From the NCBI GenBank assembly GCA_903813345.2, contig CAIIXF020000011.1, forward strand, positions 3,744,571 to 3,808,570: DNA of 64,000 nucleotides, given 5' to 3'. The stretch comes from Owenia fusiformis. Lineage: Eukaryota > Annelida > Polychaeta > Sabellida > Oweniidae. Under the pieces are notes generated by a model, which saw only the letters and a program-made list of their open reading frames with translations, did no database searches and had not been told where the DNA came from. A program made the translations under genes and the position numbers. Positions 1 through 64,000 of the stretch are shown one piece after another. Position 1 is the first letter of the stretch. Each line of letters starts with the position of its first letter.

Positions 1-270
1 ATGCCTTGGACACCTGCTCAAAAGTCATTAGTGTTAAAAATGCGGAAAACGCAGTCAGGGGTGACTGGCTCAGCAATAAAACCGAACAATTTTCTAACTA
101 TAGTGATTTCGCACTTCAGATCTGCACAAATTATCCTTATTCAATGTATGGTGGATTGTGGAGTTTCATCACTTCAGGGACAGCATTAAGACCATGACTG
201 TAAACTCCCCGAAGTGAAGCATTTTCGTATTTTTCTAGTACACATGTTTTTGAGCAGGTGTCAAAGGCAT
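1..270. mobile_element. Short terminal-inverted-repeat element (MITE-like)
   Basis: Bases 1-23 (ATGCCTTGGACACCTGCTCA and three further bases) match the reverse complement of 248-270 at 22 of 23 positions, with weaker pairing further in. This is a foldback element of about 270 bp. The left flank, and so any target duplication, lies outside the window. No coding capacity is seen; the ORFs across it are chance. Confidence 0.6.
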
Positions 271-969
271 CAGATTTTACAACTAAGGCCCTAATCACAC
301 CAAACTAGTTCTCATGAGACAACCGCTCTTTCCAGTCCTACGAAAAATCCGCAAAACGGGCTAAGTCTGGCTGTGGTCGTGAAATATGTCAAAAATAAAT
401 TGTCACAAAATGTCACCCGTTTTTATTTTCGCGTGATGCATTGTGGGAGGAAGTAGATGTAATATGAGCTTAGCCAAGCAGTACTAAACGAAATAATATG
501 TTAAAATAATAGCATTAAGTAATTGCTTATGCCAATGTCTAGAAAAACATAGTGACCAAACTTGAAATTAAAATACCTTGCAATACACATCGGAAGATGA
601 TGATGGATTTATTTTCTAGATGTCGTATTTGCGCAAAGTTGCTCATTTAGATAAAAATTATCGAATACGCATGCCCAACATAACAAAATGGGAATATAGA
701 GAATTTTCTGTTATGATGTGAGTACCGCAATCCAACATGAAATCCGAAAATTCTGAACACTACTTTGCACATATGGCGTTCGTGACAAATTATGAAACGC
801 CTACGCTCACGTTGGAACTATTTTGACCAACATCGGTATTTTTGTAAATTAAATGGAAGTTAAACCCATCTTCTTTATTTTGATACCAAATAATTGCATA
901 CTACGTTCCTCAGAAGCCAACTATGGCGTTATTTAGAACAAAATCACAGATCTTTAAACAGACTATATA
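271..969. other. Non-coding stretch, one dispersed repeat
   Basis: No exon is recognisable here. Bases about 292-398 are similar, in the same orientation, to 63659-63755 near the other end of the window (shared blocks such as CACACCAAACT, CCAGTCCTACGAAAA, AAAACGGGCT and CTGGCTGTGGTCG), so they belong to a dispersed repeat family. The rest looks like unique AT-rich DNA. Confidence 0.5.
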
Positions 970-2482
970 CAGAGTTTCCCGAAAGTATGCCCCCCCCTAG
1001 GCAGACATATTCCAGTGTCCTCATAGTATGTGTCATATATCATTTTAAAGCTTATCCAAAGTTACATTGATTTGCCAAGTATCATGGTTTAACTCCCAAA
1101 TTGGAAAAAGTTACAGGCATTTCAAAATTTAGTGTATGGTCAAAATTAAGTTCAATTTTACACCAAATCACTCGTCAATGTGTCCTCCCGGGCCATCTTA
1201 ACAGCTGCAATTCTCCCTTTCGCGGTTCGCCCTTTGAATCAGAACGTTCGCAAATATGCACTGAAAGAGCACTCAAAAAGGACAAAATTTGATTGGTCAA
1301 TATTTTCCCACTATGCATTTCGCGTAGCTATTTGCGTGACCCGAAAGTTCTAAATCAAACTAATTACGCAATTTTGTTTTTACACCCGCACGCTAAATAA
1401 AACAATGTCACCATCGGAAGTGTTCTTCTTTGTCATTGCTTTAATAGTCAGTATACCGAGTTTAATCAATAAAAAATTGTACAATGAACAACGAAATTCG
1501 GAAACGAGTTCTATAGATTTGCTTTCGGACCACTTAACAGATTGACCTAGATAATAGCGACGCGTCTTCTTTGGTTTACTGCTCAGTTGTTTGTGGGTTT
1601 TCAACGTAACTCTATAATGTAATTTGAAGATGAATACTTTTATTCAGTTGTTGCATCGATGTTGCAGTTTGTAGTGCGGTAAGATTGGCATGAAAGTATT
1701 GAACGTCGAATGGAATTGTTTTTTCCAATATGGCGACTAGTCAACTGATCACGTGACCTTCTCTCCCGGAATATTTTCTCACTTTTCAATCATCGTTTTC
1801 ACCACGCCATGAATCAATACAATGAAAAAATTAGCTGTTATATTAAGATTAATAAGAGATCAATCGTTTCTCATAATTTTTTCTGTACTCTCGTACGGGA
1901 ATATGAACGAATATATCGATTGAAAAATAGGTGTGAAAATCCTCATGTTAAACCTATGAGGGAAAACAAGGAAGTATAAATTTGTTCCTCCGCGAACTGC
2001 ATCATGGGAAATATTTTGACCTTATAAGGAAAGATTTTTGCGTCTCCTCTTTTGAAGAGGGAACAACGATTTCGAGAATTCTTTTCGGGTCAGATGTATA
2101 TTGAGTTGGAAAAAGAAAACGGTAGGGGTAGAAACTCTAATGAAACTCTTCTAAAGTCCCTTAACAGGTTTTAATAGGGTTATAAAATTCCACACCCCTA
2201 TTTTAAGGGCTTTTAAGGCCATATCTGAAAATAATTGCTGCTGTTAATATGGCCAAGGGGGGGGGGGGCACATTGACTAGTAATGTGGCGTAAAATTGAA
2301 CTTTATTTTGACAAAACACTAACTTTTAAAATGACTATAACTTTTTCCCATTTGAGAGTTAAACCATGATACTTGGCAAATCAATGTAACGTTGGATAAG
2401 GTTTAAAATGATATATGACACATACTATGAGGACACTGGAATATGTCTGCCTAGGGGGGGGGCATACTTTCGGGACACCCTG
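970..2482. mobile_element. Mariner-type foldback element with long TIRs
   Basis: The left end (CAGAGTTTCCCGAAAGTATG at 970) and right end (reverse complement CAGGGTGTCCCGAAAGTATG) form inverted repeats of about 200 bp (about 970-1170 and 2285-2482). They are flanked by TA on both sides (968-969 and 2483-2484), the target duplication of Tc1/mariner elements. Both stems carry a C- or G-run next to CTAGGCAGACATATTCCAGT. The 1.1 kb between them has no transposase homology that I can see, so this is a non-autonomous derivative. Confidence 0.75.
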
Positions 2483-3079
2483 TATTATACCTTTTGGCGG
2501 ATGGATATGGAACCTCACACCTTATTTGTACTAAATCGTTATTTCAAAAATAAATAGAAACCTTTGAGGACTACTCATGATGTCATGTTGTTGATTAATG
2601 ACTTGTCGATTGTATGTGTGTCGAAACATATCCATTTCCCTTGGATTTTGAACTAGTTCAATTGGGGGAGAGCTGTGCTCTGTAGAGGGTTCAAAATGAA
2701 AAAGAAACCCCTTCCCATATTCAAGGGTCGTCAAAATACCAGTTTTAGCTTCAGTCGACTGCGAGATCAAAATTCTAAGGTTGAGCTAAGAAACGTGCGT
2801 TCAGTGTAAAATGGACTTCGTTTTAACTTATGTTGCACTCGATAGAGGGCTTTAAACTTATTGTTAATTATGTCATCTGGAGACAGTAATTATTCTGCGC
2901 AAATGCCAAATAACTCAGTAAAAGAAACCTCGCCATCTATAGTAAGTTGAACGGGTTAAATCTATATTATTGAAAGAAGGAAGACAAATGCTCCTCTTGG
3001 CGGTTCTTCATCCCTATATCGTTGTTTAATCATATAAATATTATTAATATTCTTCCCTTGATATTACTTGGTATTATAG
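2483..3079 (+). other. Non-coding, probably intron 2 of gene A
   Basis: This stretch runs up to the acceptor of gene A exon 3. I searched it and all of 1-3079 for a counterpart of exon 2 of genes B and C (key residues W-K-Y-A and L-Q-V-A-T) and found none. Exons 1 and 2 of gene A therefore lie upstream of the window or have been lost. The ORF on the minus strand here resembles nothing I know. Confidence 0.5.
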
Positions 3080-3282
3080 TCAACAATCTTGGATCGGCCT
3101 TAGAAAGATGAATCCCAACACTTGGACAGACAGCGTTTGGGTCGATGGTACACCTTACAATAAAACGTGGAACAGGTGGAAAGATGGAGCAGGGACTGTA
3201 GATACTAATTGTCTTGAATTAGCTACAATCGGATGGGACACAAAGGGTTGCATGTCCGAAAATCAAGTCGTCTGTCAGAAAG
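3080..3282 (+). CDS. Gene A exon: C-terminal half of C-type lectin domain
   Basis: The acceptor is TTATAG at 3079 and the donor is AAAG|GTGAGA after 3282. Translation opens with QQSWIGLRKMNPNTW and includes SVWVDGTPYNKTWNRW, then a Cys (TNCLEL) and a closing VVCQK. WIGL, the W-x-DG stretch and the paired Cys are C-type lectin hallmarks. The canonical EPN/QPD and WND calcium and sugar ligands are not present: the loop after NRW reads KDGAGTVDTNC. The exon has the same length (203 nt) as its gene B counterpart. Confidence 0.85.
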
Positions 3283-6200
3283 GTGAGACAATTTTGGACG
3301 GAATCAAAATAGCACATAATCCAGGAGTGCATCAATGGTATTGTCCGAGTTCTTAAAGTCCCATATTGTTTGAAAATATTTTTATCATGCATTCTATAGT
3401 TGTCATGACTTTTAGGCATTTCATTTCTCAAATATTTTATTTTCCTGCCATTTTATATAAAAGTTGATGTTTTTTAATCAAAAAATATTCCATTGTGCAA
3501 TGAAAAACATTAACACCAATTCGAAGATTGAACAAAGGAAGCAATCTTTCAATAGTAAAATGTAACTTGCCACTTTAATGTTTTAACATATTATAAAATA
3601 TTTTGCAACCTTGGTGAATTAATCATAACATCATCCAAGTGGCAACCATTTTTTGAAAAGATTTTGACATCTTAGTCTTTTCTAAATATGATAAACTTCA
3701 ATAAAAAAACAATGTTGATTATCTAACCGGGTTGAAGAAAAATATATTGTATTGGATATAAGTGTACCATTGGCTTCTTTGAGAACTAAACTTTTGAACG
3801 CATTTATCACTGAACCATTTACATGCATTGATGAGTTCATTTTCTCGCTTATTTTCGAACCAATTGTCTTATCTTTTCGGAAAAAGTAAAAATAAAAGTT
3901 TCACACATCACACTTTAATAACATTGAGTAAGACTACAATCTACGAGCTAATATGAATACATTTTCACTACAGTATCGACTGAAGTATATGTATTCAAAC
4001 GAACCCACTTAAAAAGTTTTACAAGAAAATATATGATTCTAATATTCGCCAAATGTCAAGAATAGATAGACAAAATTCAATTAGCGAAAATTTATTGTTT
4101 TGCATGCACTCTGGTAGTTGTCGTTATGTTACTTATATAGTAAAATATTTCTTGATGTCTCACACTGTTTACATTATGCATACTTGAATATTATACAATA
4201 AATAACATTCCTGTTAATAAGCTTGAGCTTAATATAAATAAAAAACTTCATCTTCATAACATTTCCAAATTATTTTAACTGTTTAACTGATTGATGGAGC
4301 AATTACTTTACATATTATACGAACTTGTTTCTTATTTTAGTATATCCATGTGACAGCCCAAGCCCTCTGGATGATAATGCTAATGTAACTGACCTAGGCT
4401 CAGTAGAAAGCTATTATTACAGTGTTGCATACACATGTGACACGGGTTTTTTCATAGGTGGCAATGCAAGCATTCCGAGCGAGACTATACGATGCAAGAA
4501 TAATGTCTGGGATGACCATACTCCTTGTGAATATCCACCATGTAGCAATCCGCCGAGTGATATACATGCGAATATGTCAGTAAGCTCTGTGTCATTTAAC
4601 GTGGATACCATAGCAACATATGTATGTCACGATGGATATTCGATCGGCGGCGGGCTAAATTTAGATTCTTCTGAAAATATAACCTGTTTAGTCGGTGGAC
4701 AATGGAGTACGCATGTGCATTGCAAGAAAAAGTCATGTGGAGCTCCAGAGGAGTACAATGGCGCAAACGTTACACACTCTGGGACATTATACAAGGATGT
4801 AGCTCAGTACGTATGCCACAATGGTTTTGAAAGAATTAATAATACTTACATGGTTGAATGTTTGTCTAATACATATTGGAGTTATGCTCCCAAATGTGAA
4901 CCTATCGACTGTGGTCTTTCTCCTGTGTATTCTAACACACATATTATTTATGAAAATGGAACAAGATTCGAGAATACCATTCGATATGCATGTGACCCTG
5001 GATATGAGTTTGAACCGTCCTCTGGAGAAACCTGGGAGAGTATTACATGTCAGGCTACTGGGAATTGGACCACTCTTCACAGCATATGTCAACGGAAAAA
5101 CTGTGGGAATCCTAATGATGACCCTAACGCAGTGTCAGTATTCAATGGTACCCTATATGAAGACATCGTAAGATATGCTTGTAATTATGGGTATATCCTG
5201 TCAGATTTGCCCGATATGGATATTCAAAATGTTAGTTGCCTTCGTAATGGGACATGGGAGTACCATGCGTTATGTAAACCTGTTGATTGTGGAAGCCCAC
5301 CGATTGACGCCAATGCAGTCATTTCTAAAAATAACTCACATCTGTTTAATGATACCATATTATACTCCTGTAATTCAGGATATGTTATGAATGGAACGAA
5401 TGAAATAAAGGCGATTATATATTGCACCGAGAAAGGCGACTGGAGTGAACATAATGTTTGTGTGAGGCGATCATGTGGGGCTCCTAAGGCTGACCCTAAC
5501 GCAGTGTCAGTATTCAATGGTACCCTATATAAAGACATCGTAAGATACGATTGTAACTATGGGTATATCCTGTCAGATTTGCACGATATGGATATCCAAA
5601 ATGTTAGTTGCCTTTGTAATGGGACATGGGAGTACCATGCGTTATGTAAACCTGTCGATTGTGGAGACCCACCGATTGACGCCAATGCAGTCATTTTCAA
5701 TAACTCACATCTGTTTAATGATACCTTATTATACTCCTGCAATTCGGGATATGTTTTAAATGGAACGAATGAAATGAAGGCGATTATATATTGCACCGAG
5801 AAAGGTGACTGGAGTGAACATAATGTTTGTGTGAGGCGATCATGTGGGGCTCCCCCTTTCGACCAAAATGCCAATATATCTGTTAAAAATCCGCTATATA
5901 CATTTGAAACAATAGCCACATATCATTGCAATAAGGGTTATTGGATGAATGGTACAACAACTGATACTATAGCATGTCAAGCTGACGGAACATGGGAATA
6001 TATGTCTCCTTGTTCAATAATTTTGTGTAATGATCCTCCCGTGGACACTTATGCCAATTTAACTCAGGGTGTAACCATTCTACACAATGACGCAATAGCC
6101 GTTTACGACAATGTAACTCAGGGTAGGCCATTTATGTACAATGATACCGTCATCTACTCATGCAGACAAGGTTATTTTCTCAATGGTCGTAATGTTTCAA

Positions 6201-7128
6201 TATCTTGTGGCGAACGAGGCCAATGGTATGGAGACGATCCTTGCGTCAAATCCACCCCTAGGTCTGGCTGTTCATGCGGCGTTCTTGAAGATGATCCAAA
6301 TGCAATACCTGTGGATCCAAATATCCTTAACTATACGTGTATGAGTGTTGCGATACTACAATGTAAAAATGGTTATCATATAGACGGTCATGACGAGAAC
6401 AGTATATACGAGTATGTCCAATGTTTACAAAATGGAACCTGGTCATCGAGATCATATTGTATTAGTAAGTTATATCTTTAATACTCATAAGAGCAAGATA
6501 GCTATTTATCGATGTTGGGTAGAGCTAATGGGTAGTGATAAGTGTCGGGCGAATATTGAACGCCATCTATTAAAAGAGCAATATATTTGAAAGGCGTTGA
6601 GGATGCAAATATAGCAATAGATGACACGTATTACATTGGTATTATGTCCGTGTATTAACATGATAAAGAAAAAACAAATACACTTCATCCTAAATACCAT
6701 TCTCTCTTAGTATATACTGAATAATTATTAAATTTTGAATAGTTGTATTATACATATCAATGCAAATGTTTCTCGAAAAGTAAACAAATAACAAATAACA
6801 AAATGGGCAAAGATTTTGTCAAATTACCCATACTTTTACATCAGACAACAATTGATGTATTTTTGTCATTTTAGGTTCGTCCAGTAACACGTGGATTCGA
6901 GCTAAGAGAGTCGTGTTCAAACCGGAGGAGGCAGTTGGAGCAGTCGCAGTTGGTTCTGTGGGGTTAATCATAACTATAACTATGCTAACACTCGTCTGTT
7001 TATCAGATGTAAAAATGCTACAATCACAATTTAAGAATATGATGCTTAAGAATTTGTGTTTAACCAATAAAGAACGGGAGATTCACCCATATAGGGATAA
7101 ATCACAAGAATGCTGCTCAAAGAAATAA
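3080..7128 (+). CDS. Gene A: selectin-like C-type lectin / 11-sushi transmembrane receptor (5' partial)
   Basis: Three exons are visible: 3080-3282 (second half of a C-type lectin domain), 4341-6464 (11 CCP domains in one exon) and 6875-7128 (membrane span, tail, TAA stop). Phases are 2-1, 1-1 and 1-end, and all junctions are GT-AG and keep frame, giving about 859 residues. It is a type I membrane protein by inference from paralogues B and C; the signal peptide exon is not in the window. Lectin plus CCP repeats plus one TM segment resembles vertebrate selectins and insect Furrowed, but no EGF domain is present. The role is inferred as cell-surface recognition (glycan, microbe or cell-cell). 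The many Asn-X-Ser/Thr sites predict heavy N-glycosylation. It lies head-to-tail with gene B about 5.7 kb downstream. Confidence 0.85.
3283..4340 (+). other. Gene A intron between lectin and sushi exons
   Basis: AT-rich phase 1 intron, donor GTGAGA and acceptor TTATTTTAG. No repeat or conserved element is recognised in it. Confidence 0.7.
4341..6464 (+). CDS. Gene A giant exon: 11 consecutive sushi/CCP domains
   Basis: The 2124-nt exon encodes 708 codons. Each CCP of about 60 residues shows the C...Y-x-C-x-x-G-[YF]...C...G-x-W...C pattern. Modules begin near VYPCDSP, PCSNPP, SCGAPEE, DCGLSP, NCGNPND, DCGSPP, SCGAPKA, DCGDPP, SCGAPPF, LCNDPP and CSCGVLE. CCP5-6 (from 5120) and CCP7-8 (from 5492) are a near-identical tandem duplication with a 372-nt period. 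CCP10 is extended by a duplicated stretch containing NLTQG and NVTQG. In most animals each CCP has its own phase 1-1 exon; here they are fused without introns. It is a true exon and not a processed copy: splice sites on both sides match those of the paralogues. Confidence 0.92.
6465..6874 (+). other. Gene A last intron
   Basis: Phase 1 intron with donor GTAAGT and acceptor CATTTTAG. It is AT-rich, with no element recognised. Confidence 0.7.
6875..7128 (+). CDS. Gene A last exon: juxtamembrane motif, TM helix, cytoplasmic tail
   Basis: Translation reads through a conserved WIRAKRVVFKPEEAVGAVAV block into a hydrophobic helix (about GSVGLIITITMLTLVCL). The tail then begins SDVKMLQ and contains KNMMLKNLC, ending in CCSKK and a stop. 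Genes B and C carry the same W-[IV]-R-A-K-[KR] and P/S-E-E-A-x-G-A motifs before the helix and S-D-[LV]...K-N-x-M after it. No ITAM, ITIM or kinase motif is seen in the roughly 45-residue tail. Confidence 0.88.
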
Positions 7129-7365
7129 TATAATACTAATAAACAAGAGAGACGTTTGAACACTGCGTTTACTAAATTATTTATTTACTTTGTTCTCTAG
7201 ATTGGTAATGTGATTAATTGAATCGTTAAAATACATGCGGTTATAATGAATTATTCCATAATATAAGTATTTATATCAAAGAAGACGAACGTTGGTAGAC
7301 ATAGTTTATTTATTTTAATACAAGAATAAAATACAATACATTATTACATTTGGCTTTGGGGTACG
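7129..7365. other. Gene A 3' region with truncated copy of the 301-bp repeat
   Basis: Downstream of the stop, AATAAA occurs near 7326, a plausible polyadenylation signal. Bases about 7233-7275 (ACATGCGGTTATAATGAA followed by TTATTCCATAATATAAGTAT) are a partial copy of the start of the 301-bp repeat that follows. Confidence 0.45.
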
Positions 7366-8268
7366 GGTCGCCGCTGATGAAGAAATACATGCGGTTATAA
7401 TGAAATAATTATTTTAATATTATTCCATAATATAAGTATTATAAGCGTGTACGCTAACTATCAGCATCAATCAGAAAATAAGGAGAGCAAACTGATGCAT
7501 TTTGATTTTAAAAATTGAGAAAATTGTGAAAAGGTCGGAAAAAATCACCAAGTTTAGGGGGTTAAAGATGTGAATATTCTATTAGGAATATGGAAGCTAT
7601 TCGGAATCTGAAAATGAGATTTACAGGAAAAGTGAAAGTCAGATTTCAGGGGTCGATAAGGGTTTAGGTCGCCGCTGATGAAGAAATACATGCGGTTATA
7701 ATGAAGTAATTATTTTAATATTATTCCATAATATAAGTATTATAAGCGTGTACGCCAACTATCAGCATCAATCAGAAAATAAGGAGAGCAAACTGATGCA
7801 TTTTGATTTTAAAAATTGAGAAAATTGTGAAAAGGTCGGAAAAAATCACCAAGTTTAGGGGGTTAAAGATGTGAATATTCTATTAGGAATATGGAAGCTA
7901 TTCGGAATCTGAAAATGAGATTTACAGGAAAAGTGAAAGTCAGATTTCAGGGGTCGATAAGGGTTTAGGTCGCCGCTGATGAAGAAATACATGCGGTTAT
8001 AATAGAGTAATTATTTTAATATTATTTCATAATATAAGTATTATAAGCGTGTACGCTAACTATCAGCATCAATCAGAAAATAAGGAGAGCAAACTGATGC
8101 ATTTTGATTTTAAAAATTGAGAAAATTGTGAAAAGGTCGGAAAAAATCACCAAGTTTAGGGGGTTAAAGATGTGAATATTCTATTAGGAATATGGAAGCT
8201 ATTCGGAATCTGAAAATGAGATTTACAGGAAAAGTGAAAGTCAGATTTCAGGGGTCGATAAGGGTTTA
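7366..8268. repeat. Three-copy 301-bp tandem repeat
   Basis: Units start at 7366, 7667 and 7968, each opening GGTCGCCGCTGATGAAGAAA and ending in GGGGTCGATAAGGGTTTA. The copies differ at only a few positions, so the amplification is recent. An inverted partial copy of the last 70 bp lies at 9232-9303. The unit has no coding potential. Confidence 0.93.
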
Positions 8269-9668
8269 GAAAAAAAATTATTTCAAAACTTTATTTCAGA
8301 ATTTGTGTGTACTTTGAGAACTATATATTACTGTATTTTCATATATTATCCTCCAGTCCTTGGTATTACTGCAGTGCTACTTGACTGTTTACCGACCCTA
8401 TTCATAACTGAAATTCTAACATAAGAGATAAAGGTAAATAAAAAACTTAAAGTACCAGTCCAATTTTATGTGACATTATAATGAGCTGATTATATGCTGA
8501 CGCTTTACAGCACCAATTTCAACTTATTTTCAATGTTTTTAACTTCAAACAGTGCATAAATCAAAATATGTTATATTTTTTATTTTTTACTATTTTTAGG
8601 CAAAAATTAACGGTGGTACCATGGTACTATGACTTATGTATAAAGGTTGATAAACCCCATCAGAGGACATACTCTACATACTAGCATATTAAATAAAACA
8701 CATTCCCTAAAGCGGTGTTTAACATTTGCTGTGCTTTGTATTAATATTTTCACGTTAAAACTTTCTGACGAATTCCACAAAATATTCCTTAGGTTATTTT
8801 CTTTCTAACTTTTATACATGTGCAACTCAAACAACCCAGTTGTTTTATAAGGGTAAAGTGTATCCATGTAGATACCCACTCCTTAGGAAATATAACATTT
8901 CTGAAATACGGAGAAAATCCCAAAATTTACGTTAAAATGTAAGCGGCTAAACAAAAAAAATAGAAGCTGGCGGAGTTATGTAGAGCATGTGATTGGTCAC
9001 ATTAAGGTTTTCAAGGTTATAGGTACACTATTTCGCCACCCAACATCTGATAAAGTTTACAGAATTGTAGTATGATGGTCTTATAAGGAGAGTTAATCTC
9101 TTTGAGACTATTTAAACTGGTCAATCAACTGTTAAGAGTTCACATTTGTGTTTTTTAGCTTTGAAACTATTGATTTACCAATCATACCAGTCCTATAATA
9201 AAGTTTTAATGCTACTGAGCATATGATATGACCCCTGAAATCTGACTTTCACTTTCCCTGGAAAGCTCACTTTCAGATTCCGGATAGCTTCAACATCCCT
9301 ATTACACCTTGTCTTGAATGCCATGTCTTGTAAAATAGCAGATCATTTTTGTATTCAAAATGCAACAACGTTGTCAGCGTCATAAAATGTTGACGTAAAA
9401 TTGTCAATAGTTTGCTTTATATTGTTGTGTTGAATATGTGATAACAATAAACATTTCAAAATATTTCAATATATGAAAACAGGAATCGACCCTATATCCA
9501 TGAAAATGTTTTTTTAGTAAATACTTTTAGCTATATACTCATGGTTTCCAAGATATGAATTCCATTTTTGATTCTAAACCTTGTAGGAAATCTTGACAAA
9601 TTACCACCATGCGATTTTTCTGAAGAGCAACTTTCGCAGAAACAATACGTATACACTAAAGTAAAATC
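8269..9668. other. Intergenic DNA with inverted fragment of the 301-bp repeat
   Basis: No gene is seen. Bases 9232-9303 (CCCCTGAAATCTGACTTTCA ...) are the reverse complement of the 3' part of the 301-bp unit with a few substitutions. The array may therefore have grown inside a foldback element whose other arm is here. Confidence 0.55.
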
Positions 9669-10038
9669 ATAAATGTTTTCGAGTACTTTAAATTTAAAAA
9701 ATAAGCAATCAAATGACCAAACTGAAACAGTTTATCTAAAAATAGAAACATTTATATTCATCCTAACTTTTGTATATTTCAGTTTGTTTTGTAGTTTAGC
9801 TATCATATCTGTATCCTCTTATATTTTGATACTTCTCTGCCATTTTATTTTCGGAAAAATTAACATGGCTGAGACTCCCTAAATTAAAAAAGGCCACAGC
9901 TTTGCTGAACATTATACATTACTATCTGAAATATACAAAAGTTAGGATAAATATAAATGTTTTTATTTTTACATAAACTGTTAATTTGATCATTTGATTG
10001 CTTATTTTCTAAATTCAAAGTACTCACAAACATTTATG
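9669..10038. mobile_element. Foldback element (about 370 bp)
   Basis: Bases about 9669-9781 and 9925-10038 are inverted repeats: the left arm CATAAATGTTTTCGAGTACT pairs with the right end AGTACTCACAAACATTTATG. Internally, AATAAGCAATCAAATGA pairs with TCATTTGATTGCTTATT. The short ORF inside is incidental. Confidence 0.7.
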
Positions 10039-10422
10039 GTTCTACCATAGGCCTATAATTTGTATAATCCCTTATATTTATTAGAAGTTATATGCGACAT
10101 GGTAAACGCGATTGTTATTGGTTGAAGATAGTGATTTACATTTTGTGTGAATGGTAGATAGATCTTTTACTTTCAATTGTTAGAATGGGAGATTTCCTTT
10201 ACTTTGATATGTATGTATACTTTTTACTTCAATCATCCACTTAGATTGCAAGCTACGTCACTGCTTAAACTCTTCAAACTGTATATGAAAACAAATCGTG
10301 TCAAGCCCGGGGACCGATTACATTCATTCTAAAAAATTCATTTCCATTATGTGTGAATGGATTTTTATATAACTATCAGGTCCAACAGCTCCCTTGGTGT
10401 TCTGGTCCTGGATTGTGATATT
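10039..10422. other. Intergenic, nothing recognised
   Basis: AT-rich sequence. I see no exon, repeat array or inverted repeat in it. Confidence 0.4.
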
Positions 10423-12428
10423 GGTTCTCGATTGGAGGGGGGAGGGGGATGTTAGACATTGTTTCTCTTCACGTTAGATTATGGTTTTGGGATATATAGG
10501 GTCTACTTTTCTTATGACAGATTTACACTTACAGTTTGCTTTTCTTGTTGGGTTTCTTTAAAGTATTTAGTCACCCTTCCCTTTGGCATTTGTGCTTATA
10601 TATTTATCAATCAACTTACCTGTGTACGGCTAATAACTAATATATAATACAGTCGACACTTTTATCGGGAAACTTGATGGGAGATAGGTATCTTGGACTT
10701 ATAAAAATTGGTCATTTTCCTTCATTGACCTTTTACAAAGGTCTACCTCAAACCACCATCTCACCGATATTATTTCTATATTAGCCCTAGGTATAGCCAT
10801 TCTTTTGAAAAGTACGTGTCGTGTCTTTGCATCGACTACTGAATTGGCATTTCATCCATTGGGTTTGTCCCATGTATATGCCGTAGACATGGCTAAATTA
10901 TGTACTAAGCGTAAACTCTCGGTCCAGTTCAATAAAGTACATTGATGCAAAGTCCAACATGTTCAAATTACCATGACGACGTATTGATCTTTGACCTACT
11001 CCGGGCATAATGGCATTTTATGAACTAGCCAGTGTTTAGCCTAGAAGCACCTCCTTTTCAATATAATCTATTTATGGTTGATATTTCTTGATCGTATATT
11101 TAACCCTGGGCTTTCATACCTATTCCTTATCCACTCCTCGTTGTTAACAAATCGTATCTTCATTAAAACAGCTTATCACGGTATGTGATTTGATGACAAA
11201 GTATAACGGATAAGTTGATTTACACTTATACTTTTATATAGTTGTACTCATTAGTCTTTGATATTTGACTGTATACGTGTCTCTTAACTGATATGTGTGC
11301 AATTTTATCATTTCTAAAAATACAACAAGTATAAATGTGTATTTTGGCTCAATTTATTAATTTATTAATCAAAAGTCAACAACCATATTGTTACACGTTG
11401 TTCTTCCTATTAAGTTAAACTATTTACATATTATTTAGCGACAAGATACTAATATTTATATTCACTGCCATTACAGTACTTTAACATATTTTTCTGCAAA
11501 AAGTGAAAATGGTATTATTTTTTCCCACGACTTTATTCAATTTCTATCACAATGGTAATCAATGGTAGTGAATTTGATATATAAATACAGTGGAATTGAG
11601 GCGAAATCAATGGGACTTACCTGTTAAAGAGTTACTTCTTACGATTGGTTTTGTTCATATTAATTTATATACATTAGCCTTCGATCTAAACTTTTCTTGC
11701 TTATCTTGATGAGAAACGGTATCAACAGCACCCGGTTGTCTCCTTCATGCTCTACCGTGTTCTTACTCTCTTGGATCTCAAGTGACGGGGGGGGGGGGGT
11801 TGTGGACGGTAACACTTCCGTAAAAGTGGTCGTGTGACCCCATGACCTGATTCAGCTTAGAGTTTATTAAGTCAGCAATAACTTAACATATCACCCAAAA
11901 ATGTGATATAGGCTGGGATAGGCCAATAGACCTCGAAAATGAATCAGTATTCTATATGCACTTAATATCTCCTGTAACATAGGCAGAAATACGTTTGTCA
12001 CCAAACAACGAATAATAACAACCACCATGTATAGCCATCATGATGAAACACAGTGTTCCAACAGCTCACAGTCGAGTCATAGTTTTAGATAACAAATGAT
12101 TATAATAGAACTACTCTCAAATTAATGTAAGAGGGCGTTCGAAAGACTCTAAACAACTGCTTGAATCGTCAATATTCATCAAGCAATATTCCTCAAGTAA
12201 TTTCAATATTAACTGAAAATATTATGGGCTATAAGACAGTTTGAATATAAATATCTAAGCACAAGTGCCAAAGGGAAAGGACCGAAAGTTGTAATGGAAC
12301 TTAGCAAAAAGCAAACTCTAAGTGCATACCAGTCAAGAAAAACAAACCCCATATATCCCAAAACCATGATCTGACGTGAAAAGAAACAATGTCTGATACC
12401 CCCTTTCCCCCACCATTCGAGAACCGAT
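10423..12428. mobile_element. Large foldback structure (about 2.0 kb) upstream of gene B
   Basis: Arms of about 190 bp at 10423-10611 and 12241-12428 are inverted repeats; matching segments include GACATTGTTTCT, ATGGTTTTGGGATATAT and CCCTTTGGCA. The 1.6 kb between the arms is AT-rich and non-coding, with a G-run near 11788. ORFs inside each arm are mirror images and not genes. The right arm ends about 420 bp before the gene B start codon, so it could influence that promoter; this is inference only. Confidence 0.68.
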
Positions 12429-12847
12429 ATAAGATGACGTAAAACAATGATACAGGGTCACGTGTAACTTGTATCTCAGGACAACGAAGGTAATTCACAT
12501 CGAGTAAACATGCTGTACCTATAAAATCGAATCTGTGAACAATGACCAATCAGAGAATCAGAAACCATTGCTTTTTACTTCTTAAGGTATAAATAAGTAT
12601 CGAGGTTGTTTATAATTTATAAGGTATCATTGCGAAAAAGAGTAAATACTGTGATATAATTAACGATTACCATTATATTTTCGCTCTCATATAATATATA
12701 ACAGCGCGTTGTAGATGATTTAATGACGTTCGCGTTCATGCACGTTCAGAACAACAAAAACACATGTTTCACGCATTATGGCTATTTGAATTTGTACAAA
12801 CATATATTGGGGCAATATTACTAGTAAGTTAAACACACTTTACTGAA
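12429..12847 (+). promoter_or_regulatory. Presumed promoter and 5' leader region of gene B
   Basis: This 419-bp stretch directly precedes the start codon of gene B. It is AT-rich, with TATA-like strings near 12690-12702 (ATAATATATAACA). No motif fixes the transcription start. The call rests on position only. Confidence 0.3.
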
Positions 12848-13022
12848 ATGAAAGCTCTTGTCTTCTGTTGTGTTCTGTTAGCATTTTGCTTCGAACAGCA
12901 TACAATGGAGCTTGACCGATGTGGAAACGCAGAATGCGAAGACCTAATTATAACTACCGCTGATGGAGTGGAGTTCGAATCCTGCCCAGAAATTAAGCTA
13001 GGATTTAATTGTTCTGAAAGGG
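12848..13022 (+). CDS. Gene B exon 1: signal peptide and N-terminal Cys motif
   Basis: The ATG begins MKALVFCCVLLAFCF, a typical signal peptide core, with cleavage likely near residue 20. It continues LDRCGNAECEDL and ends ESCPEIKLGFNCSE. Gene C exon 1 has the same D-R-C-G-N-x-x-C, G-V-x-F-x-x-C-P-E and L-G-x-N-C pattern, which confirms the start. The donor is GG|GTAAGC at 13022 (phase 1). The CPE...NC part probably forms the first strand and disulphide of the lectin domain. Confidence 0.85.
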
Positions 13023-16000
13023 GTAAGCAACTTATTTATAATTTCAGCTCGATATACTGCAAATGAGTGACCAGATCTATTCTTTATTTTGTAATGTATG
13101 GAGCGAAGGAGGAACACTTTTAGTCCATGGTATGAACATGGTAGGACGTATATAAAGGAGGTGGTAGCACTTTATAGCGCATCGATATTTGACCTTATAT
13201 TAACATACCTACATACAAAAATTTTGTATGTTCCCAAATAATTTTTATTATAACCGTATACTTTAGGAGTACACAATGCAACAGAGAATAATATAAAATA
13301 ATTCTAAATATATGATTTAGGTTTCTAAGCTATAAATTTAGGTTATGTTCTTATCACTACCAAAAAAGTATGTAATCAGTAAATCGACGTTTTGTATTGT
13401 TTCTCGGCTATTAATGAGATAAATGACACAGAGGAATCACTTTTATATAAGAATGATTAATGCTTAGATTAAACTAGTTTTTCACAAAATGGATCAACAC
13501 ATGTACAGTGTATGTTTTGAGATATGGACTTTTATTCCGCGATAAACATTGTCAATAAATGAGGGCCTGTTGCTCTTCATTGACTCATTGCGACTACAGC
13601 TAAAATTCTATTTTTCATAGTTAGGTATTGATCAGTCGCCATCAAGACTTGGTGGAATTCACGAACCATTCAGAAAGGATAGGTATCGATATGGTGAACT
13701 GAATTCAACAATGTTTTTCTCTTAAACTAATTATTGAAAACATTCTGTAAATAACACGGTCCTTTATGTAATGTTGACTGATTGGCAACAATTTATTGCA
13801 AAAATTATTTATATATATTTATTTATTATATATAACTGTTTTGTGTTAACATTTTTTTGTTTTTTAGTGCAATTGTTTTTGTTCCTTTCTACCAATTCTT
13901 GAGAATGAAATGTTTTGTTCCAATGAGGTTCGGATAGATGTTTCAATTCATTCCGAACATATGATACAAAGACAGAAAGAAGTGTCTGATGTGTTTTCTA
14001 AAACAATATAGAGAAAAGTATATATATTATAATTCAAATTATAATGTTACCATCCAAAAGATGACCATTAAATTGACGATGTGTAAACTTTTCAGAATGT
14101 TTTGATGACTGGTTTAATGGAAACGAGTGTTAAAAAGTTCACCATATCGATACCACTCTTTTGTTTTTATTGTTTCCCTAAAATTTGATGATATCCAGCA
14201 GTAAGGTCAAAGAAAAAACAACCATCAGAAAATGTTGATAGCCAGCCGAGGGAGAATTGTACTTTGCGTTTGATTGCATGACTGACATGCTCTTGGAATA
14301 TATGAACATTCCAATACCTCTGTAACATTTAATTATATCCTATTTGTTATTGTCTTATGTTTTATAAAACATTTGTTTGACCCCTTGCGATAATATAAAT
14401 TCTCGAAATAAAATGTTTTGAATGGTAAGAAAACTTATATGTTCGCATTAACTAATAATTACCTTAGTATTCCACACAATTTTGTTGAATTTGCTTGGCT
14501 CATATTTGAAAAACAAACAATATCTGGAAGGCACACTTATGTAATTACATTAATTAAACACCGACATCAACAGTAAAATTAAAGTAATTTTTTACATTAT
14601 GATATTTGTTTGTCCGTACGCTTAGAATAACGGTCTGTGTCTTATAAAATGTATAAAAGATCGAATCAAAATATTAACGTTTTTTGACCCCTTGTGATGA
14701 AAGACATTTTTCGACCCAAAGGCCGGAAGATTTTTCAGTTAATGATATTCAAAAAACATTAAGACATATGCATCTCATTAAATATTGCTGCAAATGTTGC
14801 TTTGCTATATTGTGCTACGGATTCTTTATATACGGATGTCATAAGTACCATGGACTATTTTAAAAGGTGTCATCGATGTATCAATTTTAAGGGCATTTTT
14901 AAGAAAGCCCCTTGGTAGTCGCCCCGAATTTATCATTTAAGAGTTGTATTATTGGGAGGTCAGGCACATCTACTGATTACAGGTCTCATAAACCGAGTGT
15001 GCTCAAAATGCTATTGAATGTTTGCTATAGCTTGTATACTAATTCGACTGATTAATTTCTCAAACTGATTAGCTTTTGGCCATCTTGGCAAAATGTTAAC
15101 GTTGTAATAAAGCGACATTCAGAATAATATAAAATTGGTATGGGCTATATGCTCATAGAACAACTCTTTGTTATTTCTACTACAAAGCTCGTGATATTTC
15201 CCAATAAAACACGATTTATTAAGACGAAATTGTCAACCTGAAAAGTGTTTTTTTTTCGCGGACTGTGTTAGGTCATGTGACCAAGGCAGTTTTGACGTAC
15301 CGACGTACCAATTTATCCTGGCGGCAATTCTAAAGGCTGTCGTACTACGAAGGCTGAACTAACGTTAAATATACAGGCATTGTTCCAAAAATTAATTCTC
15401 GACGCTCTCGCATCTCGTGATGATCATCGATGATCGCGATGGTCATTCTCCATTGCATTGAATATTTCGCTTAAATTATTTTCACATGTTGCAAAATATT
15501 TTATACAATATCATTAAAAAGGTGAAATGAACTAAAATAATACATTTTCGAGTAAACTTAACCCTAGAAACCCTAAGGGTGGGGGTCTAAATGACCCTCA
15601 TGTTAAGTTTTTTCCCCATTACTTTTTATTGACATCTGCTAGGGTCTTCAAATTTTCAGTAGCTGAAGCTGCAGATATAACAAATGTTTTCTGAAAAATC
15701 ACTTAAATTGTACATAGGGTAGTTAATTTATTATGATGTAATCATCAGCTGCTATAGACAAAATGGGAAAAAGCTAGCACTATTTCTACCATACGTGTTA
15801 TCTTTAGAATAAGATTACTCAATCTTCCATCATCAAAGTTGTAAAAGTTGTTACACCAACTTGTAAATAATTAAATGAATTATACTTTGGAAAAGTTTGA
15901 ACATCTTTGCTTCACTAATTTGTTATTAATTTATTATGATGTAATCATCAGACAAAATCAGAAAAAGCTAACACTAATCATACCATGTGTTGTCTTAAGA

Positions 16001-19000
16001 ATAAAATTATGCAATCTTATATCATCGTAGTTGTTAAAGTTTCTACACCAAATTGTAGATAATTGGATGAAGTATATGTGGGAAAAGTTTGAACATCCTA
16101 GCTCTACTAATAAACATTTTACAATGGGGGGGTGCCCTTTTGCCCCCCCCCCCCTTAGGTGTTCGTGTGACTATTTTTACCTTAGAGCTTCTAGGGTTAA
16201 GTTTTAAATTGACAATAGAGTTTACTAATTTTATCTTACAATACCCATGTTTCTTCATGCTAAACAAAGTTATAGGCCTACATTGCCAGTTTTTCTTCAG
16301 AAACCCCTCTGATTAAAACGACTTCGATAGCAAAAAATATTTCAGAAATGACTTTGAATACTTATGGAATTTCCAACAATGCAAATTCGATAATTTTAAA
16401 AGGTATTTAATGGATATCTTGTATTCTTTATAATTCCAGCACAATTTGCCATGACTGTGGATAAGTATAAGTGGGATAATACGGCATGCGAAAAACTAGG
16501 CGTCGAGTGGAAATATGCCGTCGACTTCGAAGACGATGAGAGATTTTTACATGTGCTCCAAGTTGCAACGTTTGTATACTAGTTTATATTCGTTCGAGCG
16601 TAGCAAGTTGAGATGATAAATGATTTATTCTAATTGTATAGTTAAATAAAGTTAAATCAATAAAAAAGAGTAGCGGTTTTTGATTCTTAATTAGTGGCAT
16701 TGAGCTAGTGATATAGATTTTCATTCCGGAATGGGTCGTCGCAAATTAAGTCCAAAATTCTAATTAAAATTCGCTTAAAACCTTCATAGTAGAGTTGAGT
16801 CAAAATGCATTAGCAAATGGTTCTGACAGATAAAGAGGTGGTTATACATACCTTATCAAAGGGCTTCAGCGGAATATCGTTTCTTGTATCAATGGTTATC
16901 AACCGCGCCTTAATATCAACAAGACAAATAAAGGATATCCTTTGATTTATGAGTGATAGGATTTTTATGTGTTATGTTTTATGTGATATCTGCACGAGCG
17001 AGCACAAACGATCCGGTGATGTTGACACTTAGCCTCGTTTTGAGTCTGAAGTAGCAAAAATCCATAATTCCTAGCATACGGCGCCGTATGTCATGACTAA
17101 AACACCGTATACTATGGTTAAGTGAAAATATGTCAAAAATATCATATTTTACCATTGATTACAAAAATACCGTTTTTATTTCGACATGTTATCTTATGAA
17201 TATCATGCTAACTGTGGAATAAAACTTAATACTACATGCAATGTATCATGTATCTTCAATTACACTTTCTATCTATTAGAATAACTTGTTTTGTTGACAT
17301 AAATAAATGACTAGACAAATAAAGTGAAAATAAATGTGCGAGAAAAGTATGCCTTAACTGAAGTGAATTCAAATTATGTTTAGAAAAGATTCTTGGATCG
17401 GTCTTAAAAAGATGGATGCTAACACATGGGCACACAGCGTGTGGTTAGACGGTACACCTTATAATAACACATGGAATAGATGGGACGAAGGAGAAGACGA
17501 TGTGGATACTAACTGCCTTGCACTAGATGCAGAAGAATGGCTTACAGATAATTGTACAACCGAACAACCTGTCCTCTGTCAGAAAGGTGAGACGATTTGA
17601 GTACAGTTATACTTATACATTTTCAAAAAGTACATCAATGGTATCGCGAGTGTAACTAAGTCAAATAAGGAATGGATCGAAGAGACATTTATCTATTCAA
17701 ATGGAGCACTTATTTCTTACATGAAAATTAAATCTTAACGAAAAATGAGTCGCATCTTTCACTTTGGCCATTGCCTACTTGTAAATGCTACTTCTTTGCA
17801 TTTTTCAAGTTGCTAACACTTGCCAATTGCAGTTTGCTGTTCTCGGGCAGTTGGTATAAGCTTACTATGCATTGTTTCCAAATAATCTTAAGTTTACAAA
17901 AACTAACAACAAATGCAGCACCGTAGGACGTTTCAAAACAATTTGTCAATCGATACCGCTCAAAAGGTTAAGGACTAGGTTTTCCTCATAGGTTTACATG
18001 TTGCATGTTAACCCAGGCCAGAAATTCTTTCAAAAGCATGTAGTTTTTCACTATTCTAAGCACTTTTGCATGAAGTCAAATAGCCATTGAATTTGCTAAC
18101 TTGTCTTTGACAGAAATTGATTTCTTTCAGCGGGTTTTACAAAGTTAAGAGTCTCCAAAGTCAAAATAATATTTTAATAAACCTCTCATTCAAATGAAAC
18201 AAGGGGTCAAAATGAACTCCCCAAAATACTTTAAAGCTCTGTATCGTTAATTTTCACAAAGTAAGCTATTCGTTTATAAACATAAACTCCCTGCTGATGG
18301 TGCTTTCACTGTGAATATTATTCGACCTTGTTTTTTAGTCTTTCCGTGTGACAATCCAAGCCCTCTGGATGATAATGCTAATGTAACTGACCTAGGCTCA
18401 GTAGAAACCTATTATTACAGTGTTGCATACACATGTGACACAGGGTTCTTCATAGGTGGCAATGCAAGCATTCCGAGCGAGACTATACGATGCAAGAATA
18501 ATGTCTGGGATGACCATACTCCTTGTGAATATCCACAATGTAGTAATCCACCGAGTGATATACATGCGAATCTGTCAGTGAGCTCTACGTTATTGAACAT
18601 TAGCACCATAGCAACATATGTGTGTCACGATGGGTATTCGATCGGAGGCGGGCTGAATCGAGATTATTCTGAAAACATGACCTGCTTAGTCGGTGGACAA
18701 TGGAGTATCACGCATGTGCATTGCAAGAAAAAGTCATGTGGAGCGCCAGAGGAGTACAATGGCGCAAACGTTACATACTCTGGGACATTATACAAGGATG
18801 TAGCTCAGTACGTATGCCGCGATGGTTTTGAAAGAAATAATAGTATTTACATAGTTGAATGTTTGTCTAATACATCTTGGAGTTACGCTCCTAAATGTGA
18901 AGCTATTGACTGTGGTATTGCTCCTGTTTATTCCAACACACATATCATTTATGAAAATGGAACAAAGCTTGAAAATACCATACGATATGGATGTGATTTT

Positions 19001-20443
19001 GGTTATGAGATGGAGCCGTCCATCGGAGAAACACAGGGTAATATTACATGCCAGGCCACTGGAAAATGGACAAGTCTTCACACAATGTGTCAACGAAAAA
19101 ACTGTGGAAATCCTATTAATGACCCTAACGCAGTGACAGTAGTCAATGGTACCTTATATAAAGACATCGTGAGATATAATTGTAACATTGGGTATGTCCA
19201 ATCAGATTACCCCAGTATGGACATTCGAAATGTTAGTTGCCTTGGCAACGGGACATGGGAGTATCATGCGTTATGTAAACCTGTCGATTGTGGCGATCCA
19301 CCGATCGATTCGAACGCAGCCATTAACATATCTGGCACCTTGTTTAATGATTTTACGCAATATAAATGTAACAGTGGATATGTTCTGTCAGACATTACTC
19401 ATTTAAAAGCTCACAATGTTAGTTGCCTTGGCAACGGGACATGGGAGTACCATGCGTTATGTAAACCTGTCGATTGTGGCGATCCACCAATCGATTCGAA
19501 CGCAGTCATTAACATATCTGGCACCTTGTTTAATGATTTTGCGCAATATAAATGTAACAGTGGATATGTTCTGTCAGACATTACTCATTTAAAAGCTCAC
19601 AATGTTAGTTGCCTTAGCAACGGGGCATGGGAGTACCATGCGTTGTGTACACCTTGTGGCGATCGAGGCCAATGGCATGGGATCGACACCTGTGTCCAAT
19701 TCACGCCTGTGCCTAGCTGTTCATGCGGCAATCTTGAAGAAGATCCAAATGCAATTCCCGTGGATCCAAATATTCAAGTCTATAAGTGTAGTAGTTTTGC
19801 GACACTACGATGTAAAGATGGTTATCACATAGACGGCCGTAGTGAAAACAGTATATACGAGTATGTTCATTGTTTGCAAAATGGAACCTGGTCATCGAGA
19901 TCATATTGTATTAGTAAGTGACATTTGATTCGATATTGTAAAAGCTTGTCATATAAGTACTCAAAATGTTGATTTTCTCGAGTATTGTCTAGATATCCCT
20001 TGGTTTTCTTTTCAACAATTATTGCAAACTGCAGTCGCATGTCATGTTTTAAAAGAGCGATAACTCATTAATTTGATTTCCAATCGTTACAAAAAACCAA
20101 GAGAATGAATGTGTTGCATTGACTTATTTCTGCGTTAACATTTTTGTCTACCACCGTAAATAAGATAAAATGAGCATATAGATAATGGCTTTAATTTAAG
20201 TTATAACGCCGTCCTTTCTTTTCAGGTGTAAATATTGAAAAATGGGTTCGGGCGAAAAAGGTTGAGTTCATCCCAGAAGAAGCGGCAGGAGCAACTTTAA
20301 TCGGGTCGTTTGGCTTGTGCATCACCATAACTTCAATATCAATAGTCTTTATATCAGACCTCAGGAAATTGTATTTTCAATTCAAAAATAGAATGTCGCA
20401 GAATTTGTGTTTCGACATATTAAAACAATCAAGAACTAGATAA
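12848..20443 (+). CDS. Gene B: selectin-like C-type lectin / 8-sushi transmembrane receptor (complete)
   Basis: Five exons join in frame: 12848-13022, 16440-16569, 17384-17586, 18339-19913 and 20226-20443 (phases 0-1, 1-2, 2-1, 1-1, 1-stop), encoding about 766 residues. Order: signal peptide, Cys-rich N-terminus, C-type lectin domain, eight CCPs plus a CCP remnant, one TM helix, a tail of about 35 residues. It should be a cell-surface type I glycoprotein. Its lectin fold lacks the classical EPN/WND sugar-binding residues, so calcium-dependent mannose or galactose binding cannot be assumed. CCP1-3 are almost identical in nucleotide sequence to gene A, while other parts are more diverged. Compared with A it lacks several CCPs through an internal deletion near 19651. 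All introns are GT-AG. Confidence 0.88.
13023..15561 (+). other. Gene B intron 1, 5' part
   Basis: AT-rich intron. Bases about 13675-13705 (GGTATCGATATGGTGAACT) recur inverted at 14137-14155, and the AAAACATTCTG at about 13736 recurs inverted near 14094, suggesting a decayed foldback element of about 480 bp. Nothing else is recognised. Confidence 0.5.
15562..16196. mobile_element. Non-autonomous piggyBac-type element
   Basis: TTAA at 15558-15561 and 16197-16200 flanks the ends CCCTAGAAACCCTAAGG and (reverse complement) CCCTAGAAGCTCTAAGG. TTAA target duplication and CCCTAGAA-like termini define piggyBac elements. The 635-bp body has no transposase. It holds an internal tandem duplication of about 200 bp (TTAATTTATTATGATGTAAT at both about 15726 and 15928) and homopolymer G and C runs near 16130-16155. 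It sits in intron 1 of gene B. Confidence 0.85.
16440..16569 (+). CDS. Gene B exon 2: first half of C-type lectin domain
   Basis: The 130-nt exon (acceptor ATTCCAG, donor AC|GTTTGT, a weak donor) translates as AQFAMTVDKYKWDNTACEKL then GVEWKYAVDFEDDERFLHVL and QVAT. It matches gene C exon 2 in length and in the motifs Q-[FY]-A-M-T, C-x-x-L-G, W-K-Y-A and L-Q-V-A-T. This corresponds to the first helix and strand of a C-type lectin fold. Confidence 0.85.
16570..17383 (+). other. Gene B intron 2
   Basis: Phase 2 intron. It contains a 14-bp perfect palindrome ATACGGCGCCGTAT at about 17079; otherwise nothing is recognised. Confidence 0.6.
17384..17586 (+). CDS. Gene B exon 3: second half of C-type lectin domain
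   Basis: Acceptor TTTAG, donor AAAG|GTGAGA. Translation is KDSWIGLKKMDANTWAHSVW, then LDGTPYNNTWNRWDEGEDDV, then DTNCLALDAEEWL and PVLCQK. WIGL, the paired Cys and the aromatic residues mark the lectin core. The acidic loop DEGEDDVD occupies the place of the usual EPN motif, and there is no WND before the last Cys. Confidence 0.88.
17587..18338 (+). other. Gene B intron 3
   Basis: Phase 1 intron, donor GTGAGA and acceptor TTTTTTAG. No repeat is recognised. Confidence 0.65.
18339..19913 (+). CDS. Gene B giant exon: 8 sushi/CCP domains plus a remnant
   Basis: The 1575-nt phase 1-1 exon has modules beginning near VFPCDNP, QCSNPP, SCGAPEE, DCGIAP, NCGNPIN, DCGDPP (twice) and CSCGNLE. CCP6 (19286-19471) and CCP7 (19472-19657) are almost identical with a 186-nt period. 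After CCP7 the frame enters CGDRGQWHGIDTC, which is the C-terminal third of a CCP equivalent to gene A CCP10. Its first half, and the domains corresponding to A CCP8-9, are missing. The final CCP is intact and close to those of A and C. Confidence 0.92.
19914..20225 (+). other. Gene B last intron
   Basis: Phase 1 intron, donor GTAAGT and acceptor CTTTTCAG. Nothing else is seen. Confidence 0.65.
20226..20443 (+). CDS. Gene B last exon: TM helix and short tail
   Basis: Begins SVNIEKWVRAKKVEFIPEEA, then GATLIGSFGLCITITSISIV as the membrane span, then FISDLRKLYFQFKNRMSQNL and CFDILKQSRTR before TAA at 20441. It shares W-V-R-A-K-K, P-E-E-A-x-G-A and S-D-L...F-K-N-x-M with A and C. Confidence 0.88.
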
Positions 20444-21140
20444 TCTATAGCGCTTTTTATCAAGTTTACAGCATTCATTTCAATGCGAATATTCTTATTA
20501 ATTTCACTTTGTAAATAGGATAAAAAGACCCCAAATGCTGGGTTCAATGGAATATTGCTACCCAATTATGGACAATTAATAATATCAAAATTGAAGTCGT
20601 CCCTACCATTTACTATTGTCTCCTCTTTTAAACTCTAGCTATGCCTAGGTCGCATTAGCGCCGGGCGCCTGCCGATGAGTAGTCATCGGCCAATTTCTAA
20701 ATCGACCGGGCGCCGATGACTTTATCCGATGTCTTGATTTCGCATTTAGTCCAGGCATCGTACGGCGCCCAAATTAATTACATTTGTATGATATCGCAAG
20801 GATATCTGCCGATGATCGCAAGGCACCCGCCGGGACATCGGTCGATCTACAGGACACCAGGGAGCCCCTACAGCTACACATACATAAAAAAGAACCGGAG
20901 TATTTCAAATCTCATACAGGATTTTCAGAAAGTTGTTCTTTCATTTCAGTTTCCAAAATCAATCATTCTGCATTGATTATAAAGAGATGTCTTTTTGTGA
21001 GCTGTACAGTACATATAAACATTATATAACATATTATTAATTTAATTAAAATAATCATATCATCCGATTCATTGTAATATTTTCATTAATAGATACATAT
21101 TCCAACTTAACCTCTGTATTATTTTTTAATCTTTCCTGTA
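20444..21140. other. Intergenic, with a GC-rich patch at 20640-20880
   Basis: Most of this is AT-rich. Bases 20640-20880 are distinctly GC-rich, with recurring GCGCC and CCGATGA/TCATCGG words, including the inverted pair CCGATGAGTAGTCATCGG at about 20682. The patch looks like an inserted repeat, but I cannot assign a family. The two short overlapping ORFs across it look like chance. Confidence 0.4.
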
Positions 21141-21928
21141 GAAAAAAGCAGCTATCTTGATTGGTTGCAATAGCAGCATTCCATGCAATCGATACAAATG
21201 GCATGCATGACATCTATATAAAATAGATAGATGTTGAATGGTCGAAGTAGTCTATGATGAAATTAATACAACTGACATGCATGACATCTATATGAAATAG
21301 CAGCTATTTTGAATGGTCGAAGTAGTCCATCACGAAAGTAATACAAATGACATGCATGACATCTGTAGAAAATAGCAGCTACTTTGATTGGTTGCAATAG
21401 CAGCATTCCATGCAATTGATACAAATGGCATGCATGACATCTATATAAAATAGATAGATGTTGAATAGTCGAAGTAGTCTATGATGAAATTAATACAACT
21501 GACATGCATGACATCTATATGAAATAGCAGCTATTTTGAATGGTCGAAGTAGTCCATCACGAAAGTAATACAAATGACATGCATGACATCTGTAGAAAAT
21601 AGCAGCTATTTTGATTGGTTGCAATAGCAGCATCCCATGCAATTGATACAAATGGCATGCATGACATCTATATAAAATAGATAGATGTTGAATGGTCGAA
21701 GTAGTCTATGATGAAATTAATACAACTGACATGCATGACATCTATATGAAATAGCAGCTATTTTGAATGGTCGAAGTAGTCCATCACGAAAGTAATACAA
21801 ATGACATGCATGACATCTGTAGAAAATAGCAGCTATTTTGATTGGTTGCAATAGCAGCATTCCATGCAATTGATACAACTGGCATGCGTGACATCTATAG
21901 AAAATAGATAGATGTTGAATGGTCGAAG
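21141..21928. repeat. Higher-order tandem repeat, 227-bp unit of three 76-bp subunits
   Basis: Units start at 21141, 21368, 21595 and 21822 (the last is truncated). Each 227-bp unit holds three related subunits of about 76 bp, all closing with GCATGACATCT. They start with variants of AAATAGCAGCTATTTTGA or AAATAGATAGATGTTGAA. Amplification therefore happened at two levels, first the 76-mer and then the trimer. Confidence 0.92.
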
Positions 21929-23301
21929 GTAGAAAACAACTTACTTTTCTTGCCATAGGATAACATGGTGAATAGACAAAGTTTGAGAGAATATTACAAA
22001 AATCCTAGCCCATCGATTTCACTCATATTAATAGACAATAAAGAGATATCCTTAAACTTACCTCAGAAAAAGTCTTGAAAAAAATATCCCACGGAAATCA
22101 AAAGAACCGCTGGATTGTTCACACGCGTAGTGATTTTTCAATGGAAAATTAGCATGGCCCAGCCAACACACCCCCTATCTCATCAATATCTACCACTCAA
22201 TAATCCATTTTTTTCATGAAAGTTTTCTGCTTTTATCCAATGCCTAAGAGTCTGTACTTACTTATTAACCAGCAAAGAGGTACATTGCATCCTAATATGT
22301 CCCATTTATACACCATACAACACCCAAACAGTTTTCAAAATGGACTACTTTTCCTATAAGTAATTCAATGGTTCGAGTGAAATACAGAAAATACGATGAG
22401 TAAACAAAAAGGCCAAGTGAGAATTGTATTGTACCGAAGTAGTTCCATTTGATGCAGAATATGCTCAAAGAATAATTAACAAGAATTAGGAATGAGTGGG
22501 ATTCGAACCACACCAAAGTTAACACTCATGAACTAGCCTAACCATTTTACCAAAGATGATTGGACGAAAGCAGTGTTTCTTAATTCGTAAATAAGATGTT
22601 AAGTATACCACTCTATAATAAGACATCTATAGTCCGTCAGTAAATATAGTCCGGGGTTATATTGTATACCAATACACACAGATATACCAATATACAAATA
22701 TGGTCCGGTTAAGACAATACACCCTAGGACACCAGGTCCTACGGACCATATATTCAGGGAGACAATATTTACTCTGACACCGATGTAAACCTGTTAAACA
22801 GATAGTTTGGATATTATTTTATCTGTTGTGAAATGTAAACTTGCACTAGATTGGACCAGTGACTCTGCTCCGAAGATCTTTAGATTAACTGTAAATCAAT
22901 ACCTTATTGAATTGGGTATACTTCTTGGGTAGATTCGGTTTGTATTCGTGCAACCTCGAGACAAATTGTTCCCTACAAGATCGCTATGTAAAATATATTT
23001 CAAGACCAGTGGGTGATATTTCATGTATTGATATCCAAAGGATAACGTATTGTTTTTCATAAGTTCCCCAAGCCGAGTGAAACAAGAGATCAAATGTCAA
23101 GGCATTCTGAATTGTGTACTTTTAGAAAAACATTTATTTCCATCGATTTTTAATATCGATATAACCATGAAGCAGCTAAAGTTCGATGTGAAAGTACACA
23201 AATAAAGAAAACTACGTCGTCAGGAATATCAGATCACTTAAGAATCCCGATTCGACTTTGTTACCAACCACGTGAAATTATTAAAGAAAATAAAAGGAGT
23301 A
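21929..23301. other. Intergenic, including a tRNA-like fragment
   Basis: No gene is seen. Part of it (22489-22556) is a tRNA-like SINE head, listed separately. The remaining sequence up to the mariner end has no recognised features. Confidence 0.4.
22489..22556 (-). repeat. tRNA-like sequence, probable SINE head
   Basis: On the minus strand, TGGTAAAATGGTTAGGCTAG resembles a Pol III A box. It is followed about 35 bp later by GTTCGAATCCCA, a near-perfect B box. The T-arm does not pair well, so it is not a functional tRNA gene. A tRNA-derived SINE is the likeliest source. Confidence 0.45.
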
Positions 23302-23649
23302 TATCGGGTGTCCCCAAAAAAACGTCCCGCTTTTTGAGCTCTTATAACTCTGCAAGATATAAACCAAATCATTTGAAATTTAAGAGGGAGTAAGATAAGG
23401 ATATTATCTATAAGTTAATAAAATATTAGATTAATCGGATGTATATTATGTGAGTATCGCCAAATACAAGATAGCATAGCAAGAAATGTAATATCGGAGG
23501 ACAACTCACTTATTTCACCTTATAATGTAGATTGATGAGCATCGCCAAATACAAAAGTTAAACAGCATAAGATAAAAAGTTGGTACAGCAAAATATCGAC
23601 AACTCACTTATATGTTAAATGAAAAAGAAAAACAAGATGTCGCAATTTA

Positions 23650-24133
23650 TATGATCGTTATTCAGCTGCAGATGTCAAAAAGATCATTTTCACTGATGAG
23701 AAGGACTTTTCTCTTGAAGTGCCCAAAAATCGTCAAAATGATCGGGTGTATGGATAGCGTAAACGTCAAATTCAGCCATCACGTCTTTACCATGAAACTT
23801 CACGTTTTTCCAAAAAGATAATGGTTTCTGCAGGAGTATCCTGGAAGGGGAAGACGGACATTTATTTCATTAATACTGGCAAAGCCAAAGTCAACAGTGT
23901 AAGCTATATTAAGTTATGAGATGAAAATCTGCTACCTGATTATAGGAGGATTTACCCTAGAAATGACTATGTGTTTCAACAAAGTGGGGCCCCTTCCCAC
24001 ACAAGTGGGGTGACCCAGGCGTATCTGGAGAGATCCACCCCAGCATTTATCAAAAAGGTCGAATGGCCTCCACAAAGTCCAGACTGTAATCCAATGGATT
24101 ACTCTGTTTGGGATTCTCTAAATCAAAAAGTTT
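23650..24133 (+). pseudogene. Mariner-family transposase remnant, N-terminal portion of the break
   Basis: The frame through KKIIFTDEKDFSLEVPKNRQ, VSAGVSWKGKTDIYFI, VFQQSGAPSHTSGVTQAYL and WPPQSPDCNPMDYSVWDSLN is mariner/Tc1 DDE transposase. The first Asp (FTDEK) and the third (NPMDY) are kept; the second, normally in QQDGAP, is Ser. TAG at 23755 and TGA at 23917 interrupt the frame, and the whole N-terminal HTH region is deleted. Coding resumes at 33284 beyond the insertion. Confidence 0.9.
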
Positions 24134-26512
24134 CACAACGTGAAACACTATTTTCTAAGCACTACTAAGAAAGAATACTTAATGTCTTATCCATAAGTAA
24201 TAAGCACTACTAACTACTAATTCTCAGGAATAAAAAGTTCACACTTATCATACCTATTGAGAGATAAATATTGCTTATCCTCGGCCCAGGTACGTCTTAT
24301 CCGTGTGTCATGTGACTACTGCGTTAATTAACTAAGTAAAGCATTTCAATTTAAGTGTAGTATGTTTGCATGCAGCAAGCATTTAATCATTTTTGATTTT
24401 TGATTAAAAATAACTCCTTTGGATCAAATATTTAAATTCTACTAGAGTGCGGGGAGTGGAAACAAGTCTCCATTCAAGCACTGAATATCAAAAGAAAGAT
24501 TTCAGGACCCCTTAACTTCACTCCCGGACTTTTCTATTCAACACCACCCATCCCCCTTCCCCAATTATCCCTAATGATCCCAGAATGTTCGTTTCTGTGC
24601 CCCCTGTCCATGGCCAGTAATTAATCTATGTGTATATTGTCTCCCTCCAAAAGGTAGGAAAAACCAGATGCAGACATAAACATTGACAAGGTGAGGGGAT
24701 TTAAATATAAAAATAGTCTTGTTTTTGGCTCTGACTTAAATATCTTGACACTGTTTAACGAAGCCGGTTTAAGGAATGAGAGGCAGAAATAATTCCTAGA
24801 TGATCTTTCTTTACTGTAATTAAGATGCTACTTAACCGCAATTTTAAAAGGGATTAAGTTATTTACCTTGTGATAATTTAATACTACTTATTGATTGGTT
24901 TGCCAAATATAATACCCCGTATAAGACCCTTGTCTCTGATTGTAAAACATCTGTATGCACCAAATCCGAGGAATATTACATTATGTGAAACAATTCCAAA
25001 AAGTTTTGTCTTGAACTCAATCAAATAGCAATATATTTCAACATGTAGAAATTATTTATTAACATAATGTCGGGCACTATAGGTTAAAGGGTTTTCAGTT
25101 TTGCTCTTTTTGTGTCACGCTTGAATTGTGTGCTTTATTTATTTGGGATTTGAATTTGGAAAGGTGAATTCACGATCAATAAAGTTTATAATATCATTCA
25201 TTAACCAATACATCGAGGCAAAGCCACCTTTCAAATACATCATCTATTATGCATGTCCATTTGTAGCAATCACACGGCCCATACCACTAGGGGTATTTAG
25301 ATGTTAATGAATGGGAAATTTTCATCTTTTTATTTTTATGTTTTCATTAAACAGCCAGAAAAAACTATTTTTCATTTCCCAAGGAATTTAAAATGTATCT
25401 AATATATTATACAATCAGACAGACTGGCTATTCTAATCCGTTATGAAAGGCCATTTGTTTTTTTCCACTACAGGATGTTTCTTCAGAAGTTAATTAATTG
25501 TTTATCTTAGTGTTTAGATGCATTGTCCCTTGACGCTTTCATGAAATAAATGAACTTTGTGATGGACTACAATTGTATATTTTTACAGGAACAGTTATTT
25601 TTATCACCAAAGTAGAGCACTTGTTACATTATTTTCATTTTAGGTCTCTCTTATTAGTTGCATTGCAGAAGTCTAATATTATTCTCTCCGTGTGCCGAAT
25701 GTACTTATACCCGTAGCCAAGGGGTGGGGGTGGTTCAAGGAGTGCGAGAATTGGAATTGAATACAAAATAAATACGTAACATATAAATATATAAGTACAT
25801 AATATCTAGCCAAGTCTTCTTGCATTTTCTGAACTTCAAATGCGCCTTTTGATGTGTGGTAACAAAATACTAAATAAATATTTATGTTACTCCAGCTTGT
25901 TTTCATATTAATTTGGCAATAAAACATGTATAAAGAGATAGCAAATTGTGCACAACCCCAATCCCTTCCCCGATCGGGTCGCGTTTACTATGTATGTTAT
26001 AATGTGTAAAAGTAATTTGAAATAAAGACAATAATGCCCCCCCCCCTCCCCTATTGCAACCATCTTCGTTCACTCGGCTCCCGTCGATGAACACAGTTAA
26101 GACCGAGCGTGCGATGTATTGCAACATTTTGTCAATTAATGGCATTGGCCCGGGGTATCAACACACATTTGATTGAAATAATTCAAACCAAAGTTCCAAA
26201 TGAATAAAGAACGTGAAGGTTCTGTTTGACATTCGAACAAAAATTTATCCAGTCAAAAATAGATTTCTAATATTTGATCTTGATTAGATGTATTTATTGA
26301 TCCTTAATTAAAACTACAGATGGTTCACTCAATTCCGAATAAACAAAAAATAATCCTATACACGTTTACTTGGTTCTCATGATACTGCCTATAACCTATA
26401 ATACTCATGTATCAAAACAAATATTAATTAATCCGTCTGTGTGATTGTTCCCTGACTCAAACTAAGCGAACCCCGATTTCAGTTCTAAATATTTCACTTG
26501 AAACGATTTAGC

Positions 26513-27346
26513 TAGCCTTGCCCAAGTCGGTCTCTTTTACTATCTTGATTTCTATTATGACCGCCTTGTACCAAAGAGAAAGCCACGTGCTTTACCGACT
26601 CAATGTTTATGTCGGTAAAATTTGACCAATCAACGACGGCCCTACAGCGTTAGCTCATTATTATGCACGGTCAAAAACAAGTACACTTTTTACTTTTCGC
26701 CGGGACTTTTCACGAACAAACTTGCATGAATTCATCATGAAAATACAAATATTTTATCAGATAAATATCAATCAGAGTTTAGTGGATGCCGGAGCATCGA
26801 TCGGTAACCGGAGGTGAAAAGATTTCAACAATAAACGTTGAAACGATCGCTGAATTCAAATGAACATGTAGGCTGAGACCCCGGCTGAGATTCAATCACT
26901 GACTACATGACCAGCTACATTGGACTCGGTCTTGCATTTATATCGCGAAATCAGTTTTAAATCTATTGCATGATTTAATTTATATTAATGACTCTTACAT
27001 TCCCTATGTACATTTAATTACATAATATATTGTAACTCTAAAGAAACAATCCATCAGATCATCGGCATTGAATTTCAAATCGGGAAGATTGCTTTGCTTA
27101 TGCAGGTCAACCTGATAACGTTTTTGATTGGTCAATCAGCCTGAAGTCACACGTCGTGTCCAGACTGTCCACGCGTATTATTGTTAATCAATAAGGTTTC
27201 GCGATACCCCTGATAGCGTAGGTATTATGGAAATCTCGAAACCGTTGAATAACTCTGCATAATATCAGCGTAGGTGTATTGGATTGTACAAGGCGGTAAT
27301 AATTCAAGATCAGATAAGTAAAAAAATACCGACTTGGGCAAGGCTA
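26513..27346. mobile_element. TIR element with 9-bp target duplication (Mutator-like), copy 1
   Basis: The ends TAGCCTTGCCCAAGTCGGT and its inverse at 27330-27346 are flanked by the exact 9-bp duplication CGATTTAGC (26504-26512 and 27347-27355). Inverted similarity runs about 65 bp, through ...ACCGCCTTGTAC. A 9-bp duplication is typical of Mutator-like elements. The 834-bp body is non-coding. It is nested inside the 9.1-kb element. Confidence 0.85.
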
Positions 27347-27470
27347 CGATTTAGCCAACATGATACAATATGACATTTGATTAATTATACATGTATAAAG
27401 CCAATTATTATCAAAACCCATAAATGCTCACAATATAAATATAGTTTTATTTATGGCCAATAACAGATAT

Positions 27471-27751
27471 CAGGGGCGTAGCCAGCTTTCAGTCAGGGGG
27501 GGGGGTGCGATCGCCAAAATGATTTCGGGTTTCAGTCGGGGGGGGGTGCGATTGTGACGTAATCGGGGGGTGCGATTGTGACATAAACCAGCCAAAAAAT
27601 GATTTTTATATTGAATTTTACAAAATTAGATGCAACTTCATTCCAAATTGAGCTAGAAGCTTCAAATAAAAAGCTTTAAAGTTCTTTTTCTCCTCTTTCT
27701 CAGGGTCTTATTCTTATTCGCAACCCCCCCCCCACCCTGGCTAAGCCTATG
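27471..27751. mobile_element. hAT-like MITE, copy 1
   Basis: Begins CAGGGGCGTAGCCAGC and ends CTGGCTAAGCCTATG, giving inverted GGCGTAGCCAG-type termini as in many hAT elements. A G-run near the left end and a C-run near the right end extend the inverted pairing. A clear 8-bp target duplication is not evident (GATAT recurs on both sides). Confidence 0.6.
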
Positions 27752-27778
27752 GATATTTAGACAAGTTTCAAATAAATA

Positions 27779-28055
27779 ACCTAGCAACCAACCACGAAAG
27801 CAACCAAGCAAGCAAGCAAACGACCATCAAAGCAAGCAGGAAACTAAGCAAGTAAAAAAACATGCAACTTACAAATAAAGCAAGCAAACAACCGACAAAC
27901 CAACCAATCAAGTAACTAATCAAACTCTAATCCAGCAAAGAAACCAAGGAAGCAACTAAGCAACAAAGAAAGAATGTAAGCAAGTAAACGGTCAATCAAG
28001 CAATCAATCGTGCAGATAAGCAAGCAAACAAACAATCTACCATCCAAGCAACTAA
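27779..28055. repeat. Degenerate CAAG/CAAC tetranucleotide-rich tract
   Basis: Interrupted AAGCAAGCAA and AACCAACCAA words fill about 275 bp, as expected for an old microsatellite. Confidence 0.75.
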
Positions 28056-31000
28056 TTAATCTAATTCAATAAGATTAAAATTAAACCTTGCGCACATTTT
28101 CTCTACGGGGGGCGTACGGTGGCCGGAGCTTCAAAAAACTAGATACACGTTGAAAGTTCCAAAGTGCAAAATGTAGCTCTGTGCTTAATTTTGGTTATGT
28201 TTAAGATGAAACTTTTCAGATTTGCTTCACTTAATGCATATCCCCAGGATTTCAAAATACGATACATCTGTATGTATTACAATTGGAGACAAATTTCTAA
28301 TACTTGTCCAATCAATCAGTGATATCAATTTCATTGTTTTCATAACTGGGAATGTTTAACTTGATTACAGGAGATCGCTTAGGAATTGTTTTTCAGGCTG
28401 AGATTCGAAGAGGCACTTTTAAGTAACGCCTCCTGGCGACTTAAGAATTGAGTAATATAGAGCTATCATATTGATTACATTTATCAATCACAGAAATGAA
28501 ACACATTGGAGCATACATGAAGTTAAATAATTTGGGATGGGAGGGGGGTAGTGAACACACAGGATACTGAATTCTTCCTCTTAAACATAAACTTAAACGT
28601 CAGTGCTTGAATGAAGGCTTCCCCCGGGGCTTCCCTTTAACAGATTTAGGGAGTTTTACAACTAGTTTTACTGAAACTGAAGTTTTTCAATTGACTTTGT
28701 CATAACATCTTATTATAATACACTGGATATTATGTAAAAGTATTGATGTGTATTTCGTACTCCTGACAATCGAATTTCATATCAAACATTTGCAATATAG
28801 TTTTACAGTGGTATTAATTACAGTGTTATTGCTTCAATAAATGCCACACATTTACCAGATTTTAGATTGGACTTTCTACACGATGATAAAATATTTTGGT
28901 GATATTCTTTTCGATAAAACCCAATCACAAATCTCATGGCATCGACTTTATTAATCATACATGTATCTGCACATGTGAAAATGATCTTGCATGTAGAAAT
29001 TGCATTATATGTAACCCCCCACAGCTCCCTCCCGACCTGTAGGATTAAAATGGAATAAGTGATTGATCATTGATCTGATAAGCCACTTATATGCAAGATT
29101 ATTAATTTTAAAAATAGACCAACTTGATATTGTTTAAAGTTAGTTTTTACATATTTTCCATCGATATACGGTAGCATAGAAATAAACATGTGACTGTTTC
29201 CAGGGGCTGTTTGGCATTTTGAAGACAATCCTTTTGTTTCTTGTCACTTTTTAATGTGTTAATATTCAGCATTAAGTGTTAACGTTCGGCGGTTGGGATT
29301 TGGCGTTTGTTAAAAATCGCAGGTCGTTCATTGCATCACTAGAAATATGTCGAGTCAGGGTTTGATTTTGCAAGTATAAGGGTATCATTTTCAGCAGAGA
29401 TTATTATTTAAGACTTCATTATTTTTCTAATCCTCATTACATGAACTTTAGATTAAACAAATGATCAAAGGATGGCGTTTTGCACCACTGTTGAATCGGG
29501 GAATGATTGTGCAGCAAATCTTGAGCATTCACCAACAAATGCGCGATTACCATTTTGTTTTACATGTAAATCATACTAGTTATTCAAGACCCTGTACAAT
29601 CCACTTTAACAACTGTCAGGAGGGCTTGTAACTCGATTTAATCATACAGGGTATTTATTGAGAGGGGTTCCGGGGGATATTGGTTATATACCAAGGGCAA
29701 TGTGTTAAGTTTGAAGAAAAGTTTAAGGTTTATTCAATAAAAAAGAGATTATAACACATCAATTACACAATCACACCAATTCGTGTGATTTAGCTGGGAA
29801 TGGCTTTTGTGAATATGTACATGTATATTGTGTGAAGGAAAAAAGATCGTCTGCGTCTAACAGTTAATTACAGTAGCAATGTTTTTCTAGATACTTAACT
29901 GCAGGTGATCAAAGATGTCAAATCATGGGAACCAAAAGTATAATCTCATGAAAGTTTAAACGCTTTAAATTACAATATTCAAATGCTTTTGCTTTAAACT
30001 ATTGATTCGTGCTCTTGTGCTAAAATTTCACTATGTTGCCATTTGAAATAGGTAATTGGTATCTTCCGAATTTCCATATTTTCAAATAAGTCAGACTATG
30101 ACTAAAGGAAAATAACTAGAATCAAACCCCCAAACTGGCCCCTGGCATTCTTAATGACTTGATTTCAAATATTAATATACAAGAAACAAACTGGACACAG
30201 AAATAAGATCGGGTATGGGAGATGAGGGGTGAGTAAATGGGACATTGTATGCCCCCTCTGTAACAGACCTTCAATACAAACTTGTTTCAAATCCCGGGTT
30301 TCAAATCACACTAATAGTTTTAAAATGTACAATTTAAGCAGTTTATTCAAACCAAACCTGTAATCCTTTAGTTTCTTCAGGAATTTGCAAAAGAAAGTAT
30401 TTGAATTTTTTATTAGGCTCAGCATTATTTTGCAACCAAGATTTATTCATTTATATTGTATTTAGAAAAATAGTATTTCAATCAGACAGACGTTCTAATG
30501 AGTTAGGAAAATACATTTGTCCATTTCCTCTCAGGAAGTTTTCAAAAGTAATCTAGTCGATTTGTTTATTTTAGTGTTTAGCATTGTTTTTCATAACTTG
30601 ACGCTTCCATGAATAGAATGACTTTGAAATTAGATTTTTTATAATTTTAGCTTTTAAACGGACAAAATTATTGTATATTTCTACATGAACGTCGCCCCCC
30701 CCCCAAATTACTACAGATATACAACTTTGGGTTGAGAGACAGGCCTGATGGTGCATCGGGGATGGTAACAATGTGGTTTATACAATCATTAAAACACTGC
30801 ACTGTTTGTAGAATGAAAATATTAAGTCATGCATTGGTCAATATTGAATTTAAACTGGCGGGGATTAAACAAAACGCCAGATCGTTGATTGTCTTACTGG
30901 CTTGCTTGAAGATAATGCACGATTCAAATAGCATTGATTTCTTCTTAATCAGATGGATAAGCTTATTGTTTTCTCTAATTAAAAGGCGGCTTTAAGTTAC

Positions 31001-31443
31001 TTTTACAGGATTTGCAAATTCGCAATCAGACTGGCTTATTTTAATCCGGTTTATTTGGTGTTTGATTTCGACTCTAACTGAAATAATTTATCACAAATAA
31101 TGGATAAGCAAACAGAGACCGGTTTAAAAATGAGAATAGAGGCAAAAATAACTCTATTCATAAACTGTAATTAAAACCCAGGAGCAATTCTAGACTGTTA
31201 GATAATCTTTTCTGTAATCAAGGTGATGTTGGTATACGTCCGCAGTTAAAAAACAAAGACTATATAGCAATTAATCCTTTTGTTATCATTAAATGTTAGA
31301 TTCTTATTATTTTTGTTGGACAATGTTAAAACTTCTGTCTCCGATTGTTATGCAGGCATGTGTATGAAAAAGAGAGTTTCGTCTTCTTATAGTTTATAAC
31401 TAGACTCTGTACGCATGGTAATAGTGCCCCTATTATCCATGTT

Positions 31444-31658
31444 CAGGGGCATAGCCAACTTTCAGTCAGGGGGGATACGATCGCCAAGAAAAACAATCTC
31501 GGTTTTCATTCGGGAGAGGGGTGCAATCGTGGCAAAAGCAGGCCAAAAGATGCAACTTCCTTCAAAATTGAGCTAGAAGCTTCTTTCTCTTCTTCTATTT
31601 CATGGTTCTATTTTATTGGTTATGCATCGCACCCCCCCCCCCCCTGGCTACGGCTATG
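31444..31658. mobile_element. hAT-like MITE, copy 2
   Basis: Begins CAGGGGCATAGCCAAC and ends CCTGGCTACGGCTATG, with G- and C-runs near the ends. It occupies the place in copy 1 of the large element that 59438-59653 occupies in copy 2, and the flanking CCCCTATTATCCATGTT is shared. Confidence 0.6.
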
Positions 31659-33283
31659 CCATTTGACTTTGAGAGTCAAAAAGAGAGGCGACAAGACAGT
31701 TAAAACAAGTACTTCCAATAAATACTTTTACAGTTTTAATGTGTTTATCAACGACCCTACTAGTCAAATTAATGGAAACGAAAAATAAATGCTTTCATTA
31801 CGGAAAAACCGGAAAACCGTAGAAATATCTACCTGATTCGCTAGAATAGTCACATTACTTCAGTGCAAACAATTAATATCTATAATATTTATTTTATATT
31901 ATTGATATCTTTCCCCTGACAATATGTTATCTCATGGTCCGTTAACATCATCAACAATGTGATTTACAACAAGAGATTAACCAACATTTCTTTAATTAAA
32001 AAGTTGATATTTCTTGCTTTTTTAAAGCAAAAACACTATGACACAATAGCATCAAGGCAAAATCAAAACATGGTGTGGAAATAAAAGGCATACAAAATGG
32101 CCATTAAAAGGACATAACATGGGAAATCTTGCCGTTTTGCAACCATTCCTAAAATCAGTAAAGCATACCAGACTGAGAAACGCCGGATTATGGACAACTG
32201 GCTGATGTAATTATGAGCGACAAGACAGTTCAAACAACACATGACGCTCAATATCAATATGTTGTAATGTTTCTTCCAACGGCCCCGTTTATTATATTAT
32301 TAAAACAATTGCTCAATTTGCAACAACGCTGTATTTATTTTTATATGTGATATACCTGATATATTGATAATATGTCTTCCATAACAAATGCTTATATCTT
32401 ACCTCAGTCATTTCATTATCTCATGGTTAGACATAATCAATCTTATGATTTACCACAAAGAATTACACCATATCTTAATTTTTTTACTTATCAAACATCA
32501 CTTATTAAAAATATAAAAAATGGACAATAAAATTTTTGAATAAAACTATCAAATCAGTCATTGCTCAGCAAATACAAAGTATAAAGGAATAATAAACAGA
32601 ACGTGTTCGCACAAAGTTGAAAATACGGATCGGCAAGTCAACAAGTCTGACCGTTAAATAAACAAACATAACCTATGTCTCCAATTGTTCGTCTGCTGGT
32701 CAGAACTTGGTATCCGCTTCGGATAACCAATTTCTGAGAATACTGATGTCTTAAATAGATCAGACTTTTTGCATAAAGACGTCTTTAAATAAGAATATTT
32801 AATCTGCAACTTCAATTAATATCGTAAACCACAACACCTTGCTGGCGTCTGGTAAATCTAAAAACCTATTTTTCTTAAAATATTACATTTTTATTAATAG
32901 ATTTATAAAGTGTAGCTTTCTTTTAAACGAATTGTCCTTATCTAGCTTTATGGATTATCACGCTTCTATTTAGCTAAACACATCGATACTTACTACTCGT
33001 TATCAGTCCAAAAACCAAGCATACACATGTATACTATCATATCACGCGCGTAGTTCTAAAGTTAACAATATATTAATGCAATAGAATAAGACACGATAAT
33101 TAAAAAGATAAACCTCGGTATTCGGGCCTAAAAACCACGGATACGTGTATCAATACCTAGGGGTAAGCAGAAGTAACCTTCCAAATAAGTGTATCAATAA
33201 TCAAGGATAGCGACAACTAAGCACCGAGTAAGATGGTAATAAGCAGTTTATTGCAAATTATTAAACACGATTTTGTCTTGTGT

Positions 33284-33461
33284 TTACAGTGGTATGAGGG
33301 ATAAGTTTACAGAACAAACATTAAAAGAGAGAATAAGTGCGTCATGGCAGGAGATATCACAGGATGAAATCAAGAGCAGTGTCTCTGTATGGAAGAAACG
33401 ACTCCGTTTAGTTGTGAAGGAAGACGGATGCCACATTGAGCACAAGTTATTAGATAAGTGA
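33284..33461 (+). pseudogene. Mariner transposase remnant, C-terminal portion
   Basis: GMRDKFTEQTLKERISASWQ, EISQDEIKSSVSVWKKRLRL and VVKEDGCHIEHKL are the C-terminus of the same transposase, ending at a TGA at 33459. Read across the empty insertion site, the frame continues from NQKV with no loss, which shows that the two halves were one gene. Confidence 0.9.
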
Positions 33462-33764
33462 GTTGTCGATCTTTTGCTGTAATAACTTTTTATCTTATGC
33501 TGTTTAACTTTTGTATTTGGCGATGCTCATCAATCTACATTATAAGGTGAAATAATTGAGTTGTCCTCTGATATTACATTTCTTGCTATGCTATCTTGTA
33601 TTTGGCGATACTCACATAATATACATCCGATTAATTTAATATTTTGATAGCTTATAGATAATATCCTTAACGTACTCCCTGATAAATTTCAAAGAAATTG
33701 GTTAATATCTTGCAGAGTTATAAGAGCTCAAAAAGTGGGACGTTTTTTTGGGACACCCGATATA

Positions 33765-34619
33765 TGAATATTAAATTCCTTTTTATAATCTATCAATCGT
33801 TCAATATCAATATGAGAGAAGTGGTTTATTATTCAATCTGACACACAGGTTTCCAGCAGCGAACGGTTCAAAACAATACAAACAAATGATTGAGAATATA
33901 CTGACTGTATATCACAATGAGATAAAAAGAATAAATCATCAAAGGCGCATACACTTCGGAACTTGAGGTGAAATGATTGAATTTTGAGAAAGCAGGCCTG
34001 TTGCCAGATGAGTTCGAGGGTTCTTTCAAAATAACGCAGTTTTTCACCATTTCGAGCACTTTTCAAGTGATTTGGGGCATTTTTTGGGCCGAAGTTGTCA
34101 AAAGTACACCCCCCTGGAATTTTCTTAAAATATATCCCGCCCCTTTAATTGGCAAATGGTTAAGGGCCCGGAAAGCTGTATATATTTCTGAGGGTGTATT
34201 CCACGCAGCCTGAATGGCCAGTGGAATACATCCCCAAGAAATATATACAGGTATTGCACGAAAACAGAATTCAATATTTGTTTTATTATTTCATACATAT
34301 TAACAGTTTAACAATATTAATTCTTAACTATATAGTATCTAAATAAACGCATTTATTATTTCTCTGTAGTGATAATCAGCATGTGATTGGTCAGTCATGG
34401 ACCATGTTACTAAAAATACCTCAAGGTATTCCACCCATGTGTAAGTCATCGATATGAAAGGTGTATTTTTAGAATAATAAATATAGATCATCCTATATAA
34501 GGTTCAGGATATTGGGGTTATCCCGAGGTCAATATAATATATTTGCCCCAAAGGCCGCAGGTCCCTCGGGATATTCCGGGCCCTGTATCCAAAACCTCCC
34601 AGTACATAACCCCTATTTA
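33765..34619. other. Intergenic, containing a short palindromic element at 34176-34250
   Basis: CTGTATATATTTCTGAGGGT at 34176 pairs with the inverse ending at 34250 (arms about 30 bp, loop about 15 bp). Otherwise there is no feature and no gene. Confidence 0.55.
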
Positions 34620-34883
34620 TCCTACACTTAGTGTACTAAATGTATAATAACATTAAAAAATAAATTTGATATTTCTTGGCAAAATGAATATCCGGAGGAT
34701 ATCGTAACGACTCCGGGCGGAGGATATCGTGACGATATACTCCGGAAAACCCAATATGCGGAGGATATTGTGACGATAGACTCCGCTTGTTGATTTCCCG
34801 CCAAATTGACTCTATTTGGCATGGAATTCATTTTGCAATGATATTATACATTTAGTACGTATACACTCCTTGTAAGTGTAGGA
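34620..34883. mobile_element. Foldback element with internal GGAGGATAT repeats
   Basis: TCCTACACTTAGTGTACTAA at 34620 pairs with AGTGTAGGA at 34875 and the ATTATACATTTAGTAC before it. The loop holds three copies of CGGAGGATAT.GT.ACGA, each ending near CTCCG, themselves partly inverted. Confidence 0.65.
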
Positions 34884-34892
34884 TAATAAGAA

Positions 34893-35061
34893 CATCCTAT
34901 GATTTTTTTCAGAATATAAGAAGAATATAAAATGAAAAATTATCATTTTAATCTACTCGGTGCAGTGATATTGATATATGCACTCGTTCGCTTCGCTCTC
35001 TCGTGCATATATCAATATCACCTCGTAGATAAAAAATGATATTCCTCAAAATCATAGGATA
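34893..35061. mobile_element. Foldback element (about 170 bp)
   Basis: ATCCTATGATTTT at 34894 pairs with AAAATCATAGGAT at 35049. The inner arms GTGATATTGATATATGCAC and GTGCATATATCAATATCAC form a strong hairpin around 34960-35025. Confidence 0.75.
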
Positions 35062-35767
35062 TCCTATAAGCATTCAATACCTGATGAGGTTTCAGGGACA
35101 TATCAACCGGGAATAAACTCGGGAAAAATAAACTCGGGAAAAAAATGAAAATAAAACTATGCAAAAAATGTGAAAAAAAATTTGGAAAAAATTAGAAAAA
35201 TTGAAAACAAATTTGGAAAATATTTGAATTTTTTTGAAAATGATAACATATCATATATGTCAGCGTTGGGATACGGTCTAGTATCCCAATGCCCCAGATT
35301 TCCATCCAGGATATGACTATTACTGAAAAAATCAATGGTGATCAGTTTACACCAACGCATGCTAATATTTGCATTTTGCTAGAAATATCTGATTTGAATA
35401 TCAGGAAATGATACGGTGATCACAATTTATAATTTTAGGATAAAAAACACACATCTGTGAATATAAAAAGATCAATATGAAGCATGCACATTGTTTTCAT
35501 GAACTAGTAAAAAAATTTAAAATCCAATATGGCAGACAAAAACGTTTCGCTACACTGCACTTCCAGCTGATGAAATTGAAGAAAAAAGAAAGAAAATCAA
35601 ATGTCTCGTATAATACAATACAAAGCAAACAACAAGGCCATAAAGATTTTGAAGGAATATCGATGTAAAATATCTCTGAGGTGAGAGGGTTGATCTGTTT
35701 CTCCGGCCCCAAGCCAAGGGACTTGATTTAGGCAAGTTTTATATTGGGTAATCATGGAATAAAAACG
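35062..35767. other. Intergenic, nothing recognised
   Basis: A-rich low-complexity sequence (GGAAAAAA/TTGAAAA words) at 35120-35230 and a small hairpin TGGGATAC...GTATCCCA at about 35267. The overlapping short ORFs near 35500-35730 have no recognisable domain. Confidence 0.4.
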
Positions 35768-35902
35768 TTATTCAATGATTTCTCGTGAAATACAGAAAAT
35801 ATTCTTCCCTTGAACGTCTGTATTTCACTCTGCTAGCGCATCGTGAAATACAACCTTCTCGGGAAGAATATTTTCTGTATTTCACGAGAAATCATTGAAT
35901 AA
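35768..35902. repeat. Inverted repeat (about 40-bp arms)
   Basis: TTATTCAATGATTTCTCGTG and the adjoining AAATACAGAAAATATTCTTCCC pair exactly with 35861-35902. The loop also contains the related CGTGAAATACA. Confidence 0.8.
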
Positions 35903-36590
35903 CTTATAGTATTCAACGAATGTGACGTCACATGTATACACTACTGTGAACATTCGGCACTTTTATCAGATTTTCGCTTTTTGAGAAACTTTTTGAAAAA
36001 GAAAAGAAAATTAACTAGAATATTCAAATTTAAATAGCTGTTTTCCGATGATGGGGCTGTCATGTTGTGTAAATCGGTTTATAAAACGCAGCGTCTTAAA
36101 ATGACCACCTTAACACCGAGGGTCAGAGAGTCGGCACTGACACCTCAACGGCGATGACCAATCCAAGAGACGAGTTTCCACCTTCTAACCAACCGCACAT
36201 ACCTTGTTTTGTTATAAAATTTGACGTGGGATCAAGAACATTAAAAATATCAGCTTTTGTTGGTAACACGCATTGTAATTGACAAGATGAAAACATTCCA
36301 AGAGTATCGACAAACGAGACTTCAGTGAGAACTTGTTGATACAATATCAGTTCTTATTGTTGATTGTGGAGGTATTACTCAGATCTAGATGATACAATAA
36401 CTTACACATCATCTATAAAATCAATCGACTCGCCGTAATTAATATAAAAGAACCAATCGCTTTACAAGCATTAAAAGCGATACGATATACACCGATAAAT
36501 AATGGTACATCGTAAGGAATGGGGAGCCAAGTTCAGACTTATCCATTTTATGAAAAAGTCACAGAGTTTTAAAGCAGTTGAATCACTAGA
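35903..36590 (+). promoter_or_regulatory. Upstream region of gene C
   Basis: This stretch precedes the gene C start codon by up to 690 bp. It is AT-rich. A TATAAAA string lies near 36414 (ATCTATAAAATCAATC), about 175 bp before the ATG, a candidate TATA box. The call rests on position and that one motif. Confidence 0.3.
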
Positions 36591-36762
36591 ATGAAAGGAT
36601 TGGCAAAATGCTATGTTTTCATAGCACTCATAGTTGGAAGGTATACCGTGGCTGGTGACAGATGCGGAAATCCAGACTGTAGTCCAATAACGGACATCAG
36701 TAACGGAGTGGCATTCCAGGAATGTCCAGAAGTGAGTCTTGGGACGAACTGTGATGTTAAAG
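36591..36762 (+). CDS. Gene C exon 1: signal peptide and N-terminal Cys motif
   Basis: MKGLAKCYVFIALIVGRYTV is a hydrophobic signal sequence with cleavage likely after about residue 22. It is followed by DRCGNPDCSPITD and ends ECPEVSLGTNCDVK. The donor is AAAG|GTATGT (phase 1). It aligns with gene B exon 1. Confidence 0.86.
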
Positions 36763-39700
36763 GTATGTTATCTCTCTGTCAAACCTAGTCCTGTGTAGGC
36801 TAAGATTGCCCATTTCGAAATAAGTATCAGATCGTGCGAGCGCGAGGGATCTTAACCACTTTTTCAAGTCTTAAATTTTGTTTGGTATATTTTCTCTCTA
36901 TCGAACCAAGTCCGGTGAAGGCTAAGATTGCCCATTTCGAAAAAGGTATCAGATCATGCGAGCGCGAGGGACCTTAACCACGTTTTCAAGTCTTAAATTT
37001 TGTTTGGTATGTTTTCTCTCTATCGAACCAAGTCCGGTGTAGGCTAAGATTGCCCATTTCGAAAAAAGTATCAGATCATGCGAGCGCGAGGGATCTCAAC
37101 CACTTTTTCAAGTCTTAAATTGTTTTGTTTGGCTCATATCGTTCCTTGTCATCTTTATTCACCATGGAATGAATGCGCAACCTTTAGCGCTAAGCTTTCG
37201 TATATAATTGTTTCACAGAGTTATTTAATCAGTTTGAGAACAAAGTTCTCAGTCTACTGCACGTTACGCCTGCTTTTGGACAATTTTGATATGTTTACAT
37301 ATTGTAGATTTCTTTTGAATATTCATAATTTTATTTGGGTGATATTTCTGTATTTTTCATGAAAAGGTTATCGGCGCAGTACCCTGCAGCTGATGAACTT
37401 CTTTCTCCAAATCGAGACGTGTTTTTATTGAATCGGTCTACTGCGCGTTACGCTTGCTTCAGACAATTTTTATATTGTTACATCTTGTAGATTCAAATGT
37501 AATATTTTGAATATTCATAATTTAATTTGAGTGATATTTCTTTGTTTTTCATTAATAATTATAAGCTAATGAGACTGTTCTAAAACCGAGACTTGTCTTT
37601 TCTAAAAAAATACACTAAGTACATACTAAATATTGTTTACTGTATTGTATCTTTATTTCCCGTATCAGAGATACGGAGCAAACAAACAGTTTAAATTGCA
37701 TATAATATATCAGGTTGTAATTAAAGATACATGTACAAAAAGTTAAGTTTTTTAAAAGTTGGAGACTGAATTTTCTATTTGGTATTTCACATTTTGCAGT
37801 TTGAATCTAAAGAGGCTCATCTCTGTCCTGGCCGATTTTAGGGTAGTTTGTTTTGGAAGATATTCAAATAGTAATTTCACTTTGGCTGGACAAGTTTGCT
37901 TAAAAAGTGACACGTTCCTAATTCACATCGCTACACATCGGAACACCCTGAAATGAAGTCAGGTACCGTTGTCACAAATGGCGGCAACATGTTCGTATTC
38001 GATTTGATTTTCAATCAATCAGAGAGTCTCTATTCATCATATAGTTAAATACGTTCCATCATCGAAATGAAGGCTTTTATTTTACCGATCAAATTATGAC
38101 ACAGGACAACAGCTGCTGTAAAAATGACACAGTAAATGTGGGTCATATCTGCTGTAAACTCGGGATAACAACGGTAATATTTGACAACGGTATGTAGAAT
38201 GGTAAAGTGTTTAATTCACGTTGTCATTCCTAGGTTCCAATACAATACAGCTAAAATAGTCATTTGTCACATCTCACCATATGCCATTGTCTTTGACGAT
38301 ATGGAAGACGGTATATTGTCGCGACCCATGACCACATTTAAGCAAAATTCGGATTTCATATAATACACCATCACAAGAGCTTAATACATGCACATATTTA
38401 GCTACGACAAGGTCCTATGAAATGAAAACAAAGTGCTTAAAGAGTTGAAGCGACAAAAGTCTGCAATTTGTGACAACGGTATCTGACTTAAAATCGTTGT
38501 CATGGTGTTCCGGTGTATAATTAGCAACGCTTAATCGTTACATCGTCAAATTTACGGTATTTGATACACTGAAGGGTTTAGCCCTAGAGTATTCTCAATG
38601 ACTGATATTACAAAAAAAGCTTAAAAATTGGAGTTCTTTTTCTAAAAATTATTAATTAAAAAATCAGGAGAAAATTGGTGTTACAAAAACTAAATCAACA
38701 ATTCAAAAAAATCGGGATTGCCAAAAAATAGAAAAGTCTAGGCGAAAACTAAGGGCGCAATGAAGAGGTGGTAAGCTTGCCGCCCCTCCGTTGCAGCTCG
38801 TCGATGGGACTGAGCAGGGGCGTAATAATTCCGTAATTCACTAATTCATTATAAGCAATTGATACGACCTTCGTTTATCAATAATAATTTGAGTAATGGT
38901 TACCATTATTGCAGGTATGGAGAATGGAGAATCTGATAAAATGCCATCAATTAATGTCAGCGGATTACCAAGGGATAATTATACATTCTACGTTGTTTTG
39001 AATTGATTGAATTTTGTCTTTAGCTACTTATCGTTATTGATTGTTTTACATTTTATGATGTCGCGTGCTCAATTAGTAATTGCGCTGATATAAAGATTTA
39101 ACATAGTTGGTTGTCAAATTACAACTATGATTTCCTCAAGACAATGTAAATAGAACTTTGGTAGTTGTGAAATCTTCTGGCATGTTCGTGAGTCATTGTC
39201 ATTCAATATTCCAAGCATGCAACTAACAATCCGAATGGCAATGATTTTTGTACAAATCTGTGTATGCGTCCATATCAGATGATAAAATAAAGTGTTTTGA
39301 ATGTTTTCTACTTTAATTTACCCGTAGTGTCTTGTAAATTAGGAACGATTTGCATAAATTCCAATATTGCTCAGAACCTTCGAGAAATTTGAAAAATGGA
39401 AAAAGGGGGCAAATTTGAAAGTTTTATTTTCTTTATATCAATTACCAAGAATGTTACCAGGAGTTGCTAGAAATTTCTATAAATAGGCCTATTGAACGCT
39501 ACTATCAAAATTATTATTGTTGCGGAGAACTCAATTTCGTGATATTTTTTAATTTCTAAAGGGTTTATATTATGCTCTCTTAATATATTCCCATAACACA
39601 TCCCTTCAAAGATTGCATTTGTTTTTTAAAATCTTATGAACATTTTGATCACATGTATTGCGCATCTCTATATGTGTGATATTATTACGTATAGACGACG

Positions 39701-42700
39701 AAATAAAGTTGCGAATCAGTATGCTTTACATTATCGTAAATACTTTGTTACTGCTGTATTTGGGAAGTGTGTATTACTTTGTTTGGAGGTCCACTAAAAT
39801 TACAAATTATAAAGTAATGTTGGTCAACAATATTTCCCACGTGGAAATGATTACTACACATATGCCCTTTATCTTAGAACTGAACAAATGGTAGCGAACG
39901 CGAGTTACAATAAATGGACGCTGATATCTCGAAAAGTAACCAGACTCCCTATAATTTAAAGATGTCATTTTAAAAGCAAAAAAGGCTCCAAAACGTAATA
40001 AAATATGTAGTTTGGATGTTCATTTATGTCTGTGGATTATATTTTATACCACAAACACTTATAAATACCTGAAATTTGCAATAAAAGTGCCCAAAAATTG
40101 TTGTTTCAAAATTCCCCATTTTTCCTGTATCGCGCTAGTCACGTGACCCTTACGCGTAGCAGGCAATGCCTAGTATTACAGATATCACAGTACATATTTC
40201 AACATGTTCAATATGGCAAACATCAGCGATTCTGAATCCCGGGTTCTGGGAAATGGCTATATATAAATCGGCGAGAGGGTGTTATTTAAGGAGGACAATT
40301 TAAGGAGGGGAAATATGTCCAAGTATGCCAGTAAAAGAGCAGATATGGACTTTAGACAAGTACTATGACGGAGAATCAACTAAAAAAATGTGCGTTCTGG
40401 AATGAAGACCCGTTGCCATTGACTGAGAATCCCAGCGATCCTATAATCCTACTCAGTTTGAATTTAGACGCGGAAAACAGGTTATGAAAACGGGCTCTCT
40501 GCAAAGTTATCAAATTTAGAAAATATGGATCTTGTTTTTGAGTGGCTTAACAAGCATTCGGATACAAGACTTGGCGCTATCTCTTGTCAAATACACGCAG
40601 ACTTGCAGTAAATTGGCCATTGCAAATTGCAAAATCAGATCGTCAAATTAATCGCTTCGTTTTTAAACGTATGCTTCATATCTTCATCCAAAACTTAAGG
40701 ATTCGATAGAGATAAGTTAAAACTTGTACAGGAAGAAATGGGAGATCCTACCTTAATTTAGAATCGCTGATTTCTCTGGACAAATTCCGAGAAGAAACTG
40801 TTCAACATCGCGATCAGCTCAGACTAAACTTACATGTCGTGCATGTCACTCTGAACTCACGTGATAAAATACGGCATTTTGATTGGTTACTACTCGTGTT
40901 GTCATGACGCGAAAAACAATAGTAAACACTGAATATGTTAATGAACTGTCATATATGGAGCAATTGTCTTTCTGATTGGTTAACTTTACACGCCTCCTAA
41001 ATGAATATAGTAGTCGTAGTAAATGATTCATTGATAACTCTGAAAGTGGGCGTGACCAGCTTTATTTTGACACCAAACTCAAGATGTTTCAAATAAAAAT
41101 GGCCTCGCAAGACGAGGTTGAAATATCGGCAGTTTGATACTGATATGGTCTACGATAGACTGCCCCGCGTCATATGTCACGTGAGCCTATATTTGTTGAA
41201 AAATGAAAGAGATAGTGACACTTTTTAATCTTAAGTTAATACCAATATTACAAACACATATCTATTTTTTTTATTAAATATTTATTTCTTCATTATACAT
41301 ACATTTGTTTTACACTGCATTGATTTATTTTTGCAAAACCTTTGCTATTAGATCTTTAATGTAGATTAATCGAGCCAATGATAACAACAGGTACGTTTTG
41401 ATAAAAAAAAGAAGCGGTTTGCGCTTATTGGTTGGTCAAAAACGTCATACGTGCAAAGTATCGTTCGGTATTTTCGAATTTACCTCACGTATTTAAGGTA
41501 AAAAGTAAAGTCAATTCTTATTAGCTCGACGATATCATTTTTGTTATATTATGCTCTCATTTAGGGGAAAATTAGCTTAATTAAGACATAATCCGATTTA
41601 CTATTGCCATCCTACAAGTATTGAAGATTGTACCCTGGCCTTATAGATACGTATATTTCATTTTATTAGTTTTCCTATAGCCTTGCCACAAGTCGGTATT
41701 TTTTACTTTATCTGATCTTGAATTATTACCGCCTTGTGTAATCCGATAGGTCTCCACTGTTATTATGATAAATTATGCACCAACTATGACGCGTGCGCTA
41801 TAGCATTAGCCAATAGCGGTAGTCGTATACAAAATCAATAAATAAATCCACGTGTTCGCCATGCGGTTGTGAAGTTACAACAACCATGCGGCATGCTTGC
41901 AGTCTGCAAATCCAGGTATCTCCCTTACAATAAAACGCATTCACCAGAAATATAATTACTCTTCATTATCCTTTTTACAGCATAACTATAAGTGTTTATA
42001 TGTGAACCGATCAGTCATCAACTCTCTGATATTAAATCGGTTCAATATTCAAAATACATTCAAATTACTTTCAATTATATTTAGCAAATAAAACGTTTAT
42101 CAATTTTGCGAGGGTCATTTTCAGTTTTCAAAGCTTATGATAGTAAAGCGAGGTAGGACTTCCCACAATGCCATTATCAAAGGTTCAGATACTAACTTGC
42201 TGATTGGAGCAAAATCGACATTAGCATTACCTCGTGTGTTTGTAACCTATATTTAGACATTGAAAGATCGCGTGCTATTGGTCAAAATCACCGACATAAA
42301 CAAACTGTCGGTAAAGCACGTGGCTTTCTCTTTGGTACAAGGCGGTCATAATAGAAATCAAGATAAGTAAAAGAGACCGACTTGGGGCAAGGCTAGTTTT
42401 CCTAAAACTAAGCCTTCTAAAATCGGCTTTACTGTACTTCTTACTTGCATTGGTAACACAAAACTATTAGTTGGGGTTTGTGTAAACTTTTGTGTGGTAT
42501 AAATACCCCGCCTGCCTTATAATGTTTGTGTGGTATAAATACCCCGCCTGCCTTATAATTACCTGGCATGTTTCTATCGGAAATGTTCGTATTTTAATAG
42601 TTAGTATTTAGTTTTTAATATTAAAGATGCTGCCCTAGATACGCAAATAAAGAACATTGGAAATTAAAGTTTAGTTTACGAAAACACGAGGTCTAAATAA

Positions 42701-45700
42701 AGTAGTCACTTTTGCACATCTACTGTAACCACGCTTTAATTTTTTTTCAGTGCAATATGCCATGACGACGTTGAAATATCCGTGGACCGACAATATTTGT
42801 CAAACTCTTGGTTCGAGGTGGAAATATGCCATTGACAGTCAAGATAATGAGAGACACTACCACATGCTTCAGGTGGCAACGTAAGTTGAATATGAAAATA
42901 ATTTCTTGTATTTGTTCATGGAATTGTGTATTATATCATCTGGTTAAGCTGGCAACGTTCATTCAGTATGAACGTTTTCTGTTGTAATTAACCCTTTACC
43001 GACGTGAGTGGCCTGGTGACGGATAAGTAAGAGCGGTTTTTAGGTAAAAACTGAAAATGACGTATACCCCGGGACCTATACTTTAAATGTTATCACTAAA
43101 ATACAATATTACATGTCAACAACTTGTCAACATTTGGTGTATGATGTATGTAAATACAAATAGTGGTGTCAAAAGGAGCCTATCGTTCTGAAAGGTATGG
43201 CTCCATATGAGGCCTATCGTCGTGAACAGGTTAAACACTCTTGTATTCTACTCGGTTGCGTTGGTTACCGAAACAGATCGTTTTGGTAACAAAATGTCGG
43301 AACCTCAAAGAATGATTTTTCTATTTCCTTATTTCACGCGTTGTAGGCAGAATTTCAACGACATATTTATCACAAACGTGTGTTGGAATCATATGTTTAA
43401 GAAAATGTACATGTTTGCGAAAAAATAGGTTTGAAGATAACAGAATCATCAACTTAATACCTCACTATAGTAAGTAAATGGAACGGGCTAGAAGTGCAGA
43501 TCTTAACCGTTTTTGAAGTTCCATTTACGTAACAAAGGGAAGTATCAAATCGACAATTCTGTTGCCTTATGTACTATTTGTTGGTAAACATGTACATTTT
43601 CTTAGACATATAATGCCGACATACGTTTGTCATAAAAATGTCGTCGGAACTCTGCCTAAAACGCATTAAATAAGGAAAGAGAAAAATCGTACCTTACAGA
43701 TTTCAACCTTTTGTTACCGAAACGATCCGTTTCGGTTTAGTTTTTTAGTTTTCATGGTTTCTTTATTTTACTTTACAAAATTATCTACAAATGACAGGGC
43801 CGAGGCTGAAATCAGCATTATTGGCCCTGTTAATACAAAGTTTATTCAAATTTACAAAATAGCAACAAAATGACTACCAACATGTATGTATGCATGGCAG
43901 GAATGTGTTAAAACTATATAATTATATCAATGCATTCACACAATGTATCCGTTTCGGTAATCGAATGAAGTATAGTACCAGTGTAAAAATGCGGTCGTTT
44001 AATTTTGGGGCAACGTAAGTTGTATATTACCATCTGGCTTTCAGTTTTAGCGTTTCAGCTTTTCCTTTCAGTTTTAATTGATAGAAACTCTGTCAGTAAT
44101 CTACAAGTTTCATTTGTAAGAAAAATGTCACGTTAATCGATATGGCACATTGACCTTGAAATAACAAAAACACTATTCAACCATTTATCTAATTCAACCA
44201 TTTATCTAATTCAACTTGTTCAAATTCAAAGACTTGAGAATTATTTTTTGCGATTCTTTATATTTGCAATATTGGAAATTGCAGGAGTCATTCTTGGATC
44301 GGCCTTCAAAAGACTAACACCTGGGAGGAGAGTGTTTGGTTAGATGGTACCCCTTACAGCACTACGTGGAACAGATGGGATGGCAGTGACGACAGTAGTA
44401 CCTGTCTTGAACTGGCTGAAGACGAATGGCACTCGCATGGATGTGGCGATAGCAAGAATGTGCTTTGTCAGAAAAGTGAGTTCGGTAACTATGTTATCGA
44501 TTTAATGCAGCGTCAAATATACAAAATGTCAAGTTTTGGTCTTATATTATTCCTAAGCATGCCTTGTGACATCGAAAACTATGGTCATGTTTCCATGTTT
44601 CTATTATTATTTTTCTTCTAAAAGATCTAGTGCCCTGCCCTGATGTAGCGATAACAAGAATGTTCTTTCGGTAACTATGACATGTTTAATGCAACGTAGA
44701 TTATACAAAATGACGAACGTTTTTTTGATCTTATATTAATCCTAAGTACGCCTTGTTACATAGAAAACTAAAAATGATGAACGTTTTTTTTGGTCTTATA
44801 TTATTCCTAAGTACGCCTTGTTACATAGAAACTATGGTCATATTTCCATGTTTCTATTGTTTCTTCTAAAAGATCTCGTGCCCTACCCTGTAGTAGCGCT
44901 AACAATAATGTTCCTTGTCGGAGAAGTGAGTTCGGTAACTATGACATCGATCTGATTTAATGCAACGTAAAATATAGAGAGTGTGGAATTGTCTTATATT
45001 GTTCCTATGTACGTCTTTTTACATCCAAAACAATGGTCGTGGTGCCTTGTTTCTTTTATTTTTTAAAGACCTTGTGCCCTGCTGATAATATCTACACATA
45101 TTTTTAAATACGTCGGCGAAAACGTTGAATTCAATGAATACCATTCATTATACGATCGAAATGTAAATACGTCCTTCTTTTTCAAGTTCAACACTCTGAT
45201 AGGCGGTCCAAAGATCAATATGTATATATGGGATTGAATTCAATACATTCATATTCTAGTGTGAATATATAGGATTTAAAGACAAAAAGCCCAAGATGAA
45301 AAAAAAACTTTTACGTCTGAAATTACCAATAATCATTTTTTTCATGACAAATTATCTTACAAATCAGTGTGAAACCAACACCCCGTGCAGACAGATCGCC
45401 TAAAAGTACATTCGTATGATGTGAGACTCGACATTCACCAGGAAAGTAGAAACATTTTGTCGCACATGATGCAAATTAATTTTTTTACTCCTAAATAAAT
45501 GCTGGATGACCAGTCATATTAAGTTCTATAAGTATGAATAAGTATGAGAATAGCATGAAAATGATGATTGAAATGAATTTCATATTGAATTTCTAAAAAT
45601 AGAAAAAATAGTAAGGCATGTAGGTCCGACTCCTCCTGGTAGCATTAACATTGGTCTCGTATAAGTCATACAATTAATATTTGAACCCGACTATTATTCA

Positions 45701-48700
45701 AACTTATGATCGGACATAATTATGATGTGTACTTCAATGTTATATCAAAAAGTAACATCATACTTATGTCCGATCATAAGTTCGAATGATAGTTGTATTT
45801 CAAATATTAATTGTATGACATGTATGAGACCAATGTTAATGCTACCAGGGGAATCTGACCTGATGTATATTTCTTAGTTTTTCAAAGAAATCTACAAATA
45901 TTTCATGACGGTTTTATCTTTACATCGTAATTTTGATCACCACCATCTCTTTCCCAACGGGTTACCTTGAAATATCAAGACGTCATGCTAAACTTATACG
46001 TATAGAACTCAATGTAACTGTCCTTGACCATTTACTAAGCAGCAAAGATTAATTTACTTCATGGGTGACAAAATGTTTCTACTTTTTGGTGAATGTCGAG
46101 TCTCGCAACTTCCGAATGTAATTGTAGGCGATCTGTCTGCATGGGTGAACCAGAGAATTACAATAGTTGTTTTAACTCCTAGCGTTTTGGATCAAGATGA
46201 AGAGATTTCCGTGATTTTGAATCAATGATGACTGTTTAATTGAAATAAACATATATAGCTGTACTCATATCCAAGATTTTGCTGACGCATGTGCAGTTTT
46301 TAGTAAACACGCATCCGTTTCTGTTTAAATCAGCATATCCTGCAAATCAATTGGTTGGCGTATCATGATCGTATCGTCTGAAGTACATAATGCTTGCGAA
46401 TAATCAGTAACAAAATAATGAAATCTCCTTATGACAGCCAATCACTTCTTATTAAATAGAAGTGACGCTTATCAGCAAATGATATACATAGATTAAAACA
46501 AAACATGTGAGGTATTTTTAGAAAAACAATTTGACTACCATGGCAGACAAAATGTTCCAATTGCACCTCATGACTTTGTACTCTGGTGATCCTGGATAAC
46601 TATTTTATCAGAATTGAGAAATAATTGAATGATGTATCACTGGTAAGAAAATCAAAGGGATTGGTTGATAAAAAGTATCTGTGTAAAAAAGCGCCCATTA
46701 CTTATTGATCACCCCTCGTATAATTGCAGTATTGCAAAAGGGCAATGCGCTGACATCAAGTTTACGTCATGTTTCATTCAAGTATACATCTGAGTTATAC
46801 ATTAAACAAAATGCTATATAGAAAAGCCTATTAACTCACTAATTCCAATTCGATACAGTGCTTTAATAATTGGATTGCACTTCGTGTGATGAATAAGTTA
46901 TTCCGAGTGATGACAATAAAACAATACATTGCAATCAACCAATATCTTATAAGCCATTTATAAAAAAAGAATAATATAAAAATACTTGCAGTTGTGCATG
47001 AAGGTTTGGATAAAATCAACAAATGTGTTCCAAATATTCGCCTACTTATTTCCAAAAATAAATGATATATTATATAATAAGAAATCACCTGAACAATACC
47101 TTTAGTATCAATTGACCTCTATCGTGTCCAGTTTTTAAAGTCCATCGCTTGAAGTTTTTTGAAGTTGTAGAGGAGTTGAGAAATGAGCATCTTTCAAAAA
47201 TTATTTGAAAAATATGTTTTAAAGAATTTTCTACACGATATACAAAATAATTGCACCTGAAATGAAGGTTGTTAATTGAATTAATCGTCAAATTAGCAAA
47301 TGAACCATATTTTTTATTTTCCTTTTTCTACCATCTACCTACTGGTTAACAAATAACAACGTATAACATATTAGCCTTACTATACTCAAAATTAACAATT
47401 GAAATGCCTTCAACTATCTTCAAATTATATCGACGATTAGAATGACCGTCCGTCTCATTTCCCATCATCATCTCTCACTAACATTCATATACATCATCAC
47501 GGGCAAGATCTGGTGGACGGCCGTCTGGCTGTCCGTTGCAATCCTACACACTCCAGTGATTTATTTTATGTTTTTCTCTTTCTAGAGGGAGGGGGCAATA
47601 ATGCTATATAGCCTCGGCCCCTCACAATCTATATATGGAAATAATAATATGGAAATAAATAACAATAACCTAAAAAATTAACAATCGATATACCTCTAAT
47701 TAGAACAAATATGTGATAACCGTCTGTCGCCACAAGAAGCATTAATTTCTATACAATATTTGAAAATTGTATATATTCCATAATATTTTAAATTTCTAGT
47801 ATTTGGGTGTGACGACACCTTCCCTGCAGATACTAATGCGGACATTGAAAACCCTGGGACTGTAGAAACCTATTATAACAATGTGAAATACACTTGTCAC
47901 GAAGGGTTCTTCATAGGCGGTGAGGTTAACACAACAGCCGAGACAATACAATGTAGGAATAATGTATGGGACGATCATACTCCTTGTGAATACCCTCCAT
48001 GTAGCGATCCACCAAACGATATCTCAGCAACTATATCACTAAGCTCTCCCGCGAAAACAATTGGTACCATAGCAACCTACGTGTGTCACAATGGATATTC
48101 AATTGGAGGTGGGGTCAGTAGTACTTTTAATGAAACGATGACGTGTCTAGAAGGAGGTGCATGGAGCAACACACATACACCCTGTGGTAAAAGGTCATGT
48201 GGAACGCCAGAATCATACAATGGCGCAAGTGTAACGCCCGCAGGGACATTGTACACCGATAAAGCTAATTATCTGTGTGATACTGGTTTTAAGACACAAA
48301 ATAATCAAATGTCTTACACAGTAGAATGTTTGGCGAATGCGATTTGGAATTACACCGAAAGATGCAGACTCGTTGATTGTGGGTCTGCTCTGCTTCATTT
48401 CGCTGCACATATCACTTTTCAAAATGGAACACTTTATGAAAATACTATTGAATATACATGTAACCCTGGTTATGAGATGGATCCTACCACAGGAGAAACT
48501 CAAGATGAAATAAAGTGTCAAGCCTCTGGAATTTGGAGCAACCTGACCAGCTCTTGTCAAAAGAAAAACTGTGGTGAACCGATAGCTGATGAAAATGCTC
48601 TCTCAATAGTTAAAGATGGTACACATTTTCAAGACAATGCAAACTATACGTGTTCTCCTGGCTATAGAACGGGGGGAACTATCAGTGAAATTGTATATTG

Positions 48701-50645
48701 TGATGAAGGCGGTTCATGGACACATCATACCCCGTGTTTACCTGTTGTGTGTCCCGCTCCACCTACTGATCAAAATGCAGAGGTGGATGTAAACGGGCTC
48801 AACTACAATGAAACGACTGTGTACACTTGCCACGTGGGTCACTATCTAGATGGACTCATAGATTTCCCCTCTGAGTTAATAAGGTGTTCTGAAGATGCTC
48901 AATGGACCCCAAATCATGCTCCATGTATGCCAGTCTCTTGTGGAAACCCTGATGATGATCCCAATGCAGTAGAAGTAGTAAATGGTACACTATATAATGA
49001 TACCATGTCTTACGAATGTAATAATGGATATGTCTTGTCGGATTCTACTGATATGGTCAACAGAATTATAACTTGCCTCAGTAATGGCATCTGGGAGAGT
49101 CATGCTTTATGTACTCCGATTGATTGTGGGAACCCGCCAGTCGACATTAATGCATTCGTAAGCATATCTGGTACAGTATATGAAGACACGGTACGATATG
49201 ATTGTAGTACTGGTTACAGACTTGGGTCATCGACTCCCAGTTCAGCAACGTATGATGTTATCCATTGTCTCTCAAATGGGCATTGGAGTGACCATTCCCC
49301 TTGTAGTCGAGTACCGTGTGGCTCCCTTCCAATTGATCAGGATGCAACAGTGATTGCTGGCAATATGTCACATTTAGACGGGAGTAATATTTCAAATCTG
49401 TTTAATGATAGGGTAATATTCATATGTAATTCAGGATATGTTATAAATGGTACAACATTGACTAATGAGACAGTATATTGCACTGACACTGGTAACTGGA
49501 GTGAACATACCAGTTGTGTTAGACGCTTGTGTGGCCCGCCACAAATTGACAATAATGCATTAATGCTGACAACCGACCATTCGTATTCATACGAATCGAC
49601 GGCTTTTTACACTTGCCACATAGGATATTGGATGAACGGAACTACAAGTGATACTATCACCTGTCAAGCCGATGGGACATGGGAAGATCGGTCTCGATGC
49701 ATCATAATATCTTGTTCTGATCCACCCATTGATAAGAACGCCAATACAACCAAAAGAATAACACATTTGCACAATGACCCAATGAACTCTTATGCAAACC
49801 TAACCCAAGGTGAAACATTTCTGTATAATGACACTGTATTATACTCCTGTCGAGACGGGTATACAATTAGTGGTCGGAATTCCACATCAGAAACAATACA
49901 CTGTGGACACGGAGGCAAATGGAGTGCGCATAGTCGGTGTGTTAAACCTACACCAAGTTGCTACTGTGGGCCTCTCTCTAAAGATCTAAATGCTGAACAA
50001 GTTGATCCAAGAACCAATTATGCATGCATGGATGAAGTGTTGTTCAGGTGTAAAGATGGTTTTCACATATATGAAAACGAGACGAGTAGAACATATGAGT
50101 CTGTCCTATGTTTACCGAACGCTACCTGGTCACAGAGAACGTATTGTAAAAGTAAGTTAACATTTCTTAGATAGTTTTCAATGAGCTATAAATAAATAAT
50201 TGTATACGGTTTATTATTTAATTCTAGAAATTCTATATAAGCCTAAAGTAAATATCCGGCTGTGGAAACACATTATACTTATCAATTAAGAAGCACTCGA
50301 ACAAAAATTAGAGGTATACTTGCCAATTAAGAATCACTCGAACAAAAATTACAGGTCCCAGTGTCTAACTACTCAATCCAAAATTATATGATATTTTTTT
50401 TAGGTATATCAGGTGATTCATGGGTTCGAGCCAAGAAGATAACGTTCCCTTCCGAAGAGGCGGCTGGAGCAGTTGTCATTGGCTCAGTGGGATTGATAAT
50501 CTTATTAACTGTGCTTACCATTGTCGTATTATCAGACCTCCAAAGAATATGTTCACATGTGAAAAATATCATGATAAAAAATGTGCGAGCTTGGACACGT
50601 AAACCAAGCGCCCATTTTAAATATAAGCGTACAACTGAGACTTGA
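36591..50645 (+). CDS. Gene C: selectin-like C-type lectin / 12-sushi transmembrane receptor (complete)
   Basis: Exons 36591-36762, 42751-42880, 44285-44475, 47800-50151 and 50404-50645 join in frame with the same phases as gene B, encoding about 1028 residues. Order: signal peptide, Cys motif, C-type lectin domain, twelve CCPs, TM helix, tail. It is the longest and most diverged of the three. Its 14-kb length comes from introns carrying a 122-bp triplicate, several foldback elements, a Mutator-like element and a tandem copy of its own exon 3 end. It is expected at the cell surface, with the same recognition-type role inferred for A and B. It is convergent with the protease gene 2.6 kb downstream. 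Confidence 0.88.
36763..37125. repeat. Triplicated 122-bp repeat at the start of gene C intron 1
   Basis: Units begin at 36782, 36904 and 37026 (AACC[TA]AGTCC.GTG.AGGCTAAG...). Each contains GATC.TGCGAGCGCGAGGGA and ends GTATGTTTTCTCTCTATCG or a variant. That unit end resembles the true donor GTATGTTATCTCTCTGTC, so the array apparently grew from the splice-donor side. Confidence 0.9.
37250..37600. repeat. Degenerate tandem duplication (about 185 bp) in intron 1
   Basis: GTCTACTGC.CGTTACGC.TGCTT at 37253 recurs at 37435, and TTTTGAATATTCATAATTT follows in both. Two diverged units are seen. Confidence 0.7.
37918..38523. mobile_element. Foldback element in gene C intron 1
   Basis: CGGAACACC followed by AAGTCAGGTACCGTTGTCAC at about 37938-37975 pairs with GTGACAACGGTATCTGACTT and GGTGTTCCG at 38470-38513. 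The outer CTAATT ends also match. The body is about 600 bp and non-coding. Confidence 0.7.
38524..41677 (+). other. Gene C intron 1, middle part; no gene recognised
   Basis: AT-rich. Bases about 40300-40760 have modest coding-like stretches (MDLVFEWLNKHSDTRLGA in one frame) broken by stops. They could be a very old transposon ORF, but I cannot name it. The ORF at 39658-39894 is hydrophobic by chance composition. Confidence 0.3.
41678..42395. mobile_element. TIR element with 9-bp target duplication (Mutator-like), copy 2
   Basis: Same family as 26513-27346, in opposite orientation. The ends TAGCCTTGCCACAAGTCGGT and inverse GACTTGGGGCAAGGCTA are flanked by the exact 9-bp duplication GTTTTCCTA (41669-41677 and 42396-42404). 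The 718-bp body is non-coding. It sits in intron 1 of gene C. Confidence 0.87.
42489..42559. repeat. Two-copy 36-bp tandem repeat containing a TATA-like string
   Basis: TTTGTGTGGTATAAATACCC is followed by CGCCTGCCTTATAATG in both copies (42489 and 42525). The copies are identical apart from the last bases. It lies 190-260 bp before exon 2 of gene C. Confidence 0.9.
42751..42880 (+). CDS. Gene C exon 2: first half of C-type lectin domain
   Basis: 130 nt, acceptor TTTTTTTCAG and donor AC|GTAAGT. It translates as VQYAMTTLKYPWTDNICQTL, then GSRWKYAIDSQDNERHYHML and QVAT. Length, phases and motifs match gene B exon 2. Confidence 0.86.
42881..44284 (+). other. Gene C intron 2 with a foldback element and a retroposon-like tail
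   Basis: Bases 43263-43735 are a foldback element: TTACCGAAACAGATCG...GGTAACAAAA at the left pairs with TTTTGTTACCGAAACGATCC at the right, with arms of about 180 bp. The ORF inside is one arm and not a gene. Bases about 43790-43850, read on the minus strand, contain CAGGGCCAATAATGCTG and CAGCCTCGGCCCTGTCA. A related string occurs on the plus strand at 47588-47620, suggesting the 3' end of a retroposon family. Confidence 0.6.
44285..44475 (+). CDS. Gene C exon 3: second half of C-type lectin domain
   Basis: Acceptor ATTGCAG, donor AAAA|GTGAGT. It translates as SHSWIGLQKTNTWEESVWLD, GTPYSTTWNRWDGSDDSSTC and LELAEDEWHSHGCGDSKNVL, then CQK. It is four codons shorter than in A and B. There is no EPN or WND motif. 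Confidence 0.87.
44440..45085. repeat. Tandem repeats that copy the exon 3 end and its splice donor
   Basis: Units begin near 44440 (inside exon 3), 44642 and 44890. Each carries a version of GTAGCG.TAACAA.AATGTTC followed by TTCGGTAACTATG.CAT. Unit 3 keeps GTCGGAGAAGTGAGTTCGGT, including an intact GTGAGT donor; unit 2 has lost it. Unit 2 also has an inner 63-bp duplication (CTTATATTA.TCCTAAGTACGCCTTG). The copied exon ends lack acceptors, so they are pseudo-exon fragments. Confidence 0.85.
45386..46141. mobile_element. Foldback element (about 755 bp) in gene C intron 3
   Basis: The outer TGCAGACAGATCGCC pairs with GGCGATCTGTCTGCA. The adjoining GAGACTCGACATTCACCA and AGTAGAAACATTTTGTC pair with the right arm. 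The inner arms GTAGCATTAACATTGGTCTC and CTTATGATCGGACATAA pair around a centre near 45740. Confidence 0.82.
46142..47799 (+). other. Gene C intron 3, 3' part
   Basis: AT-rich. At 47588-47620 GGGGCAATAATGCTATATAG and CCTCGGCCCC resemble the element at 43790-43850 (opposite orientation). Just upstream is a GC-richer GGTGGACGGCCGTCTGGCTG stretch; together these may be a short retroposon. No exon is seen. Confidence 0.4.
47800..50151 (+). CDS. Gene C giant exon: 12 consecutive sushi/CCP domains
   Basis: The 2352-nt phase 1-1 exon runs from acceptor TTTCTAG to donor AAAA|GTAAGT. CCPs begin near IFGCDDT, PCSDPPN, SCGTPES, DCGSALL, NCGEPIA, VCPAPPT, SCGNPDD, DCGNPPV, PCGSLPI, LCGPPQI, SCSDPPI and CYCGPLS. 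First and last modules align with the first and last of A and B. CCP11 has the same NLTQG-containing insertion as A CCP10. CCP5 and CCP6 have no close equal in A. No recent CCP duplication is seen, so C may be nearer the ancestral arrangement. N-glycosylation sites are frequent. Confidence 0.93.
50152..50403 (+). other. Gene C last intron
   Basis: Phase 1 intron, donor GTAAGT and acceptor TTTTTTTTAG. AAT(T)AAGAA.CACTCGAACAAAAATTA occurs twice in tandem (about 50285 and 50327). Confidence 0.65.
50404..50645 (+). CDS. Gene C last exon: TM helix and cytoplasmic tail
   Basis: SISGDSWVRAKKITFPSEEA leads into GAVVIGSVGLIILLTVLTIV, the membrane span, then VLSDLQRICSHVKNIMIKNV and a basic tail ending in TTET before TGA. 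The same juxtamembrane motifs as in A and B are present. The tail is about 40 residues, with no recognised signalling motif. Confidence 0.88.
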
Positions 50646-51133
50646 AAATTTCGAAAATTAAAGTGTTTCCGATTTGTTTAAAATTGATACATGGTAATGT
50701 ACAATATCTTGGGAGGTAGAACTAAAATTCGTTAAACAATGATTGAAGTATGGCATCCCTTTATTTGAAAAAGTCAATATGTTATGTACGTTTCTAGATT
50801 GTATTTAGACTTAGGGTACTATTTCGTGATTAAGGATATAGCAAATCGGATAATATACCAACTTTTTTTTTATTTTTATATGGTTTTTTAATGACTCTAC
50901 ATATGAATCATTTTCTCAATGCCTTTTATATTTTTAAACCAAACGTTTGTTTTCATGTAACATAAAATGAAACTTTTCCTTTTTTTGAACTTTAAAAATC
51001 ACTGGTACTCACCTAGTTACGCCGACGATACGTCAGCGTAACAAGATGGAAGAACTTCCGGCGTTCGTTTTCGGTAAGATATTTTTATTTCTCGATTCTA
51101 CACCACTTATAAGTCAAGTTGTGGACAATAATT
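50646..51133. other. Gene C 3' flank
   Basis: AT-rich with long T-runs near 50865-50880. No gene is seen. A short GACGATACGTCAGCGTAAC at 51024 is partly palindromic. Confidence 0.4.
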
Positions 51134-51475
51134 AAATTTGGCTCAAAGTTAAGGAAGATAGTCTAGTTGGAGAATATGCAGGCGGTTCTATGTTTGGTAT
51201 ATGAACGAAGACCCAATTTACATTTTTAGTCCCTCGCTTTTGTTACGTTGACGATATTCATTTATTACCACTGTCTGAGCTTTCAGTTGCAGAGGTTTGC
51301 TCCTTGTGTTTATTCATTCATGAATATTGCCAATGTGACAATATTCATAAAGATCGTCAACGTAACAAAAGCGAGGGACTGAATGTGTGCATTTCGTATT
51401 CGTTAATATACTAAACATAGAACCGCCTGCATATTCTCAAACTAAACTATCTTCCCTAACATTGAGCTAAAATAT
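51134..51475. mobile_element. Foldback element (about 340 bp)
   Basis: Arms of about 130 bp: AATTTGGCTCAAAGTTAAGG...GCAGGCGGTTCTATGTTT...AGTCCCTCGCTTTTGTTACG pair with CGTAACAAAAGCGAGGGACT...AAACATAGAACCGCCTGC...TTCCCTAACATTGAGCTAAA. The loop is about 80 bp. Confidence 0.88.
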
Positions 51476-52149
51476 GGTATTTCTTGTTAGATAAAGATTC
51501 CTTTGTACTACAGACAAAGTCACGGTTAAGTCATATCTGTCCCCGAAATCAATACTGAATAATTGTCGTGCTGTTTAGAAGGTTTGAGAAGTTCTAGACC
51601 GTGTTCAGACGAAATGTCGAGACGTAGTGATACTAGAGGTATAAGCATGGTATGGTCAATGTTTCTACGAAAAAGAAAGGGCCATATTCTGCCAAAACGT
51701 CGAAATAAATTAGTACTTACAAATCTCCCGCCGAAAATAGTGGGTATAACATCAAAAACTTCCAGTGGTACGACGTATGAGAGAATGGGGTGTGTTATAG
51801 CGAAATAAAGTACAAACAGTTTGGGCATTTAAAAATATTTGCAAATACACATTCTTGAATATCAAAATTAATGTAGTCAAGGTAGACACCAATCCCAACT
51901 TCTTAAATAACAAATGAGTTTTATTTTTTGAACTACTGTTGATGATATTATGACCGGTGACTCAATTGCACGCTTATTCCCAGAATGAGCTTAAAAATGT
52001 TCCTATAGTTAGCCTATAGACTTGCATTATTGTAGAAGTTTTATTTTTATGTTCAACACAAGACTGAAGCAAATAAAACTTGATGTCTTGGATAAATCGT
52101 TATTACTTTTTTGCATACATGGAGTCGCGATAGGGGTCATTTTGACGAA
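51476..52149. other. Intergenic between gene C and the protease gene
   Basis: ORFs on both strands overlap at 51526-51828 (100 and 81 aa). I recognise no domain in either; one or both are chance. Confidence 0.35.
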
Positions 52150-52535
52150 TAAAAACAACTTGTCTAATTTCAATAACACAGGCTGGTATCGTAAGATTTT
52201 ATCCGCTATGACGGAGCATGCTGTTTTTCATAAAAACACTAAGAATACTTCACAATTTATTTTTTAACTCATATATTGCGTTATATCCGTTTTCAATAGC
52301 TTTTCCTTCTAACCTTATTGGATTTCAAACAGAAGTGAAAAGTTACCCGCAAATAATATATCCATTGCATGGAGTAAGTAATTTTCTTTGAGTTCTTTGA
52401 ACTTATGAGTTAAAAAATAAATTGTGTGGTTTTCTTAGTGTCTTGATAAAAATAACATGCTCCATCACAGCGGACAGATCTTTCCATACTTGCCTGTGAA
52501 TAATGTTCGTATTGTTGTATAATCTAATTGCACCC
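52150..52535. mobile_element. Foldback element (about 385 bp)
   Basis: Arms at about 52150-52285 and 52400-52535 pair through CACAGGCTGGTAT, GGAGCATG, AACACTAAGAA and ACAATTTATTTTTTAACTCA. Pairing is imperfect, so the element is older than the one at 51134. Confidence 0.72.
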
Positions 52536-52712
52536 CTCTAAAATGTATTATTTCTTTCAAAGATAGGACAACAAAGGTAATTCTATGTCAAAGTGACCTA
52601 GGATTTGCAAATTAGAAAGTGATTCACAAATACATAATAACAACAGGATCGTACATTATATACAGTATTCTAATTTGAAACTATTGTTTGGTATGGATGG
52701 TAATTAGTATCC

Positions 52713-52950
52713 GGTCAACTTGGACACTAGTTACCTCGGACCCTAGTCAACTTGGACCCTTGTTTACTCAAACCCTAGTCAACTTGGGCCCTAGTTTACT
52801 CGAACTCTAGTCAACTTGGACCCTAGTATACTCGAACCTTAGTCAACTTGGCCCTGAGTTTACTCGAGCCCTAGTCAACTTGGACCCTACTTTACTCGGA
52901 CCCTAGTCAACTAGGACCCTAGTTTACTCAGACCCTAGTCAACTTGGACC
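52713..52950. repeat. 34-bp minisatellite, about 7 copies
   Basis: Consensus CCCTAGTCAACTTGGACCCT then AGTTTACTCGGA; period about 34 with variants (e.g. CAAACC, GAACTC, GAGCCC). Confidence 0.92.
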
Positions 52951-53236
52951 AAATAATATTCAAACTTGGACGCCATTATGTATAAATTGTTGGTCGACTA
53001 ACAACGTTACATTGGTGCAGATTTCTAGCCAACGTGTTACTGTCCTCACTGTAGTACAAGAAAGATTTGAGCAAGACAAACATGGTTCGTTACAGTTGCA
53101 GTTTAATTCTAAAATCGTTTAACAATTAAATATATATTTCTCCTATTATATCGCCGATGATAGTGCAACATGGCCTCCTTTTGTTTCTGTATTGGCAAAA
53201 TACATTTTTCAGAACATCTAAAACTTCCAAAAAATG

Positions 53237-53397
53237 TTATTGACAACTCCTCGTTTCCATTTGAATAACATCCCCTCCATAGCTTTGGTAAAGTGGACCA
53301 TCACCTGGTATATAACCGTACTCTGGGAAAAACCCAGACCTCAATCTAAACATCACATTATGTTTACATTTGCTCCATTTGCCCCAGTGAACCCATT
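53237..53397 (-). CDS. Protease gene last exon: second TSP1 domain
   Basis: The acceptor ATTACAG precedes AATGGGTTCACTGG. Translation is (E)WVHWGKWSKCKHNVMFRLR, then SGFFPEYGYIPGDGPLYQSY and ending METRSCQ before TAA. W-x-x-W-x-x-W-S-x-C and the terminal R-x-C are TSP1 marks. The domain has fewer Cys than usual and ends immediately after the last one. Confidence 0.75.
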
Positions 53398-56300
53398 CTG
53401 TAATGTAAAATACAGGTAAACAGTATACTAATATGGCCATTTAACAATTTTTATTAACCTTTGGTCTCATTACTATGTCAAAGTTCACAGCCTTGTAATT
53501 TTTTTAAATAAAAAGCACTAAGTGGAATGAGGTGTTACCCATAACACTATTCGAAATCCACTCCATAAAGTAGGTGACAGATGTCTGTGTATACGTCTTT
53601 GCTTCTTTAACACATCCCGATGGATTCACAAAGCTATTTAGGCCAAGTACCACCATATCTTGTGGAGGGATGAAACACATCGTCGATGCATCTATTGAAC
53701 ACATCAATGGACTCCCACTGTACCCCTAATGAAGCAGATTATATGTTTTGGTGAAATAAAGGAATTCATCTAAAAAGGCTGATAAGCTATTTAACAATTG
53801 AGTGTTAAAAGGATATGGGGTTTGAATACTATCAGCGAGGCTTTTTCAAAGATGTCTATACCGGCAACATTTGAAGCATCGGAAAAGGGAATGAAGTGAT
53901 AAAAAATAAGATTAAAGTCTTGAATACATAAGATATGAACGTGTAATCAGAACAACTTTATCCATTGAGTTCAGGTTTGCCTCAAAAGACTAGGCCAGTA
54001 TTTTGAGCACGTCTTTTTAAATTGCTATAAAATTGTGATACTTTAAAATTGACAAATAAAATATGTAAAATAAAAGGACATTGAACAAGATGTAGTTGTG
54101 CGAAATATAATTTTACATCCATAGTTATAAACACTTGTTTTGTAACATTCTTATTGGCTCAGCCTGTATGAAGATTTCAACGAAGAGTTGTGGTAATCCA
54201 TACAAAACAAAAAATGCCCATGTGAAGTATACTTTATTTTGATAAATATTGAAGTTATTTGATTTTAGTGAGTAAAATAGATGGTGCTGTTATTGTGGGA
54301 TTATGGGATAGCGCAAATTTGCAAAAAAATGTTGAGCTGGTTCCCGGGAGCTGGTGTGACAAACTGAGATCTGTAGTGACTTATAGTTTAACAAATATAC
54401 TTTTTCTGTAGTATTTATTATCGTTAAGTATACTTTAATGCTAATGTAGTAGCCGAGACATAACCGAGACAAATTCTATGTTAGAATTTCTCCAAGGAAT
54501 GTGCATGCAAAATGTTGTGACTTAACTCTTAAAAGTGAAGAAATGAGAGCAAATATACAGACTTGGGACTTGTGTTGTCTCGGCTACTAAGTACTGTTAT
54601 AAAACTATAAAAATGTCGTGTACCTCACAGACTGGTTTCTCCGTTGGTATGCTCCTAGATACGAATACAGCATCGTCGGTATTTATCGTCATGAACACCT
54701 CCACAGTGTGACCTTTCTTTTTGATCTCACCATTTGTTCCTGTAAACAAAAACACGTAAACTTTAAAACTGCCAGAGGAATGGGGAACTCCCCTCCCTTT
54801 GCCCCTTGCTCTTCCAATTGAGAACGACTTTAAATAAACATAATTTATTTTGAGTGATTCTATTGATTAATTCACGTGACAGTATTAAACTTGCAAACGT
54901 TTATTCCGGGAACTCTCCCCTTTTCTATCATTTTTCCTCAAACACACATAAAGCCAGTTAAATTTCTAAAATTATACTGGCTTAGACCCATATCTGCAGT
55001 TGATTTACGTGGCAAAAATTCAACAGCATATTAATTTTAGTAAAAACAGCACCCGCTTATTAAAGTATCTGGCGGGCCAGTAAGGAAAACTTGAAAAATA
55101 GTAATTCAATAATCCTTTCAACGACCTTTAATATTGGTTTATGAAGAATGCATTCGATTCTAAAAATGCTAAATTGTGAAGATGTGCAGAAATGTACAGT
55201 CAAGTAAAAAGTATAGCAGGAAAAAATTAAGAAATGCTCTTCCAAATAAATCTCATTTTGACAGCTCACTTAGCACTATCTTGAGAACTATATGTCAGAG
55301 TCATCTCGATGTTTTAAAGTGATTTGAAGTGCAAAATATTATCAAAAAAGCAGTTAGTATCACAACGGGAAACACTATTTTGTAAGCACTACTAAGAAAG
55401 AATACTTTATGTGTTATCCATAAGTAATAACCAAGACTAACTACTAATTCTCAGGAATAAAAAGTTCACTCTATTGAGAGATAGATAGAGCTTATCCTCG
55501 GACCAGTTACGTCTTATCCGTGTGTCATATGACTACTGTGTTAATTAACTAAGTAAAGTATTCCAATTAAAAAGTGTTGTATGTTTGCATGCAGCAAGCG
55601 TTTAATAATTCTTTGCATATATAATATTGTCCATAAAATAGTCTGATACATATAAATATTGTCCATAAAAGATCGGTCTGATAATTACAAGTAACTCATG
55701 TTTATTTTATTCTTTACGAATTTATGATAAGTGTATAATGTTCAATCATACAAATCGCAGTCAATTTTCAAAACTGCTCAACATGGTGAAAACTTCACGT
55801 TTTTAAAGAATGCTTGCCCGGCGAGTGGTTTGCTCTGGATTGCGAGAGAACAAAAACTTTGAATTAGGATTTTTCCTAATACTATCATTAATCTAAACAA
55901 CTTTTTAAACCGTCTCTGATTACATATCATGCCAATTAATACCATTATTGTGTTGACAGGATTAAATATGACATCTTTGGAATTATAATTTAATGAACTC
56001 AATAGTCTAAATGATAATAAGTTCATAATTTAGTCTTGGCTGACTAGTCTTGCATCATCAGAGTTGGATTGCAAATACCTCCCTAAATCAAATATATAAA
56101 ATTTACAAGTGTACACTAAAGTTTAAAAGGAAGACTATGGTGTCCCGTGAATAATTATCTTAGACAATAGTGAAGCGGTACAATCATGGGAGTGTTAATT
56201 AATCGGAATGCAAGTTTGTTTTAAAATAACTCCTTTGGATCAAATATTTAAATTCTACTAGAATGAGGGGAGTGGAAACAAGTCTCCATTCAAGCACTAA

Positions 56301-59300
56301 ATATAAAAAGAAAGATTTCAGTACCCCTTAACTTCACTATTTTAAGGAATGAGAGGCAGAAATAATTCCTAGAAATAAGATGGCCTGTCTTTACTGTAAT
56401 CAATATGCTACCTAACCACCGTTATTTTGGTTTTATAACGGGGATATTGCTCGAGCTTGAATAACAAATAAAAGGCATGTTCTTATTCCTGTATTCTGTC
56501 CTTTGATTGTGTATTAAGTTGAGCTGCACGCCAAACGTTAAGATTGTTAAAACGCTTATAATAAAACTTTATTCCTATCAATTTACATAAAAATGAAACA
56601 GATAAGATTCGAATCTCAGTCACACCAGCCACTGGTCAAATATCAAGTACAAATATCTATATTAATCAAATGTCTGAGAATTTGATAACTGTCTGGGATC
56701 CAATGTTAATTTTATTTAATCAAACTAAGAAAAGTATAACGATGGATTTTAAACGTTTAGAGGGAAAAGTCAAATATGCATTGTAACCCTAAAAATAATT
56801 CATTAAAGTGTCGTACACATTTCATAACATTTATATAAATAAAACAAATAAAGCACAACCCTAATGCCCTAATGAATTCATATCGGCGCTAAACGGCCCT
56901 TGCAATAAAAACGCATCGAAGCAGGGAATGCTTGGAAAATTCTTCCGAGACTGACTTTTGTTATTTCAAAATTGAAATATGCCTAATTCCTATTAATATC
57001 AAAAAATAACCACGCGATCTTTTTCCCTGGGTTTTACTCTATTTTAGATTTACTAGAAAAATGTTTATATGATGATTGCGTTTGCTTCTCACGAGTTCAT
57101 TGAAAAGTTCAGTCGTAAAACTTTAGAGATCAAAAGACTTATTAGGCACCTGATTGCGAAAGTTTGATTGCATTTCGATCGCCGGGATTTTACAAACGTA
57201 TTGTTTAAGTAGCGATCGTGTTCTTGGGATCTTGATAACTTCCTATTTTAAGTTTTGGGTTGAAAGCAATGAGTATGTCGGACTTTCTCAAGTCCACATA
57301 ATGAAACAATATCCCTTTATATTAGTCCAATCGGAATTTGCATAAACATACCAGTTTTTTATTGCAAAAAGAACTGTAATTAAAAGCCTACATAAAAGCA
57401 TCATGATAAATAAAACATTAAAGCATATATAAAGCCTATTGTTATCAAAATCCATAAATCCTCACCATATAAATATAGTTTTATTGATGACCAAAAACAG
57501 ATATCAAGGGCGTAGCCAGCTTTCAGTCAGGGGGGGGGAGGGGTGCGATCGCCAAAAAGATTTCGGTTTTCAGTCAGGAGGGTATGATTGTGGCATTTTA
57601 ATGCTCCTTTCTTTTTCTTTCTCAGCGTTTTATTTTTATTGTTATGGGGGAGGTTGTCATCGCACCCCCCCCCCTCCTGGCTACGCCTATGGATATTTTG
57701 GTAACTTTCACGTTTACCCCGCCCCCTAATAATTTTTACACCCCCTCTAAATATCAGACCCGTCAGGCGTCGAGGCATGGATCAGGATACCCTGACTCCC
57801 AAGCTGTGCGACTTCTGGCAACCGCTACACCTATATTCCCGGGGAAAACGCTTTTAGAAAAATTGTCAAATATGGTCGTGTGTGGGCAAACACGGAGGAG
57901 GAGGAGAGCCTGGAGAGGGGTGCGTGCATTGCGTGCGACCCTTCATCAGTTGTGTACCTTATTTTTGTATGAATTTCTTCCGAATAGTTATGCTAGAGGG
58001 GTTCTGATATTTATTTCTGTTTTCAAATGAAATAATTTCACCCTTGCCCGACTGACTTGTAGATGATGCACGAATCAAATAGCATGGAGATCAGATTATC
58101 AGATTGATTCGTATTTTCGCAATCAGATGAATTAACTTATTGTTTTCTCTGATTAAAAGGCGGTTTGAAGCTACTTTTACAGGATTTGTAAATTCGCAAT
58201 CAGACTGGCTTATTTTAATATTTAGTCAGTGCAAGAGGAGGGGACTATTACTGTAGAAAATTGTTTTGATTTCGACACTAATTGAATAATTTATCACAAT
58301 TGTTAAATACGCAAACAGAAACAGGTTTAAAAATGAGAATAGAGGCAAAAAAGTATATTCATAAAATGTAATTAAAACCCGGGAATTAAAAGCAATTTTA
58401 GACTGTTAGATGATCTCTTCTGTAATCAAGGTGATGTTGGTACACTTCCACTGTTAGAAAAACAAAGACTAAGACAAAGGCTATATAGCAATTAATCCTT
58501 TTGTAATCATTAAATGTTAGATTCTTATTATTTTGTTGGACAATGTTCAGACTTCTGACCAAGATTAAATCATTTATGTTTGTATTTAAAAAATAGTATT
58601 TCAATCAGACAGACGTGCTAATGAGTTCGAAAAATACTTTTGTCCATTTCCTCTCAAGAAGTTTTCAAATGTAATCAAGTCGATTTGTTTGAGTGTTTAG
58701 CATTGTTTTTCATAACTTGACGCTTCCATGAACAGAATGACTTTGAAATGAGTTTTTATAATTTTAGCTTTTATACGGACATGCTTATTGTATATTTCTA
58801 TATGAACGTTGTAGTTATGTGATGTAACATCGCCCCCCCCCCCAAATTACAGGTATACAAATTTTGATCGGAATGCATTAATTGCAATTAAAAACAAATT
58901 TTAGACTGTTAGATGATCTCTTATGTAATCTAGGTGATGTTGGTACACTTCCGCATTTAAGAAAACAAAGACTAAGACAAAGAGAACTAAGCAATTAATC
59001 CTTTTGTTATCATTAAATGTTAGATTCTTATTTTTTGATTGGACAATATTAAGACTTCTGTCTCCGATTGTTATGCAGGTATGTGTATAAAATCATGTGA
59101 ACAACATTATCGTGGAAACTCCCATCTTCATTCTCATAATGTCTTACAGCTATTTCGCAAATGACATAATCCTAAACAACATATGGACATAATATTGCAG
59201 AACTGAGCGAAAAGAAAGGTGGAACAAATCAGATTAAGATATTTTATTTTTGAAATGCACAAAGGGCAACAGTTGAAGAACAAAAGTTAAAGGCGTTTTG

Positions 59301-62300
59301 AAATAGATCGTGCTTTTATATGATCCCCTTCTATAATACCCTACCCTTTGCATTTGTTCTTAAATGAGAGTTTCGTCTTCTCGTAGTTTATAATTAGACT
59401 CTGCACGCAGCGTAAAAGTGCCCCTATTATCCATGTTCAGGGGCGTAGACAACTTTCAGTCGGGGGGGGGTGCGATCGCCAAAAAACAATAACGGTTTTC
59501 AGTCGGGGGAGGGGGTTGCGATCGTGGCAAAGGCAAGCCAAAAGATGCAACTTCCTTCAAAATTGAGCTTGAAGCTTCTATCTCTTCTTCTATTTCTTGG
59601 TTCTATTTTATTGGTTATGCACTGCAACCCCCCCCCCCCTGGCTACGCCTATGCCTGTCGAGAGACAAAAGGGGCGAAAAGACTGTTAAAACAAGTACTT
59701 CCAATAAATCTGTTTACAGTTATATGTGTTTATTAACGACCCTACTTGTCAAATTAATAGAAACTGAAACTAAATTCTTTCATTACGCGAAAACCGTTGA
59801 AATATCTACCTGATTCGCTGGAATAGTCATTAGTCACATTATTTCAGAGCAAACAATTAGCATCTACTATAATATTTATTTTTCTATCCGATATACAACT
59901 GATATTGATATCTTTCCCCGGACAATGTGTTATCTCATGATCCGTTGACATCATCAACAATTTGATTTACCACAAGAGAGTAACCAACATTCCTTAATTA
60001 AAAAGTTGACATTTCTTGAATTTTATAGCAAAAACACTATGACACAATAACATCGAGGCAAAATCAAAACTTGGTGTGGAAATAAAAGGCATACAAAATG
60101 ACCATTAAAATGAAATTCTTGTTCATAAAAGTATCAATTTTATTACATTGGACGCAAATACAAAGTATAGAATAAATAAAAATAACGTCTTCCCAGAGAT
60201 TACAATACAGATCAGTAAGTCAACAAATCTAACTGTTAAATAAACAAACTTAGCCCATGTCTGCAATTGTTCGTCTGCTGGTCAGAACTCGATATCCTCT
60301 TCGGATAATCAATTTCTGTGACTACTGATGTCTTAAATAATTCATAAAGACGACGTTGTCTTTAAATAAGGATCTTTAATCTACAAACTGTATATAAATA
60401 GCGTAACATTGATACCTTGCTGTCCTCTGTTAAATCACGTAACCCATTTCCCTTAATTTTTTTACTAAGAGACTTATACATGCATAGTTAAGTTATCTAT
60501 CAAATTATTTTTCTTTAAATATTAAATGTCGTCTAAGTTTGTTTTAATGATTAGTCTTCATCTAGATTCATTAATCATCACGATATTAATATATACATAT
60601 TATGTAATAGACCTATCATGTCACGTCCGTAGTTACAAAGTCAACTACATATTAATGCAATCGAATAAGACTCAATAATTAAAAAAATAAACCTCAGTAT
60701 TCGGGCCTAAAAAACACAGATAAGTGTATCAAAACCAACGGGTAAGCTCAAATAACCTTCCAAATAAGTGTATCAATAATCAAGGATTGCGAGTACTAAG
60801 GACCGGGTAAGATGGTTGTAACATTGGTATTGCTAGTTATTAAACACGATTTTGTCTTGTGTATTTTTTTAACCACCAAAATGTACAGGTAGTGATAGAT
60901 CTCATAAAATTGATTTAAAACAACGAGTATCTAAATAAAACATAAGTACAAATAAGATTGAAAATACAATGCCATTCAATAACCGAATTAAGTTTACTCA
61001 AAAAGTTGCCTTAACTTGTACTTGTACTCATACCTATTCCCCATCCTGTCGTAAAGCAACCAACCATCAATGCCCAGTCTTTAAAATTCTCCGTACATTC
61101 ACCCTCATCAGTTGCTTCAATGCAACCCCTCGCAGGTAATAGACAGGGTTGTATGTACGGGTTGTCCATGAACTCGAGGCTAGTTTTTAGTTTAATAAGC
61201 GCGATGTCGTTGTTGAACTCTCCGATCCCCTCGGAGTAGTTCGTATGCACAGTAATGTGCTCCACGTCTTTGTTTTGTTCGGTTACACTGGTAGCTACAA
61301 GATTCCATTCGCCTGCCGTTATCCTCCAATTGGTCATATCACATCTGAAGATTTATTTGTGTTTTTCATTTTTCTTTCACGTGTGTGATAGCAATTGTGG
61401 TAAAAAGACAGCAAAAAGAGAGCAAACGCATTGATTTGATTTAGAGCAATGTAATTTATTCATGATGATATCAAATAAAATGACACATCAAAAATGTTGC
61501 AGGATAAACCGGCATCATACACAATGGGGCTACTTGGTGAGTCAGCATTCATATTGAAAAATGAACAGTGTACCTACGTTACTTTCTTTTCAGTTTTATC
61601 CCAGCAACCAAGGCTATCATCGGTAATACAGTGAGCTGCTGTAATAACAAACTTGTTACTCAGGATCACACCGCCGCATTTGTGCTCGAAACTTCCAGTT
61701 TTCTTGAACTTTAGCGAAACAACCCACGAAAGCTTTTTTCTCTCGTCGACCTTGAAACGAGATCCACCAGCTTTTATGATAGCATCTTCGAATGTATGTC
61801 TACTTCTCTTGACATATTTCCTCTGATTATGGATTCGTAAATTGTACATGTCATCATATACGTCTCTTTTTCTTATGTTTTGGAGTGCTATAATTTGTGA
61901 GACACTGTAATTAGCATCATAATTTGAAAATAAATAGAATCGTTTGTGTAGGTGTTCGGGTGCGTGGGGACTTGGTCCAATCAAGCATAGTCATAATTAC
62001 GACATTGCCTCACTTGTTTGAGTGCATTAATGACGTTGGTTTAATTATATAATAATATAAACTTAATGTTAACGTAGACATTTTTCAAAGAGCAAAGTTA
62101 CCGCGATGAGTTTACTAAACTGCATGTTTCGTATCAGTTCAAGGTTCGAATAGGTCGTTTCGGACATATCATATCAATGTAACAGAATCAAATGGAAAAC
62201 CGACGATTTCAAACGCAGTTTAAAACCATTTAAAGACGTTACGTCTTTGTAACAAAATAGATTAACTTCCGTTGGAAGAAATTTTAAAGGAAAAGTCTCG

Positions 62301-63462
62301 ATTTGGAGAACAGTCTCCTGGGCTAATAATTATTTTCATGAAAAATATATAAAATATCATCCAAATCAAATTATTAATATTCAAAGGAGAACATTTAAAT
62401 CTACGAGATGTTAAAATATCACAATTATCCGAAGCAGGGATAATAGTGCAGAAGACCGATTCAATAAAATACAAGTTTCAATCTGGAGGAAGAAGTTCAT
62501 CAGTGTACTGCGCTAAGGATGTTTTTCATGAAAAATCTAGATATTTCATCCAAATCAAATTATAACTATTCAAAAGAAGACATTCAAATCTATATTATGT
62601 AAAAAATCCAATTTGTCTGAAGCAGGGATAACACTCAATTAGATTGATGAACTTCGTTCCTCAAACCGAAAATAGCCCTTTCACCAAAACAGGTCTATTT
62701 GTATCCAAATATATTACCTGGCTGTATGTTAATAGCTAGTTGCAACCAGTTACTGAATATCTAGGCAGTCAAGAGCACATATATCCATCAGCTCCAATAA
62801 TCGAGTGAGAATTCTTCACTTCGGCAACCAGGACGTTATCTAAAGAATTTCATAAATTCTTGGTTGCTTCATGTTGTTGCATATTAACGTCCTGAACGTC
62901 CTAACGTTGCTGAAGTGAGGAATTGGATCCATTGGATGTATATACTCGTGTCTGATTCGATATTCAGTAACCGGATACTACTGCTAAAATAAGGGTAAAA
63001 TATTTGGATACAAATCGACCCCCTCCTTGGTGAAAATATGAAAAATAAAAATGTTCTCTAACGAAAGTTCAATTATCCATTTTGTTATAAAGACGCGACG
63101 TCTTTATTACCGGGTGGGGAACAGTGTTATAACTCAACAGTGTTGTCATTTGAATTTGACTACAATTAACATTTAACACCTATGAAATACTGTGTAAAGA
63201 AGTGTTACCAATCCCATTTATGAAAAATTGGTTTTGTATAGATGTAACTCATATGCCATACCTTCACAGCACTGTTTTGTTTCGATTTGCTTGTCACATA
63301 ACTCTTCGCAATGTGAGGGATCGAGCACGTTAGTACCTTTACCTGCCACGTCCGCTAGGCAAAGTCTCGCTCGATGTACAACGTTGCAGCGACTATCGTC
63401 ACATCCACTCCAGTATCCCCAGTCCCCCCATCGTACAGTTGCACGATCGTTGACACCTTTTT
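53237..63462 (-). CDS. TSP1 - chymotrypsin-fold protease (homologue) - TSP1 protein, 5' partial
   Basis: Minus-strand exons in order: 63262-63462 (TSP1), [one unresolved exon], 61578-61904 (His), 61034-61344 (Asp), 54624-54739, 53539-53725 (Ser), 53237-53397 (second TSP1, TAA stop). From 61904 on, every junction is GT-AG and keeps frame (phases 2, 1, 0, 1). The family cuts peptide bonds, with activation by cleavage to a new N-terminus. Here the His57, Asp102 and Ser195 equivalents are present. However, Asp194 is Tyr (C-E-G-Y-S-G-S-P), position 189 is Pro, and no Arg or Lys precedes the IIKAGG start. Activity is therefore doubtful. It is probably secreted; the signal peptide is beyond the window. 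The 6.3-kb intron is mostly a transposon. Confidence 0.82.
53398..53538 (-). other. Protease gene last intron (141 bp)
   Basis: Short phase 1 intron with donor ATGG|GTAACA and acceptor CATTACAG. Without splicing, the frame would stop after GNTSFHLVLFI; splicing creates the Glu codon that starts the TSP1 domain. Confidence 0.7.
53539..53725 (-). CDS. Protease exon with catalytic Ser
   Basis: Acceptor TCATTAG, then GYSGSPLMCSIDASTMCFIP, VVLGLNSFVNPSGCVKEAKT and YTQTSVTYFMEWISNSVM. The end matches the usual V-x-G-x-x-S...G-C...Y-x-x-x...Y-x-x-W-I of chymotrypsin-fold enzymes. GYSGSP replaces GDSGGP. Confidence 0.86.
53726..54623 (-). other. Protease gene intron with small palindromic MITE
   Basis: TAGTAGCCGAGACA at 54447 and its perfect inverse at 54576-54589 bound a 143-bp element. 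Otherwise the intron is AT-rich with nothing recognised. Confidence 0.6.
54624..54739 (-). CDS. Protease exon between Asp and Ser exons
   Basis: 116 nt, acceptor GTTTACAG and donor GAG|GTACAC. Translation: GTNGEIKKKGHTVEVFMTIN, TDDAVFVSRSIPTEKPVCE. The region corresponding to the Cys168-Cys182 loop is shortened and lacks its disulphide. PVCE precedes the GYSGSP of the next exon. Confidence 0.8.
54740..55360 (-). other. Original intron sequence next to the CAC...GTG insertion
   Basis: No features. TAT at 55358-55360 is the left target duplication. Confidence 0.5.
57505..57691. mobile_element. hAT-like MITE, copy 3
   Basis: Begins CAAGGGCGTAGCCAGC and ends CTGGCTACGCCTATG, with G- and C-runs inside. 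It has the same flanks (AACAGATAT / GATATTT) as copy 1 at 27471, so it was already present before the host element copies separated. Confidence 0.62.
59438..59653. mobile_element. hAT-like MITE, copy 4
   Basis: Begins CAGGGGCGTAGACAAC and ends CTGGCTACGCCTATG. It is the equivalent of 31444-31658. The 88-aa ORF across it is incidental. Confidence 0.62.
61034..61344 (-). CDS. Protease exon with catalytic Asp
   Basis: Acceptor TCTTCAG, donor ATAG|GTATGA. Translation includes CDMTNWRITAGEWNL, the HTNYSEGIGEFNNDIALIKL block with the Asp102 equivalent in NDIALIKL, then PYIQPCLLPARG and CFTTGWGIG. These match the family consensus (N-[DN]-I-A-L-[IL]-[KR]-L, P-x-C-L-P, GWG). Confidence 0.9.
61345..61577 (-). 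other. Protease intron between His and Asp exons
   Basis: 233 bp, donor AC|GTAGGT (phase 2) and acceptor TCTTCAG. The earlier GT (AAA|GTAACG) would give phase 0 and a stop, so the second GT is the one used. Confidence 0.65.
61578..61904 (-). CDS. Protease exon with activation region and catalytic His
   Basis: The acceptor is GCTAATTACAG, with a good branch point TGCTAAT. Translation runs VSQIIALQNIRKRDVYDDMY through a basic pro-region to EDAIIKAGGSRFKVDERKKL, SWVVSLKF, CGGVILSNKFVITAAHC (His57 equivalent) and WDKTEKKVT. The normal R/K | I-V-G-G activation site is replaced by DA-IIKAGG. Confidence 0.88.
61905..63261 (-). other. Protease intron region with repeats; one small exon unresolved
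   Basis: The TSP1 exon ends in phase 1 but the next recognised exon begins in phase 2, so a further short exon should lie here. I could not identify it. About 62330-62450 and 62522-62632 are a diverged tandem duplication (TTTTCATGAAAAAT, CATCCAAATCAAATTAT, GAAGCAGGGATAA). Bases about 62687-63036 are a foldback element (TTTGTATCCAAATAT and AGTTACTGAATATC with their inverses). Confidence 0.55.
63262..63462 (-). CDS. Protease gene TSP1 exon (first visible)
   Basis: 201-nt phase 1-1 exon, acceptor CTATGTAG and donor GAAG|GTATGG. Translation KGVNDRATVRWGDWGYWSGC, then CNVVHRARLCLADVAGKG and CEELCDKQIETKQCC. W-x-x-W-x-x-W-S-x-C, the R-x-R-x-C strand and the later Cys define a TSP1 domain. Phase 1-1 exons are usual for TSP1 modules. 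Confidence 0.85.
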
Positions 63463-64000
63463 CTACATAGAAATGTAATGTGTCGGTTGTTATAGGAATT
63501 TGAGACAAGCAATGAACAACTATGAAATGAAAATTGCTTCATTTCTTGTAGAAAGTGTTTTATATGCAATGGCAGCGTAGTCCGAATAAATAAGTGAGGT
63601 GCATTGACAATATATTCCGAATAACTCAACGTGATGCATTGACAATGCTTTACCCCCCTATCACACCAAACTCGTTCTTACCCGTTCTTGCCAGTCCTAC
63701 GAAAACGTCGTAAAACGGGCTCAAACTGGCTGTGGTCGGGAAATATGTCTGAAAGAATTAGCTTCTTCGTTCTTAAACAGTCTTCAATACGTCCATCTCG
63801 TTCGCAGTTCGTTCAGGTCGCACCACGTCGGTGTGCAACGCCGTAGAACGCGTCCCTTAGTCTAGAAGGTCATCATGACCTGATAACAGAACGGTATGGT
63901 CGCAATCGAATTTTGAATCGATTCAAAATTCTAAAATCACATTCCCGTCTGAGAACGTTCATAAAGTTTGTAAATAGACCTTAGAAAGTTGCAGCTACGT
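63463..64000. other. Upstream intron of protease gene with dispersed repeat
   Basis: Bases 63659-63755 match the repeat at 292-398. GAATTTTGAATCGATTCAAA... at 63908-63931 is a perfect 24-bp palindrome. No exon is seen, so the 5' exons of the protease gene lie past the window end. Confidence 0.5.

Follow-up and report, generated by a model that had tools for sequence, protein, structure and literature searches.

The last exon of a tandem family of lectin-CCP genes in Owenia fusiformis is homologous, as judged by sequence comparison, to the anchors of dozens of receptor-like genes that carry other ectodomains. The juxtamembrane motif and transmembrane (TM) helix encoded by this exon were found at 68 places with a best E ≤ 0.01, on all 12 large contigs, and the ectodomains above them are of the CCP, EGF, lectin or Ser/Thr-rich type. 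Three of the lectin-CCP genes (A, B, and C) lie in the window, i.e. the whole 64,000-nucleotide stretch of contig C11 that was analysed, and each encodes a C-type-lectin-like domain, a CCP array contained in a single exon, one TM helix, and a short tail.

Genes B and C are complete in the window. Gene A is truncated by the left edge, with exons 3–5 alone inside and exons 1 and 2 upstream (C11:3735637–3735811 and 3743668–3743797). Position 3080 is the first base of lectin exon 3 of gene A, and position 50645 is the last base of the stop codon of gene C. The features, numbered within the window, are as follows.

3080..3282, + strand: gene A exon 3, lectin exon (splice model; Lectin_C match on the completed N-terminus of A)
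4341..6464, + strand: gene A exon 4, encodes the CCP array, with 11 Sushi stretches by Pfam (splice model, Pfam)
6875..7128, + strand: gene A exon 5, encodes the anchor module, with WIRAKRVVFKPEEAVGAVAVG followed by the TM, a short tail, and the stop
12848..13022, + strand: gene B exon 1, encodes a start resembling a signal peptide, and the first cysteines
16440..16569, + strand: gene B exon 2, encodes the first half of the lectin-like domain
17384..17586, + strand: gene B exon 3, encodes the second half of the lectin-like domain
18339..19913, + strand: gene B exon 4, encodes a CCP array that has 8 Sushi stretches and is shorter than that of gene A
20226..20443, + strand: gene B exon 5, encodes the anchor module and the tail up to the stop (AF2 helix from the P of PEEA)
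36591..36762, + strand: gene C exon 1, encodes a start resembling a signal peptide, and the first cysteines
42751..42880, + strand: gene C exon 2, encodes the first half of the lectin-like domain
44285..44475, + strand: gene C exon 3, encodes the second half of the lectin-like domain
47800..50151, + strand: gene C exon 4, encodes the CCP array, with 12 Sushi stretches
50404..50645, + strand: gene C exon 5, encodes the anchor module and the tail up to the stop; used as a query, it revealed the superfamily

In the splice models, genes B and C consist of five exons each, with GT-AG sites and intron phases 1, 2, 1, 1, in agreement with the identical phases claimed in the first-pass annotation. Exon 4 of B shares 77% identity with exon 4 of A and 52% with that of C; these identities, together with dN values below dS, argue that the lectin-CCP genes are not chance occurrences. 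Elsewhere in the window, an ORF at 63218–63538 resembles a TSP1 repeat by eye and has no Pfam match at E ≤ 10.

The family is larger than first noted and is not single-copy in this genome. A fourth copy, Z, lies upstream of the window and makes a tandem of four on C11, a fifth copy is found on C5, and two distant relatives (C10a and C10b) are found on C10, which bears out the earlier description of a tandem family of varying copy number. The claim of three paralogues with signal peptides likewise holds across the genome, but within the window only two are complete, A being cut at the edge. Signal peptides are predicted on the basis of hydropathy only, with 19-residue maxima of 1.35–1.97 in Z, A, B, and C. 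In the genome search, exon 1 was found at five places and the lectin exon at five strong places. The modelled exons of the five copies are all open, with GT-AG sites and the same phases (exon 1 of the C5 copy being left out). With the local HMM, 10 CCPs are counted in Z (9 by Pfam), 11 in A, 8 in B, 12 in C, 18 in the C5 copy, 23 in C10a, and 22 in C10b. Rod length varies within one large exon over this range of 8–23 CCPs, CCP units having been duplicated and lost.

Members of the family exchange sequence: gene A is a recombinant of B-like and Z-like parts. Between Z and A, dS ranges from 0.6 to saturated ahead of the last CCPs and is 0.16–0.23 across the last CCPs and exon 5; for A and B, the values are 0.03–0.74 over exons 1–3 and the early CCPs, whereas exon 5 is saturated. 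The maximum χ2 recombination test gave a value of 283, compared with at most 16 in 300 permutations, and the similarity of Z and A extends into parts of intron 4. In each exon-wise comparison having a finite dS, dN is lower than dS, which shows conservation of the coding sequence.

Sushi domains are detected by Pfam in A, B, and C (E = 5.7e-67, 8.7e-40, and 4.6e-71, respectively), and Lectin_C in B (E = 2.2e-7), C (E = 1.3e-7), and the completed N-terminus of A (E = 7e-7), so that the annotated order of lectin, 8–12 CCPs, TM, and short tail stands for all three genes. The CCP rod is rich in N-glycosylation sequons. When Pfam PF00059 was searched genome-wide, no window match appeared among the 150 of 565 candidates scored, probably owing to the split of the lectin over exons and to the limit of 150 on the candidates scored; NCBIfam returned nothing for the first 293 residues of gene C. 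The reported lack of an EGF domain was confirmed: none was found above the Pfam cut-off in A, B, and C, where the sole trace is a cEGF match (E = 0.059) within the CCP array of A, and the lectin-to-CCP introns of all five copies have no EGF-like cysteine pattern in the three sense frames. As a control, the same pattern detects two EGFs in locus L039. No pair of these introns was aligned by BLASTN at E ≤ 1e-3. In an alignment with two CRDs of the DC-SIGN type, which served as references in place of selectin sequences, all five copies have WND replaced and a gap of two residues in place of the P-N of EPN; the E of EPN is retained in Z and B. Because there is no EGF exon and both WND and the P-N of EPN are replaced, 'selectin-like' is apt for the layout alone: the analogy is kept, but selectin-type lectin function is not supported and membership of the selectins is rejected.

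The anchor motif, Y-x-[RP]-[AIV]-K-[KR]-[IV]-x-[YF]-x-P-x-E-A, lies in the outer juxtamembrane part before a single TM helix, which in the AF2 model starts at the P of PEEA. It is common to the five family copies (with W for Y), C10a, and 32 of 33 sampled loci. In a table of 38 anchors assembled by hand, K5 and E13 are each conserved in 36, G21 in 34, and A14 and A17 each in 33; the table excludes L023 (motif absent), L024 (a lectin-exon locus), and C10b (the 10,000 bases of L010 end within its anchor), and includes four loosely fitting loci (L015, L028, L034, and L035), the last two partly out of register. The union of the searches with five seeds comprises 85 places, including the 68 mentioned above. 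When only the juxtamembrane part of a seed was permuted, its matches fell from 69 to 15. This control, consisting of one permutation of one seed, is free of the circularity of the motif shuffle test, in which 33 of 33 loci fell below 0.01 but which is partly circular, since the loci came from searches including the motif. L023 (C12:1757178, best E 0.09) is the one among the 33 anchor matches read that is without the motif, which means that chance TM matches make up a part of the weaker places. At 18 of 32 sampled anchor loci, no recognised ectodomain was seen in the adjoining DNA examined. A phmmer search of the PDB with the L012 anchor gave no match, and Pfam gave nothing above cut-off for the anchors of A, B, C, L012, and L013; the matches that fell short of it were, for A, ATP-synt_8 (E = 0.015) and Orthoreo_P10 (E = 0.087) and, for L013, TMEM100 (E = 0.12). 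No signalling output is evident, because the tails, inspected by eye, have no recognised signalling motif. The first-pass annotation had missed that the TM exon is the shared anchor of a genome-wide receptor superfamily.

On balance, these genes probably encode type I receptors in which the lectin head, CCP rod, and shared anchor serve adhesion or recognition through a common partner or step. The C-type-lectin-like head would be carried on the CCP rod and held in the membrane by the dedicated anchor module. The ligands of heads and rods would be proteins or cell surfaces, bound without use of the classical Ca2+ site 2, while the outer juxtamembrane motif, TM helix, and tail would all serve contact with a single shared partner, or a single step of assembly or processing. 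Ectodomains of diverse kinds may in this way converge on one cellular output, for which adhesion, or the recognition of neighbouring cells or of non-self, would be the most likely candidate; a role in adhesive or immune-like recognition would be the likeliest. Counted against this explanation are the exon-wise dN/dS values below 1, with no sign of arms-race diversifying selection, as well as the tails without a recognised signalling motif, the motif-less match L023, and the 18 sampled loci without a recognised ectodomain. More tentatively, the window genes may be the recombining branch of an undescribed Owenia superfamily whose type I receptors would number between several dozen and about 85, and in which CCP, C-type lectin, lectin-CCP, EGF, and mucin-like ectodomains would stand on one homologous partner-docking anchor and form a modular annelid recognition system. 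This anchor would be made up of a basic extracellular juxtamembrane stretch, a PxEA helix cap, the TM, and a helical tail.

The purifying selection in the exon-wise comparisons also suits another, unlikely reading, namely that the genes are annelid counterparts of insect Furrowed and act in tissue polarity or developmental adhesion via homophilic CCP contacts rather than as a recognition repertoire. The relevant passages of PMC9954269 describe the beetle Furrowed homologue, TcCTL15, which like the worm genes combines a lectin domain with about 10 CCPs and a TM, and ascribe homophilic adhesion to the second CCP of Furrowed. However, TcCTL15 is termed there the sole selectin of its genome, whereas the worm genes are present in several, recombining copies; it has QPN and WND (PMC9954269), whereas the worm lectins are without WND and the P-N of EPN. 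The insect proteins moreover bear an F5/8C or F-type domain (PMC9954269), and Pfam detects none in the modelled exons of A, B, and C (E ≤ 1) or of Z (E ≤ 0.1), a further exon upstream of exon 1 being possible.

The variable length of the CCP arrays, with one TM and a short tail, might also indicate complement-acting receptors or regulators comparable to CR1 or the ascidian vCRL1, which we regard as quite unlikely. CCP arrays occur in non-complement proteins too, and CR1 and vCRL1 are not known to have a lectin head. vCRL1, taken as the parallel, is a polymorphic sushi protein likely involved in the set-up and maintenance of the Ciona blood system, according to PMC9265791. It is distinctly unlikely that the genes are chiefly precursors of shed soluble lectin-CCP proteins, with the basic juxtamembrane motif as a furin-like processing site: R-X-[KR]-R occurs in 12 of the 38 anchors, those of Z, A, and the C5 copy among them, and in the AF2 model the site is just outside the predicted helix, but the pattern is absent from the other 26, including B and C (RAKK), and conservation runs on through P-x-E-A and G, beyond the needs of a cleavage site. 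Wrong gene models, an assembly artefact or pseudogenes are judged very unlikely. The models were built from genomic sequence, but in each of the five copies the modelled exons have open frames, GT-AG sites, and the same phases (C5 exon 1 left out), dN is below dS across copies, and the copies differ too greatly, in introns as well, to be haplotype duplicates.

The proposed receptor family bears on how non-insect invertebrates build diverse recognition repertoires. The conserved anchor under differing ectodomains provides a sequence handle by which all members, the partner they would share, and the expression of the genes could be traced in an annelid for which developmental RNA-seq has been published, and the recombining lectin-CCP cluster illustrates the reshuffling of rod length and head.

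The domain order of Furrowed/TcCTL15 matches that of the worm genes. The insect proteins have one C-type-lectin-like domain, about 10–11 CCPs, and one TM, and no EGF is listed for TcCTL15 (PMC9954269). In contrast, the worm genes are multi-copy and recombining, have a shared anchor, and are without QPN/WND and an F5/8C or F-type domain. With the vertebrate selectins (L, E, and P) they have in common the lectin head, CCP rod, TM, and short tail, and selectin genes are also tandem; they differ in having no EGF domain and no WND, in the confinement of the CCPs to one exon, and in the number of CCPs (8–23, compared with 2–9 in selectins). Vertebrate paired receptors are an example of one anchor type under variable ectodomains, and the likeness, compared by description, lies in related anchors below divergent ectodomains at many loci; the worm anchor differs in having no PDB match and no Pfam match above cut-off. 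Ciona vCRL1, with its single TM, resembles the worm proteins as a variable CCP (sushi) receptor. Its variation, however, is between individuals, whereas the variation seen in the worm is in copy number and rod length among the loci of one genome.

Splice modelling places three genes (A, B and C) head-to-tail on the plus strand of the window (C11:3744571-3808570 within the 498 Mb genome). B and C each comprise a complete set of five exons, and A has only exons 3-5 inside the window, because its exons 1 and 2 are located approximately 8.8 and 0.8 kb to the left of the window start. Every modelled junction is GT-AG, and the phases (1,2,1,1) are common to the copies. The three head-to-tail paralogues with identical phases described in the first-pass annotation therefore stand in order and phase, but only B and C are complete in the window.

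The proteins are 766 aa (B), 1028 aa (C) and 961 aa (completed A) in length. Each contains a Pfam Lectin_C match (E 1e-7 to 7e-7), followed by 8 (B), 12 (C) or 11 (A) Sushi stretches, and in all three a single exon of 1.6-2.4 kb holds the entire CCP array. There are 21-29 N-X-S/T sequons per protein (A counted as partial). Hydropathy indicates one TM segment close to the C-terminal end; the N-terminal signal segment it indicates is weak to moderate. An EGF-like cysteine pattern is absent from all five lectin-to-CCP introns (752-4066 bases), while the same pattern recovers two EGFs in a control locus (L039); the lectin, CCP and TM plan without an EGF exon, as originally proposed, is thus upheld.

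Several other elements were observed. Short tandem arrays lie behind A and B, at window 7381-8290 (units of ~301 bases) and 21129-22004 (~227), as seen by ORF self-comparison. Between B and C (window 23920-24165) there is a DDE-type transposase remnant, Tc1/mariner-like by eye (PF13358, E 0.0023, below cut-off). Downstream of C, on the opposite (minus) strand, are two trypsin-like serine protease pieces (window 61011-61990; Pfam Trypsin E 8.3e-7 and 5e-9). Elsewhere in the genome, PF16915, the annelid haemoglobin linker domain, matches three times at C6:27033687-27048438. Published O. fusiformis Fox genes map to chromosomes 1, 2, 3, 5, 6, 7, 8, 11 and 12, with foxQ2 tandems on 5 and 7 and a tightly linked foxC/foxL1 pair on 11 (PMC9539403). 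A Forkhead search of the genome gave 38 matches, spread over C1, C3, C4, C5, C6, C8, C9, C10 and C11 and absent from C2, C7 and C12; tandems stand on C8 and C10 and a close pair on C3. This is the distribution expected if the contigs follow a text-sorted chromosome order (1, 10, 11, 12, 2-9), and the window is thus very probably part of O. fusiformis chromosome 8.

The lectin exon, the TM exon and exon 1, each searched against the whole genome, gave a concordant picture of the copies. Exon 1 has five matches genome-wide, at C11 3716227, 3735703, 3757484 and 3781227 and at C5 2880555. The members and relatives outside the window are as follows:
C11:3716146-3727656, gene Z, the fourth C11 copy, open throughout
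C5:2895180-2903937, exons 2-5 of the C5 copy, whose array counts 18 CCPs by local HMM (the evidence for its first exon is solely the match in the exon 1 search)
C10, near 21.25 and 19.22-19.23 Mb, two distant relatives with 23 and 22 CCPs by local HMM

Both C10 relatives have a degenerate lectin exon, with two of three cysteines lost. The TM-exon search listed no C11 match apart from the four tandem genes. The tandem, copy-varying family suggested earlier is thereby confirmed as four copies on C11 and one on C5, and both copy number and rod length are seen to vary within the family as modelled.

In C, the only head searched, residues 60-164 align with DC-SIGN-type domains (best PDB match 1sl5, E 1.5e-4). 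When the five heads (Z, A, B, C and the C5 copy) are aligned with two DC-SIGN-type domains, the P and N of EPN lie in a two-residue gap in all five heads, with E retained in Z and B, and the WND position reads WHT (Z), WDT (A), WLT (B), WHS (C) and WHA (C5 copy). Because of this gap and the replacement of WND, classical Ca2+ site-2 sugar binding would not be expected from the alignment.

Codon comparison indicates that sequence has been exchanged between family copies. For the Z-A pair, exons 1-3 show dS values that are saturated or > 2. Of the seven exon 4 windows that could be scored before column 1138, five are likewise saturated or > 2, and the remaining two give 0.6 and 1.1; dS is then 0.7-1.0 in the following two windows and 0.16-0.23 across the terminal CCPs and exon 5. 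The A-B pair has dS 0.03-0.74 across exons 1-3 and into the early CCPs; in exon 5 it is saturated. A equals Z at 109 of 596 informative sites to the left of the best break and at 160 of 188 to the right (784 in total), with a maximum chi-square of 283 versus ≤ 16 in 300 permutations. The Z-A similarity extends through parts of intron 4 (85-87%, BLASTN). At dS 0.29-0.82, the last CCPs of B are fairly near their counterparts in both A and Z, and therefore more than one exchange is likely. Reading of the sequences also shows a pair of adjacent, near-identical CCPs plus a fused remnant in B and a duplicated two-CCP unit in A. In all exon-wise comparisons with finite dS, dN is the lower of the two; a 60-column A-B window from column 298 has dN 0.053 and dS 0.031, on few changes.

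The last exon encodes an anchor module: a juxtamembrane motif of the type Y-x-[RP]-[AIV]-K-[KR]-[IV]-x-[YF]-x-P-x-E-A (with W for Y in the five family copies), the TM segment and a short tail. As a query, the TM exon of C found 50 places at E ≤ 10, of which many fall in long open frames at other genomic sites, and four further seeds gave 69, 57, 18 and 54 matches (the last two at a limit of E ≤ 1). Together the five seeds mark 85 places, with a best E ≤ 0.001 in 57 and ≤ 0.01 in 68; 71 were seen by at least two seeds. The 68 places are distributed over all 12 large contigs, some in tandem groups:
C4:9436891-9505071 (9.44-9.50 Mb), six members; the one copy read (L040) has a Ser/Thr-rich stalk
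C9:11502224-11628939 (11.50-11.63 Mb), four members; the one copy read (L041) has a CCP and a Ser/Thr-rich stalk
C2:2778829-2786291 (near 2.78 Mb), four members

The motif is present, loosely in some, in 32 of the 33 places read outside the lectin-CCP genes (of the 85), the sole exception being L023 (best E 0.09). Among 38 aligned anchors (five family copies, one C10 relative (C10a) and 32 loci), K at position 5 and E at position 13 are each conserved in 36, A at positions 14 and 17 each in 33, and G at position 21 in 34. Permuting just the 21-residue juxtamembrane part of the L012 seed (one permutation), with the TM and tail kept, reduced its matches from 69 to 15, and those at E ≤ 0.01 from 41 to 6. 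Therefore, most of the anchor signal is supplied by the motif rather than by hydrophobic composition. An AlphaFold2 model of B exon 5, built from three sequences (mean pLDDT 78.5, pTM 0.40), predicts a single helix that starts at the P of PEEA and runs through the TM and tail, preceded by a non-helical basic stretch. The L012 anchor matched no PDB sequence, and five anchors matched no Pfam family over cut-off.

In the 32 sampled loci (2.7-7 kb fetched each), Sushi stands beside the anchor in six (L012, L019, L022, L025, L026, L041) and EGF in one (L039). Lectin_C is over cut-off in five (L014, L015, L018, L033, L044) and just under in two (L017, L027), position and strand, not RNA, being the basis on which lectin exons were paired with anchors. 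Three of these loci have long Sushi arrays adjacent to the anchor module:
C10:32402001-32409000 (L012), 19 Sushi stretches in one open frame
C2:10546001-10549500 (L025), 12 Sushi stretches in one open frame
C4:12826001-12830500 (L022), 10 + 5 Sushi stretches in two frames

Within the DNA fetched, 18 of the 32 loci have no recognised domain. Chosen frames of four (L011, L013, L021, L043) gave nothing over cut-off against Pfam (L021 Lectin_C E 0.85); the remaining 14 were scanned by local CCP and lectin HMMs only, so that other domains there would escape. Just outside the anchor, over up to 120 same-frame residues, Ser/Thr content is at least 25% in 28 of the 32 loci (only 22 and 17 residues being readable in L030 and L037).

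The sequences show proteins in which a single-pass anchor carries, on the outside of the cell, a lectin-like head and a CCP rod, and this anchor is shared with other receptor-like genes. Heads and rods may recognise ligands borne by cells or microbes, and through the anchor they may be coupled to a common partner. Alternatively, the genes might serve in developmental adhesion as Furrowed does, encode lectins that are shed, or act as complement-linked receptors.

A siboglinid genome paper classes O. fusiformis lectins as pattern recognition receptors, and the lectin-CCP-TM architecture was not found in the accessible portions of that account (PMC10192322). Among open-licence papers, as far as their available text goes, no description of the family or anchor was found under Owenia lectins, immune expansion or annelid CTLs, nor any paper on selectin-like CCP receptors or on annelid C-type lectins with a juxtamembrane motif; since the literature was limited to such papers, neither is thereby shown to be undescribed. 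A bivalve CTL survey, in the sections available, names sushi among CTL partner domains and reports that CTL numbers vary widely within Annelida (PMC10140915). According to excerpts of the respective papers, Furrowed has an F-type domain (PMC8226959), and TcCTL15, termed the only selectin in its genome, combines an F5/8C domain with eleven CCPs and a CRD in which QPN and WND are present (PMC9954269). On these descriptions, the insect Furrowed and TcCTL15 are the nearest in layout to the worm lectin-CCP genes.
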